DNA from: Cinclus cinclus
Taxonomy: Eukaryota; Chordata; Aves; Passeriformes; Cinclidae
DNA length: 64,000 nucleotides
Direction of reading: 5' to 3'
NCBI RefSeq assembly: GCF_963662255.1
Contig: NC_085046.1
Location: 54,716,570 to 54,780,569, forward strand
Numbering within the stretch: the first letter of the stretch is position 1; the number at the start of each line of letters is the position of its first letter. Made by a program: the position numbers and the translations under genes. The notes under the pieces were generated by a model, which saw only the letters and a program-made list of their open reading frames with translations, made no database searches and was not told the DNA's origin. Of the stretch, positions 1 to 64,000 are shown one piece after another.

Positions 1-315
1 CAAGGCAGCCAGGCGAGAGCAGTGACATCAGCGTGACATCAGCGGCCCACAAACCGCATGGGTGGCAACCTCAGTGAGCAAAGCATTGTGACCTCACATC
101 CCTCACTGCTTATGTTTGGGCACAGACAGAGCTGGGCTCAGACCGGCTCGCGCCTGCACTCCTGGCAAGCGTGCCTGCGAGGACTGGAAGCCCGCGAGGT
201 CCTTGGGAGCTGCTGTGGGCAAGTCTGGGTTGTGATTCCCACGCCTTTGCCTGTTTCCTTAGCCATACGTGGTTGAGGAAGCCAAGCAGTGTGAGCGGTG
301 CTTGCGGCGGCACAG
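1..315 (+). promoter_or_regulatory. Proximal promoter / 5' UTR of unit 1 (unit truncated by window edge)
   Basis: This is the right-hand end of a spacer whose TATA element lies outside the window. It holds two TGACATCA octamers 11 bp apart (23-30 and 34-41) and TGACCTCA (89-96), each one base from the CRE consensus. A pyrimidine-rich 3' splice site ends in AG at 261-262. It is followed by a probable 53-bp untranslated exon (263-315) that ends at the donor of the 148-bp intron. No open frame here looks like a gene. Confidence 0.5.
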
Positions 316-463
316 GTGAGCGGTGCAGGAAAGGACTACGGGGTGGCCGTGGGCTGGGCGATGGTGTCTGGGGAGCTGTGAGTGTGTGGTGTCCTTCTTG
401 AGGGGCCTGGGCGCTCCTTTGAGCCGCCCATCTCCCTGGGACAGCAAGTGACCTGTTTTGCAG
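316..463 (+). other. 5' UTR intron, unit 1
   Basis: A 148-bp GT-AG intron is predicted. The donor reads CACAG|GTGAGC. The acceptor is preceded by CCTGTTTTGC and reads AG|CGTG. It lies 59 bp upstream of the start codon. The length is the same in all 20 units. No transcript evidence is available here. Confidence 0.65.
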
Positions 464-522
464 CGTGTCACACCAGCAGGAGGGAGCAGCTGCTGTGCCC
501 AGCTCTGCTGCAAGCCACAAGC

Positions 523-1129
523 ATGGCCACGGAGACAGACTGGAACTGCCCCATCTGCCGTGACGGTCCCGGTGAAAAGGCTTCTGTAACACCGTGCGTC
601 CACCAGTTCTGCCTGGGCTGCATTGTGCGCTGGGTCAAGACCAAGCCATTGTGCCCCCTGTGCAGGCAGCCTATCAAGAGCATCGTTTACTCTGTTCGGT
701 CGGAGGAAGACTTTCTGGAGATAGCTCTCCCAAGCTCCTCAGACTCATGGGCTGCTGGTCACCAGGATGAGCAGGGGGCTGCGGAGCGCATGCCCAGCAC
801 CTATGTAGCTGGCTTCCCAGCTGAGCTCTGGGCTGGCATTTTCCAGGACTGCTCAGAAATCCTGGAGCCCCTGCTGCCCTGGCTGAACCAGGAGCTTTCG
901 CAGCTGCTCAGGACCCACTGGTGGGAGGTGGCTCTGGCACAGAGTGTGGTCGTAGCCAATTTGTGCTACTATGGGCTGAGGCAGGAGGCCTTGGTCCAGG
1001 AGCTGCAAGGCCTGCTGCAGGAGCAGACGGTGGCATTTGTGCGCCGGCTCATTGACACTGCTGCTGACAGGTGCAGTGATGAGATCCTGCGGCGGATGAA
1101 CCTCCTGAACTCCCATGCTCAGGAGGAAG

Positions 1130-1165
<36 letters not shown>

Positions 1166-1367
1166 AAGAGGAGGAGGGTCCCAAAGGCATCACTGCCTCC
1201 CTCCAGGGGACTCTCACCCCCATGGTGGCCTCCTCCCACAGCCCTATGGTCTCCAATGTGGAAGCAGACACTGGAACATTGGAAGCCACGCTGCGTGAGG
1301 GGCCCAGCCGCTCTCCATCCATGCCCGTCCATGCAGAGCGGGAGCAGCCCCAGGACGAGCCTGGCGA

Positions 1368-1403
<36 letters not shown>

Positions 1404-1590
1404 AGGCCCCTCTGCCCAAGGCTGCAGCCGCAGCCGTCGTGCTCCTGGCCGGGACACGGACAGCGTGCCCAAGGAGCGCCGGCGCCCCACAAAGAGGAAG
1501 GCCTCTAGACCTCAGGACTCTCCCCAGCCCCCAAAAAGGCCGTCCCGCCAGTGCAAGCCCAAGCCAAGGCCCCTTGATTGTAGGAAGTAG
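523..1590 (+). CDS. Topors-like RING-finger E3 ubiquitin ligase, copy 1 (355 aa)
   Basis: The RING is C3HC4 with ligands C9, C12, C25, H27, C30, C33, C44 and C47. R48, just after the last ligand, sits where E2-activating linchpin residues lie. The next segment (about 52-66, SIVYSVRSEEDF) resembles the region after the RING of TOPORS, a nuclear ubiquitin/SUMO ligase. Residues about 95-195 look helical, with many Leu and Trp. An acidic Glu-Gln tract starts at E201 with five Gln-Glu pairs, and ten alanines lie at 283-292. The tail from about 318 is basic and NLS-like (KRK, PKRP, KPKPR). The ATG at 523 was chosen because it directly precedes the RING and follows the predicted 3' splice site. A longer frame open from GTG 382 would cross the intron. 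Ligase activity and nuclear location are inferred from family; substrate is unknown. Markers: V38, R175, R305, R319, C344. Confidence 0.9.
1123..1176 (+). repeat. GAG/CAG hexanucleotide tract encoding the acidic Glu-Gln segment, unit 1
   Basis: GAG-CAG hexamers encode alternating Glu and Gln inside a Glu-rich run. Unit 1 has five Gln-Glu pairs. Other copies have two to five, always changing by 6 bp, so the frame is kept. Confidence 0.9.
1369..1398 (+). repeat. (GCA)10 trinucleotide tract encoding poly-Ala, unit 1
   Basis: Ten pure GCA codons lie between GAG and GGA. This is the shortest allele; other units carry up to 20 copies. The same site is the main source of unit-length variation. Confidence 0.95.
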
Positions 1591-1700
1591 GAGTAGATGT
1601 AGGAGTAAAGAATCAATGTTAGGAGTTGGAAATTGTTTTTAGAAGTAGGAAATAAATGGTAGAGTTAGGAAATCAATTGTAGAAGTAGGAAATAAATTGT
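1579..1700 (+). repeat. Degenerate ~20-bp tandem repeats in the 3' UTR, with poly(A) signals
   Basis: From the last codons onward the sequence is built of about six imperfect 19-21-bp repeats of the form TGTAGAAGTAGGAAATAAAT. Two of them contain AATAAA (1651-1656 and 1691-1696). The coding end (CRK) and the stop codon lie inside the first repeat, so this minisatellite supplies both the C-terminus and the poly(A) signals. Confidence 0.7.
1651..1696 (+). terminator. Paired poly(A) signals, unit 1
   Basis: AATAAA occurs at 1651-1656 and 1691-1696, 61 and 101 bp after the stop codon. A T-rich stretch (TTGTTGTTTCTCTG) follows the second. Equivalent pairs follow every gene, except that the first signal is AATCAA in units 6, 7, 9 and 11. 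Confidence 0.7.
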
Positions 1701-2383
1701 TGTTTCTCTGACACAGTCTCAGAGTGTGGCTTTCTCGGCCTTCTCCTGTTGCCTTTTCCCTCTGCCCTCAAATGCCAATGTGGGCGGCAACTGGGAGGGG
1801 AGGGGATAGGAACATTGTAGTCACAGGGGCCCAGAGGAGCCCTGGCAGGGGCCTGTGCCCAGTGCTACAGGAAGACAAGAAGCAGCCCCCAGGCAGGCCA
1901 AGCTTGGGACCCAGCCTGGGAGTCTGGAAAGCTTCCTGCTCTCAACTGCAGGGCAGGACAGGCCATGTTCATGGGGCATGAGCTGCAGGCAGCAAGCGAG
2001 CTAAAAGGGACAGAAGGAGCCCTCAGCTGGGGTCACAGTCAGTGCTGCAGAGGAAAGCAAAACTTCTCGGGATCCAGAGCCAATGTGGCCTGAGGGAAAG
2101 TTCCTTCTTGACCCCAGGGCTACTGATTGGCCGTGTTGAAAAGGGGCTCTGGAATGAAGGCAGCCAGTGGAAACACCGGTCGCCTTGGAGAACCACATGC
2201 CATCCTGCCTGTTCAGCAGAGTCAGCTGCACAGGACAACCCAGGGTCTGCCAGGCCAAGTGCCAGTGGCACAATAGGTAGAGTCTGCAAGGATGCTCCAG
2301 GAAGTCCCTGATGCAAAGAGATGGAGAGATGCTTCGTTGGTGTGGCTAGCTTTTAGCTGTCAGAATAAACCAAAACTCTTGTA

Positions 2384-2402
2384 GGGATCTTCAGAAGATC
2401 CC
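2384..2402. repeat. Perfect 19-bp palindrome, GGGATCTTC-A-GAAGATCCC
   Basis: Nine-base arms flank one central base. It lies 794 bp after the stop codon in 2,048-bp spacers (790 bp in 2,044-bp spacers) and is unchanged in every complete spacer. GAANNTTC-like symmetry could suit a dimeric DNA-binding protein. No function can be read from sequence. Confidence 0.8.
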
Positions 2403-3017
2403 GCCCTTCAAAATGACAATGGCCTGCACCGAGAGAGGGGCCGGCTTCCAGTTTGATGCCGCCCTGAGCACTGAAGGGGATGAGTGGAGGGAAAGAGCCA
2501 AGAGGAAGGATGGATTTGAACAAATCCACAGGATTCCTGCCAAGCCATTGAAGCCTAAGTGCAGATGTATCATTGGCCAAGGAAATGAGTGACTTGAGAT
2601 GGCGACAAGTCAGATGTGTACAGGCGAGAAACGCAAGCCCTCTATTTAAGGAGGGTTCCGAACAATCAAGAGAGCTTTTGTCACGTGGATCACCGAGGGT
2701 TGTGTGTCTGTCTCCAGCCAGGACCGCGGTTACCGTTCTACTCAACGACAGCAGAGATTTTCTCCCCGTTTTGGACCGTTTTTGGTTTGCCCAAAAGGGT
2801 GCTTGATGCTTCTTTTTCAGTTCTCTCTCCATCGTCAACTTGATGTTTCAATGGGATGAGGAGAGCAACAGTGTGTTGCAAGGGTCACTGAGCTAAGGAC
2901 CACACCATCGTGCCCGTCAACAGCGATCCAATGGGGCTGTGGAGAAGAAAAGAAATGGGAATAGAAAAGCAACCTGGCAAGAAGTTGATGCGGAGACTGG
3001 CAGGAGATGTCAGCATG

Positions 3018-3048
3018 TGCTCGCCTGTCCGAGTGGCGCAGGCGAGCA
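3018..3048. repeat. Inverted repeat, 10-bp arms (TGCTCGCCTG / CAGGCGAGCA), 11-base loop
   Basis: The arms are 3018-3027 and 3039-3048, GC-rich and perfect. It is present in every spacer about 160 bp upstream of the TATA-like element. It could form a hairpin or be a dimeric protein site. Confidence 0.7.
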
Positions 3049-3205
3049 GCACTGAGAATAGAGAAGAAGGGCTGTCATGTCACGGGATTTAAAGCAGCCA
3101 AGCCACGTGCCTGATGTACACAGAAGCCTCCCGTGCGAAAAGTGGGCAACTAGCAGGTAATGTGCTTCTAGAGGAGAAATGCTGGGACTGAGGTGGCCAA
3201 ATGAT

Positions 3206-3212
3206 TATAAAA
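3206..3212 (+). promoter_or_regulatory. TATA-like element upstream of gene 2
   Basis: TATAAAA lies in an AT-rich context 433 bp before the 5' UTR intron donor. It recurs unchanged before genes 3-20 at 6519, 9842, 13159, 16470, 19808, 23131, 26472, 29806, 33123, 36446, 39926, 43242, 46568, 49884, 53200, 56517, 59830 and 63146. A start site about 30 bp downstream would fit a first exon of about 100 bp. Confidence 0.45.
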
Positions 3213-3345
3213 TCCGAGGCAAGAAAGAGGGAATGATGGCATGGCCCACGTACCCCATGTTTTCTCCTGAGGCCGTGGACTTGCAGGGGCTAAAGGCCCG
3301 CTCTGGCAGATTTGGAAGGCAGTCAAGGCAGCCAGGCGAGAGCAG

Positions 3346-3419
3346 TGACATCAGCGTGACATCAGCGGCCCACAAACCGCATGGGTGGCAACCTCAGTGA
3401 GCAAAGCATTGTGACCTCA
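3346..3419 (+). promoter_or_regulatory. Cluster of CRE-like octamers upstream of gene 2
   Basis: TGACATCA occurs at 3346-3353 and 3357-3364, and TGACCTCA at 3412-3419. Each is one base from TGACGTCA. Equivalent clusters precede the other genes. If real, they would suggest CREB/CREM/ATF control. Position relative to the true start site is unknown. Confidence 0.3.
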
Positions 3420-3638
3420 CATCCCTCACTGCTTATGTTTGGGCACAGACAGAGCTGGGCTCAGACCGGCTCGCGCCTGCACTCCTGGCAAGCGTGCCTG
3501 CGAGGACTGGAAGCCCGCGAGGTCCTTGGGAGCTACTGTGGGCAAGTCTGGGTTGTGATTCCCACGCCTTTGCCTGTTTCCTTAGCCATACGTGGTTGAG
3601 GAAGCCAAGCAGTGTGAGCGGTGCTTGCGGCGGCACAG

Positions 3639-3786
3639 GTGAGCGGTGCAGGAAAGGACTACGGGGTGGCCGTGGGCTGGGCGATGGTGTCTGGGGAGCT
3701 GTGAGTGTGTGGTGTCCTTCTTGAGGGGCCTGGGCGCTCCTTTGAGCCGCCCATCTCCCTGGGACAGCAAGTGACCTGTTTTGCAG
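3639..3786 (+). other. 5' UTR intron, unit 2
   Basis: A 148-bp GT-AG intron with intact donor and acceptor. Confidence 0.65.
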
Positions 3787-3845
3787 CGTGTCACACCAGC
3801 AGGAGGGAGCAGCTGCTGTGCCCAGCTCTGCTGCAAGCCACAAGC

Positions 3846-4684
3846 ATGGCCACGGAGACAGACTGGAACTGCCCCATCTGCCGTGACGGTCCCGGTGAAA
3901 AGGCTTCTGTAACACCGTGCGTCCACCAGTTCTGCCTGGGCTGCATTGTGCGCTGGGCAAAGACCAAGCCATTGTGCCCCCTGTGCAGGCAGCCTATCAA
4001 GAGCATCGTTTACTCTGTTCGGTCGGAGGAAGACTTTCTGGAGATAGCTCTCCCAAGCTCCTCAGACTCATGGGCTGCTGGTCACCAGGATGAGCAGGGG
4101 GCTGCGGAGCGCATGCCCAGCACCTATGTAGCTGGCTTCCCAGCTGAGCTCTGGGCTGGCATTTTCCAGGACTGCTCAGAAATCCTGGAGCCCCTGCTGC
4201 CCTGGCTGAACCAGGAGCTTTCGCAGCTGCTCAGGACCCACTGGTGGGAGGTGGCTCTGGCACAGAGTGTGGTCGTAGCCAATTTGTGCTACTATGGGCT
4301 GAGGCAGGAGGCCTTGGTCCAGGAGCTGCAAGGCCTGCTGCAGGAGCAGACGGTGGCATTTGTGCGCTGGCTCATTGACACTGCTGCTGACAGGTGCAGT
4401 GATGAGATCCTGCGGCGGATGAACCTCCTGAACTCCCATGCTCAGGAGGAAGAGGAGCAGGAGCAGGAGCAGGAGCAGGAGGAAGAGGAGGAGGGTCCCA
4501 AAGGCATCACTGCCTCCCTCCAGGGGACTCTCACCCCCATGGTGGCCTCCTCCCACAGCCCTATGGTCTCCAATGTGGAAGCAGACACTGGAACATTGGA
4601 AGCCACGCTGCGTGAGGGGCCCAGCCGCTCTCCATCCATGCCCGTCCATGCAGAGCGGGAGCAGCCCCAGGACGAGCCTGGCGA

Positions 4685-4720
<36 letters not shown>

Positions 4721-4907
4721 AGGCCCCTCTGCCCAAGGCTGCAGCCGCAGCCGTCGTGCTCCTGGCCGGGACACGGACAGCGTGCCCAAGGAGCGCCGGC
4801 GCCCCACAAAGAGGAAGGCCTCTAGACCTCAGGACTCTCCCCAGCCCCCAAAAAGGCCGTCCCGCCAGTGCAAGCCCAAGCCAAGGCCCCTTGATTGTAG
4901 GAAGTAG
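3846..4907 (+). CDS. Topors-like RING-finger E3 ligase, copy 2 (353 aa)
   Basis: The protein has the architecture described for copy 1, with all eight zinc ligands. It differs at V38A (GTC to GCA, two adjacent bases) in the RING helix region and at R175W in the helical domain. The Glu-Gln tract has four pairs and the Ala tract ten residues. R305, R319 and C344 are as in copy 1. The coding sequence closely matches copy 4, 6,636 bp away. The spacer behind it is B-type, unlike that of copy 4. Confidence 0.9.
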
Positions 4908-6951
4908 GAGTAGATGTAGGAGTAAAGAATCAATGTTAGGAGTTGGAAATTGTTTTTAGAAGTAGGAAATAAATGGTAGAGTTAGGAAATCAATTGTAGA
5001 AGTAGGAAATAAATTGTTGTTTCTCTGACACAGTCTCAGAGTGTGGCTTTCTCGGCCTTCTCCTGTTGCCTTTTCCCTCTGCCCTCAAATGCCAATGTGG
5101 GCGGCAACTGGGAGGGGAGGGGATAGGAACATTGTAGCCACAGGGGCCCAGAGGAGCCCTGGCAGGGGCCTGTGCCCAGTGCTACAGGAAGACAAGAAGC
5201 AGCCCCCAGGCCAAGCTTGGGACCCAGCCTGGGAGTCTGGAAAGCTTCCTGCTCTCAACTGCAGGGCAGGACAGGCCATCTTCATGGGGCATGAGCTGCA
5301 GGCAGCAAGCGAGCTAAAAGGGACAGAAGGAGCCCTCAGCTGGGGTCACAGTCAGTGCTGCAGAGGAAAGCAAAACTTCTCGGGATCCAGAGCCAATGTG
5401 GCCTGAGGGAAAGTTCCTTCTTGACCCCAGGGCTACTGATTGGCCGTGTTGAAAAGGGGCTCTGGAATGAAGGCAGCCAGTGGAAACACCGGTCGCCTTG
5501 GAGAACCACATGCCATCCTGCCTGTTCAGCAGAGTCAGCTGCACAGGACAGCCCAGGGTCTGCCAGGCCAAGTGCCAGTGGCACAATAGGTAGAGTCTGC
5601 AAGGATGCTCCAGGAAGTCCCTGATGCAAAGAGATGGAGAGATGCTTCGTTGGTGTGGCTAGCTTTTAGCTGTCAGAATAAACCAAAACTCTTGTAGGGA
5701 TCTTCAGAAGATCCCGCCCTTCAAAATGACAATGGCCTGCACCGAGAGAGGGGCCGGCTCCTAGTTTGATGCCGCCCTGAGCACTGAAGGGGATGAGTGG
5801 AGGGAAAGAGCCAAGAGGAAGGATGGATTTGAACAAATCCACAGGATTCCTGCCAAGCCATTGAAGCCTAAGTGCAGATGTATCCTTGGCCAAGGAAATG
5901 AGTGACTTGAGATGGCAACAAGTCAGATGTGTACAGGCGAGAAACGCAAGCCCTCTATTTAAGGAGGGTTCCGAACAATCAAGAGAGCTTTTGTCACGTG
6001 GATCACCGAGGGTTGTGTGTCTGTCTCCAGCCAGGACCGCGGTTACCGTTCTACTCAACGACAGCAGAGATTTTCTCCCCGTTTTGGACCGTTTTTGGTT
6101 TGCCCAAAAGGGTGCTTGATGCTTCTTTTTCAGTTCTCTCTCCATCGTCAACTTGATGTTTCAATGGGATGAGGAGAGCAACAGCGGGTTGCAAGGGTCA
6201 CTGAGCTAAGGACCACACCATCGTGCCCGTCAACAGCGATCCAATGGGGCTGTGGAGAAGAAAAGAAATGGGAATTGAAAAGCAACCTGGCAAGAAGTTG
6301 ATGCGGAGACTGGCAGGAGATGTCAGCATGTGCTCGCCTGTCCGAGTGGCGCAGGCGAGCAGCACTGAGAATAGAGAAGAAGGGCTGTCATGTCACGGGA
6401 TTTAAAGCAGCCAAGCCACGTGCCGGATGTACACAGAAGCCTCCCGTGCCAAAAGTGGGCAACTAGCAGGTAATGTGCTTCTAGAGGAGAAATGCTGGGA
6501 CTGAGGTGGCCAAATGATTATAAAATCCGAGGCAAGAAAGAGGGAATGATGGCATGGCCCACGTACCCCATGTTTTCTCCTGAGGCCGTGGACTTGCAGG
6601 GGCTAAAGGCCCGCTCTGGCAGATTTGGAAGGCAGTCAAGGCAGCCAGGCGAGAGCAGTGACATCAGCGTGACATCAGCGGCCCACAAACCGCATGGGTG
6701 GCAACCTCAGTGAGCAAAGCATTGTGACCTCACATCCCTCACTGCTTATGTTTGGGCACAGACAGAGCTGGGCTCAGACCGGCTCGCGCCTGCACTCCTG
6801 GCAAGCGTGCCTGCGAGGACTGGAAGCCCGCGAGGTCCTTGGGAGCTGCTGTGGGCAAGTCTGGGTTGTGATTCCCACGCCTTTGCCTGTTTCCTTAGCC
6901 ATACGTGGTTGAGGAAGCCAAGCAGTGTGAGCGGTGCTTGCGGCGGCACAG
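4908..6951 (+). other. Spacer between genes 2 and 3 (2,044 bp)
   Basis: This is a B-type spacer with a single CAGG (CCCCCAGGCCAAGC near 5205), hence 4 bp shorter. It carries TAGCCACAGG, TATCCTTGG, ACAGCGGGTTGC and GGAATTGAAAAGC. Poly(A) signals lie at 4968 and 5008, and the TATA-like element at 6519. No gene seen. Confidence 0.7.
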
Positions 6952-7099
6952 GTGAGCGGTGCAGGAAAGGACTACGGGGTGGCCGTGGGCTGGGCGATGG
7001 TGTCTGGGGAGCTGTGAGTGTGTGGTGTCCTTCTTGAGGGGCCTGGGCGCTCCTTTGAGCCGCCCATCTCCCTGGGACAGCAAGTGACCTGTTTTGCAG
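6952..7099 (+). other. 5' UTR intron, unit 3
   Basis: A 148-bp GT-AG intron with intact splice signals. Confidence 0.65.
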
Positions 7100-7158
7100 C
7101 GTGTCACACCAGCAGGAGGGAGCAGCTGCTGTGCCCAGCTCTGCTGCAAGCCACAAGC

Positions 7159-7765
7159 ATGGCCACGGAGACAGACTGGAACTGCCCCATCTGCCGTGAC
7201 GGTCCCGGTGAAAAGGCTTCTGTAACACCGTGCGTCCACCAGTTCTGCCTGGGCTGCATTGTGCGCTGGGTCAAGACCAAGCCATTGTGCCCCCTGTGCA
7301 GGCAGCCTATCAAGAGCATCGTTTACTCTGTTCGGTCGGAGGAAGACTTTCTGGAGATAGCTCTCCCAAGCTCCTCAGACTCATGGGCTGCTGGTCACCA
7401 GGATGAGCAGGGGGCTGCGGAGCGCATGCCCAGCACCTATGTAGCTGGCTTCCCAGCTGAGCTCTGGGCTGGCATTTTCCAGGACTGCTCAGAAATCCTG
7501 GAGCCCCTGCTGCCCTGGCTGAACCAGGAGCTTTCGCAGCTGCTCAGGACCCACTGGTGGGAGGTGGCTCTGGCACAGAGTGTGGTCGTAGCCAATTTGT
7601 GCTACTATGGGCTGAGGCAGGAGGCCTTGGTCCAGGAGCTGCAAGGCCTGCTGCAGGAGCAGACGGTGGCATTTGTGCGCCGGCTCATTGACACTGCTGC
7701 TGACAGGTGCAGTGATGAGATCCTGCGGCGGATGAACCTCCTGAACTCCCATGCTCAGGAGGAAG

Positions 7766-7801
<36 letters not shown>

Positions 7802-8003
7802 AAGAGGAGGAGGGTCCCAAAGGCATCACTGCCTCCCTCCAGGGGACTCTCACCCCCATGGTGGCCTCCTCCCACAGCCCTATGGTCTCCAATGTGGAAG
7901 CAGACACTGGAACATTGGAAGCCACGCTGCGTGAGGGGCCCAGCCGCTCTCCATCCATGCCCGTCCATGCAGAGCGGGAGCAGCCCCAGGACGAGCCTGG
8001 CGA

Positions 8004-8039
<36 letters not shown>

Positions 8040-8226
8040 AGGCCCCTCTGCCCAAGGCTGCAGCCGCAGCCGTCGTGCTCCTGGCCGGGACACGGACAGC
8101 GTGCCCAAGGAGCGCCGGCGCCCCACAAAGAGGAAGGCCTCTAGACCTCAGGACTCTCCCCAGCCCCCAAAAAGGCCGTCCCGCCAGTGCAAGCCCAAGC
8201 CAAGGCCCCTTGATTGTAGGAAGTAG
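7159..8226 (+). CDS. Topors-like RING-finger E3 ligase, copy 3 (355 aa)
   Basis: The predicted protein appears identical to copy 1: V38, R175, five Gln-Glu pairs, ten alanines, R305, R319 and C344. Flanking DNA is also matched to unit 1, including the A-type spacer. Units 1-2 and 3-4 therefore look like one two-unit duplication. The RING ligands and the basic tail are intact. Confidence 0.9.
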
Positions 8227-10274
8227 GAGTAGATGTAGGAGTAAAGAATCAATGTTAGGAGTTGGAAATTGTTTTTAGAAGTAGGAAATAAATGGTAGAG
8301 TTAGGAAATCAATTGTAGAAGTAGGAAATAAATTGTTGTTTCTCTGACACAGTCTCAGAGTGTGGCTTTCTCGGCCTTCTCCTGTTGCCTTTTCCCTCTG
8401 CCCTCAAATGCCAATGTGGGCGGCAACTGGGAGGGGAGGGGATAGGAACATTGTAGTCACAGGGGCCCAGAGGAGCCCTGGCAGGGGCCTGTGCCCAGTG
8501 CTACAGGAAGACAAGAAGCAGCCCCCAGGCAGGCCAAGCTTGGGACCCAGCCTGGGAGTCTGGAAAGCTTCCTGCTCTCAACTGCAGGGCAGGACAGGCC
8601 ATGTTCATGGGGCATGAGCTGCAGGCAGCAAGCGAGCTAAAAGGGACAGAAGGAGCCCTCAGCTGGGGTCACAGTCAGTGCTGCAGAGGAAAGCAAAACT
8701 TCTCGGGATCCAGAGCCAATGTGGCCTGAGGGAAAGTTCCTTCTTGACCCCAGGGCTACTGATTGGCCGTGTTGAAAAGGGGCTCTGGAATGAAGGCAGC
8801 CAGTGGAAACACCGGTCGCCTTGGAGAACCACATGCCATCCTGCCTGTTCAGCAGAGTCAGCTGCACAGGACAACCCAGGGTCTGCCAGGCCAAGTGCCA
8901 GTGGCACAATAGGTAGAGTCTGCAAGGATGCTCCAGGAAGTCCCTGATGCAAAGAGATGGAGAGATGCTTCGTTGGTGTGGCTAGCTTTTAGCTGTCAGA
9001 ATAAACCAAAACTCTTGTAGGGATCTTCAGAAGATCCCGCCCTTCAAAATGACAATGGCCTGCACCGAGAGAGGGGCCGGCTTCCAGTTTGATGCCGCCC
9101 TGAGCACTGAAGGGGATGAGTGGAGGGAAAGAGCCAAGAGGAAGGATGGATTTGAACAAATCCACAGGATTCCTGCCAAGCCATTGAAGCCTAAGTGCAG
9201 ATGTATCATTGGCCAAGGAAATGAGTGACTTGAGATGGCGACAAGTCAGATGTGTACAGGCGAGAAACGCAAGCCCTCTATTTAAGGAGGGTTCCGAACA
9301 ATCAAGAGAGCTTTTGTCACGTGGATCACCGAGGGTTGTGTGTCTGTCTCCAGCCAGGACCGCGGTTACCGTTCTACTCAACGACAGCAGAGATTTTCTC
9401 CCCGTTTTGGACCGTTTTTGGTTTGCCCAAAAGGGTGCTTGATGCTTCTTTTTCAGTTCTCTCTCCATCGTCAACTTGATGTTTCAATGGGATGAGGAGA
9501 GCAACAGTGTGTTGCAAGGGTCACTGAGCTAAGGACCACACCATCGTGCCCGTCAACAGCGATCCAATGGGGCTGTGGAGAAGAAAAGAAATGGGAATAG
9601 AAAAGCAACCTGGCAAGAAGTTGATGCGGAGACTGGCAGGAGATGTCAGCATGTGCTCGCCTGTCCGAGTGGCGCAGGCGAGCAGCACTGAGAATAGAGA
9701 AGAAGGGCTGTCATGTCACGGGATTTAAAGCAGCCAAGCCACGTGCCTGATGTACACAGAAGCCTCCCGTGCGAAAAGTGGGCAACTAGCAGGTAATGTG
9801 CTTCTAGAGGAGAAATGCTGGGACTGAGGTGGCCAAATGATTATAAAATCCGAGGCAAGAAAGAGGGAATGATGGCATGGCCCACGTACCCCATGTTTTC
9901 TCCTGAGGCCGTGGACTTGCAGGGGCTAAAGGCCCGCTCTGGCAGATTTGGAAGGCAGTCAAGGCAGCCAGGCGAGAGCAGTGACATCAGCGTGACATCA
10001 GCGGCCCACAAACCGCATGGGTGGCAACCTCAGTGAGCAAAGCATTGTGACCTCACATCCCTCACTGCTTATGTTTGGGCACAGACAGAGCTGGGCTCAG
10101 ACCGGCTCGCGCCTGCACTCCTGGCAAGCGTGCCTGCGAGGACTGGAAGCCCGCGAGGTCCTTGGGAGCTACTGTGGGCAAGTCTGGGTTGTGATTCCCA
10201 CGCCTTTGCCTGTTTCCTTAGCCATACGTGGTTGAGGAAGCCAAGCAGTGTGAGCGGTGCTTGCGGCGGCACAG
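8227..10274 (+). other. Spacer between genes 3 and 4 (2,048 bp)
   Basis: This is an A-type spacer matching that of units 1/2 by eye. Poly(A) signals lie at 8287 and 8327, and the TATA-like element at 9842. No gene seen. Confidence 0.7.
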
Positions 10275-10422
10275 GTGAGCGGTGCAGGAAAGGACTACGG
10301 GGTGGCCGTGGGCTGGGCGATGGTGTCTGGGGAGCTGTGAGTGTGTGGTGTCCTTCTTGAGGGGCCTGGGCGCTCCTTTGAGCCGCCCATCTCCCTGGGA
10401 CAGCAAGTGACCTGTTTTGCAG
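10275..10422 (+). other. 5' UTR intron, unit 4
   Basis: A 148-bp GT-AG intron with intact splice signals. Confidence 0.65.
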
Positions 10423-10481
10423 CGTGTCACACCAGCAGGAGGGAGCAGCTGCTGTGCCCAGCTCTGCTGCAAGCCACAAGC

Positions 10482-11320
10482 ATGGCCACGGAGACAGACT
10501 GGAACTGCCCCATCTGCCGTGACGGTCCCGGTGAAAAGGCTTCTGTAACACCGTGCGTCCACCAGTTCTGCCTGGGCTGCATTGTGCGCTGGGCAAAGAC
10601 CAAGCCATTGTGCCCCCTGTGCAGGCAGCCTATCAAGAGCATCGTTTACTCTGTTCGGTCGGAGGAAGACTTTCTGGAGATAGCTCTCCCAAGCTCCTCA
10701 GACTCATGGGCTGCTGGTCACCAGGATGAGCAGGGGGCTGCGGAGCGCATGCCCAGCACCTATGTAGCTGGCTTCCCAGCTGAGCTCTGGGCTGGCATTT
10801 TCCAGGACTGCTCAGAAATCCTGGAGCCCCTGCTGCCCTGGCTGAACCAGGAGCTTTCGCAGCTGCTCAGGACCCACTGGTGGGAGGTGGCTCTGGCACA
10901 GAGTGTGGTCGTAGCCAATTTGTGCTACTATGGGCTGAGGCAGGAGGCCTTGGTCCAGGAGCTGCAAGGCCTGCTGCAGGAGCAGACGGTGGCATTTGTG
11001 CGCTGGCTCATTGACACTGCTGCTGACAGGTGCAGTGATGAGATCCTGCGGCGGATGAACCTCCTGAACTCCCATGCTCAGGAGGAAGAGGAGCAGGAGC
11101 AGGAGCAGGAGCAGGAGGAAGAGGAGGAGGGTCCCAAAGGCATCACTGCCTCCCTCCAGGGGACTCTCACCCCCATGGTGGCCTCCTCCCACAGCCCTAT
11201 GGTCTCCAATGTGGAAGCAGACACTGGAACATTGGAAGCCACGCTGCGTGAGGGGCCCAGCCGCTCTCCATCCATGCCCGTCCATGCAGAGCGGGAGCAG
11301 CCCCAGGACGAGCCTGGCGA

Positions 11321-11356
<36 letters not shown>

Positions 11357-11543
11357 AGGCCCCTCTGCCCAAGGCTGCAGCCGCAGCCGTCGTGCTCCTG
11401 GCCGGGACACGGACAGCGTGCCCAAGGAGCGCCGGCGCCCCACAAAGAGGAAGGCCTCTAGACCTCAGGACTCTCCCCAGCCCCCAAAAAGGCCGTCCCG
11501 CCAGTGCAAGCCCAAGCCAAGGCCCCTTGATTGTAGGAAGTAG
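10482..11543 (+). CDS. Topors-like RING-finger E3 ligase, copy 4 (353 aa)
   Basis: The predicted protein appears identical to copy 2 (A38, W175, four Gln-Glu pairs, ten alanines, C344). The match to unit 2 stops behind the gene, where copy 4 is followed by an A-type spacer. That puts a recombination or conversion boundary between about 11.5 and 11.8 kb. Confidence 0.9.
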
Positions 11544-13591
11544 GAGTAGATGTAGGAGTAAAGAATCAATGTTAGGAGTTGGAAATTGTTTTTAGAAGTA
11601 GGAAATAAATGGTAGAGTTAGGAAATCAATTGTAGAAGTAGGAAATAAATTGTTGTTTCTCTGACACAGTCTCAGAGTGTGGCTTTCTCGGCCTTCTCCT
11701 GTTGCCTTTTCCCTCTGCCCTCAAATCCCAATGTGGGCGGCAACTGGGAGGGGAGGGGATAGGAACATTGTAGTCACAGGGGCCCAGAGGAGCCCTGGCA
11801 GGGGCCTGTGCCCAGTGCTACAGGAAGACAAGAAGCAGCCCCCAGGCAGGCCAAGCTTGGGACCCAGCCTGGGAGTCTGGAAAGCTTCCTGCTCTCAACT
11901 GCAGGGCAGGACAGGCCATCTTCATGGGGCATGAGCTGCAGGCAGCAAGCGAGCTAAAAGGGACAGAAGGAGCCCTCAGCTGGGGTCACAGTCAGTGCTG
12001 CAGAGGAAAGCAAAACTTCTCGGGATCCAGAGCCAATGTGGCCTGAGGGAAAGTTCCTTCTTGACCCCAGGGCTACTGATTGGCCGTGTTGAAAAGGGGC
12101 TCTGGAATGAAGGCAGCCAGTGGAAACACCGGTCGCCTTGGAGAACCACATGCCATCCTGCCTGTTCAGCAGAGTCAGCTGCACAGGACAACCCAGGGTC
12201 TGCCAGGCCAAGTGCCAGTGGCACAATAGGTAGAGTCTGCAAGGATGCTCCAGGAAGTCCCTGATGCAAAGAGATGGAGAGATGCTTCGTTGGTGTGGCT
12301 AGCTTTTAGCTGTCAGAATAAACCAAAACTCTTGTAGGGATCTTCAGAAGATCCCGCCCTTCAAAATGACAATGGCCTGCACCGAGAGAGGGGCCGGCTT
12401 CCAGTTTGATGCCGCCCTGAGCACTGAAGGGGATGAGTGGAGGGAAAGAGCCAAGAGGAAGGATGGATTTGAACAAATCCACAGGATTCCTGCCAAGCCA
12501 TTGAAGCCTAAGTGCAGATGTATCATTGGCCAAGGAAATGAGTGACTTGAGATGGCGACAAGTCAGATGTGTACAGGCGAGAAACGCAAGCCCTCTATTT
12601 AAGGAGGGTTCCGAACAATCAAGAGAGCTTTTGTCACGTGGATCACCGAGGGTTGTGTGTCTGTCTCCAGCCAGGACCGCGGTTACCGTTCTACTCAACG
12701 ACAGCAGAGATTTTCTCCCCGTTTTGGACCGTTTTTGGTTTGCCCAAAAGGGTGCTTGATGCTTCTTTTTCAGTTCTCTCTCCATCGTCAACTTGATGTT
12801 TCAATGGGATGAGGAGAGCAACAGTGTGTTGCAAGGGTCACTGAGCTAAGGACCACACCATCGTGCCCGTCAACAGCGATCCAATGGGGCTGTGGAGAAG
12901 AAAAGAAATGGGAATAGAAAAGCAACCTGGCAAGAAGTTGATGCGGAGACTGGCAGGAGATGTCAGCATGTGCTCGCCTGTCCGAGTGGCGCAGGCGAGC
13001 AGCACTGAGAATAGAGAAGAAGGGCTGTCATGTCACGGGATTTAAAGCAGCCAAGCCACGTGCCTGATGTACACAGAAGCCTCCCGTGCGAAAAGTGGGC
13101 AACTAGCAGGTAATGTGCTTCTAGAGGAGAAATGCTGGGACTGAGGTGGCCAAATGATTATAAAATCCGAGGCAAGAAAGAGGGAATGATGGCATGGCCC
13201 ACGTACCCCATGTTTTCTCCTGAGGCCGTGGACTTGCAGGGGCTAAAGGCCCGCTCTGGCAGATTTGGAAGGCAGTCAAGGCAGCCAGGCGAGAGCAGTG
13301 ACATCAGCGTGACATCAGCGGCCCACAAACCGCATGGGTGGCAACCTCAGTGAGCAAAGCATTGTGACCTCACATCCCTCACTGCTTATGTTTGGGCACA
13401 GACAGAGCTGGGCTCAGACCGGCTCGCGCCTGCACTCCTGGCAAGCGTGCCTGCGAGGACTGGAAGCCCGCGAGGTCCTTGGGAGCTACTGTGGGCAAGT
13501 CTGGGTTGTGATTCCCACGCCTTTGCCTGTTTCCTTAGCCATACGTGGTTGAGGAAGCCAAGCAGTGTGAGCGGTGCTTGCGGCGGCACAG
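11544..13591 (+). other. Spacer between genes 4 and 5 (2,048 bp)
   Basis: This is an A-type spacer with CAAATCCCAATG where most spacers read CAAATGCCAATG, shared only with the spacers after genes 5 and 10. Poly(A) signals lie at 11604 and 11644, and the TATA-like element at 13159. No gene seen. Confidence 0.7.
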
Positions 13592-13739
13592 GTGAGCGGT
13601 GCAGGAAAGGACTACGGGGTGGCCGTGGGCTGGGCGATGGTGTCTGGGGAGCTGTGAGTGTGTGGTGTCCTTCTTGAGGGGCCTGGGCGCTCCTTTGAGC
13701 CGCCCATCTCCCTGGGACAGCAAGTGACCTGTTTTGCAG
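13592..13739 (+). other. 5' UTR intron, unit 5
   Basis: A 148-bp GT-AG intron with intact splice signals. Confidence 0.65.
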
Positions 13740-13798
13740 CGTGTCACACCAGCAGGAGGGAGCAGCTGCTGTGCCCAGCTCTGCTGCAAGCCACAAGC

Positions 13799-14631
13799 AT
13801 GGCCACGGAGACAGACTGGAACTGCCCCATCTGCCGTGACGGTCCCGGTGAAAAGGCTTCTGTAACACCGTGCGTCCACCAGTTCTGCCTGGGCTGCATT
13901 GTGCGCTGGGCAAAGACCAAGCCATTGTGCCCCCTGTGCAGGCAGCCTATCAAGAGCATCGTTTACTCTGTTCGGTCGGAGGAAGACTTTCTGGAGATAG
14001 CTCTCCCAAGCTCCTCAGACTCATGGGCTGCTGGTCACCAGGATGAGCAGGGGGCTGCGGAGCGCATGCCCAGCACCTATGTAGCTGGCTTCCCAGCTGA
14101 GCTCTGGGCTGGCATTTTCCAGGACTGCTCAGAAATCCTGGAGCCCCTGCTGCCCTGGCTGAACCAGGAGCTTTCGCAGCTGCTCAGGACCCACTGGTGG
14201 GAGGTGGCTCTGGCACAGAGTGTGGTCGTAGCCAATTTGTGCTACTATGGGCTGAGGCAGGAGGCCTTGGTCCAGGAGCTGCAAGGCCTGCTGCAGGAGC
14301 AGACGGTGGCATTTGTGCGCTGGCTCATTGACACTGCTGCTGACAGGTGCAGTGATGAGATCCTGCGGCGGATGAACCTCCTGAACTCCCATGCTCAGGA
14401 GGAAGAGGAGCAGGAGCAGGAGCAGGAGGAAGAGGAGGAGGGTCCCAAAGGCATCACTGCCTCCCTCCAGGGGACTCTCACCCCCATGGTGGCCTCCTCC
14501 CACAGCCCTATGGTCTCCAATGTGGAAGCAGACACTGGAACATTGGAGGCCACGCTGCGTGAGGGGCCCAGCCGCTCTCCATCCATGCCCGTCCATGCAG
14601 AGCGGGAGCAGCCCCAGGACGAGCCTGGCGA

Positions 14632-14667
<36 letters not shown>

Positions 14668-14854
14668 AGGCCCCTCTGCCCAAGGCTGCAGCCGCAGCCG
14701 TCGTGCTCCTGGCCGGGACACGGACAGCGTGCCCAAGGAGCGCCGGCGCCCCACAAAGAGGAAGGCCTCTAGACCTCAGGACTCTCCCCAGCCCCCAAAA
14801 AGGCCGTCCCGCCAGTGCAAGCCCAAGCCAAGGCCCCTTGATTGTAGGAAGTAG
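13799..14854 (+). CDS. Topors-like RING-finger E3 ligase, copy 5 (351 aa, shortest)
   Basis: This is the shortest copy: three Gln-Glu pairs and ten alanines. It has A38 and W175 like copies 2, 4 and 6. A silent GAA to GAG change in the TLEA codons (near 14548) is shared only with copy 6. RING ligands and tail are intact. Confidence 0.9.
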
Positions 14855-16902
14855 GAGTAGATGTAGGAGTAAAGAATCAATGTTAGGAGTTGGAAATTGT
14901 TTTTAGAAGTAGGAAATAAATGGTAGAGTTAGGAAATCAATTGTAGAAGTAGGAAATAAATTGTTGTTTCTCTGACACAGTCTCAGAGTGTGGCTTTCTC
15001 GGCCTTCTCCTGTTGCCTTTTCCCTCTGCCCTCAAATCCCAATGTGGGCGGCAACTGGGAGGGGAGGGGATAGGAACATTGTAGTCACAGGGGCCCAGAG
15101 GAGCCCTGGCAGGGGCCTGTGCCCAGTGCTACAGGAAGACAAGAAGCAGCCCCCAGGCAGGCCAAGCTTGGGACCCAGCCTGGGAGTCTGGAAAGCTTCC
15201 TGCTCTCAACTGCAGGGCAGGACAGGCCATGTTCATGGGGCATGAGCTGCAGGCAGCAAGCGAGCTAAAAGGGACAGAAGGAGCCCTCAGCTGGGGTCAC
15301 AGTCAGTGCTGCAGAGGAAAGCAAAACTTCTCGGGATCCAGAGCCAATGTGGCCTGAGGGAAAGTTCCTTCTTGACCCCAGGGCTACTGATTGGCCGTGT
15401 TGAAAAGGGGCTCTGGAATGAAGGCAGCCAGTGGAAACACCGGTCGCCTTGGAGAACCACATGCCATCCTGCCTGTTCAGCAGAGTCAGCTGCACAGGAC
15501 AACCCAGGGTCTGCCAGGCCAAGTGCCAGTGGCACAATAGGTAGAGTCTGCAAGGATGCTCCAGGAAGTCCCTGATGCAAAGAGATGGAGAGATGCTTCG
15601 TTGGTGTGGCTAGCTTTTAGCTGTCAGAATAAACCAAAACTCTTGTAGGGATCTTCAGAAGATCCCGCCCTTCAAAATGACAATGGCCTGCACCGAGAGA
15701 GGGGCCGGCTTCCAGTTTGATGCCGCCCTGAGCACTGAAGGGGATGAGTGGAGGGAAAGAGCCAAGAGGAAGGATGGATTTGAACAAATCCACAGGATTC
15801 CTGCCAAGCCATTGAAGCCTAAGTGCAGATGTATCATTGGCCAAGGAAATGAGTGACTTGAGATGGCGACAAGTCAGATGTGTACAGGCGAGAAACGCAA
15901 GCCCTCTATTTAAGGAGGGTTCCGAACAATCAAGAGAGCTTTTGTCACGTGGATCACCGAGGGTTGTGTGTCTGTCTCCAGCCAGGACCGCGGTTACCGT
16001 TCTACTCAACGACAGCAGAGATTTTCTCCCCGTTTTGGACCGTTTTTGGTTTGCCCAAAAGGGTGCTTGATGCTTCTTTTTCAGTTCTCTCTCCATCGTC
16101 AACTTGATGTTTCAATGGGATGAGGAGAGCAACAGTGTGTTGCAAGGGTCACTGAGCTAAGGACCACACCATCGTGCCCGTCAACAGCGATCCAATGGGG
16201 CTGTGGAGAAGAAAAGAAATGGGAATAGAAAAGCAACCTGGCAAGAAGTTGATGCGGAGACTGGCAGGAGATGTCAGCATGTGCTCGCCTGTCCGAGTGG
16301 CGCAGGCGAGCAGCACTGAGAATAGAGAAGAAGGGCTGTCATGTCACGGGATTTAAAGCAGCCAAGCCACGTGCCTGATGTACACAGAAGCCTCCCGTGC
16401 GAAAAGTGGGCAACTAGCAGGTAATGTGCTTCTAGAGGAGAAATGCTGGGACTGAGGTGGCCAAATGATTATAAAATCCGAGGCAAGAAAGAGGGAATGA
16501 TGGCATGGCCCACGTACCCCATGTTTTCTCCTGAGGCCGTGGACTTGCAGGGGCTAAAGGCCCGCTCTGGCAGATTTGGAAGGCAGTCAAGGCAGCCAGG
16601 CGAGAGCAGTGACATCAGCGTGACATCAGCGGCCCACAAACCGCATGGGTGGCAACCTCAGTGAGCAAAGCATTGTGACCTCACATCCCTCACTGCTTAT
16701 GTTTGGGCACAGACAGAGCTGGGCTCAGACCGGCTCGCGCCTGCACTCCTGGCAAGCGTGCCTGCGAGGACTGGAAGCCCGCGAGGTCCTTGGGAGCTAC
16801 TGTGGGCAAGTCTGGGTTGTGATTCCCACGCCTTTGCCTGTTTCCTTAGCCATACGTGGTTGAGGAAGCCAAGCAGTGTGAGCGGTGCTTGCGGCGGCAC
16901 AG
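14855..16902 (+). other. Spacer between genes 5 and 6 (2,048 bp)
   Basis: This is an A-type spacer with the CAAATCCCAATG variant. Poly(A) signals lie at 14915 and 14955, and the TATA-like element at 16470. No gene seen. Confidence 0.7.
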
Positions 16903-17050
16903 GTGAGCGGTGCAGGAAAGGACTACGGGGTGGCCGTGGGCTGGGCGATGGTGTCTGGGGAGCTGTGAGTGTGTGGTGTCCTTCTTGAGGGGCCTGGGCG
17001 CTCCTTTGAGCCGCCCATCTCCCTGGGACAGCAAGTGACCTGTTTTGCAG
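16903..17050 (+). other. 5' UTR intron, unit 6
   Basis: A 148-bp GT-AG intron. The first base after the acceptor (17051) is A instead of C, which makes a second AG two bases downstream and could allow tandem acceptor use. Confidence 0.6.
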
Positions 17051-17109
17051 AGTGTCACACCAGCAGGAGGGAGCAGCTGCTGTGCCCAGCTCTGCTGCAA
17101 GCCACAAGC

Positions 17110-17948
17110 ATGGCCACGGAGACAGACTGGAACTGCCCCATCTGCCGTGACGGTCCCGGTGAAAAGGCTTCTGTAACACCGTGCGTCCACCAGTTCTGCC
17201 AGGGCTGCATTGTGCGCTGGGCAAAGACCAAGCCATTGTGCCCCCTGTGCAGGCAGCCTATCAAGAGCATCGTTTACTCTGTTCGGTCGGAGGAAGACTT
17301 TCTGGAGATAGCTCTCCCAAGCTCCTCAGACTCATGGGCTGCTGGTCACCAGGATGAGCAGGGGGCTGCGGAGCGCATGCCCAGCACCTATGTAGCTGGC
17401 TTCCCAGCTGAGCTCTGGGCTGGCATTTTCCAGGACTGCTCAGAAATCCTGGAGCCCCTGCTGCCCTGGCTGAACCAGGAGCTTTCGCAGCTGCTCAGGA
17501 CCCACTGGTGGGAGGTGGCTCTGGCACAGAGTGTGGTCGTAGCCAATTTGTGCTACTATGGGCTGAGGCAGGAGGCCTTGGTCCAGGAGCTGCAAGGCCT
17601 GCTGCAGGAGCAGACGGTGGCATTTGTGCGCTGGCTCATTGACACTGCTGCTGACAGGTGCAGTGATGAGATCCTGCGGCGGATGAACCTCCTGAACTCC
17701 CATGCTCAGGAGGAAGAGGAGCAGGAGCAGGAGCAGGAGCAGGAGGAAGAGGAGGAGGGTCCCAAAGGCATCACTGCCTCCCTCCAGGGGACTCTCACCC
17801 CCATGGTGGCCTCCTCCCACAGCCCTATGGTCTCCAATGTGGAAGCAGACACTGGAACATTGGAGGCCACGCTGCGTGAGGGGCCCAGCCGCTCTCCATC
17901 CATGCCCGTCCATGCAGAGCGGGAGCAGCCCCAGGACGAGCCTGGCGA

Positions 17949-18005
<57 letters not shown>

Positions 18006-18192
18006 AGGCCCCTCTGCCCAAGGCTGCAGCCGCAGCCCTCGTGCTCCTGGCCGGGACACGGACAGCGTGCCCAAGGAGCGCCGGCGCCCCACAAAGAGGA
18101 AGGCCTCTAGACCTCAGGACTCTCCCCAGCCCCCAAAAAGGCCGTCCCGCCAGCGCAAGCCCAAGCCAAGGCCCCTTGATTGTAGGAAGTAG
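17110..18192 (+). CDS. Topors-like RING-finger E3 ligase, copy 6 (360 aa)
   Basis: The RING carries L31Q, between ligands C30 and C33, found in no other copy, plus A38. W175 is present, with four Gln-Glu pairs and 17 alanines. It has P305 and R344, so its 3' part resembles copy 8 while its 5' part resembles copies 2, 4 and 5. The zinc ligands are intact. Whether Q31 affects E2 binding cannot be told from sequence. Confidence 0.9.
17950..18000 (+). repeat. (GCA)17 tract, unit 6
   Basis: Seventeen uninterrupted GCA codons, seven more than in units 1-5. Confidence 0.95.
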
Positions 18193-20240
18193 GAGTAGAT
18201 GTAGGAGTAAAGAATCAATGTTAGGAGTTGGAAATTGTTTTTAGAAGTAGGAAATCAATGGTAGAGTTAGGAAATCAATTGTAGAAGTAGGAAATAAATT
18301 GTTGTTTCTCTGACACAGTCTCAGAGTGTGGCTTTCTCGGCCTTCTCCTGTTGCCTTTTCCCTCTGCCCTCAAATGCCAATGTGGGCGGCAACTGGGAGG
18401 GGAGGGGATAGGAACATTGTAGCCACAGGGGCCCAGAGGAGCCCTGGCAGGGGCCTGTGCCCAGTGCTACAGGAAGACAAGAAGCAGCCCCCAGGCAGGC
18501 CAAGCTTGGGACCCAGCCTGGGAGTCTGGAAAGCTTCCTGCTCTCAATTGCAGGGCAGGACAGGCCATGTTCATGGGGCATGAGCTGCAGGCAGCAAGCG
18601 AGCTAAAAGGGACAGAAGGAGCCCTCAGCTGGGGTCACAGTCAGTGCTGCAGAGGAAAGCAAAACTTCTCGGGATCCAGAGCCAATGTGGCCTGAGGGAA
18701 AGTTCCTTCTTGACCCCAGGGCTACTGATTGGCCGTGTTGAAAAGGGGCTCTGGAATGAAGGCAGCCAGTGGAAACACCGGTCGCCTTGGAGAACCACAT
18801 GCCATCCTGCCTGTTCAGCAGAGTCAGCTGCACAGGACAACCCAGGGTCTGCCAGGCCAAGTGCCAGTGGCACAATAGGCAGAGTCTGCAAGGATGCTCC
18901 AGGAAGTCCCTGATGCAAAGAGATGGAGAGATGCTTCGTTGGTGTGGCTAGCTTTTAGCTGTCAGAATAAACCAAAACTCTTGTAGGGATCTTCAGAAGA
19001 TCCCGCCCTTCAAAATGACAATGGCCTGCACCGAGAGAGGGGCCAGCTTCCAGTTTGATGCCGCCCTGAGCACTGAAGGGGATGAGTGGAGGGAAAGAGC
19101 CAAGAGGAAGGATGGATTTGAACAAATCCACAGGATTCCTGCCAAGCCATTGAAGCCTAAGTGCAGATGTATCCTTGGCCAAGGAAATGAGTGACTTGAG
19201 ATGGCAACAAGTCAGATGTGTACAGGCGAGAAACGCAAGCCCTCTATTTAAGGAGGGTTCCGAACAATCAAGAGAGCTTTTGTCACGTGGATCACCGAGG
19301 GTTGTGTGTCTGTCTCCAGCCAGGACCGCGGTTACCGTTCTACTCAACGACAGCAGAGATTTTCTCCCCGTTTTGGACCGTTTTTGGTTTGCCCAAAAGG
19401 GTGCTTGATGCTTCTTTTTCAGTTCTCTCTCCATCGTCAACTTGATGTTTCAATGGGATGAGGAGAGCAACAGCGGGTTGCAAGGGTCACTGAGCTAAGG
19501 ACCACACCATCGTGCCCGTCAACAGCGATCCAATGGGGCTGTGGAGAAGAAAAGAAATGGGAATAGAAAAGCAACCTGGCAAGAAGTTGATGCGGAGACT
19601 GGCAGGAGATGTCAGCATGTGCTCGCCTGTCCGAGTGGCGCAGGCGAGCAGCACTGAGAATAGAGAAGAAGGGCTGTCATGTCACGGGATTTAAAGCAGC
19701 CAAGCCACGTGCCGGATGTACACAGAAGCCTCCCATGCCAAAAGTGGGAAACTAGCAGGTAATGTGCTTCTAGAGGAGAAATGCTGGGACTGAGGTGGCC
19801 AAATGATTATAAAATCCGAGGCAAGAAAGAGGGAATGATGGCATGGCCCACGTACCCCATGTTTTCTCCTGAGGCCGTGGACTTGCGGGGGCTAAAGGCC
19901 CGCTCTGGCAGATTTGGAAGGCAGTCAAGGCAGCCAGGCGAGAGCAGTGACATCAGCGTGACATCAGCGACCCACAAACCGCATGGGTGGCAACCTCAGT
20001 GAGCAAAGCATTGTGACCTCACATCCCTCACTGCTTATGTTTGGGCACAGACAGAGCTGGGCTCAGACCGGCTCGCGCCTGGACTCCTGGCAAGCGTGCC
20101 TGCGAGGACTGGAAGCCCGCGAGGTCCTTGGGAGCTGCTGTGGGCAAGTCTGGGTTGTGATTCCCACGCCTTTGCCTGTTTCCTTAGCCATACGTGGTTG
20201 AGGAAGCCAAGCAGTGTGAGCGGTGCTTGCGGCGGCACAG
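18193..20240 (+). other. Spacer between genes 6 and 7 (2,048 bp)
   Basis: The first poly(A) signal is AATCAA (18253); the second is intact (18293). The spacer is B-type with TATCCTTGG, then GGAATAGAAAAGC, GCCGGATG and CTCCCATGCC upstream of gene 7. The last two are matched only before gene 11. The TATA-like element is at 19808. No gene seen. Confidence 0.7.
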
Positions 20241-20388
20241 GTGAGCGGTGCAGGAAAGGACTACGGGGTGGCCGTGGGCTGGGCGATGGTGTCTGGGGAG
20301 CTGTGAGTGTGTGGTGTCCTTCTTGAGGGGCCTGGGCGCTCCTTTGAGCCGCCCATCTCCCTGGGACAGCAAGTGACCTGTTTTGCAG
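20241..20388 (+). other. 5' UTR intron, unit 7
   Basis: A 148-bp GT-AG intron with intact splice signals. Confidence 0.65.
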
Positions 20389-20447
20389 CGTGTCACACCA
20401 GCAGGAGGGAGCAGCTGCTGTGCCCAGCTCTGCTGCAAGCCACAAGC

Positions 20448-21280
20448 ATGGCCACGGAGACAGACTGGAACTGCCCCATCTGCCGTGACGGTCCCGGTGA
20501 AAAGGCTTCTGTAACACCGTGCGTCCACCAGTTCTGCCTGGGCTGCATTGTGCGCTGGGTCAAGACCAAGCCATTGTGCCCCCTGTGCAGGCAGCCTATC
20601 AAGAGCATCGTTTACTCTGTTCGGTCGGAGGAAGACTTTCTGGAGATAGCTCTCCCAAGCTCCTCAGACTCATGGGCTGCTGGTCACCAGGATGAGCAGG
20701 GGGCTGCGGAGCGCATGCCCAGCACCTATGTAGCTGGCTTCCCAGCTGAGCTCTGGGCTGGCATTTTCCAGGACTGCTCAGAAATCCTGGAGCCCCTGCT
20801 GCCCTGGCTGAACCAGGAGCTTTCGCAGCTGCTCAGGACCCACTGGTGGGAGGTGGCTCTGGCACAGAGTGTGGTCGTAGCCAATTTGTGCTACTATGGG
20901 CTGAGGCAGGAGGCCTTGGTCCAGGAGCTGCAAGGCCTGCTGCAGGAGCAGACGGTGGCATTTGTGCGCCGGCTCATTGACACTGCTGCTGACAGGTGCA
21001 GTGATGAGATCCTGCGGCGGATGAACCTCCTGAACTCCCATGCTCAGGAGGAAGAGGAGCAGGAGCAGGAGCAGGAGGAAGAGGAGGAGGGTCCCAAAGG
21101 CATCACTGCCTCCCTCCAGGGGACTCTCACCCCCATGGTGGCCTCCTCCCACAGCCCTATGGTCTCCAATGTGGAAGCAGACACTGGAACATTGGAAGCC
21201 ACGCTGCGTGAGGGGCCCAGCCGCTCTCCATCCATGCCCGTCCATGCAGAGCGGGAGCAGCCCCAGGACGAGCCTGGCGA

Positions 21281-21328
<48 letters not shown>

Positions 21329-21515
21329 AGGCCCCTCTGCCCAAGGCTGCAGCCGCAGCCCTCGTGCTCCTGGCCGGGACACGGACAGCGTGCCCAAGGA
21401 GTGCCGGCGCCCCACAAAGAGGAAGGCCTCTAGACCTCAGGACTCTCCCCAGCCCCCAAAAAGGCCGTCCCGCCAGTGCAAGCCCAAGCCAAGGCCCCTT
21501 GATTGTAGGAAGTAG
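20448..21515 (+). CDS. Topors-like RING-finger E3 ligase, copy 7 (355 aa)
   Basis: The copy has V38, R175, three Gln-Glu pairs and 14 alanines. It carries P305, C319 (KECRR instead of KERRR in the basic tail) and C344. C319 is shared with copies 11 and 12 only. Copy 11 sits exactly 13,315 bp downstream with the same flanking markers. RING ligands are intact. Confidence 0.9.
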
Positions 21516-23563
21516 GAGTAGATGTAGGAGTAAAGAATCAATGTTAGGAGTTGGAAATTGTTTTTAGAAGTAGGAAATCAATGGTAGAGTTAGGAAATCA
21601 ATTGTAGAAGTAGGAAATAAATTGTTGTTTCTCTGACACAGTCTGAGAGTGTGGCTTTCTCGGCCTTCTCCTGTTGCCTTTTCCCTCTGCCCTCAAATGC
21701 CAATGTGGGCGGCAACTGGGAGGGGAGGGGATAGGAACATTGTAGCCACAGGGGCCCAGAGGAGCCCTGGCAGGGGCCTGTGCCCAGTGCTACAGGAAGA
21801 CAAGAAGCAGCCCCCAGGCAGGCCAAGCTTGGGACCCAGCCTGGGAGTCTGGAAAGCTTCCTGCTCTCAACTGCAGGGCAGGACAGGCCATGTTCATGGG
21901 GCATGAGCTGCAGGCAGCAAGCGAGCTAAAAGGGACAGAAGGAGCCCTCAGCTGGGGTCACAGTCAGTGCTGCAGAGGAAAGCAAAACTTCTCGGGATCC
22001 AGAGCCAATGTGGCCTGAGGGAAAGTTCCTTCTTGACCCCAGGGCTACTGATTGGCCGTGTTGAAAAGGGGCTCTGGAATGAAGGCAGCCAGTGGAAACA
22101 CCGGTCGCCTTGGAGAACCACATGCCATCCTGCCTGTTCAGCAGAGTCAGCTGCACAGGACAACCCAGGGTCTGCCAGGCCAAGTGCCAGTGGCACAATA
22201 GGTAGAGTCTGCAAGGATGCTCCAGGAAGACCCTGATGCAAAGAGATGGAGAGATGCTTCGTTGGTGTGGCTAGCTTTTAGCTGTCAGAATAAACCAAAA
22301 CTCTTGTAGGGATCTTCAGAAGATCCCGCCCTTCAAAATGACAATGGCCTGCACCGAGAGAGGGGCCAGCTTCCAGTTTGATGCCGCCCTGAGCACTGAA
22401 GGGGATGAGTGGAGGGAAAGAGCCAAGAGGAAGGATGGATTTGAACAAATCCACAGGATTCCTGCCAAGCCATTGAAGCCTAAGTGCAGATGTATCCTTG
22501 GCCAAGGAAATGAGTGACTTGAGATGGCAACAAGTCAGATGTGTACAGGCGAGAAACGCAAGGCCTCTATTTAAGGAGGGTTCCGAACAATCAAGAGAGC
22601 TTTTGTCACGTGGATCACCGAGGGTTGTGTGTCTGTCTCCAGCCAGGACCGCGGTTACCGTTCTACTCAACGACAGCAGAGATTTTCTCCCCGTTTTGGA
22701 CCGTTTTTGGTTTGCCCAAAAGGGTGCTTGATGCTTCTTTTTCAGTTCTCTCTCCATCGTCAACTTGATGTTTCAATGGGATGAGGAGAGCAACAGCGGG
22801 TTGCAAGGGTCACTGAGCTAAGGACCACACCATCGAGCCCGTCAACAGCCATCCAATGGGGCTGTGGAGAAGAAAAGAAATGGGAATAGAAAAGCAACCT
22901 GGCAAGAAGTTGATGCGGAGACTGGCAGGAGATGTCAGCATGTGCTCGCCTGTCCGAGTGGCGCAGGCGAGCAGCACTGAGAATAGAGAAGAAGGGCTGT
23001 CATGTCACGGGATTTAAAGCAGCCAAGCCACGTGCCGGATGTACACAGAAGCCTCCCGTGCCAAAAGTGGGCAACTAGCAGGTAATGTGCTTCTAGAGGA
23101 GAAATGCTGGGACTGAGGTAGCCAAATGATTATAAAATCCGAGGCAAGAAAGAGGGAATGATGGCATGGCCCACGTACCCCATGTTTTCTCCTGAGGCCG
23201 TGGACTTGCAGGGGCTAAAGGCCCGCTCTGGCAGATTTGGAAGGCAGTCAAGGCAGCCAGGCGAGAGCAGTGACATCAGCGTGACATCAGCGACCCACAA
23301 ACCGCATGGGTGGCAACCTCAGTGAGCAAAGCATTGTGACCTCACATCCCTCACTGCTTATGTTTGGGCACAGACAGAGCTGGGCTCAGACCGGCTCGCG
23401 CCTGCACTCCTGGCAAGCGTGCCTGCGAGGACTGGAAGCCCGCGAGGTCCTTGGGAGCTGCTGTGGGCAAGTCTGGGTTGTGATTCCCACGCCTTTGCCT
23501 GTTTCCTTAGCTATACGTGGTTGAGGAAGCCAAGCAGTGTGAGCGGTGCTTGCGGCGGCACAG
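21516..23563 (+). other. Spacer between genes 7 and 8 (2,048 bp)
   Basis: The first poly(A) signal is AATCAA (21576); the second is intact (21616). CAGTCTGAGAG at about 21641 (C to G) is shared only with the spacer after gene 12. AGGAAGACCC and AACAGCCATCC variants are shared with the spacer after gene 11. The TATA-like element is at 23131. No gene seen. Confidence 0.7.
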
Positions 23564-23711
23564 GTGAGCGGTGCAGGAAAGGACTACGGGGTGGCCGTGG
23601 GCTGGGCGATGGTGTCTGGGGAGCTGTGAGTGTGTGGTGTCCTTCTTGAGGGGCCTGGGCGCTCCTTTGAGCCGCCCATCTCCCTGGGACAGCAAGTGAC
23701 CTGTTTTGCAG
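23564..23711 (+). other. 5' UTR intron, unit 8
   Basis: A 148-bp GT-AG intron with intact signals. The upstream exon begins CTATACG instead of CCATACG, as in unit 12. Confidence 0.65.
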
Positions 23712-23770
23712 CGTGTCACACCAGCAGGAGGGAGCAGCTGCTGTGCCCAGCTCTGCTGCAAGCCACAAGC

Positions 23771-24603
23771 ATGGCCACGGAGACAGACTGGAACTGCCCC
23801 ATCTGCCGTGACGGTCCCGGTGAAAAGGCTTCTGTAACACCGTGCGTCCACCAGTTCTGCCTGGGCTGCATTGTGCGCTGGGTCAAGACCAAGCCATTGT
23901 GCCCCCTGTGCAGGCAGCCTATCAAGAGCATCGTTTACTCTGTTCGGTCGGAGGAAGACTTTCTGGAGATAGCTCTCCCAAGCTCCTCAGACTCATGGGC
24001 TGCTGGTCACCAGGATGAGCAGGGGGCTGCGGAGCGCATGCCCAGCACCTATGTAGCTGGCTTCCCAGCTGAGCTCTGGGCTGGCATTTTCCAGGACTGC
24101 TCAGAAATCCTGGAGCCCCTGCTGCCCTGGCTGAACCAGGAGCTTTCGCAGCTGCTCAGGACCCACTGGTGGGAGGTGGCTCTGGCACAGAGTGTGGTCG
24201 TAGCCAATTTGTGCTACTATGGGCTGAGGCAGGAGGCCTTGGTCCAGGAGCTGCAAGGCCTGCTGCAGGAGCAGACGGTGGCATTTGTGCGCCGGCTCAT
24301 TGACACTGCTGCTGACAGGTGCAGTGATGAGATCCTGCGGCGGATGAACCTCCTGAACTCCCATGCTCAGGAGGAAGAGGAGCAGGAGCAGGAGCAGGAG
24401 GAAGAGGAGGAGGGTCCCAAAAGCATCACTGCCTCCCTCCAGGGGACTCTCACCCCCATGGTGGCCTCCTCCCACAGCCCTATGGTCTCCAATGTGGAAG
24501 CAGACACTGGAACATTGGAAGCCACGCTGCGTGAGGGGCCCAGCCGCTCTCCATCCATGCCCGTCCATGCAGAGCGGGAGCAGCCCCAGGACGAGCCTGG
24601 CGA

Positions 24604-24669
<66 letters not shown>

Positions 24670-24856
24670 AGGCCCCTCTGCCCAAGGCTGCAGCCGCAGC
24701 CCTCGTGCTCCTGGCCGGGACACGGACAGCGTGCCCAAGGAGCGCCGGCGCCCCACAAAGAGGAAGGCCTCTAGACCTCAGGACTCTCCCCAGCCCCCAA
24801 AAAGGCCGTCCCGCCAGCGCAAGCCCAAGCCAAGGCCCCTTGATTGTAGGAAGTAG
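23771..24856 (+). CDS. Topors-like RING-finger E3 ligase, copy 8 (361 aa, longest)
   Basis: This is the longest copy because of 20 consecutive alanines; it has three Gln-Glu pairs. It has V38, R175, a private G222S, P305, R319 and R344. All eight zinc ligands are kept. In other nuclear proteins poly-Ala runs of about this length approach sizes linked to aggregation, but nothing here shows an effect. Confidence 0.9.
24605..24664 (+). repeat. (GCA)20 tract, unit 8
   Basis: Sixty bases of pure GCA repeat, the longest in the window. It doubles the ten-copy allele of units 1-5. Confidence 0.95.
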
Positions 24857-26904
24857 GAGTAGATGTAGGAGTAAAGAATCAATGTTAGGAGTTGGAAATT
24901 GTTTTTAGAAGTAGGAAATAAATGGTAGAGTTAGGAAATCAATTGTAGAAGTAGGAAATAAATTGTTGTTTCTCTGACACAGTCTCAGAGTGTGGCTTTC
25001 TCGGCCTTCTCCTGTTGCCTTTTCCCTCTGCCCTGAAATGCCAATGTGGGCGGCAACTGGGAGGGGAGGGGATAGGAACATTGTAGCCACAGGGGCCCAG
25101 AGGAGCCCTGGCAGGGGCCTGTGCCCAGTGCTACAGGAAGACAAGAAGCAGCCCCCAGGCAGGCCAAGCTTGGGACCCAGCCTGGGAGTCTGGAAAGCTT
25201 CCTGCTCTCAACTGCAGGGCAGGACAGGCCATGTTCATGGGGCATGAGCTGCAGGCAGCAAGCGAGCTAAAAGGGACAGAAGGAGCCCTCAGCTGGGGTC
25301 ACAGTCAGTGCTGCAGAGGAAAGCAAAACTTCTCGGGATCCAGAGCCAATGTGGCCTGAGGGAAAGTTCCTTCTTGACCCCAGGGCTACTGATTGGCCGT
25401 GTTGAAAAGGGGCTCTGGAATGAAGGCAGCCAGTGGAAACACCGGTCGCCTTGGAGAACCACATGCCATCCTGCCTGTTCAGCAGAGTCAGCTGCACAGG
25501 ACAACCCAGGGTCTGCCAGGCCAAGTGCCAGTGGCACAATAGGCAGAGTCTGCAAGGATGCTCCAGGAAGACCCTGATGCAAAGAGATGGAGAGATGCTT
25601 CGTTGGTGTGGCTAGCTTTTAGCTGTCAGAATAAACCAAAACTCTTGTAGGGATCTTCAGAAGATCCCGCCCTTCAAAATGACAATGGCCTGCACCGAGA
25701 GAGGGGCCAGCTTCCAGTTTGATGCCGCCCTGAGCACTGAAGGGGATGAGTGGAGGGAAAGAGCCAAGAGGAAGGATGGATTTGAACAAATCCACAGGAT
25801 TCCTGCCAAGCCATTGAAGCCTAAGTGCAGATGTATCCTTGGCCAAGGAAATGAGTGACTTGAGATGGCAACAAGTCAGATGTGTACAGGCGAGAAACGC
25901 AAGGCCTCTATTTAAGGAGGGTTCCGAACAATCAAGAGAGCTTTTGTCACGTGGATCACCGAGGGTTGTGTGTCTGTCTCCAGCCAGGACCGCGGTTACC
26001 GTTCTACTCAACGACAGCAGAGATTTTCTCCCCGTTTTGGACCGTTTTTGGTTTGCCCAAAAGGGTGCTTGATGCTTCTTTTTCAGTTCTCTCTCCATCG
26101 TCAACTTGATGTTTCAATGGGATGAGGAGAGCAACAGCGGGTTGCAAGGGTCACTGAGCTAAGGACCACACCATCGTGCCCGTCAACAGCGATCCAATGG
26201 GGCTGTGGAGAAGAAAAGAAATGGGAATTGAAAAGCAACCTGGCAAGAAGTTGATGCGGAGACTGGCAGGAGATGTCAGCATGTGCTCGCCTGTCCGAGT
26301 GGCGCAGGCGAGCAGCACTGAGAATAGAGAAGAAGGGCTGTCATGTCACGGGATTTAAAGCAGCCAAGCCACGTGCCGGATGTTCACAGAAGCCTCCCGT
26401 GCCAAAAGTGGGCAACTAGCAGGTAATGTGCTTCTAGAGGAGAAATGCTGGGACTGAGGTGGCCAAATGATTATAAAATCCGAGGCAAGAAAGAGGGAAT
26501 GATGGCATGGCCCACGTACCCCATGTTTTCTCCTGAGGCCGTGGACTTGCAGGGGCTAAAGGCCCGCTCTGGCAGATTTGGAAGGCAGTCAAGGCAGCCA
26601 GGCGAGAGCAGTGACATCAGCGTGACATCAGCGGCCCACAAACCGCATGGGTGGCAACCTCAGTGAGCAAAGCATTGTGACCTCACATCCCTCACTGCTT
26701 ATGTTTGGGCACAGACAGAGCTGGGCTCAGACCGGCTTGCGCCTGGACTCCTGGCAAGCGTGCCTGCGAGGACTGGAAGCCCGCGAGGTCCTTGGGAGCT
26801 GCTGTGGGCAAGTCTGGGTTGTGATTCCCACGCCTTTGCCTGTTTCCTTAGCCATACGTGGTTGAGGAAGCCAAGCAGTGTGAGCGGTGCTTGCGGCGGC
26901 ACAG
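24857..26904 (+). other. Spacer between genes 8 and 9 (2,048 bp)
   Basis: This is a B-type spacer. Poly(A) signals lie at 24917 and 24957, and the TATA-like element at 26472. Private changes include CCCTGAAATGCC near 25031 and GATGTTCACAG near 26380. No gene seen. Confidence 0.7.
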
Positions 26905-27052
26905 GTGAGCGGTGCAGGAAAGGACTACGGGGTGGCCGTGGGCTGGGCGATGGTGTCTGGGGAGCTGTGAGTGTGTGGTGTCCTTCTTGAGGGGCCTGGG
27001 CGCTCCTTTGAGCCGCCCATCTCCCTGGGACAGCAAGTGACCTGTTTTGCAG
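26905..27052 (+). other. 5' UTR intron, unit 9
   Basis: A 148-bp GT-AG intron with intact splice signals. Confidence 0.65.
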
Positions 27053-27111
27053 CGTGTCACACCAGCAGGAGGGAGCAGCTGCTGTGCCCAGCTCTGCTGC
27101 AAGCCACAAGC

Positions 27112-27947
27112 ATGGCCACGGAGACAGACTGGAACTGCCCCATCTGCCGTGACGGTCCCGGTGAAAAGGCTTCTGTAACACCGTGCGTCCACCAGTTCTG
27201 CCTGGGCTGCATTGTGCGCTGGGTCAAGACCAAGCCATTGTGCCCCCTGTGCAGGCAGCCTATCAAGAGCATCGTTTACTCTGTTCGGTCGGAGGAAGAC
27301 TTTCTGGAGATAGCTCTCCCAAGCTCCTCAGACTCATGGGCTGCTGGTCACCAGGATGAGCAGGGGGCTGCGGAGCGCATGCCCAGCACCTATGTAGCTG
27401 GCTTCCCAGCTGAGCTCTGGGCTGGCATTTTCCAGGACTGCTCAGAAATCCTGGAGCCCCTGCTGCCCTGGCTGAACCAGGAGCTTTCGCAGCTGCTCAG
27501 GACCCACTGGTGGGAGGTGGCTCTGGCACAGAGTGTGGTCGTAGCCAATTTGTGCTACTATGGGCTGAGGCAGGAGGCCTTGGTCCAGGAGCTGCAAGGC
27601 CTGCTGCAGGAGCAGACGGTGGCATTTGTGCGCCGGCTCATTGACACTGCTGCTGACAGGTGCAGTGATGAGATCCTGCGGCGGATGAACCTCCTGAACT
27701 CCCATGCTCAGGAGGAAGAGGAGCAGGAGCAGGAGCAGGAGGAAGAGGAGGAGGGTCCCAAAGGCATCACTGCCTCCCTCCAGGGGACTCTCACCCCCAT
27801 GGTGGCCTCCTCCCACAGCCCTATGGTCTCCAATGTGGAAGCAGACACTGGAACATTGGAAGCCACGCGGCGTGAGGGGCCCAGCCGCTCTCCATCCATG
27901 CCCGTCCATGCAGAGCGGGAGCAGCCCCAGGACGAGCCTGGCGAGGC

Positions 27948-28007
<60 letters not shown>

Positions 28008-28194
28008 AGGCCCCTCTGCCCAAGGCTGCAGCCGCAGCCGTCGTGCTCCTGGCCGGGACACGGACAGCGTGCCCAAGGAGCGCCGGCGCCCCACAAAGAG
28101 GAAGGCCTCTAGACCTCAGGACTCTCCCCAGCCCCCAAAAAGGCCGTCCCGCCAGCGCAAGCCCAAGCCAAGGCCCCTTGATTGTAGGAAGTAG
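27112..28194 (+). CDS. Topors-like RING-finger E3 ligase, copy 9 (360 aa)
   Basis: The copy has V38, R175, three Gln-Glu pairs and 19 alanines, the first encoded by GCG. That GCG is shared with copies 13-17 and 19. It has a private L257R and carries R305, R319 and R344. RING ligands are intact. Confidence 0.9.
27946..28002 (+). repeat. GCG(GCA)18 tract, unit 9
   Basis: Nineteen Ala codons, the first GCG. The GCG marks a lineage of tract alleles found in units 9, 13-17 and 19. Confidence 0.95.
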
Positions 28195-30238
28195 GAGTAG
28201 ATGTAGGAGTAAAGAATCAATGTTAGGAGTTGGAAATTGTTTTTAGAAGTAGGAAATCAATGGTAGAGTTAGGAAATCAATTGTAGAAGTAGGAAATAAA
28301 TTGTTGTTTCTCTGACACAGTCTCAGAGTGTGGCTTTCTCGGCCTTCTCCTGTTGCCTTTTCCCTCTGCCCTCAAATGCCAATGTGGGCGGCAACTGGGA
28401 GGGGAGGGGATAGGAACATTGTAGCCACAGGGGCCCAGAGGAGCCCTGGCAGGGGCCTGTGCCCAGTGCTACAGGAAGACAAGAAGCAGCCCCCAGGCCA
28501 AGCTTGGGACCCAGCCTGGGAGTCTGGAAAGCTTCCTGCTCTCAACTGCAGGGCAGGACAGGCCATGTTCATGGGGCATGAGCTGCAGGCAGCAAGCGAG
28601 CTAAAAGGGACAGAAGGAGCCCTCAGCTGGGGTCACAGTCAGTGCTGCAGAGGAAAGCAAAACTTCTCGGGATCCAGAGCCAATGTGGCCTGAGGGAAAG
28701 TTCCTTCTTGACCCCAGGGCTACTGATTGGCCGTGTTGAAAAGGGGCTCTGGAATGAAGGCAGCCAGTGGAAACACCGGTCGCCTTGGAGAACCACATGC
28801 CATCCTGCCTGTTCAGCAGAGTCAGCTGCACAGGACAGCCCAGGGTCTGCCAGGCCAAGTGCCAGTGGCACAATAGGTAGAGTCTGCAAGGATGCTCCAG
28901 GAAGTCCCTGATGCAAAGAGATGGAGAGATGCTTCGTTGGTGTGGCTAGCTTTTAGCTGTCAGAATAAACCAAAACTCTTGTAGGGATCTTCAGAAGATC
29001 CCGCCCTTCAAAATGACAATGGCCTGCACCGAGAGAGGGGCCGGCTCCTAGTTTGATGCCGCCCTGAGCACTGAAGGGGATGAGTGGAGGGAAAGAGCCA
29101 AGAGGAAGGATGGATTTGAACAAATCCACAGGATTCCTGCCAAGCCATTGAAGCCTAAGTGCAGATGTATCCTTGGCCAAGGAAATGAGTGACTTGAGAT
29201 GGCAACAAGTCAGATGTGTACAGGCGAGAAACGCAAGGCCTCTATTTAAGGAGGGTTCCGAACAATCAAGAGAGCTTTTGTCACGTGGATCACCGAGGGT
29301 TGTGTGTCTGTCTCCAGCCAGGACCGCGGTTACCGTTCTACTCAACGACAGCAGAGATTTTCTCCCCGTTTTGGACCGTTTTTGGTTTGCCCAAAAGGGT
29401 GCTTGATGCTTCTTTTTCAGTTCTCTCTCCATCGTCAACTTGATGTTTCAATGGGATGAGGAGAGCAACAGTGTGTTGCAAGGGTCACTGAGCTAAGGAC
29501 CACACCATCGTGCCCGTCAACAGCGATCCAATGGGGCTGTGGAGAAGAAAAGAAATGGGAATTGAAAAGCAACCTGGCAAGAAGTTGATGCGGAGACTGG
29601 CAGGAGATGTCAGCATGTGCTCGCCTGTCCGAGTGGCGCAGGCGAGCAGCACTGAGAATAGAGAAGAAGGGCTGTCATGTCACGGGATTTAAAGCAGCCA
29701 AGCCACGTGCCGGATGTACACAGAAGCCTCCCGTGCCAAAAGTGGGCAACTAGCAGGTAATGTGCTTCTAGAGGAGAAATGCTGGGACTGAGGTGGCCAA
29801 ATGATTATAAAATCCGAGGCAAGAAAGAGGGAATGATGGCATGGCCCACGTACCCCATGTTTTCTCCTGAGGCCGTGGACTTGCAGGGGCTAAAGGCCCG
29901 CTCTGGCAGATTTGGAAGGCAGTCAAGGCAGCCAGGCGAGAGCAGTGACATCAGCGTGACATCAGCGGCCCACAAACCGCATGGGTGGCAACCTCAGTGA
30001 GCAAAGCATTGTGACCTCACATCCCTCACTGCTTATGTTTGGGCACAGACAGAGCTGGGCTCAGACCGGCTCGCGCCTGCACTCCTGGCAAGCGTGCCTG
30101 CGAGGACTGGAAGCCCGCGAGGTCCTTGGGAGCTGCTGTGGGCAAGTCTGGGTTGTGATTCCCACGCCTTTGCCTGTTTCCTTAGCCATACGTGGTTGAG
30201 GAAGCCAAGCAGTGTGAGCGGTGCTTGCGGCGGCACAG
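28195..30238 (+). other. Spacer between genes 9 and 10 (2,044 bp)
   Basis: The first poly(A) signal is AATCAA (28255); the second is intact (28295). It has a single CAGG. It is otherwise B-type but with the A-type ACAGTGTGTTGC near 29470, so it is mosaic. GGCTCCTAG (near 29043) is shared only with the spacer after gene 2. The TATA-like element is at 29806. No gene seen. Confidence 0.7.
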
Positions 30239-30386
30239 GTGAGCGGTGCAGGAAAGGACTACGGGGTGGCCGTGGGCTGGGCGATGGTGTCTGGGGAGCT
30301 GTGAGTGTGTGGTGTCCTTCTTGAGGGGCCTGGGCGCTCCTTTGAGCCGCCCATCTCCCTGGGACAGCAAGTGACCTGTTTTGCAG
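30239..30386 (+). other. 5' UTR intron, unit 10
   Basis: A 148-bp GT-AG intron with intact splice signals. Confidence 0.65.
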
Positions 30387-30445
30387 CGTGTCACACCAGC
30401 AGGAGGGAGCAGCTGCTGTGCCCAGCTCTGCTGCAAGCCACAAGC

Positions 30446-31284
30446 ATGGCCACGGAGACAGACTGGAACTGCCCCATCTGCCGTGACGGTCCCGGTGAAA
30501 AGGCTTCTGTAACACCGTGCGTCCACCAGTTCTGCCTGGGCTGCATTGTGCGCTGGGCAAAGACCAAGCCATTGTGCCCCCTGTGCAGGCAGCCTATCAA
30601 GAGCATCGTTTACTCTGTTCGGTCGGAGGAAGACTTTCTGGAGATAGCTCTCCCAAGCTCCTCAGACTCATGGGCTGCTGGTCACCAGGATGAGCAGGGG
30701 GCTGCGGAGCGCATGCCCAGCACCTATGTAGCTGGCTTCCCAGCTGAGCTCTGGGCTGGCATTTTCCAGGACTGCTCAGAAATCCTGGAGCCCCTGCTGC
30801 CCTGGCTGAACCAGGAGCTTTCGCAGCTGCTCAGGACCCACTGGTGGGAGGTGGCTCTGGCACAGAGTGTGGTCGTAGCCAATTTGTGCTACTATGGGCT
30901 GAGGCAGGAGGCCTTGGTCCAGGAGCTGCAAGCCCTGCTGCAGGAGCAGACGGTGGCATTTGTGCGCCGGCTCATTGACACTGCTGCTGACAGGTGCAGT
31001 GATGAGATCCTGCGGCGGATGAACCTCCTGAACTCCCATGCTCAGGAGGAAGAGGAGCAGGAGCAGGAGCAGGAGCAGGAGGAAGAGGAGGAGGGTCCCA
31101 AAGGCATCACTGCCTCCCTCCAGGGGACTCTCACCCCCATGGTGGCCTCCTCCCACAGCCCTATGGTCTCCAATGTGGAAGCAGACACTGGAACATTGGA
31201 AGCCACGCTGCGTGAGGGGCCCAGCCGCTCTCCATCCATGCCCGTCCATGCAGAGCGGGAGCAGCCCCAGGACGAGCCTGGCGA

Positions 31285-31320
<36 letters not shown>

Positions 31321-31507
31321 AGGCCCCTCTGCCCAAGGCTGCAGCCGCAGCCCTCGTGCTCCTGGCCGGGACACGGACAGCGTGCCCAAGGAGCGCCGGC
31401 GCCCCACAAAGAGGAAGGCCTCTAGACCTCAGGACTCTCCCCAGCCCCCAAAAAGGCCGTCCCGCCAGTGCAAGCCCAAGCCAAGGCCCCTTGATTGTAG
31501 GAAGTAG
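30446..31507 (+). CDS. Topors-like RING-finger E3 ligase, copy 10 (353 aa)
   Basis: This is a mosaic copy. It has A38 like copies 2 and 4-6, but R175 like the V38 group. It has four Gln-Glu pairs, ten alanines, P305 and C344. G163A in the helical domain is private. RING ligands are intact. Confidence 0.9.
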
Positions 31508-33555
31508 GAGTAGATGTAGGAGTAAAGAATCAATGTTAGGAGTTGGAAATTGTTTTTAGAAGTAGGAAATAAATGGTAGAGTTAGGAAATCAATTGTAGA
31601 AGTAGGAAATAAATTGTTGTTTCTCTGACACAGTCTCAGAGTGTGGCTTTCTCGGCCTTCTCCTGTTGCCTTTTCCCTCTGCCCTCAAATCCCAATGTGG
31701 GCGGCAACTGGGAGGGGAGGGGATAGGAACATTGTAGTCACAGGGGCCCAGAGGAGCCCTGGCAGGGGCCTGTGCCCAGTGCTACAGGAAGACAAGAAGC
31801 AGCCCCCAGGCAGGCCAAGCTTGGGACCCAGCCTGGGAGTCTGGAAAGCTTCCTGCTCTCAACTGCAGGGCAGGACAGGCCATGTTCATGGGGCATGAGC
31901 TGCAGGCAGCAAGCGAGCTAAAAGGGACAGAAGGAGCCCTCAGCTGGGGTCACAGTCAGTGCTGCAGAGGAAAGCAAAACTTCTCGGGATCCAGAGCCAA
32001 TGTGGCCTGAGGGAAAGTTCCTTCTTGACCCCAGGGCTACTGATTGGCCGTGTTGAAAAGGGGCTCTGGAATGAAGGCAGCCAGTGGAAACACCGGTCGC
32101 CTTGGAGAACCACATGCCATCCTGCCTGTTCAGCAGAGTCAGCTGCACAGGACAACCCAGGGTCTGCCAGGCCAAGTGCCAGTGGCACAATAGGTAGAGT
32201 CTGCAAGGATGCTCCAGGAAGTCCCTGATGCAAAGAGATGGAGAGATGCTTCGTTGGTGTGGCTAGCTTTTAGCTGTCAGAATAAACCAAAACTCTTGTA
32301 GGGATCTTCAGAAGATCCCGCCCTTCAAAATGACAATGGCCTGCACCGAGAGAGGGGCCGGCTTCCAGTTTGATGCCGCCCTGAGCACTGAAGGGGATGA
32401 GTGGAGGGAAAGAGCCAAGAGGAAGGATGGATTTGAACAAATCCACAGGATTCCTGCCAAGCCATTGAAGCCTAAGTGCAGATGTATCATTGGCCAAGGA
32501 AATGAGTGACTTGAGATGGCGACAAGTCAGATGTGTACAGGCGAGAAACGCAAGCCCTCTATTTAAGGAGGGTTCCGAACAATCAAGAGAGCGTTTGTCA
32601 CGTGGATCACCGAGGGTTGTGTGTCTGTCTCCAGCCAGGACCGCGGTTACCGTTCTACTCAACGACAGCAGAGATTTTCTCCCCGTTTTGGACCGTTTTT
32701 GGTTTGCCCAAAAGGGTGCTTGATGCTTCTTTTTCAGTTCTCTCTCCATCGTCAACTTGATGTTTCAATGGGATGAGGAGAGCAACAGTGTGTTGCAAGG
32801 GTCACTGAGCTAAGGACCACACCATCGTGCCCGTCAACAGCGATCCAATGGGGCTGTGGAGAAGAAAAGAAATGGGAATAGAAAAGCAACCTGGCAAGAA
32901 GTTGATGCGGAGACTGGCAGGAGATGTCAGCATGTGCTCGCCTGTCCGAGTGGCGCAGGCGAGCAGCACTGAGAATAGAGAAGAAGGGCTGTCATGTCAC
33001 GGGATTTAAAGCAGCCAAGCCACGTGCCGGATGTACACAGAAGCCTCCCATGCCAAAAGTGGGAAACTAGCAGGTAATGTGCTTCTAGAGGAGAAATGCT
33101 GGGACTGAGGTGGCCAAATGATTATAAAATCCGAGGCAAGAAAGAGGGAATGATGGCATGGCCCACGTACCCCATGTTTTCTCCTGAGGCCGTGGACTTG
33201 CGGGGGCTAAAGGCCCGCTCTGGCAGATTTGGAAGGCAGTCAAGGCAGCCAGGCGAGAGCAGTGACATCAGCGTGACATCAGCGACCCACAAACCGCATG
33301 GGTGGCAACCTCAGTGAGCAAAGCATTGTGACCTCACATCCCTCACTGCTTATGTTTGGGCACAGACAGAGCTGGGCTCAGACCGGCTCGCGCCTGGACT
33401 CCTGGCAAGCGTGCCTGCGAGGACTGGAAGCCCGCGAGGTCCTTGGGAGCTGCTGTGGGCAAGTCTGGGTTGTGATTCCCACGCCTTTGCCTGTTTCCTT
33501 AGCCATACGTGGTTGAGGAAGCCAAGCAGTGTGAGCGGTGCTTGCGGCGGCACAG
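31508..33555 (+). other. Spacer between genes 10 and 11 (2,048 bp), chimeric
   Basis: The left part is A-type (CAAATCCCAATG, TAGTCACAGG, TATCATTGG, ACAGTGTGTTGC at about 32788). From about 33027 it matches the spacer before gene 7 (GCCGGATG, CTCCCATGCC, TTGCGGGGGC, CAGCGACCC). The switch lies between about 32.79 and 33.03 kb. Poly(A) signals lie at 31568 and 31608, and the TATA-like element at 33123. No gene seen. Confidence 0.7.
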
Positions 33556-33703
33556 GTGAGCGGTGCAGGAAAGGACTACGGGGTGGCCGTGGGCTGGGCG
33601 ATGGTGTCTGGGGAGCTGTGAGTGTGTGGTGTCCTTCTTGAGGGGCCTGGGCGCTCCTTTGAGCCGCCCATCTCCCTGGGACAGCAAGTGACCTGTTTTG
33701 CAG
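33556..33703 (+). other. 5' UTR intron, unit 11
   Basis: A 148-bp GT-AG intron with intact splice signals. Confidence 0.65.
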
Positions 33704-33762
33704 CGTGTCACACCAGCAGGAGGGAGCAGCTGCTGTGCCCAGCTCTGCTGCAAGCCACAAGC

Positions 33763-34595
33763 ATGGCCACGGAGACAGACTGGAACTGCCCCATCTGCCG
33801 TGACGGTCCCGGTGAAAAGGCTTCTGTAACACCGTGCGTCCACCAGTTCTGCCTGGGCTGCATTGTGCGCTGGGTCAAGACCAAGCCATTGTGCCCCCTG
33901 TGCAGGCAGCCTATCAAGAGCATCGTTTACTCTGTTCGGTCGGAGGAAGACTTTCTGGAGATAGCTCTCCCAAGCTCCTCAGACTCATGGGCTGCTGGTC
34001 ACCAGGATGAGCAGGGGGCTGCGGAGCGCATGCCCAGCACCTATGTAGCTGGCTTCCCAGCTGAGCTCTGGGCTGGCATTTTCCAGGACTGCTCAGAAAT
34101 CCTGGAGCCCCTGCTGCCCTGGCTGAACCAGGAGCTTTCGCAGCTGCTCAGGACCCACTGGTGGGAGGTGGCTCTGGCACAGAGTGTGGTCGTAGCCAAT
34201 TTGTGCTACTATGGGCTGAGGCAGGAGGCCTTGGTCCAGGAGCTGCAAGGCCTGCTGCAGGAGCAGACGGTGGCATTTGTGCGCCGGCTCATTGACACTG
34301 CTGCTGACAGGTGCAGTGATGAGATCCTGCGGCGGATGAACCTCCTGAACTCCCATGCTCAGGAGGAAGAGGAGCAGGAGCAGGAGCAGGAGGAAGAGGA
34401 GGAGGGTCCCAAAGGCATCACTGCCTCCCTCCAGGGGACTCTCACCCCCATGGTGGCCTCCTCCCACAGCCCTATGGTCTCCAATGTGGAAGCAGACACT
34501 GGAACATTGGAAGCCACGCTGCGTGAGGGGCCCAGCTGCTCTCCATCCATGCCCGTCCATGCAGAGCGGGAGCAGCCCCAGGACGAGCCTGGCGA

Positions 34596-34643
<48 letters not shown>

Positions 34644-34830
34644 AGGCCCCTCTGCCCAAGGCTGCAGCCGCAGCCGTCGTGCTCCTGGCCGGGACACGGA
34701 CAGCGTGCCCAAGGAGTGCCGGCGCCCCACAAAGAGGAAGGCCTCTAGACCTCAGGACTCTCCCCAGCCCCCAAAAAGGCCGTCCCGCCAGTGCAAGCCC
34801 AAGCCAAGGCCCCTTGATTGTAGGAAGTAG
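33763..34830 (+). CDS. Topors-like RING-finger E3 ligase, copy 11 (355 aa)
   Basis: The copy has V38, R175, three Gln-Glu pairs and 14 alanines. It matches copy 7 at C319 and C344 but has R305 and R263C. R263C is shared only with copy 12. Its offset from copy 7 is 13,315 bp. RING ligands are intact. Confidence 0.9.
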
Positions 34831-36878
34831 GAGTAGATGTAGGAGTAAAGAATCAATGTTAGGAGTTGGAAATTGTTTTTAGAAGTAGGAAATCAATGGT
34901 AGAGTTAGGAAATCAATTGTAGAAGTAGGAAATAAATTGTTGTTTCTCTGACACAGTCTCAGAGTGTGGCTTTCTCGGCCTTCTCCTGTTGCCTTTTCCC
35001 TCTGCCCTCAAATGCCAATGTGGGCGGCAACTGGGAGGGGAGGGGATAGGAACATTGTAGCCACAGGGGCCCAGAGGAGCCCTGGCAGGGGCCTGTGCCC
35101 AGTGCTACAGGAAGACAAGAAGCAGCCCCCAGGCAGGCCAAGCTTGGGACCCAGCCTGGGAGTCTGGAAAGCTTCCTGCTCTCAACTGCAGGGCAGGACA
35201 GGCCATGTTCATGGGGCATGAGCTGCAGGCAGCAAGCGAGCTAAAAGGGACAGAAGGAGCCCTCAGCTGGGGTCACAGTCAGTGCTGCAGAGGAAAGCAA
35301 AACTTCTCGGGATCCAGAGCCAATGTGGCCTGAGGGAAAGTTCCTTCTTGACCCCAGGGCTACTGATTGGCCGTGTTGAAAAGGGGCTCTGGAATGAAGG
35401 CAGCCAGTGGAAACACCGGTCGCCTTGGAGAACCACATGCCATCCTGCCTGTTCAGCAGAGTCAGCTGCACAGGACAACCCAGGGTCTGCCAGGCCAAGT
35501 GCCAGTGGCACAATAGGTAGAGTCTGCAAGGATGCTCCAGGAAGACCCTGATGCAAAGAGATGGAGAGATGCTTCGTTGGTGTGGCTAGCTTTTAGCTGT
35601 CAGAATAAACCAAAACTCTTGTAGGGATCTTCAGAAGATCCCGCCCTTCAAAATGACAATGGCCTGCACCGAGAGAGGGGCCAGCTTCCAGTTTGATGCC
35701 GCCCTGAGCACTGAAGGGGATGAGTGGAGGGAAAGAGCCAAGAGGAAGGATGGATTTGAACAAATCCACAGGATTCCTGCCAAGCCATTGAAGCCTAAGT
35801 GCAGATGTATCCTTGGCCAAGGAAATGAGTGACTTGAGATGGCAACAAGTCAGATGTGTACAGGCGAGAAACGCAAGCCCTCTATTTAAGGAGGGTTCCG
35901 AACAATCAAGAGAGCTTTTGTCACGTGGATCACCGAGGGTTGTGTGTCTGTCTCCAGCCAGGACCGCGGTTACCGTTCTACTCAACGACAGCAGAGATTT
36001 TCTCCCCGTTTTGGACCGTTTTTGGTTTGCCCAAAAGGGTGCTTGATGCTTCTTTTTCAGTTCTCTCTCCATCGTCAACTTGATGTTTCAATGGGATGAG
36101 GAGAGCAACAGCGGGTTGCAAGGGTCACTGAGCTAAGGACCACACCATCGTGCCCGTCAACAGCCATCCAATGGGGCTGTGGAGAAGAAAAGAAATGGGA
36201 ATAGAAAAGCAACCTGGCAAGAAGTTGATGCGGAGACTGGCAGGAGATGTCAGCATGTGCTCGCCTGTCCGAGTGGCGCAGGCGAGCAGCACTGAGAATA
36301 GAGAAGAAGGGCTGTCATGTCACGGGATTTAAAGCAGCCAAGCCACGTGCCGGATGTACACAGAAGCCTCCCGTGCCAAAAGTGGGCAACTAGCAGGTAA
36401 TGTGCTTCTAGAGGAGAAATGCTGGGACTGAGGTAGCCAAATGATTATAAAATCCGAGGCAAGAAAGAGGGAATGATGGCATGGCCCACGTACCCCATGT
36501 TTTCTCCTGAGGCCGTGGACTTGCAGGGGCTAAAGGCCCGCTCTGGCAGATTTGGAAGGCAGTCAAGGCAGCCAGGCGAGAGCAGTGACATCAGCGTGAC
36601 ATCAGCGACCCACAAACCGCATGGGTGGCAACCTCAGTGAGCAAAGCATTGTGACCTCACATCCCTCACTGCTTATGTTTGGGCACAGACAGAGCTGGGC
36701 TCAGACCGGCTCGCGCCTGCACTCCTGGCAAGCGTGCCTGCGAGGACTGGAAGCCCGCGAGGTCCTTGGGAGCTGCTGTGGGCAAGTCTGGGTTGTGATT
36801 CCCACGCCTTTGCCTGTTTCCTTAGCTATACGTGGTTGAGGAAGCCAAGCAGTGTGAGCGGTGCTTGCGGCGGCACAG
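34831..36878 (+). other. Spacer between genes 11 and 12 (2,048 bp)
   Basis: The first poly(A) signal is AATCAA (34891); the second is intact (34931). AGGAAGACCC, AACAGCCATCC and GAGGTAGCC match the spacer after gene 7. The TATA-like element is at 36446. No gene seen. Confidence 0.7.
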
Positions 36879-37026
36879 GTGAGCGGTGCAGGAAAGGACT
36901 ACGGGGTGGCCGTGGGCTGGGCGATGGTGTCTGGGGAGCTGTGAGTGTGTGGTGTCCTTCTTGAGGGGCCTGGGCGCTCCTTTGAGCCGCCCATCTCCCT
37001 GGGACAGCAAGTGACCTGTTTTGCAG
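36879..37026 (+). other. 5' UTR intron, unit 12
   Basis: A 148-bp GT-AG intron with intact signals. The CTATACG exon start is shared with unit 8. Confidence 0.65.
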
Positions 37027-37085
37027 CGTGTCACACCAGCAGGAGGGAGCAGCTGCTGTGCCCAGCTCTGCTGCAAGCCACAAGC

Positions 37086-37918
37086 ATGGCCACGGAGACA
37101 GACTGGAACTGCCCCATCTGCCGTGACGGTCCCGGTGAAAAGGCTTCTGTAACACCGTGCGTCCACCAGTTCTGCCTGGGCTGCATTGTGCGCTGGGTCA
37201 AGACCAAGCCATTGTGCCCCCTGTGCAGGCAGCCTATCAAGAGCATCGTTTACTCTGTTCGGTCGGAGGAAGACTTTCTGGAGATAGCTCTCCCAAGCTC
37301 CTCAGACTCATGGGCTGCTGGTCACCAGGATGAGCAGGGGGCTGCGGAGCGCATGCCCAGCACCTATGTAGCTGGCTTCCCAGCTGAGCTCTGGGCTGGC
37401 ATTTTCCAGGACTGCTCAGAAATCCTGGAGCCCCTGCTGCCCTGGCTGAACCAGGAGCTTTCGCAGCTGCTCAGGACCCACTGGTGGGAGGTGGCTCTGG
37501 CACAGAGTGTGGTCGTAGCCAATTTGTGCTACTATGGGCTGAGGCAGGAGGCCTTGGTCCAGGAGCTGCAAGGCCTGCTGCAGGAGCAGACGGTGGCATT
37601 TGTGCGCCGGCTCATTGACACTGCTGCTGACAGGTGCAGTGATGAGATCCTGCGGAGGATGAACCTCCTGAACTCCCATGCTCAGGAGGAAGAGGAGCAG
37701 GAGCAGGAGCAGGAGGAAGAGGAGGAGGGTCCCAAAGGCATCACTGCCTCCCTCCAGGGGACTCTCACCCCCATGGTGGCCTCCTCCCACAGCCCTATGG
37801 TCTCCAATGTGGAAGCAGACACTGGAACATTGGAAGCCACGCTGCGTGTGGGGCCCAGCTGCTCTCCATCCATGCCCGTCCATGCAGAGCGGGAGCAGCC
37901 CCAGGACGAGCCTGGCGA

Positions 37919-37949
<31 letters not shown>

Positions 37950-38147
37950 CCAGCAGGAGAAGGCCCCTCTGCCCAAGGCTGCAGCCGCAGCCGTCGTGCT
38001 CCTGGCCGGGACACGGACAGCGTGCCCAAGGAGTGCCGGCGCCCCACAAAGAGGAAGGCCTCTAGACCTCAGGACTCTCCCCAGCCCCCAAAAAGGCCGT
38101 CCCGCCAGTGCAAGCCCAAGCCAAGGCCCCTTGATTGTAGGAAGTAG
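37086..38147 (+). CDS. Topors-like RING-finger E3 ligase, copy 12 (353 aa)
   Basis: The 5' flank matches copy 8, but R263C, C319 and C344 match copy 11, so the copy is chimeric. The Ala tract is ten alanines, then Pro (CCA), then Ala, the only interrupted tract in the window. E259V is private, as is a silent CGG to AGG change near 37655. It has V38, R175 and three Gln-Glu pairs. RING ligands are intact. Confidence 0.9.
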
Positions 38148-40358
38148 GAGTAGATGTAGGAGTAAAGAATCAATGTTAGGAGTTGGAAATTGTTTTTAGA
38201 AGTAGGAAATAAATGGTAGAGTTAGGAAATCAATTGTAGAAGTAGGAAATAAATTGTTGTTTCTCTGACACAGTCTGAGAGTGTGGCTTTCTCGGCCTTC
38301 TCCTGTTGCCTTTTCCCTCTGCCCTCAAATGCCAATGTGGGCGGCAACTGGGAGGGGAGGGGATAGGAACATTGTAGCCACAGGGGCCCAGAGGAGCCCT
38401 GGCAGGGGCCTGTGCCCAGTGCTACAGGAAGACAAGAAGCAGCCCCCAGGCAGGCCAAGCTTGGGACCCAGCCTGGGAGTCTGGAAAGCTTCCTGCTCTC
38501 NNNNNNNNNNNNNNNNNNNNNNNNNNNNNNNNNNNNNNNNNNNNNNNNNNNNNNNNNNNNNNNNNNNNNNNNNNNNNNNNNNNNNNNNNNNNNNNNNNNN
38601 NNNNNNNNNNNNNNNNNNNNNNNNNNNNNNNNNNNNNNNNNNNNNNNNNNNNNNNNNNNNNNNNNNNNNNNNNNNNNNNNNNNNNNNNNNNNNNNNNNNN
38701 AGCTGCAGGCAGCAAGCGAGCTAAAAGGGACAGAAGGAGCCCTCAGCTGGGGTCACAGTCAGTGCTGCAGAGGAAAGCAAAACTTCTCGGGATCCAGAGC
38801 CAATGTGGCCTGAGGGAAAGTTCCTTCTTGACCCCAGGGCTACTGATTGGCCGTGTTGAAAAGGGGCTCTGGAATGAAGGCAGCCAGTGGAAACACCGGT
38901 CGCCTTGGAGAACCACATGCCATCCTGCCTGTTCAGCAGAGTCAGCTGCACAGGACAACCCAGGGTCTGCCAGGCCAAGTGCCAGTGGCACAATAGGTAG
39001 AGTCTGCAAGGATGCTCCAGGAAGTCCCTGATGCAAAGAGATGGAGACATGCTTCGTTGGTGTGGCTAGCTTTTAGCTGTCAGAATAAACCAAAACTCTT
39101 GTAGGGATCTTCAGAAGATCCCGCCCTTCAAAATGACAATGGCCTGCACCGAGAGAGGGGCCAGCTTCCAGTTTGATGCCGCCCTGAGCACTGAAGGGAA
39201 TGAGTGGAGGGAAAGAGCCAAGAGGAAGGATGGATTTGAACAAATCCACAGGATTCCTGCCAAGCCATTGAAGCCTAAGTGCAGATGTATCCTTGGCCAA
39301 GGAAATGAGTGACTTGAGATGGCAACAAGTCAGATGTGTACAGGCGAGAAACGCAAGGACTCTATTTAAGGAGGGTTCCGAACAATCAAGAGAGCTTTTG
39401 TCACGTGGATCACCGAGGGTTGTGTGTCTGTCTCCAGCCAGGACCGCGGTTACCGTTCTACTCAACGACAGCAGAGATTTTCTCCCCGTTTTGGACCGTT
39501 TTTGGTTTGCCCAAAAGGGTGCTTGATGCTTCTTTTTCAGTTCTCTCTCCATCGTCAACTTGATGTTTCAATGGGATGAGGAGAGCAACAGCGGGTTGCA
39601 AGGGTCACTGAGCTAAGGACCACACCATCGTGCCCGTCAACAGCGATCCAATGGGGCTGTGGAGAAGAAAAGAAATGGGAATTGAAAAGCAACCTGGCAA
39701 GAAGTTGATGCGGAGACTGGCAGGAGATGTCAGCATGTGCTCGCCTGTCCGAGTGGCGCAGGCGAGCAGCACTGAGAATAGAGAAGAAGGGCTGTCATGT
39801 CACGGGATTTAAAGCAGCCAAGCCACGTGCCTGATGTACACAGAAGCCTCCCGTGGCAAAAGTGGGAAACTAGCAGGTAATGTGCTTCTAGAGGAGAAAT
39901 GCTGGGACTGAGGTGGCCAAATGATTATAAAATCTGAGGCAAGAAATAGGGAATGATGGCATGGCCCACGTACCCCATGTTTTCTCCTGAGGCCGTGGAC
40001 TTGCAGGGGCTAAAGGCCCGCTCTGGCAGATTTGGAAGGCAGTCAAGGCAGCCAGGTGAGAGCAGTGACATCAGCGTGACATCAGCGGCCCACAAACCGC
40101 ATGGGTGGCAACCTCAGTGAGCAAAGCATTGTGACCTCACATCCCTCACTGCTTATGTTTGGGCACAGACAGAGCTGGGCTCAGACCGGCTCGCGCCTGG
40201 ACTCCTGGCAAGCGTGCCTGCGAGGACTGGAAGCCCGCGAGGTCCTTGGGAGCTGCTGTGGGCAAGTCTGGGTTGTGATTCCCACGCCTTTGCCTGTTTC
40301 CTTAGCCATACGTGGTTGAGGAAGCCAAGCAGTGTGAGCGGTGCTTGCGGCGGCACAG
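38148..40358 (+). other. Spacer between genes 12 and 13, containing the assembly gap
   Basis: Poly(A) signals lie at 38208 and 38248. CAGTCTGAGAG matches the spacer after gene 7. The 200-N gap breaks it. On the right it carries CGTGGCAAAAG and TCTGAGGCAAGAAATAGGG, and a CAGGTGAG at 40053-40060 where most units read CAGGCGAG. The TATA-like element is at 39926. No gene seen. Confidence 0.7.
38501..38700. other. Assembly gap (200 N)
   Basis: The left flank ends CTTCCTGCTCTC and the right begins AGCTGCAGGCAGC. In every other unit exactly 37 bp separate these. Replacing 200 N by 37 bp gives a spacer of 2,048 bp, one of only two lengths seen. The gap is therefore either 37 bp or 37 bp plus whole collapsed units. 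Open frames spanning it are artefacts. Confidence 0.95.
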
Positions 40359-40506
40359 GTGAGCGGTGCAGGAAAGGACTACGGGGTGGCCGTGGGCTGG
40401 GCGATGGTGTCTGGGGAGCTGTGAGTGTGTGGTGTCCTTCTTGAGGGGCCTGGGCGCTCCTTTGAGCCGCCCATCTCCCTGGGACAGCAAGTGACCTGTT
40501 TTGCAG
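40359..40506 (+). other. 5' UTR intron, unit 13
   Basis: A 148-bp GT-AG intron with intact splice signals. Confidence 0.65.
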
Positions 40507-40565
40507 CGTGTCACACCAGCAGGAGGGAGCAGCTGCTGTGCCCAGCTCTGCTGCAAGCCACAAGC

Positions 40566-41401
40566 ATGGCCACGGAGACAGACTGGAACTGCCCCATCTG
40601 CCGTGACGGTCCCGGTGAAAAGGCTTCTGTAACACCGTGCGTCCACCAGTTCTGCCTGGGCTGCATTGTGCGCTGGGTCAAGACCAAGCCATTGTGCCCC
40701 CTGTGCAGGCAGCCTATCAAGAGCATCGTTTACTCTGTTCGGTCGGAGGAAGACTTTCTGGAGATAGCTCTCCCAAGCTCCTCAGACTCATGGGCTGCTG
40801 GTCACCAGGATGAGCAGGGGGCTGCGGAGCGCATGCCCAGCACCTATGTAGCTGGCTTCCCAGCTGAGCTCTGGGCTGGCATTTTCCAGGACTGCTCAGA
40901 AATCCTGGAGCCCCTGCTGCCCTGGCTGAACCAGGAGCTTTCGCAGCTGCTCAGGACCCACTGGTGGGAGGTGGCTCTGGCACAGAGTGTGGTCGTAGCC
41001 AATTTGTGCTACTATGGGCTGAGGCAGGAGGCCTTGGTCCAGGAGCTGCAAGGCCTGCTGCAGGAGCAGACGGTGGCATTTGTGCGCCGGCTCATTGACA
41101 CTGCTGCTGACAGGTGCAGTGATGAGATCCTGCGGCGGATGAACCTCCTGAACTCCCATGCTCAGGAGGAAGAGGAGCAGGAGCAGGAGCAGGAGGAAGA
41201 GGAGGAGGGTCCCAAAGGCATCACTGCCTCCCTCCAGGGGACTCTCACCCCCATGGTGGCCTCCTCCCACAGCCCTATGGTCTCCAATGTGGAAGCAGAC
41301 ACTGGAACATTGGAAGCCACGCTGCGTGAGGGGCCCAGCCGCTCTCCATCCATGCCCGTCCATGCAGAGCGGGAGCAGCCCCAGGACGAGCCTGGCGAGG
41401 C

Positions 41402-41443
<42 letters not shown>

Positions 41444-41630
41444 AGGCCCCTCTGCCCAAGGCTGCAGCCGCAGCCGTCGTGCTCCTGGCCGGGACACGGA
41501 CAGCGTGCCCAAGGAGCGCCGGCGCCCCACAAAGAGGAAGGCCTCTAGACCTCAGGACTCTCCCCAGCCCCCAAAAAGGCCGTCCCGCCAGCGCAAGCCC
41601 AAGCCAAGGCCCCTTGATTGTAGGAAGTAG
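40566..41630 (+). CDS. Topors-like RING-finger E3 ligase, copy 13 (354 aa)
   Basis: The copy has V38, R175, three Gln-Glu pairs, 13 alanines (first GCG), R305, R319 and R344. This is the commonest form in the right part of the array. No private coding change was seen. RING ligands are intact. Confidence 0.9.
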
Positions 41631-43674
41631 GAGTAGATGTAGGAGTAAAGAATCAATGTTAGGAGTTGGAAATTGTTTTTAGAAGTAGGAAATAAATGGT
41701 AGAGTTAGGAAATCAATTGTAGAAGTAGGAAATAAATTGTTGTTTCTCTGACACAGTCTCAGAGTGCGGCTTTCTCGGCCTTCTCGTGTTGCCTTTTCCC
41801 TCTGCCCTCAAATGCCAATGTGGGCGGCAACTGGGAGGGGAGGGGATAGCAACATTGTAGCCACAGGGGCCCAGAGGAGCCCTGGCAGGGGCCTGTGCCC
41901 AGTGCTACAGGAAGACAAGAAGCAGCCCCCAGGCCAAGCTTGGGACCCAGCCTGGGAGTCTGGAAAGCTTCCTGCTCTCAACTGCAGGGCAGGACAGGCC
42001 ATCTTCATGGGGCATGAGCTGCAGGCAGCAAGCGAGCTAAAAGGGACAGAAGGAGCCCTCAGCTGGGGTCACAGTCAGTGCTGCAGAGGAAAGCAAAACT
42101 TCTCGGGATCCAGAGCCAATGTGGCCTGAGGGAAAGTTCCTTCTTGACCCCAGGGCTACTGATTGGCCGTGTTGAAAAGGGGCTCTGGAATGAAGGCAGC
42201 CAGTGGAAACACCGGTCGCCTTGGAGAACCACATGCCATCCTGCCTGATCAGCAGAGTCAGCTGCACAGGACAACCCAGGGTCTGCCAGGCCAAGTGCCA
42301 GTGGCACAATAGGTAGAGTCTGCAAGGATGCTCCAGGAAGTCCCTGATGCAAAGAGATGGAGAGATGCTTCGTTGGTGTGGCTAGCTTTTAGCTGTCAGA
42401 ATAAACCAAAACTCTTGTAGGGATCTTCAGAAGATCCCGCCCTTCAAAATGACAATGGCCTGCACCGAGAGAGGGGCCAGCTTCCAGTTTGATGCCGCCC
42501 TGAGCACTGAAGGGGATGAGTGGAGGGAAAGAGCCAAGAGGAAGGATGGATTTGAACAAATCCACAGGATTCCTGCCAAGCCATTGAAGCCTAAGTGCAG
42601 ATGTATCCTTGGCCAAGGAAATGAGTGACTTGAGATGGCGACAAGTCAGATGTGTACAGGCGAGAAACGTAAGCCCTCTATTTAAGGAGGGTTCCGAACA
42701 ATCAAGAGAGCTTTTGTCACGTGGATCACCGAGGGTTGTGTGTCTGTCTCCAGCCAGGACCGCGGTTACCGTTCTACTCAACGACAGCAGAGATTTTCTC
42801 CCCGTTTTGGACCGTTTTTGGTTTGCCCAAAAGGGTGCTTGATGCTTCTTTTTCAGTTCTCTCTCCATCGTCAACTTGATGTTTCAATGGGATGAGGAGA
42901 GCAACAGCGGGTTGCAAGGGTCACTGAGCTAAGGACCACACCATCGTGCCCGTCAACAGCGATCCAATGGGGCTGTGGAGAAGAAAAGAAATGGGAATTG
43001 AAAAGCAACCTGGCAAGAAGTTGATGCGGAGACTGGCAGGAGATGTCAGCATGTGCTCGCCTGTCCGAGTGGCGCAGGCGAGCAGCACTGAGAATAGAGA
43101 AGAAGGGCTGTCATGTCACGGGATTTAAAGCAGCCAAGCCACGTGCCTGATGTACACAGAAGCCTCCCGTGCCAAAAGTGGGAAACTAGCTGGTAATGTG
43201 CTTCTAGAGGAGAAATGCTGGGACTGAGGTGGCCAAATGATTATAAAATCTGAGGCAAGAAATAGGGAATGATGGCATGGCCCACGTACCCCATGTTTTC
43301 TCCTGAGGCCGTGGACTTGCAGGGGCTAAAGGCCCGCTCTGGCAGATTTGGAAGGCAGTCAAGGCAGCCAGGCGAGAGCAGTGACATCAGCGTGACATCA
43401 GCGGCCCACAAACCGCATGGGTGGCAACCTCAGTGAGCAAAGCATTGTGACCTCACATCCCTCACTGCTTATGTTTGGGCACAGACAGAGCTGGGCTCAG
43501 ACCGGCTCGCGCCTGGACTCCTGGCAAGCGTGCCTGCGAGGACTGGAAGCCCGCGAGGTCCTTGGGAGCTGCTGTGGGCAAGTCTGGGTTGTGATTCCCA
43601 CGCCTTTGCCTGTTTCCTTAGCCATACGTGGTTGAGGAAGCCAAGCAGTGTGAGCGGTGCTTGCGGCGGCACAG
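41631..43674 (+). other. Spacer between genes 13 and 14 (2,044 bp)
   Basis: It has a single CAGG. AGTGCGGC, TTCTCGTGTTG and GGATAGCAAC variants are shared with the spacers after genes 15 and 16. CTGATCAGC (near 42246) is shared with spacers 15-19. ACTAGCTGG upstream of gene 14 is shared only with that before gene 17. Poly(A) signals lie at 41691 and 41731, and the TATA-like element at 43242. No gene seen. Confidence 0.7.
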
Positions 43675-43822
43675 GTGAGCGGTGCAGGAAAGGACTACGG
43701 GGTGGCCGTGGGCTGGGCGATGGTGTCTGGGGAGCTGTGAGTGTGTGGTGTCCTTCTTGAGGGGCCTGGGCGCTCCTTTGAGCCGCCCATCTCCCTGGGA
43801 CAGCAAGTGACCTGTTTTGCCA
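43675..43822 (+). other. 5' UTR intron, unit 14, with destroyed 3' splice site
   Basis: The donor is intact, but the acceptor AG at 43821-43822 reads CA (TTTTGCCACGTG instead of TTTTGCAGCGTG), two adjacent substitutions. The intron would be retained or a downstream AG used, for example within ACCAGCAGG about 10-15 bases on. The change also creates a CACGTG E-box. The coding frame is untouched. Confidence 0.6.
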
Positions 43823-43881
43823 CGTGTCACACCAGCAGGAGGGAGCAGCTGCTGTGCCCAGCTCTGCTGCAAGCCACAAGC

Positions 43882-44717
43882 ATGGCCACGGAGACAGACT
43901 GGAACTGCCCCATCTGCCGTGACGGTCCCGGTGAAAAGGCTTCTGTAACACCGTGCGTCCACCAGTTCTGCCTGGGCTGCATTGTGCGCTGGGTCAAGAC
44001 CAAGCCATTGTGCCCCCTGTGCAGGCAGCCTATCAAGAGCATCGTTTACTCTGTTCGGTCGGAGGAAGACTTTCTGGAGATAGCTCTCCCAAGCTCCTCA
44101 GACTCATGGGCTGCTGGTCACCAGGATGAGCAGGGGGCTGCGGAGCGCATGCCCAGCACCTATGTAGCTGGCTTCCCAGCTGAGCTCTGGGCTGGCATTT
44201 TCCAGGACTGCTCAGAAATCCTGGAGCCCCTGCTGCCCTGGCTGAACCAGGAGCTTTCGCAGCTGCTCAGGACCCACTGGTGGGAGGTGGCTCTGGCACA
44301 GAGTGTGGTCGTAGCCAATTTGTGCTACTATGGGCTGAGGCAGGAGGCCTTGGTCCAGGAGCTGCAAGGCCTGCTGCAGGAGCAGACGGTGGCATTTGTG
44401 CGCCGGCTCATTGACACTGCTGCTGACAGGTGCAGTGATGAGATCCTGCGGCGGATGAACCTCCTGAACTCCCATGCTCAGGAGGAAGAGGAGCAGGAGC
44501 AGGAGCAGGAGGAAGAGGAGGAGGGTCCCAAAGGCATCACTGCCTCCCTCCAGGGGACTATCACCCCCATGGTGGCCTCCTCCCACAGCCCTATGGTCTC
44601 CAATGTGGAAGCAGACACTGGAACATTGGAAGCCACGCTGCGTGAGGGGCCCAGCCGCTCTCCATCCATGCCCGTCCATGCAGAGCGGGAGCAGCCCCAG
44701 GACGAGCCTGGCGAGGC

Positions 44718-44765
<48 letters not shown>

Positions 44766-44952
44766 AGGCCCCTCTGCCCAAGGCTGCAGCCGCAGCCGTC
44801 GTGCTCCTGGCCGGGACACGGACAGCGTGCCCAAGGAGCGCCGGCGCCCCACAAAGAGGAAGGCCTCTAGACCTCAGGACTCTCCCCAGCCCCCAAAAAG
44901 GCCGTCCCGCCAGCGCAAGCCCAAGCCAAGGCCCCTTGATTGTAGGAAGTAG
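43882..44952 (+). CDS. Topors-like RING-finger E3 ligase, copy 14 (356 aa)
   Basis: The copy has V38, R175, three Gln-Glu pairs, 15 alanines (first GCG), R305, R319 and R344. L231I is private. The coding region is intact, but the 5' UTR acceptor is lost, so this copy may be spliced or translated differently from the rest. Confidence 0.88.
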
Positions 44953-47000
44953 GAGTAGATGTAGGAGTAAAGAATCAATGTTAGGAGTTGGAAATTGTTT
45001 TTAGAAGTAGGAAATAAATGGTAGAGTTAGGAAATCAATTGTAGAAGTAGGAAATAAATTGTTGTTTCTCTGACACAGTCTCAGAGTGTGGCTTTCTCGG
45101 CCTTCTCGTGTTGCCTTTTCCCTCTGCCCTCAAATGCCAATGTGGGCGGCAACTGGGAGGGGAGGGGATAGGAACATTGTAGCCACAGGGGCCCAGAGGA
45201 GCCCTGGCAGGGGCCTGTGCCCAGTGCTACAGGAAGACAAGAAGCAGCCCCCAGGCAGGCCAAGCTTGGGACCCAGCCTGGGAGTCTGGAAAGCTTCCTG
45301 CTCTCAACTGCAGGGCAGGACAGGCCATCTTCATGGGGCATGAGCTGCAGGCAGCAAGCGAGCTAAAAGGGACAGAAGGAGCCCTCAGCTGGGGTCACAG
45401 TCAGTGCTGCAGAGGAAAGCAAAACTTCTCGGGATCCAGAGCCAATGTGGCCTGAGGGAAAGTTCCTTCTTGACCCCAGGGCTACTGATTGGCTGTGTTG
45501 AAAAGGGGCTCTGGAATGAAGGCAGCCAGTGGAAACACCGGTCGCCTTGGAGAGCCACATGCCATCCTGCCTGTTCAGCAGAGTCAGCTGCACAGGACAA
45601 CCCAGGGTCTGCCAGGCCAAGTGCCAGTGGCACAATAGGTAGAGTCTGCAAGGATGCTCCAGGAAGTCCCTGATGCAAAGAGATGGAGACATGCTTCGTT
45701 GGTGTGGCTAGCTTTTAGCTGTCAGAATAAACCAAAACTCTTGTAGGGATCTTCAGAAGATCCCGCCCTTCAAAATGACAATGGCCTGCACCGAGAGAGG
45801 GGCCAGCTTCCAGTTTGATGCCGCCCTGAGCACTGAAGGGGATGAGTGGAGGGAAAGAGCCAAGAGGAAGGATGGATTTGAACAAATCCACAGGATTCCT
45901 GCCAAGCCATTGAAGCCTAAGTGCAGATGTATCCTTGGCCAAGGAAATGAGTGACTTGAGATGGCAACAAGTCAGATGTGTACAGGCGAGAAACGCAAGG
46001 CCTCTATTTAAGGAGGGTTCCGAACAATCAAGAGAGCTTTTGTCACGTGGATCACCGAGGGTTGTGTGTCTGTCTCCAGCCAGGACCGCGGTTACCGTTC
46101 TACTCAACGACAGCAGAGATTTTCTCCCCGTTTTGGACCGTTTTTGGTTTGCCCAAAAGGGTGCTTGATGCTTCTTTTTCAGTTCTCTCTCCATCGTCAA
46201 CTTGATGTTTCAATGGGATGAGGAGAGCAACAGCGGGTTGCAAGGGTCACTGAGCTAAGGACCACACCATCGTGCCCGTCAACAGCGATCCAATGGGGCT
46301 GTGGAGAAGAAAAGAAATGGGAATTGAAAAGCAACCTGGCAAGAAGTTGATGCGGAGACTGGCAGGAGATGTCAGCATGTGCTCGCCTGTCCGAGTGGCG
46401 CAGGCGAGCAGCACTGAGAATAGAGAAGAAGGGCTGTCATGTCACGGGATTTAAAGCAGCCAAGCCACGTGCCGGATGTACACAGAAGCCTCCCGTGAAA
46501 AAAATGGGAAACTAGCAGGTAATGTGCTTCTAGAGGAGAAATGCTGGGACTGAGGTGGCCAAATGATTATAAAATCCGAGGCAAGAAAGAGGGAATGATG
46601 GCATGGCCCACGTACCCCATGTTTTCTCCTGAGGCCGTGGACTTGCAGGGGCTAAAGGCCCGCTCTGGCAGATTTGGAAGGCAGTCAAGGCAGCCAGGCG
46701 AGAGCAGTGACATCAGCGTGACATCAGCGGCCCACAAACCGCATGGGTGGCAACCTCAGTGAGCAAAGCATTGTGACCTCACATCCCTCACTGCTTATGT
46801 TTGGGCACAGACAGAGCTGGGCTCAGACCGGCTCGCGCCTGGACTCCTGGCAAGCGTGCCTGCGAGGACTGGAAGCCCGCGAGGTCCTTGGGAGCTGCTG
46901 TGGGCAAGTCTGGGTTGTGATTCCCACGCCTTTGCCTGTTTCCTTAGCCATACGTGGTTGAGGAAGCCAAGCAGTGTGAGCGGTGCTTGCGGCGGCACAG
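44953..47000 (+). other. Spacer between genes 14 and 15 (2,048 bp)
   Basis: Private changes include GATTGGCTG, GAGAGCCAC and the A-rich CCGTGAAAAAAATGGG (near 46493), the last shared only with the spacer after gene 15. Poly(A) signals lie at 45013 and 45053, and the TATA-like element at 46568. No gene seen. Confidence 0.7.
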
Positions 47001-47148
47001 GTGAGCGGTGCAGGAAAGGACTACGGGGTGGCCGTGGGCTGGGCGATGGTGTCTGGGGAGCTGTGAGTGTGTGGTGTCCTTCTTGAGGGGCCTGGGCGCT
47101 CCTTTGAGCCGCCCATCTCCCTGGGACAGCAAGTGACCTGTTTTGCAG
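47001..47148 (+). other. 5' UTR intron, unit 15
   Basis: A 148-bp GT-AG intron with intact splice signals. Confidence 0.65.
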
Positions 47149-47207
47149 CGTGTCACACCAGCAGGAGGGAGCAGCTGCTGTGCCCAGCTCTGCTGCAAGC
47201 CACAAGC

Positions 47208-48043
47208 ATGGCCACGGAGACAGACTGGAACTGCCCCATCTGCCGTGACGGTCCCGGTGAAAAGGCTTCTGTAACACCGTGCGTCCACCAGTTCTGCCTG
47301 GGCTGCATTGTGCGCTGGGTCAAGACCAAGCCATTGTGCCCCCTGTGCAGGCAGCCTATCAAGAGCATCGTTTACTCTGTTCGGTCGGAGGAAGACTTTC
47401 TGGAGATAGCTCTCCCAAGCTCCTCAGACTCATGGGCTGCTGGTCACCAGGATGAGCAGGGGGCTGCGGAGCGCATGCCCAGCACCTATGTAGCTGGCTT
47501 CCCAGCTGAGCTCTGGGCTGGCATTTTCCAGGACTGCTCAGAAATCCTGGAGCCCCTGCTGCCCTGGCTGAACCAGGAGCTTTCGCAGCTGCTCAGGACC
47601 CACTGGTGGGAGGTGTCTCTGGCACAGAGTGTGGTCGTAGCCAATTTGTGCTACTATGGGCTGAGGCAGGAGGCCTTGGTCCAGGAGCTGCAAGGCCTGC
47701 TGCAGGAGCAGACGGTGGCATTTGTGCGCCGGCTCATTGACACTGCTGCTGACAGGTGCAGTGATGAGATCCTGCGGCGGATGAACCTCCTGAACTCCCA
47801 TGCTCAGGAGGAAGAGGAGCAGGAGCAGGAGCAGGAGGAAGAGGAGGAGGGTCCCAAAGGCATCACTGCCTCCCTCCAGGGGACTCTCACCCCCATGGTG
47901 GCCTCCTCCCACAGCCCTATGGTCTCCAATGTGGAAGCAGACACTGGAACATTGGAAGCCACGCTGCGTGAGGGGCCCAGCCGCTCTCCATCCATGCCCG
48001 TCCATGCAGAGCGGGAGCAGCCCCAGGACGAGCCTGGCGAGGC

Positions 48044-48085
<42 letters not shown>

Positions 48086-48272
48086 AGGCCCCTCTGCCCA
48101 AGGCTGCAGCCGCAGCCGTCGTGCTCCTGGCCGGGACACGGACAGCGTGCCCAAGGAGCGCCGGCGCCCCACAAAGAGGAAGGCCTCTAGACCTCAGGAC
48201 TCTCCCCAGCCCCCAAAAAGGCCGTCCCGCCAGCGCAAGCCCAAGCCAAGGCCCCTTGATTGTAGGAAGTAG
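47208..48272 (+). CDS. Topors-like RING-finger E3 ligase, copy 15 (354 aa)
   Basis: The copy has V38, R175, three Gln-Glu pairs, 13 alanines and R344. A137S (GCT to TCT) is shared only with copy 16, and the two predicted proteins appear identical. RING ligands are intact. Confidence 0.9.
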
Positions 48273-50316
48273 GAGTAGATGTAGGAGTAAAGAATCAATG
48301 TTAGGAGTTGGAAATTGTTTTTAGAAGTAGGAAATAAATGGTAGAGTTAGGAAATCAATTGTAGAAGTAGGAAATAAATTGTTGTTTCTCTGACACAGTC
48401 TCAGAGTGCGGCTTTCTCGGCCTTCTCGTGTTGCCTTTTCCCTCTGCCCTCAAATGCCAATGTGGGCGGCAACTGGGAGGGGAGGGGATAGCAACATTGT
48501 AGCCACAGGGGCCCAGAGGAGCCCTGGCAGGGGCCTGTGCCCAGTGCTACAGGAAGACAAGAAGCAGCCCCCAGGCCAAGCTTGGGACCCAGCCTGGGAG
48601 TCTGGAAAGCTTCCTGCTCTCAACTGCAGGGCAGGACAGGCCATCTTCATGGGGCATGAGCTGCAGGCAGCAAGCGAGCTAAAAGGGACAGAAGGAGCCC
48701 TCAGCTGGGGTCACAGTCAGTGCTGCAGAGGAAAGCAAAACTTCTCGGGATCCAGAGCCAATGTGGCCTGAGGGAAAGTTCCTTCTTGACCCCAGGGCTA
48801 CTGATTGGCCGTGTTGAAAAGGGGCTCTGGAATGAAGGCAGCCAGTGGAAACACCGGTCGCCTTGGAGAACCACATGCCATCCTGCCTGATCAGCAGAGT
48901 CAGCTGCACAGGACAACCCAGGGTCTGCCAGGCCAAGTGCCAGTGGCACAATAGGTAGAGTCTGCAAGGATGCTCCAGGAAGTCCCTGATGCAAAGAGAT
49001 GGAGAGATGCTTCGTTGGTGTGGCTAGCTTTTAGCTGTCAGAATAAACCAAAACTCTTGTAGGGATCTTCAGAAGATCCCGCCCTTCAAAATGACAATGG
49101 CCTGCACCGAGAGAGGGGCCAGCTTCCAGTTTGATGCCGCCCTGAGCACTGAAGGGGATGAGTGGAGGGAAAGAGCCAAGAGGAAGGATGGATTTGAACA
49201 AATCCACAGGATTCCTGCCAAGCCATTGAAGCCTAAGTGCAGATGTATCCTTGGCCAAGGAAATGAGTGACTTGAGATGGCGACAAGTCAGATGTGTACA
49301 GGCGAGAAACGTAAGCCCTCTATTTAAGGAGGGTTCCGAACAATCAAGAGAGCTTTTGTCACGTGGATCACCGAGGGTTGTGTGTCTGTCTCCAGCCAGG
49401 ACCGCGGTTACCGTTCTACTCAACGACAGCAGAGATTTTCTCCCCGTTTTGGACCGTTTTTGGTTTGCCCAAAAGGGTGCTTGATGCTTCTTTTTCAGTT
49501 CTCTCTCCATCGTCAACTTGATGTTTCAATGGGATGAGGAGAGCAACAGCGGGTTGCAAGGGTCACTGAGCTAAGGACCACACCATCGTGCCCGTCAACA
49601 GCGATCCAATGGGGCTGTGGAGAAGAAAAGAAATGGGAATTGAAAAGCAACCTGGCAAGAAGTTGATGCGGAGACTGGCAGGAGATGTCAGCATGTGCTC
49701 GCCTGTCCGAGTGGCGCAGGCGAGCAGCACTGAGAATAGAGAAGAAGGGCTGTCATGTCACGGGATTTAAAGCAGCCAAGCCACGTGCCGGATGTACACA
49801 GAAGCCTCCCGTGAAAAAAATGGGAAACTAGCAGGTAATGTGCTTCTAGAGGAGAAATGCTGGGACTGAGGTGGCCAAATGATTATAAAATCCGAGGCAA
49901 GAAAGAGGGAATGATGGCATGGCCCACGTACCCCATGTTTTCTCCTGAGGCCGTGGACTTGCAGGGGCTAAAGGCCCGCTCTGGCAGATTTGGAAGGCAG
50001 TCAAGGCAGCCAGGCGAGAGCAGTGACATCAGCGTGACATCAGCGGCCCACAAACCGCATGGGTGGCAACCTCAGTGAGCAAAGCATTGTGACCTCACAT
50101 CCCTCACTGCTTATGTTTGGGCACAGACAGAGCTGGGCTCAGACCGGCTCGCGCCTGGACTCCTGGCAAGCGTGCCTGCGAGGACTGGAAGCCCGCGAGG
50201 TCCTTGGGAGCTGCTGTGGGCAAGTCTGGGTTGTGATTCCCACGCCTTTGCCTGTTTCCTTAGCCATACGTGGTTGAGGAAGCCAAGCAGTGTGAGCGGT
50301 GCTTGCGGCGGCACAG
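48273..50316 (+). other. Spacer between genes 15 and 16 (2,044 bp)
   Basis: It has a single CAGG. The left part is as after gene 13 (AGTGCGGC, TTCTCGTG, GGATAGCAAC). The right part is as before gene 15 (CCGTGAAAAAAATGGG). This is the pattern expected at the junction of a one-unit tandem duplication. Poly(A) signals lie at 48333 and 48373, and the TATA-like element at 49884. No gene seen. Confidence 0.7.
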
Positions 50317-50464
50317 GTGAGCGGTGCAGGAAAGGACTACGGGGTGGCCGTGGGCTGGGCGATGGTGTCTGGGGAGCTGTGAGTGTGTGGTGTCCTTCTT
50401 GAGGGGCCTGGGCGCTCCTTTGAGCCGCCCATCTCCCTGGGACAGCAAGTGACCTGTTTTGCAG
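50317..50464 (+). other. 5' UTR intron, unit 16
   Basis: A 148-bp GT-AG intron with intact splice signals. Confidence 0.65.
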
Positions 50465-50523
50465 CGTGTCACACCAGCAGGAGGGAGCAGCTGCTGTGCC
50501 CAGCTCTGCTGCAAGCCACAAGC

Positions 50524-51359
50524 ATGGCCACGGAGACAGACTGGAACTGCCCCATCTGCCGTGACGGTCCCGGTGAAAAGGCTTCTGTAACACCGTGCGT
50601 CCACCAGTTCTGCCTGGGCTGCATTGTGCGCTGGGTCAAGACCAAGCCATTGTGCCCCCTGTGCAGGCAGCCTATCAAGAGCATCGTTTACTCTGTTCGG
50701 TCGGAGGAAGACTTTCTGGAGATAGCTCTCCCAAGCTCCTCAGACTCATGGGCTGCTGGTCACCAGGATGAGCAGGGGGCTGCGGAGCGCATGCCCAGCA
50801 CCTATGTAGCTGGCTTCCCAGCTGAGCTCTGGGCTGGCATTTTCCAGGACTGCTCAGAAATCCTGGAGCCCCTGCTGCCCTGGCTGAACCAGGAGCTTTC
50901 GCAGCTGCTCAGGACCCACTGGTGGGAGGTGTCTCTGGCACAGAGTGTGGTCGTAGCCAATTTGTGCTACTATGGGCTGAGGCAGGAGGCCTTGGTCCAG
51001 GAGCTGCAAGGCCTGCTGCAGGAGCAGACGGTGGCATTTGTGCGCCGGCTCATTGACACTGCTGCTGACAGGTGCAGTGATGAGATCCTGCGGCGGATGA
51101 ACCTCCTGAACTCCCATGCTCAGGAGGAAGAGGAGCAGGAGCAGGAGCAGGAGGAAGAGGAGGAGGGTCCCAAAGGCATCACTGCCTCCCTCCAGGGGAC
51201 TCTCACCCCCATGGTGGCCTCCTCCCACAGCCCTATGGTCTCCAATGTGGAAGCAGACACTGGAACATTGGAAGCCACGCTGCGTGAGGGGCCCAGCCGC
51301 TCTCCATCCATGCCCGTCCATGCAGAGCGGGAGCAGCCCCAGGACGAGCCTGGCGAGGC

Positions 51360-51401
<42 letters not shown>

Positions 51402-51588
51402 AGGCCCCTCTGCCCAAGGCTGCAGCCGCAGCCGTCGTGCTCCTGGCCGGGACACGGACAGCGTGCCCAAGGAGCGCCGGCGCCCCACAAAGAGGAAGGC
51501 CTCTAGACCTCAGGACTCTCCCCAGCCCCCAAAAAGGCCGTCCCGCCAGCGCAAGCCCAAGCCAAGGCCCCTTGATTGTAGGAAGTAG
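50524..51588 (+). CDS. Topors-like RING-finger E3 ligase, copy 16 (354 aa)
   Basis: It is the twin of copy 15, sharing A137S, tract lengths and flanks at an offset of 3,316 bp. It probably arose by duplication of unit 15 or the reverse. RING ligands are intact. Confidence 0.9.
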
Positions 51589-53632
51589 GAGTAGATGTAG
51601 GAGTAAAGAATCAATGTTAGGAGTTGGAAATTGTTTTTAGAAGTAGGAAATAAATGGTAGAGTTAGGAAATCAATTGTAGAAGTAGGAAATAAATTGTTG
51701 TTTCTCTGACACAGTCTCAGAGTGCGGCTTTCTCGGCCTTCTCGTGTTGCCTTTTCCCTCTGCCCTCAAATGCCAATGTGGGCGGCAACTGGGAGGGGAG
51801 GGGATAGCAACATTGTAGCCACAGGGGCCCAGAGGAGCCCTGGCAGGGGCCTGTGCCCAGTGCTACAGGAAGACAAGAAGCAGCCCCCAGGCCAAGCTTG
51901 GGACCCAGCCTGGGAGTCTGGAAAGCTTCCTGCTCTCAACTGCAGGGCAGGACAGGCCATCTTCATGGGGCATGAGCTGCAGGCAGCAAGCGAGCTAAAA
52001 GGGACAGAAGGAGCCCTCAGCTGGGGTCACAGTCAGTGCTGCAGAGGAAAGCAAAACTTCTCGGGATCCAGAGCCAATGTGGCCTGAGGGAAAGTTCCTT
52101 CTTGACCCCAGGGCTACTGATTGGCCGTGTTGAAAAGGGGCTCTGGAATGAAGGCAGCCAGTGGAAACACCGGTCGCCTTGGAGAACCACATGCCATCCT
52201 GCCTGATCAGCAGAGTCAGCTGCACAGGACAACCCAGGGTCTGCCAGGCCAAGTGCCAGTGGCACAATAGGTAGAGTCTGCAAGGATGCTCCAGGAAGTC
52301 CCTGATGCAAAGAGATGGAGAGATGCTTCGTTGGTGTGGCTAGCTTTTAGCTGTCAGAATAAACCAAAACTCTTGTAGGGATCTTCAGAAGATCCCGCCC
52401 TTCAAAATGACAATGGCCTGCACCGAGAGAGGGGCCAGCTTCCAGTTTGATGCCGCCCTGAGCACTGAAGGGGATGAGTGGAGGGAAAGAGCCAAGAGGA
52501 AGGATGGATTTGAACAAATCCACAGGATTCCTGCCAAGCCATTGAAGCCTAAGTGCAGATGTATCCTTGGCCAAGGAAATGAGTGACTTGAGATGGCGAC
52601 AAGTCAGATGTGTACAGGCGAGAAACGTAAGCCCTCTATTTAAGGAGGGTTCCGAACAATCAAGAGAGCTTTTGTCACGTGGATCACCGAGGGTTGTGTG
52701 TCTGTCTCCAGCCAGGACCGCGGTTACCGTTCTACTCAACGACAGCAGAGATTTTCTCCCCGTTTTGGACCGTTTTTGGTTTGCCCAAAAGGGTGCTTGA
52801 TGCTTCTTTTTCAGTTCTCTCTCCATCGTCAACTTGATGTTTCAATGGGATGAGGAGAGCAACAGCGGGTTGCAAGGGTCACTGAGCTAAGGACCACACC
52901 ATCGTGCCCGTCAACAGCGATCCAATGGGGCTGTGGAGAAGAAAAGAAATGGGAATTGAAAAGCAACCTGGCAAGAAGTTGATGCGGAGACTGGCAGGAG
53001 ATGTCAGCATGTGCTCGCCTGTCCGAGTGGCGCAGGCGAGCAGCACTGAGAATAGAGAAGAAGGGCTGTCATGTCACGGGATTTAAAGCAGCCAAGCCAC
53101 GTGCCTGATGTACACAGAAGCCTCCCGTGCCAAAAGTGGGAAACTAGCTGGTAATGTGCTTCTAGAGGAGAAATGCTGGGACTGAGGTGGCCAAATGATT
53201 ATAAAATCTGAGGCAAGAAATAGGGAATGATGGCATGGCCCACGTACCCCATGTTTTCTCCTGAGGCCGTGGACTTGCAGGGGCTAAAGGCCCGCTCTGG
53301 CAGATTTGGAAGGCAGTCAAGGCAGCCAGGCGAGAGCAGTGACATCAGCGTGACATCAGCGGCCCACAAACCGCATGGGTGGCAACCTCAGTGAGCAAAG
53401 CATTGTGACCTCACATCCCTCACTGCTTATGTTTGGGCACAGACAGAGCTGGGCTCAGACCGGCTCGCGCCTGGACTCCTGGCAAGCGTGCCTGCGAGGA
53501 CTGGAAGCCCGCGAGGTCCTTGGGAGCTGCTGTGGGCAAGTCTGGGTTGTGATTCCCACGCCTTTGCCTGTTTCCTTAGCCATACGTGGTTGAGGAAGCC
53601 AAGCAGTGTGAGCGGTGCTTGCGGCGGCACAG
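51589..53632 (+). other. Spacer between genes 16 and 17 (2,044 bp)
   Basis: It matches the spacer after gene 13 at both ends, including ACTAGCTGG and TCTGAGGCAAGAAATAGGG. Poly(A) signals lie at 51649 and 51689, and the TATA-like element at 53200. No gene seen. Confidence 0.7.
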
Positions 53633-53780
53633 GTGAGCGGTGCAGGAAAGGACTACGGGGTGGCCGTGGGCTGGGCGATGGTGTCTGGGGAGCTGTGAGT
53701 GTGTGGTGTCCTTCTTGAGGGGCCTGGGCGCTCCTTTGAGCCGCCCATCTCCCTGGGACAGCAAGTGACCTGTTTTGCAG
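53633..53780 (+). other. 5' UTR intron, unit 17
   Basis: A 148-bp GT-AG intron with intact signals, although the flank before it resembles that of unit 14, whose acceptor is broken. The acceptor loss in unit 14 is thus later than, or was not carried by, that exchange. Confidence 0.65.
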
Positions 53781-53839
53781 CGTGTCACACCAGCAGGAGG
53801 GAGCAGCTGCTGTGCCCAGCTCTGCTGCAAGCCACAAGC

Positions 53840-54675
53840 ATGGCCACGGAGACAGACTGGAACTGCCCCATCTGCCGTGACGGTCCCGGTGAAAAGGCTT
53901 CTGTAACACCGTGCGTCCACCAGTTCTGCCTGGGCTGCATTGTGCGCTGGGTCAAGACCAAGCCATTGTGCCCCCTGTGCAGGCAGCCTATCAAGAGCAT
54001 CGTTTACTCTGTTCGGTCGGAGGAAGACTTTCTGGAGATAGCTCTCCCAAGCTCCTCAGACTCATGGGCTGCTGGTCACCAGGATGAGCAGGGGGCTGCG
54101 GAGCGCATGCCCAGCACCTATGTAGCTGGCTTCCCAGCTGAGCTCTGGGCTGGCATTTTCCAGGACTGCTCAGAAATCCTGGAGCCCCTGCTGCCCTGGC
54201 TGAACCAGGAGCTTTCGCAGCTGCTCAGGACCCACTGGTGGGAGGTGGCTCTGGCACAGAGTGTGGTCGTAGCCAATTTGTGCTACTATGGGCTGAGGCA
54301 GGAGGCCTTGGTCCAGGAGCTGCAAGGCCTGCTGCAGGAGCAGACGGTGGCATTTGTGCGCCGGCTCATTGACACTGCTGCTGACAGGTGCAGTGATGAG
54401 ATCCTGCGGCGGATGAACCTCCTGAACTCCCATGCTCAGGAGGAAGAGGAGCAGGAGCAGGAGCAGGAGGAAGAGGAGGAGGGTCCCAAAGGCATCACTG
54501 CCTCCCTCCAGGGGACTCTCACCCCCATGGTGGCCTCCTCCCACAGCCCTATGGTCTCCAATGTGGAAGCAGACACTGGAACATTGGAAGCCACGCTGCG
54601 TGAGGGGCCCAGCCGCTCTCCATCCATGCCCGTCCATGCAGAGCGGGAGCAGCCCCAGGACGAGCCTGGCGAGGC

Positions 54676-54714
<39 letters not shown>

Positions 54715-54901
54715 AGGCCCCTCTGCCCAAGGCTGCAGCCGCAGCCGTCGTGCTCCTGGCCGGGACACGGACAGCGTGCCCAAGGAGCGCCGGCGCCCCA
54801 CAAAGAGGAAGGCCTCTAGACCTCAGGACTCTCCCCAGCCCCCAAAAAGGCCGTCCCGCCAGCGCAAGCCCAAGCCAAGGCCCCTTGATTGTAGGAAGTA
54901 G
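53840..54901 (+). CDS. Topors-like RING-finger E3 ligase, copy 17 (353 aa)
   Basis: The copy has V38, A137, R175, three Gln-Glu pairs, 12 alanines (first GCG), R305, R319 and R344. No private coding change was seen. RING ligands are intact. Confidence 0.9.
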
Positions 54902-56949
54902 GAGTAGATGTAGGAGTAAAGAATCAATGTTAGGAGTTGGAAATTGTTTTTAGAAGTAGGAAATAAATGGTAGAGTTAGGAAATCAATTGTAGAAGTAGG
55001 AAATAAATTGTTGTTTCTCTGACACAGTCTCAGAGTATGGCTTTCTCGGCCTTCTCCTGTTGCCTTTTCCCTCTGCCCTCAAATGCCAATGTGGGCGGCA
55101 ACTGGGAGGGGAGGGGATAGGAACATTGTAGCCACAGGGGCCCAGAGGAGCCCTGGCAGGGGCCTGTGCCCAGTGCTACAGGAAGACAAGAAGCAGCCCC
55201 CAGGCAGGCCAAGCTTGGGACCCAGCCTGGGAGTCTGGAAAGCTTCCTGCTCTCAACTGCAGGGCAGGACAGGCCATCTTCATGGGGCATGAGCTGCAGG
55301 CAGCAAGCGAGCTAAAAGGGACAGAAGGAGCCCTCAGCTGGGGTCACAGTCAGTGCTGCAGAGGAAAGCAAAACTTCTCGGGATCCAGAGCCAATGTGGC
55401 CTGAGGGAAAGTTCCTTCTTGACCCCAGGGCTACTGATTGGCCGTGTTGAAAAGGGGCTCTGGAATGAAGGCAGCCAGTGGAAACACCGGTCGCCTTGGA
55501 GAACCACATGCCATCCTGCCTGATCAGCAGAGTCAGCTGCACAGGACAACCCAGGGTCTGCCAGGCCAAGTGCCAGTGGCACAATAGGTAGAGTCTGCAA
55601 GGATGCTCCAGGAAGTCCCTGATGCAAAGAGATGGAGACATGCTTCGTTGGTGTGGCTAGCTTTTAGCTGTCAGAATAAACCAAAACTCTTGTAGGGATC
55701 TTCAGAAGATCCCGCCCTTCAAAATGACAATGGCCTGCACCGAGAGAGGGGCCAGCTTCCAGTTTGATGCCGCCCTGAGCACTGAAGGGGATGAGTGGAG
55801 GGAAAGAGCCAAGAGGAAGGATGGATTTGAACAAATCCACAGGATTCCTGCCAAGCCATTGAAGCCTAAGTGCAGATGTATCCTTGGCCAAGGAAATGAG
55901 TGACTTGAGATGGCGACAAGTCAGATGTGTACAGGCGAGAAACGCAAGGCCTCTATTTAAGGAGGGTTCCGAACAATCAAGAGAGCTTTTGTCACGTGGA
56001 TCACCGAGGGTTGTGTGTCTGTCTCCAGCCAGGACCGCGGTTACCGTTCTACTCAACGACAGCAGAGATTTTCTCCCCGTTTTGGACCGTTTTTGGTTTG
56101 CCCAAAAGGGTGCTTGATGCTTCTTTTTCAGTTCTCTCTCCATCGTCAACTTGATGTTTCAATGGGATGAGGAGAGCAACAGCGGGTTGCAAGGGTCACT
56201 GAGCTAAGGACCACACCATCGTGCCCGTCAACAGCGATCCAATGGGGCTGTGGAGAAGAAAAGAAATGGGAATTGAAAAGCAACCTGGCAAGAAGTTGAT
56301 GCGGAGACTGGCAGGAGATGTCAGCATGTGCTCGCCTGTCCGAGTGGCGCAGGCGAGCAGCACTGAGAATAGAGAAGAAGGGCTGTCATGTCACGGGATT
56401 TAAAGCAGCCAAGCCACGTGCCTGATGTACACAGAAGCCTCCCGTGGCAAAAGTGGGAAACTAGCAGGTAATGTGCTTCTAGAGGAGAAATGCTGGGACT
56501 GAGGTGGCCAAATGATTATAAAATCTGAGGCAAGAAATAGGGAATGATGGCATGGCCCACGTACCCCATGTTTTCTCCTGAGGCCATGGACTTGCAGGGG
56601 CTAAAGGCCTGCTCTGGCAGATTTGGAAGGCAGTCAAGGCAGCCAGGTGAGAGCAGTGACATCAGCGTGACATCAGCGGCCCACAAACCGCATGGGTGGC
56701 AACCTCAGTGAGCAAAGCATTGTGACCTCACATCCCTCACTGCTTATGTTTGGGCACAGACAGAGCTGGGCTCAGACCGGCTCGCGCCTGGACTCCTGGC
56801 AAGCGTGCCTGCGAGGACTGGAAGCCCGCGAGGTCCTTGGGAGCTGCTGTGGGCAAGTCTGGGTTGTGATTCCCACGCCTTTGCCTGTTTCCTTAGCCAT
56901 ACGTGGTTGAGGAAGCCAAGCAGTGTGAGCGGTGCTTGCGGCGGCACAG
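54902..56949 (+). other. Spacer between genes 17 and 18 (2,048 bp)
   Basis: AGAGTATGGC (near 55033) is shared with the spacer after gene 18. CGTGGCAAAAG and CAGGTGAG (56644-56651) are shared with the region before gene 13. Private GGCCATGG and AAAGGCCTGC occur near 56.6 kb. Poly(A) signals lie at 54962 and 55002, and the TATA-like element at 56517. No gene seen. Confidence 0.7.
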
Positions 56950-57097
56950 GTGAGCGGTGCAGGAAAGGACTACGGGGTGGCCGTGGGCTGGGCGATGGTG
57001 TCTGGGGAGCTGTGAGTGTGTGGTGTCCTTCTTGAGGGGCCTGGGCGCTCCTTTGAGCCGCCCATCTCCCTGGGACAGCAAGTGACCTGTTTTGCAG
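56950..57097 (+). other. 5' UTR intron, unit 18
   Basis: A 148-bp GT-AG intron with intact splice signals. Confidence 0.65.
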
Positions 57098-57156
57098 CGT
57101 GTCACACCAGCAGGAGGGAGCAGCTGCTGTGCCCAGCTCTGCTGCAAGCCACAAGC

Positions 57157-57983
57157 ATGGCCACGGAGACAGACTGGAACTGCCCCATCTGCCGTGACGG
57201 TCCCGGTGAAAAGGCTTCTGTAACACCGTGCGTCCACCAGTTCTGCTTGGGCTGCATTGTGCGCTGGGTCAAGACCAAGCCATTGTGCCCCCTGTGCAGG
57301 CAGCCTATCAAGAGCATCGTTTACTCTGTTCGGTCGGAGGAAGACTTTCTGGAGATAGCTCTCCCAAGCTCCTCAGACTCATGGGCTGCTGGTCACCAGG
57401 ATGAGCAGGGGGCTGCGGAGCGCATGCCCAGCACCTATGTAGCTGGCTTCCCAGCTGAGCTCTGGGCTGGCATTTTCCAGGACTGCTCAGAAATCCTGGA
57501 GCCCCTGCTGCCCTGGCTGAACCAGGAGCTTTCGCAGCTGCTCAGGACCCACTGGTGGGAGGTGGCTCTGGCACAGAGTGTGGTCGTAGCCAATTTGTGC
57601 TACTATGGGCTGAGGCAGGAGGCCTTGGTCCAGGAGCTGCAAGGCCTGCTGCAGGAGCAGACGGTGGCATTTGTGCGCCGGCTCATTGACACTGCTGCTG
57701 ACAGGTGCAGTGATGAGATCCTGCGGCGGATGAACCTCCTGAACTCCCATGCTCAGGAGGAAGAGGAGCAGGAGCAGGAGGAAGAGGAGGAGGGTCCCAA
57801 AGGCATCACTGCCTCCCTCCAGGGGACTCTCACCCCCATGGTGGCCTCCTCCCACAGCCCTATGGTCTCCAATGTGGAAGCAGACACTGGAACATTGGAA
57901 GCCACGCTGCGTGAGGGGCCCAGCCGCTCTCCATCCATGCCCGTCCATGCAGAGCGGGAGCAGCCCCAGGACGAGCCTGGCGA

Positions 57984-58031
<48 letters not shown>

Positions 58032-58218
58032 AGGCCCCTCTGCCCAAGGCTGCAGCCGCAGCCGTCGTGCTCCTGGCCGGGACACGGACAGCGTGCCCAA
58101 GGAGCGCCGGCGCCCCACAAAGAGGAAGGCCTCTAGACCTCAGGACTCTCCCCAGCCCCCAAAAAGGCCGTCCCGCCAGCGCAAGCCCAAGCCAAGGCTC
58201 CTTGATTGTAGGAAGTAG
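57157..58218 (+). CDS. Topors-like RING-finger E3 ligase, copy 18 (353 aa)
   Basis: It has the shortest acidic tract, two Gln-Glu pairs, with 14 alanines (all GCA). It has V38, R175, R305, R319 and R344. P350L near the C-terminus is private, as is a silent CTG to TTG at L31. RING ligands are intact. Confidence 0.9.
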
Positions 58219-60262
58219 GAGTAGATGTAGGAGTAAAGAATCAATGTTAGGAGTTGGAAATTGTTTTTAGAAGTAGGAAATAAATGGTAGAGTTAGGAAA
58301 TCAATTGTAGAAGTAGGAAATAAATTGTTGTTTCTCTGACACAGTCTCAGAGTATGGCTTTCTCGGCCTTCTCCTGTTGCCTTTTCCCTCTGCCCTCAAA
58401 TGCCAATGTGGGCGGCAACTGGGAGGGGAGGGGATAGCAACATTGTAGCCACAGGGGCCCAGAGGAGCCCTGGCAGGGGCCTGTGCCCAGTGCTACAGGA
58501 AGACAAGAAGCAGCCCCCAGGCCAAGCTTGGGACCCAGCCTGGGAGTCTGGAAAGCTTCCTGCTCTCAACTGCAGGGCAGGACAGGCCATCTTCATGGGG
58601 CATGAGCTGCAGGCAGCAAGCGAGCTAAAAGGGACAGAAGGAGCCCTCAGCTGGGGTCACAGTCAGTGCTGCAGAGGAAAGCAAAACTTCTCGGGATCCA
58701 GAGCCAATGTGGCCTGAGGGAAAGTTCCTTCTTGACCCCAGGGCTACTGATTGGCCGTGTTGAAAAGGGGCTCTGGAATGAAGGCAGCCAGTGGAAACAC
58801 CGGTCGCCTTGGAGAACCACATGCCATCCTGCCTGATCAGCAGAGTCAGCTGCACAGGACAACCCAGGGTCTGCCAGGCCAAGTGCCAGTGGCACAATAG
58901 GTAGAGTCTGCAAGGATGCTCCAGGAAGTCCCTGATGCAAAGAGATGGAGAGATGCTTCGTTGGTGTGGCTAGCTTTTAGCTGTCAGAATAAACCAAAAC
59001 TCTTGTAGGGATCTTCAGAAGATCCCGCCCTTCAAAATGACAATGGCCTGCACCGAGAGAGGGGCCAGCTTCCAGTTTGATGCCGCCCTGAGCACTGAAG
59101 GGGATGAGTGGAGGGAAAGAGCCAAGAGGAAGGATGGATTTGAACAAATCCACAGGATTCCTGCCAAGCCATTGAAGCCTAAGTGCAGATGTATCCTTGG
59201 CCAAGGAAATGAGTGACTTGAGATGGCGACAAGTCAGATGTGTACAGGCGAGAAACGCAAGGCCTCTATTTAAGGAGGGTTCCGAACAATCAAGAGAGCT
59301 TTTGTCACGTGGATCACCGAGGGTTGTGTGTCTGTCTCCAGCCAGGACCGCGGTTACCGTTCTACTCAACGACAGCAGAGATTTTCTCCCCGTTTTGGAC
59401 CGTTTTTGGTTTGCCCAAAAGGGTGCTTGATGCTTCTTTTTCAGTTCTCTCTCCATCGTCAACTTGATGTTTCAATGGGATGAGGAGAGCAACAGCGGGT
59501 TGCAAGGGTCACTGAGCTAAGGACCACACCATCGTGCCCGTCAACAGCGATCCAATGGGGCTGTGGAGAAGAAAAGAAATGGGAATTGAAAAGCAACCTG
59601 GCAAGAAGTTGATGCGGAGACTGGCAGGAGATGTCAGCATGTGCTCGCCTGTCCGAGTGGCGCAGGCGAGCAGCACTGAGAATAGAGAAGAAGGGCTGTC
59701 ATGTCACGGGATTTAAAGCAGCCAAGCCACGTGCCGGATGTACACAGAAGCCTCCCGTGCCAAAAGTGGGAAACTAGCAGGTAATGTGCTTCTAGAGGAG
59801 AAATGCTGGGACTGAGGTGGCCAAATGATTATAAAATCCGAGGCAAGAAAGAGGGAATGATGGCATGGCCCACGTACCCCATGTTTTCTCTTGAGGCCGT
59901 GGACTTGCAGGGGCTAAAGGCCCGCTCTGGCAGATTTGGAAGGCAGTCAAGGCAGCCAGGCGAGAGCAGTGACATCAGCGTGACATCAGCGGCCCACAAA
60001 CCGCATGGGTGGCAACCTCAGTGAGCAAAGCATTGTGACCTCACATCCCTCACTGCTTATGTTTGGGCACAGACAGAGCTGGGCTCAGACCGGCTCGCGC
60101 CTGGACTCCTGGCAAGCGTGCCTGCGAGGACTGGAAGCCCGCGAGGTCCTTGGGAGCTGCTGTGGGCAAGTCTGGGTTGTGATTCCCACGCCTTTGCCTG
60201 TTTCCTTAGCCATACGTGGTTGAGGAAGCCAAGCAGTGTGAGCGGTGCTTGCGGCGGCACAG
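58219..60262 (+). other. Spacer between genes 18 and 19 (2,044 bp)
   Basis: It has a single CAGG, with AGAGTATGGC and GGATAGCAAC. Poly(A) signals lie at 58279 and 58319, and the TATA-like element at 59830. A private TTTTCTCTTGAGG occurs near 59884. No gene seen. Confidence 0.7.
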
Positions 60263-60410
60263 GTGAGCGGTGCAGGAAAGGACTACGGGGTGGCCGTGGG
60301 CTGGGCGATGGTGTCTGGGGAGCTGTGAGTGTGTGGTGTCCTTCTTGAGGGGCCTGGGCGCTCCTTTGAGCCGCCCATCTCCCTGGGACAGCAAGTGACC
60401 TGTTTTGCAG
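60263..60410 (+). other. 5' UTR intron, unit 19
   Basis: A 148-bp GT-AG intron with intact splice signals. Confidence 0.65.
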
Positions 60411-60469
60411 CGTGTCACACCAGCAGGAGGGAGCAGCTGCTGTGCCCAGCTCTGCTGCAAGCCACAAGC

Positions 60470-61305
60470 ATGGCCACGGAGACAGACTGGAACTGCCCCA
60501 TCTGCCGTGACGGTCCCGGTGAAAAGGCTTCTGTAACACCGTGCGTCCACCAGTTCTGCCTGGGCTGCATTGTGCGCTGGGTCAAGACCAAGCCATTGTG
60601 CCCCCTGTGCAGGCAGCCTATCAAGAGCATCGTTTACTCTGTTCGGTCGGAGGAAGACTTTCTGGAGATAGCTCTCCCAAGCTCCTCAGACTCATGGGCT
60701 GCTGGTCACCAGGATGAGCAGGGGGCTGCGGAGCGCATGCCCAGCACCTATGTAGCTGGCTTCCCAGCTGAGCTCTGGGCTGGCATTTTCCAGGACTGCT
60801 CAGAAATCCTGGAGCCCCTGCTGCCCTGGCTGAACCAGGAGCTTTCGCAGCTGCTCAGGACCCACTGGTGGGAGGTGGCTCTGGCACAGAGTGTGGTCGT
60901 AGCCAATTTGTGCTACTATGGGCTGAGGCAGGAGGCCTTGGTCCAGGAGCTGCAAGGCCTGCTGCAGGAGCAGACGGTGGCATTTGTGCGCCGGCTCATT
61001 GACACTGCTGCTGACAGGTGCAGTGATGAGATCCTGCGGCGGATGAACCTCCTGAACTCCCATGCTCAGGAGGAAGAGGAGCAGGAGCAGGAGCAGGAGG
61101 AAGAGGAGGAGGGTCCCAAAGGCATCACTGCCTCCCTCCAGGGGACTCTCACCCCCATGGTGGCCTCCTCCCACAGCCCTATGGTCTCCAATGTGGAAGC
61201 AGACACTGGAACATTGGAAGCCACGCTGCGTGAGGGGCCCAGCCGCTCTCCATCCATGCCCGTCCATGCAGAGCAGGAGCAGCCCCAGGACGAGCCTGGC
61301 GAGGC

Positions 61306-61347
<42 letters not shown>

Positions 61348-61534
61348 AGGCCCCTCTGCCCAAGGCTGCAGCCGCAGCCGTCGTGCTCCTGGCCGGGACA
61401 CGGACAGCGTGCCCAAGGAGCGCCGGCGCCCCACAAAGAGGAAGGCCTCTAGACCTCAGGACTCTCCCCAGCCCCCAAAAAGGCCGTCCCGCCAGCGCAA
61501 GCCCAAGCCAAGGCCCCTTGATTGTAGGAAGTAG
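60470..61534 (+). CDS. Topors-like RING-finger E3 ligase, copy 19 (354 aa)
   Basis: The copy has V38, R175, three Gln-Glu pairs, 13 alanines (first GCG), R305, R319 and R344. R273Q just before the Ala tract is private. RING ligands are intact. Confidence 0.9.
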
Positions 61535-63578
61535 GAGTAGATGTAGGAGTAAAGAATCAATGTTAGGAGTTGGAAATTGTTTTTAGAAGTAGGAAATAAA
61601 TGGTAGAGTTAGGAAATCAATTGTAGAAGTAGGAAATAAATTGTTGTTTCTCTGACACAGTCTCAGAGTGTGGCTTTCTCGGCCTTCTCCTGTTGCCTTT
61701 TCCCTCTGCCCTCAAATGCCAATGTGGGCGGCAACTGGGAGGGGAGGGGATAGGAACATTGTAGCCACAGGGGCCCAGAGGAGCCCTGGCAGGGGCCTGT
61801 GCCCAGTGCTACAGGAAGACAAGAAGCAGCCCCCAGGCCAAGCTTGAGACCCAGCCTGGGAGTCTGGAAAGCTTCCTGCTCTCAACTGCAGGGCAGGACA
61901 GGCCATCTTCATGGGGCATGAGCTGCAGGCAGCAAGCGAGCTAAAAGGGACAGAAGGAGCCCTCAGCTGGGGTCACAGTCAGTGCTGCAGAGGAAAGCAA
62001 AACTTCTCGGGATCCAGAGCCAATGTGGCCTGAGGGAAAGTTCCTTCTTGACCCCAGGGCTACTGATTGGCCGTGTTGAAAAGGGGCTCTGGAATGAAGG
62101 CAGCCAGTGGAAACACCGGTCGCCTTGGAGAACCACATGCCATCCTGCCTGATCAGCAGAGTCAGCTGCACAGGACAACCCAGGGTCTGCCAGGCCAAGT
62201 GCCAGTGGCACAATAGGTAGAGTCTGCAAGGATGCTCCAGGAAGTCCCTGATGCAAAGAGATGGAGACATGCTTCGTTGGTGTGGCTAGCTTTTAGCTGT
62301 CAGAATAAACCAAAACTCTTGTAGGGATCTTCAGAAGATCCCGCCCTTCAAAATGACAATGGCCTGCACCGAGAGAGGGGCCAGCTTCCAGTTTGATGCC
62401 GCCCTGAGCACTGAAGGGGATGAGTGGAGGGAAAGAGCCAAGAGGAAGGATGGATTTGAACAAATCCACAGGATTCCTGCCAAGCCATTGAAGCCTAAGT
62501 GCAGATGTATCCTTGGCCAAGGAAATGAGTGACTTGAGATGGCGACAAGTCAGATGTGTACAGGCGAGAAACGCAAGGCCTCTATTTAAGGAGGGTTCCG
62601 AACAATCAAGAGAGCTTTTGTCACGTGGATCACCGAGGGTTGTGTGTCTGTCTCCAGCCAGGACCGCGGTTACCGTTCTACTCAACGACAGCAGAGATTT
62701 TCTCCCCGTTTTGGACCGTTTTTGGTTTGCCCAAAAGGGTGCTTGATGCTTCTTTTTCAGTTCTCTCTCCATCGTCAACTTGATGTTTCAATGGGATGAG
62801 GAGAGCAACAGCGGGTTGCAAGGGTCACTGAGCTAAGGACCACACCATCGTGCCCGTCAACAGCGATCCAATGGGGCTGTGGAGAAGAAAAGAAATGGGA
62901 ATTGAAAAGCAACCTGGCAAGAAGTTGATGCGGAGACTGGCAGGAGATGTCAGCATGTGCTCGCCTGTCCGAGTGGCGCAGGCGAGCAGCACTGAGAATA
63001 GAGAAGAAGGGCTGTCATGTCACGGGATTTAAAGCAGCCAAGCCACGTGCCTGATGTACACAGAAGCCTCCCGTGCCAAAAGTGGGAAACTAGCAGGTAA
63101 TGTGCTTCTAGAGGAGAAATGCTGGGACTGAGGTGGCCAAATGATTATAAAATCTGAGGCAAGAAATAGGGAATGATGGCATGGCCCACGTACCCCATGT
63201 TTTCTCCTGAGGCCGTGTACTTGCAGGGGCTAAAGGCCCGCTCTGGCAGATTTGGAAGGCAGTCAAGGCAGCCAGGCGAGAGCAGTGACATCAGCGTGAC
63301 ATCAGCGGCCCACAAACCGCATGGGTGGCAACCTCAGTGAGCAAAGCATTGTGACCTCACATCCCTCACTGCTTATGTTTGGGCACAGACAGAGCTGGGC
63401 TCAGACCGGCTCGCGCCTGGACTCCTGGCAAGCGTGCCTGCGAGGACTGGAAGCCCGCGAGGTCCTTGGGAGCTGCTGTGGGCAAGTCTGGGTTGTGATT
63501 CCCACGCCTTTGCCTGTTTCCTTAGCCATACGTGGTTGAGGAAGCCAAGCAGTGTGAGCGGTGCTTGCGGCGGCACAG
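61535..63578 (+). other. Spacer between genes 19 and 20 (2,044 bp)
   Basis: It has a single CAGG. Poly(A) signals lie at 61595 and 61635, and the TATA-like element at 63146. Private CTTGAGACCC occurs near 61844 and GGCCGTGTACTTG near 63212. No gene seen. Confidence 0.7.
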
Positions 63579-63726
63579 GTGAGCGGTGCAGGAAAGGACT
63601 ACGGGGTGGCCGTGGGCTGGGCGATGGTGTCTGGGGAGCTGTGAGTGTGTGGTGTCCTTCTTGAGGGGCCTGGGCGCTCCTTTGAGCCGCCCATCTCCCT
63701 GGGACAGCAAGTGACCTGTTTTGCAG
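63579..63726 (+). other. 5' UTR intron, unit 20
   Basis: A 148-bp GT-AG intron with intact splice signals. Confidence 0.65.
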
Positions 63727-63785
63727 CGTGTCACACCAGCAGGAGGGAGCAGCTGCTGTGCCCAGCTCTGCTGCAAGCCACAAGC

Positions 63786-64000
63786 ATGGCCACGGAGACA
63801 GACTGGAACTGCCCCATCTGCCGTGACGGTCCCGGTGAAAAGGCTTCTGTAACACCGTGCGTCCACCAGTTCTGCCTGGGCTGCATTGTGCGCTGGGTCA
63901 AGACCAAGCCATTGTGCCCCCTGTGCAGGCAGCCTATCAAGAGCATCGTTTACTCTGTTCGGTCGGAGGAAGACTTTCTGGAGATAGCTCTCCCAAGCTC
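63786..64000 (+). CDS. Topors-like RING-finger E3 ligase, copy 20 (5' part, cut by window end)
   Basis: The first 71 codons and two bases of the next are present. They cover the complete RING (all eight ligands, V38) and the SVRSEEDF segment. The break is the window edge, not a mutation. Confidence 0.9.
   Translation, partial: MATETDWNCPICRDGPGEKASVTPCVHQFCLGCIVRWVKTKPLCPLCRQPIKSIVYSVRSEEDFLEIALPS

Follow-up and report, generated by a model that had tools for sequence, protein, structure and literature searches.

The 64,000 nucleotides of Cinclus cinclus DNA analysed here (hereafter the window) lie wholly inside a head-to-tail array in which a gene for a TOPORS-like RING protein, a member of a bird-wide family, recurs about 326 times in the genome assembly, with nearly every copy that we read intact and every one of them retaining its RING zinc ligands. 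We consider it probable, though well short of assured, that this is a protein-coding macrosatellite, in which a TOPORS-derived gene was amplified about 326-fold between CDK13 and RALA and would yield a putative nuclear ligase in bulk. The repeat has the characteristics of a macrosatellite: a unit longer than 1 kb, tens to hundreds of head-to-tail copies, high identity between units and an intact open reading frame (ORF) in 44 of 45 complete copies.

The window, which spans C1:54,716,570-54,780,569 and about 6% of the array, contains 19 full units of about 3.32 kb and 737 bp of a twentieth (Table 1). Its 20 exact start-codon anchors are spaced 3311-3341 bp apart, except for a single interval of 3480 bp that contains an assembly gap. 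What appeared to be an extra insertion in unit 12 was rejected, as it is this gap; judged by the following unit, the sequence lost in it amounts to 37 bp plus any number of whole units. An earlier reading from sequence only had counted at least 20 copies of a 3.3-kb unit and assigned every base to the array. The head-to-tail arrangement stands, with 19 complete copies and a piece in place of 20 complete ones, and everything except the 200 Ns of the gap is array. That reading was also right in giving each complete unit an intact gene (19 of the 19 full units), while the 355-aa protein it described is one of several lengths, ranging in the window from 351 to 361 aa counted from the ATG. Changes in coding length among units are in-frame and fall within GAG/CAG and GCA triplet repeats; what looked like a 16-bp insertion in the coding sequence of unit 17, whose 353 codons are in frame, proved to be an alignment artefact. 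The 19 unit genes are the only six-frame ORFs of at least 250 aa listed among those contained within the window, and GC content in 2-kb bins is 0.54-0.60, the gap bin excepted.

Table 1. Features of the array in the window (window positions; strand + is the strand shown).
Feature	Position	Strand	Remarks
Array part	1..64000	+	belongs to ~1.08-Mb head-to-tail array of ~3.32-kb units
Unit starts 1-10	1, 3324, 6637, 9960, 13277, 16588, 19926, 23249, 26590, 29924	+	
Unit starts 11-20	33241, 36564, 40044, 43360, 46686, 50002, 53318, 56635, 59948, 63264	+	
Assembly gap, 200 N, within unit 12	38501..38700	.	may hide whole units
Putative intron, 5' region of unit 1	317..463	+	GT...AG; recurs among units
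CDS unit 1, 355 aa	523..1590	+	RING 1-62; predicted PWI-like domain ~91-217; disordered tail with acidic/Ala repeats; C-terminus basic
Two AATAAA poly(A)-type signals, unit 1	1651..1696	+	at 1651 and 1691
TATAAAA, candidate TATA box for unit 2 gene	3206..3212	+	motif kept at left edge of whole array
CDS unit 2, 353 aa	3846..4907	+	
CDS unit 3, 355 aa	7159..8226	+	unit identical to unit 1
CDS unit 4, 353 aa	10482..11543	+	
CDS unit 5, 351 aa	13799..14854	+	
CDS unit 6, 360 aa	17110..18192	+	
CDS unit 7, 355 aa	20448..21515	+	
CDS unit 8, 361 aa	23771..24856	+	
CDS unit 9, 360 aa	27112..28194	+	
CDS unit 10, 353 aa	30446..31507	+	
CDS unit 11, 355 aa	33763..34830	+	
CDS unit 12, 353 aa	37086..38147	+	
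CDS unit 13, 354 aa	40566..41630	+	
CDS unit 14, 356 aa	43882..44952	+	
CDS unit 15, 354 aa	47208..48272	+	
CDS unit 16, 354 aa	50524..51588	+	
CDS unit 17, 353 aa	53840..54901	+	
CDS unit 18, 353 aa	57157..58218	+	
CDS unit 19, 354 aa	60470..61534	+	
CDS unit 20, start only	63786..64000	+	truncated at window end

Sampled stretches of the contig place the array edges at about C1:53,775,407 and 54,856,911, confirming that the array runs out of both ends of the window. Across the whole genome (1.17 Gb, 277 contigs), a 45-base start-codon probe allowed up to 2 mismatches found 326 forward matches and 1 reverse match, the reversed control found 0, and dividing the length of the array by 3.32 kb likewise gives 326. 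The probe places among the matches listed were all free of mismatches and all inside the array. Sequence fetched from two slots that had no listed probe place proved to be ordinary units with one probe change each, which are therefore probably counted within the 326. The reverse match fits an orphan copy located 0.62 Mb beyond the array, which is intact and has 95.8% identity to unit 1 across 2042 bp.

Could this copy number be inflated by the assembly, with the true array much shorter or with haplotypes strung together? Near-identical repeats extending over 1.08 Mb are difficult to assemble, there is a 200-N gap within the array, and units 1 and 3 show zero differences in pairwise comparison of the 19 full window units, any two of which are separated by 0-31 substitutions per 3.3 kb (0-0.9%). 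However, units 2 and 4, which flank unit 3, differ from each other at 12 sites, so that a simple dimer misassembly was rejected. In a wider set of 35 full units (595 pairs), the mean difference is 0.68% and the maximum 1.30%, and only one pair is identical; among the 44 intact copies there are 39 different protein sequences. Nine 10-kb loci inside or reaching into the array contain zero Ns, and a gap would more often hide copies than add them. Taken together, we regard an artefactual copy number as very unlikely.

The array is flanked by recognisable genes. To its left, on the opposite strand, ORFs in three flanking loci (L012, L014 and L015) were recognised as CDK13, and what we take to be part of that protein matches L014 at 64% (E 2e-24); to its right, exons in two loci (L019 and L020) match what we presume to be RALA at 88-98%. 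About 8 kb separates the array from the putative CDK13 start on one side, and about 9 kb from the end of the RALA coding sequence on the other. As it sits in a 152-Mb contig with these genes on either side, a germline-restricted chromosome need not be invoked. GC content is 0.35-0.41 in the flank loci, L015 (0.46) and the two loci containing the array edges excepted. The observed/expected CpG ratio is 0.38 in the unit versus 0.07-0.09 in two flanks, and, counted per site, CpG transitions outnumber every other change among units, a pattern that would fit partial germline methylation.

Several lines of evidence bear on the identity of the encoded protein. RING families in Pfam score above cut-off, and at E values up to 1 only RING-type families match, with neither a homeobox nor a USP family among them. 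Among solved structures, the closest in sequence is the equine herpesvirus RING 1chc, and Foldseek comparison with ICP0 models gives E values down to 2e-14 with whole-length TM-scores of about 0.2. Homologues across birds bear the names TOPRS or Topors-like, in keeping with the bird genome proposed from the sequence, and the window protein groups with those of Rhabdornis and Oenanthe. Seven RING cysteines are invariant across 45 aligned rows of this bird-wide family. The Pfam, 1chc and name evidence all point to a RING of the TOPORS/ICP0 type, and the predicted structure consists of a RING followed by a PWI-like domain; a helical PWI domain after the RING is a feature of TOPORS. TOPORS itself is a SUMO-targeted ubiquitin ligase whose mutated SUMO-interacting motif (SIM) residues, in the account of one study, span positions 391-910 (PMC11402782). 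Since intact array copies end at 349-361 aa, the long C-terminal part with these motifs is absent, and the protein is TOPORS-like rather than TOPORS itself. The earlier proposal that every unit carries a gene of RING ligase type is borne out. All eight RING zinc ligands are kept in 45 of 45 complete copies, and the product is a putative ubiquitin ligase.

Those 45 copies, 19 from the window and 26 complete ones from elsewhere, represent about one seventh of the array. The single copy lacking a normal ORF end stops at codon 268, and internal stops are absent from all 114 of the best-scoring places that were scored. Such intactness is also what would be expected of a satellite with a passenger ORF, which persists by recombination alone, its ORFs intact because the copies are young and homogenised, and of which one, few or no copies matter. 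As mean divergence is so low, few chance stops are expected: 1.8 in the coding sequences of the 35 full units versus 0 seen, the broken copy being outside this set. The ratio of nonsynonymous (N) to synonymous (S) variants over the whole coding sequence equals the neutral expectation derived from the non-coding rates of the same 35 units, simple pN/pS is 1.09 among 27 copies and 1.25 among the 19 window copies, and coding and non-coding variable sites differ at p 0.06. On the other hand, codons 1-217, the structured half, carry 8 nonsynonymous and 6 synonymous variants versus 24.6 and 9.7 expected, with 0 stops versus 1.4 expected, whereas the tail carries 20 and 4 versus 17.9 and 6.2 (all in the 35 units). 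In the 44 intact copies the counts are 11 N and 6 S in codons 1-217 and 26 N and 8 S in the tail. Relative to the array majority, the orphan has 2 differing sites and a 3-base gap in codons 1-217 and diverges by 4.3% in its 3' region; its 5' region and intron show 0 differing sites, perhaps a sign of recent conversion. Across five selection comparisons, four among copies and one with the orphan, the only clear departure is the variant count in codons 1-217, and since intron variation is also low, this deficit could have a regional cause. The evidence for selection on the copies is therefore suggestive, not decisive. Also at odds with a passenger ORF are the bird-wide conservation of the RING cysteines and the gene signals kept at the array edges, and we think this explanation possible but rather unlikely.

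Those signals recur throughout the array. All 35 full units carry an exact donor motif for the putative 5' intron, and 32 of the 35 an exact acceptor motif; the left array edge retains a TATA-like motif and the right edge poly(A)-like motifs, which suggests that amplification kept whole genes. The claim that every unit has its own promoter-like, intron and poly(A) signals therefore holds for the recurrence of the motifs, their use being predicted from sequence. Neighbouring units are also more alike than distant ones (0.48% difference within 4 kb versus 0.77% beyond 500 kb; Spearman 0.39, the pairs not being independent), a trend that fits unequal exchange and conversion.

In the macrosatellite model that we favour, a gene derived from TOPORS and situated between CDK13 and RALA would have multiplied in head-to-tail fashion to about 326 copies, which unequal crossing-over and gene conversion would keep alike. 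Each unit would possess its own promoter, small 5' intron or introns and poly(A) site. The product would be a nuclear mini-TOPORS, its RING loading E2-ubiquitin and its PWI-like domain holding a target, either protein or nucleic acid. With many copies transcribed together, the dose of product could be high in a restricted setting, most likely the germ line or early embryo.

Of the 224 matches to a divergent songbird relative, those listed include, besides array copies, at least 18 places on another contig, C42, and 7 of these 18 have internal stops. At 85.4 Mb, and preceded in assembly order by contigs falling to 0.74 Mb, C42 occupies the position expected of a Z that comes after the autosomes, and is taken as probably the Z chromosome. 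An assignment to W was dropped because its size and position fit a probable Z better. We note that small contigs follow C1 as well, the assembly order not being strictly by size. These diverged paralogues could indicate a conflict gene, that is, a dosage-acting germ-line driver or suppressor in an arms race with dispersed, partly broken copies on a probable Z. The protein does change fast, its identity to the Rhabdornis homologue being 94% in the RING, 85% in the PWI-like domain and 73% in the tail; yet C42 is no more than a probable Z, with small contigs also standing between large ones, and we give this explanation very slight probability. A broader proposal, in which a songbird autosomal, megabase-scale, dosage-acting ligase array was born and is turned over through germline conflict with Z paralogues, as a bird counterpart of ampliconic conflict, strikes us as highly doubtful.

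A structural-variant table for crows has one row labelled macrosatellite, for which the table gives no sequence (PMC7341801) and which may or may not be related to the present array. Our searches of the open-licence literature listed no paper on this array or on any bird TOPORS array. To our knowledge, few protein-coding macrosatellites have been described, the best studied being mammalian. Some 326 near-identical, mostly intact ligase gene copies in one bird array is a large number, and makes the array a testable system for homogenisation, silencing and dosage use. Because short-read assemblies would probably collapse arrays of this kind, studies of gene content and copy number in birds may miss it.

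In the mammalian D4Z4/DUX4 and RS447/USP17 systems, units of a few kb, each containing an ORF, form long head-to-tail arrays, and the structural parallel drawn to them from the sequence is well founded. They differ in carrying a homeobox and a ubiquitin protease gene, respectively, whereas the present array has a TOPORS-like RING gene, a bird host and about 326 copies in one array. With TOPORS, the array protein shares the type of RING, the database names of its homologues and possibly the helical PWI-like domain predicted after the RING, but it is only about 355 aa long and tandemly amplified. The resemblance to alphaherpesvirus ICP0 is one of RING type and, given the low TM-scores, does not imply common descent. 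Among birds, megabase-scale tandem protein-coding genes that are hard to assemble are known and have a similar arrangement, though here the units are near-identical, 3.3 kb long and contain one RING gene. HINTW and the chicken Z amplicon are likewise multicopy bird genes with many near-identical copies; those are sex-linked, whereas this array occupies an autosome-like contig between CDK13 and RALA.

Nearly all the copies of the TOPORS-like gene read within the array are intact, the single defective one among these 45 (position 7390 of stretch L029; C1:53,935,390) carrying a premature stop at codon 268. Units 1 and 3 of the window (positions 1-3323 and 6637-9959), two repeats apart, are identical, while units 2 and 4 differ by 12 substitutions. 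At C1:54,001,647-54,005,341, two matches to the start-codon probe lie 3694 bp apart, about 380 bp more than one unit, reflecting a putative insertion or gap.

Related copies also occur outside the array. An orphan lies 0.62 Mb beyond it; the 5' part of this copy matches the array majority exactly, and the 3' part has diverged by 4.3%.

TOPORS-like copy outside the array
Feature	Stretch	Position	Orientation	State
Orphan copy	L036	C1:55480001-55482000	inverted relative to array	intact, 345 aa

Among the matches listed, at least 18 diverged TOPORS-like paralogues (e.g. in stretches L035 and L037) are scattered on both strands over 3.0-38.5 Mb of contig C42, and 7 of the 18 contain internal stops. 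This 85-Mb contig of the same genome (G000) is probably the Z chromosome, judging by its size and position in the contig order.

The neighbouring gene across L012, L014 and L015, which we take to be CDK13, has its 5' end facing the array, about 8 kb away, and its putative promoter region could be influenced by the array.
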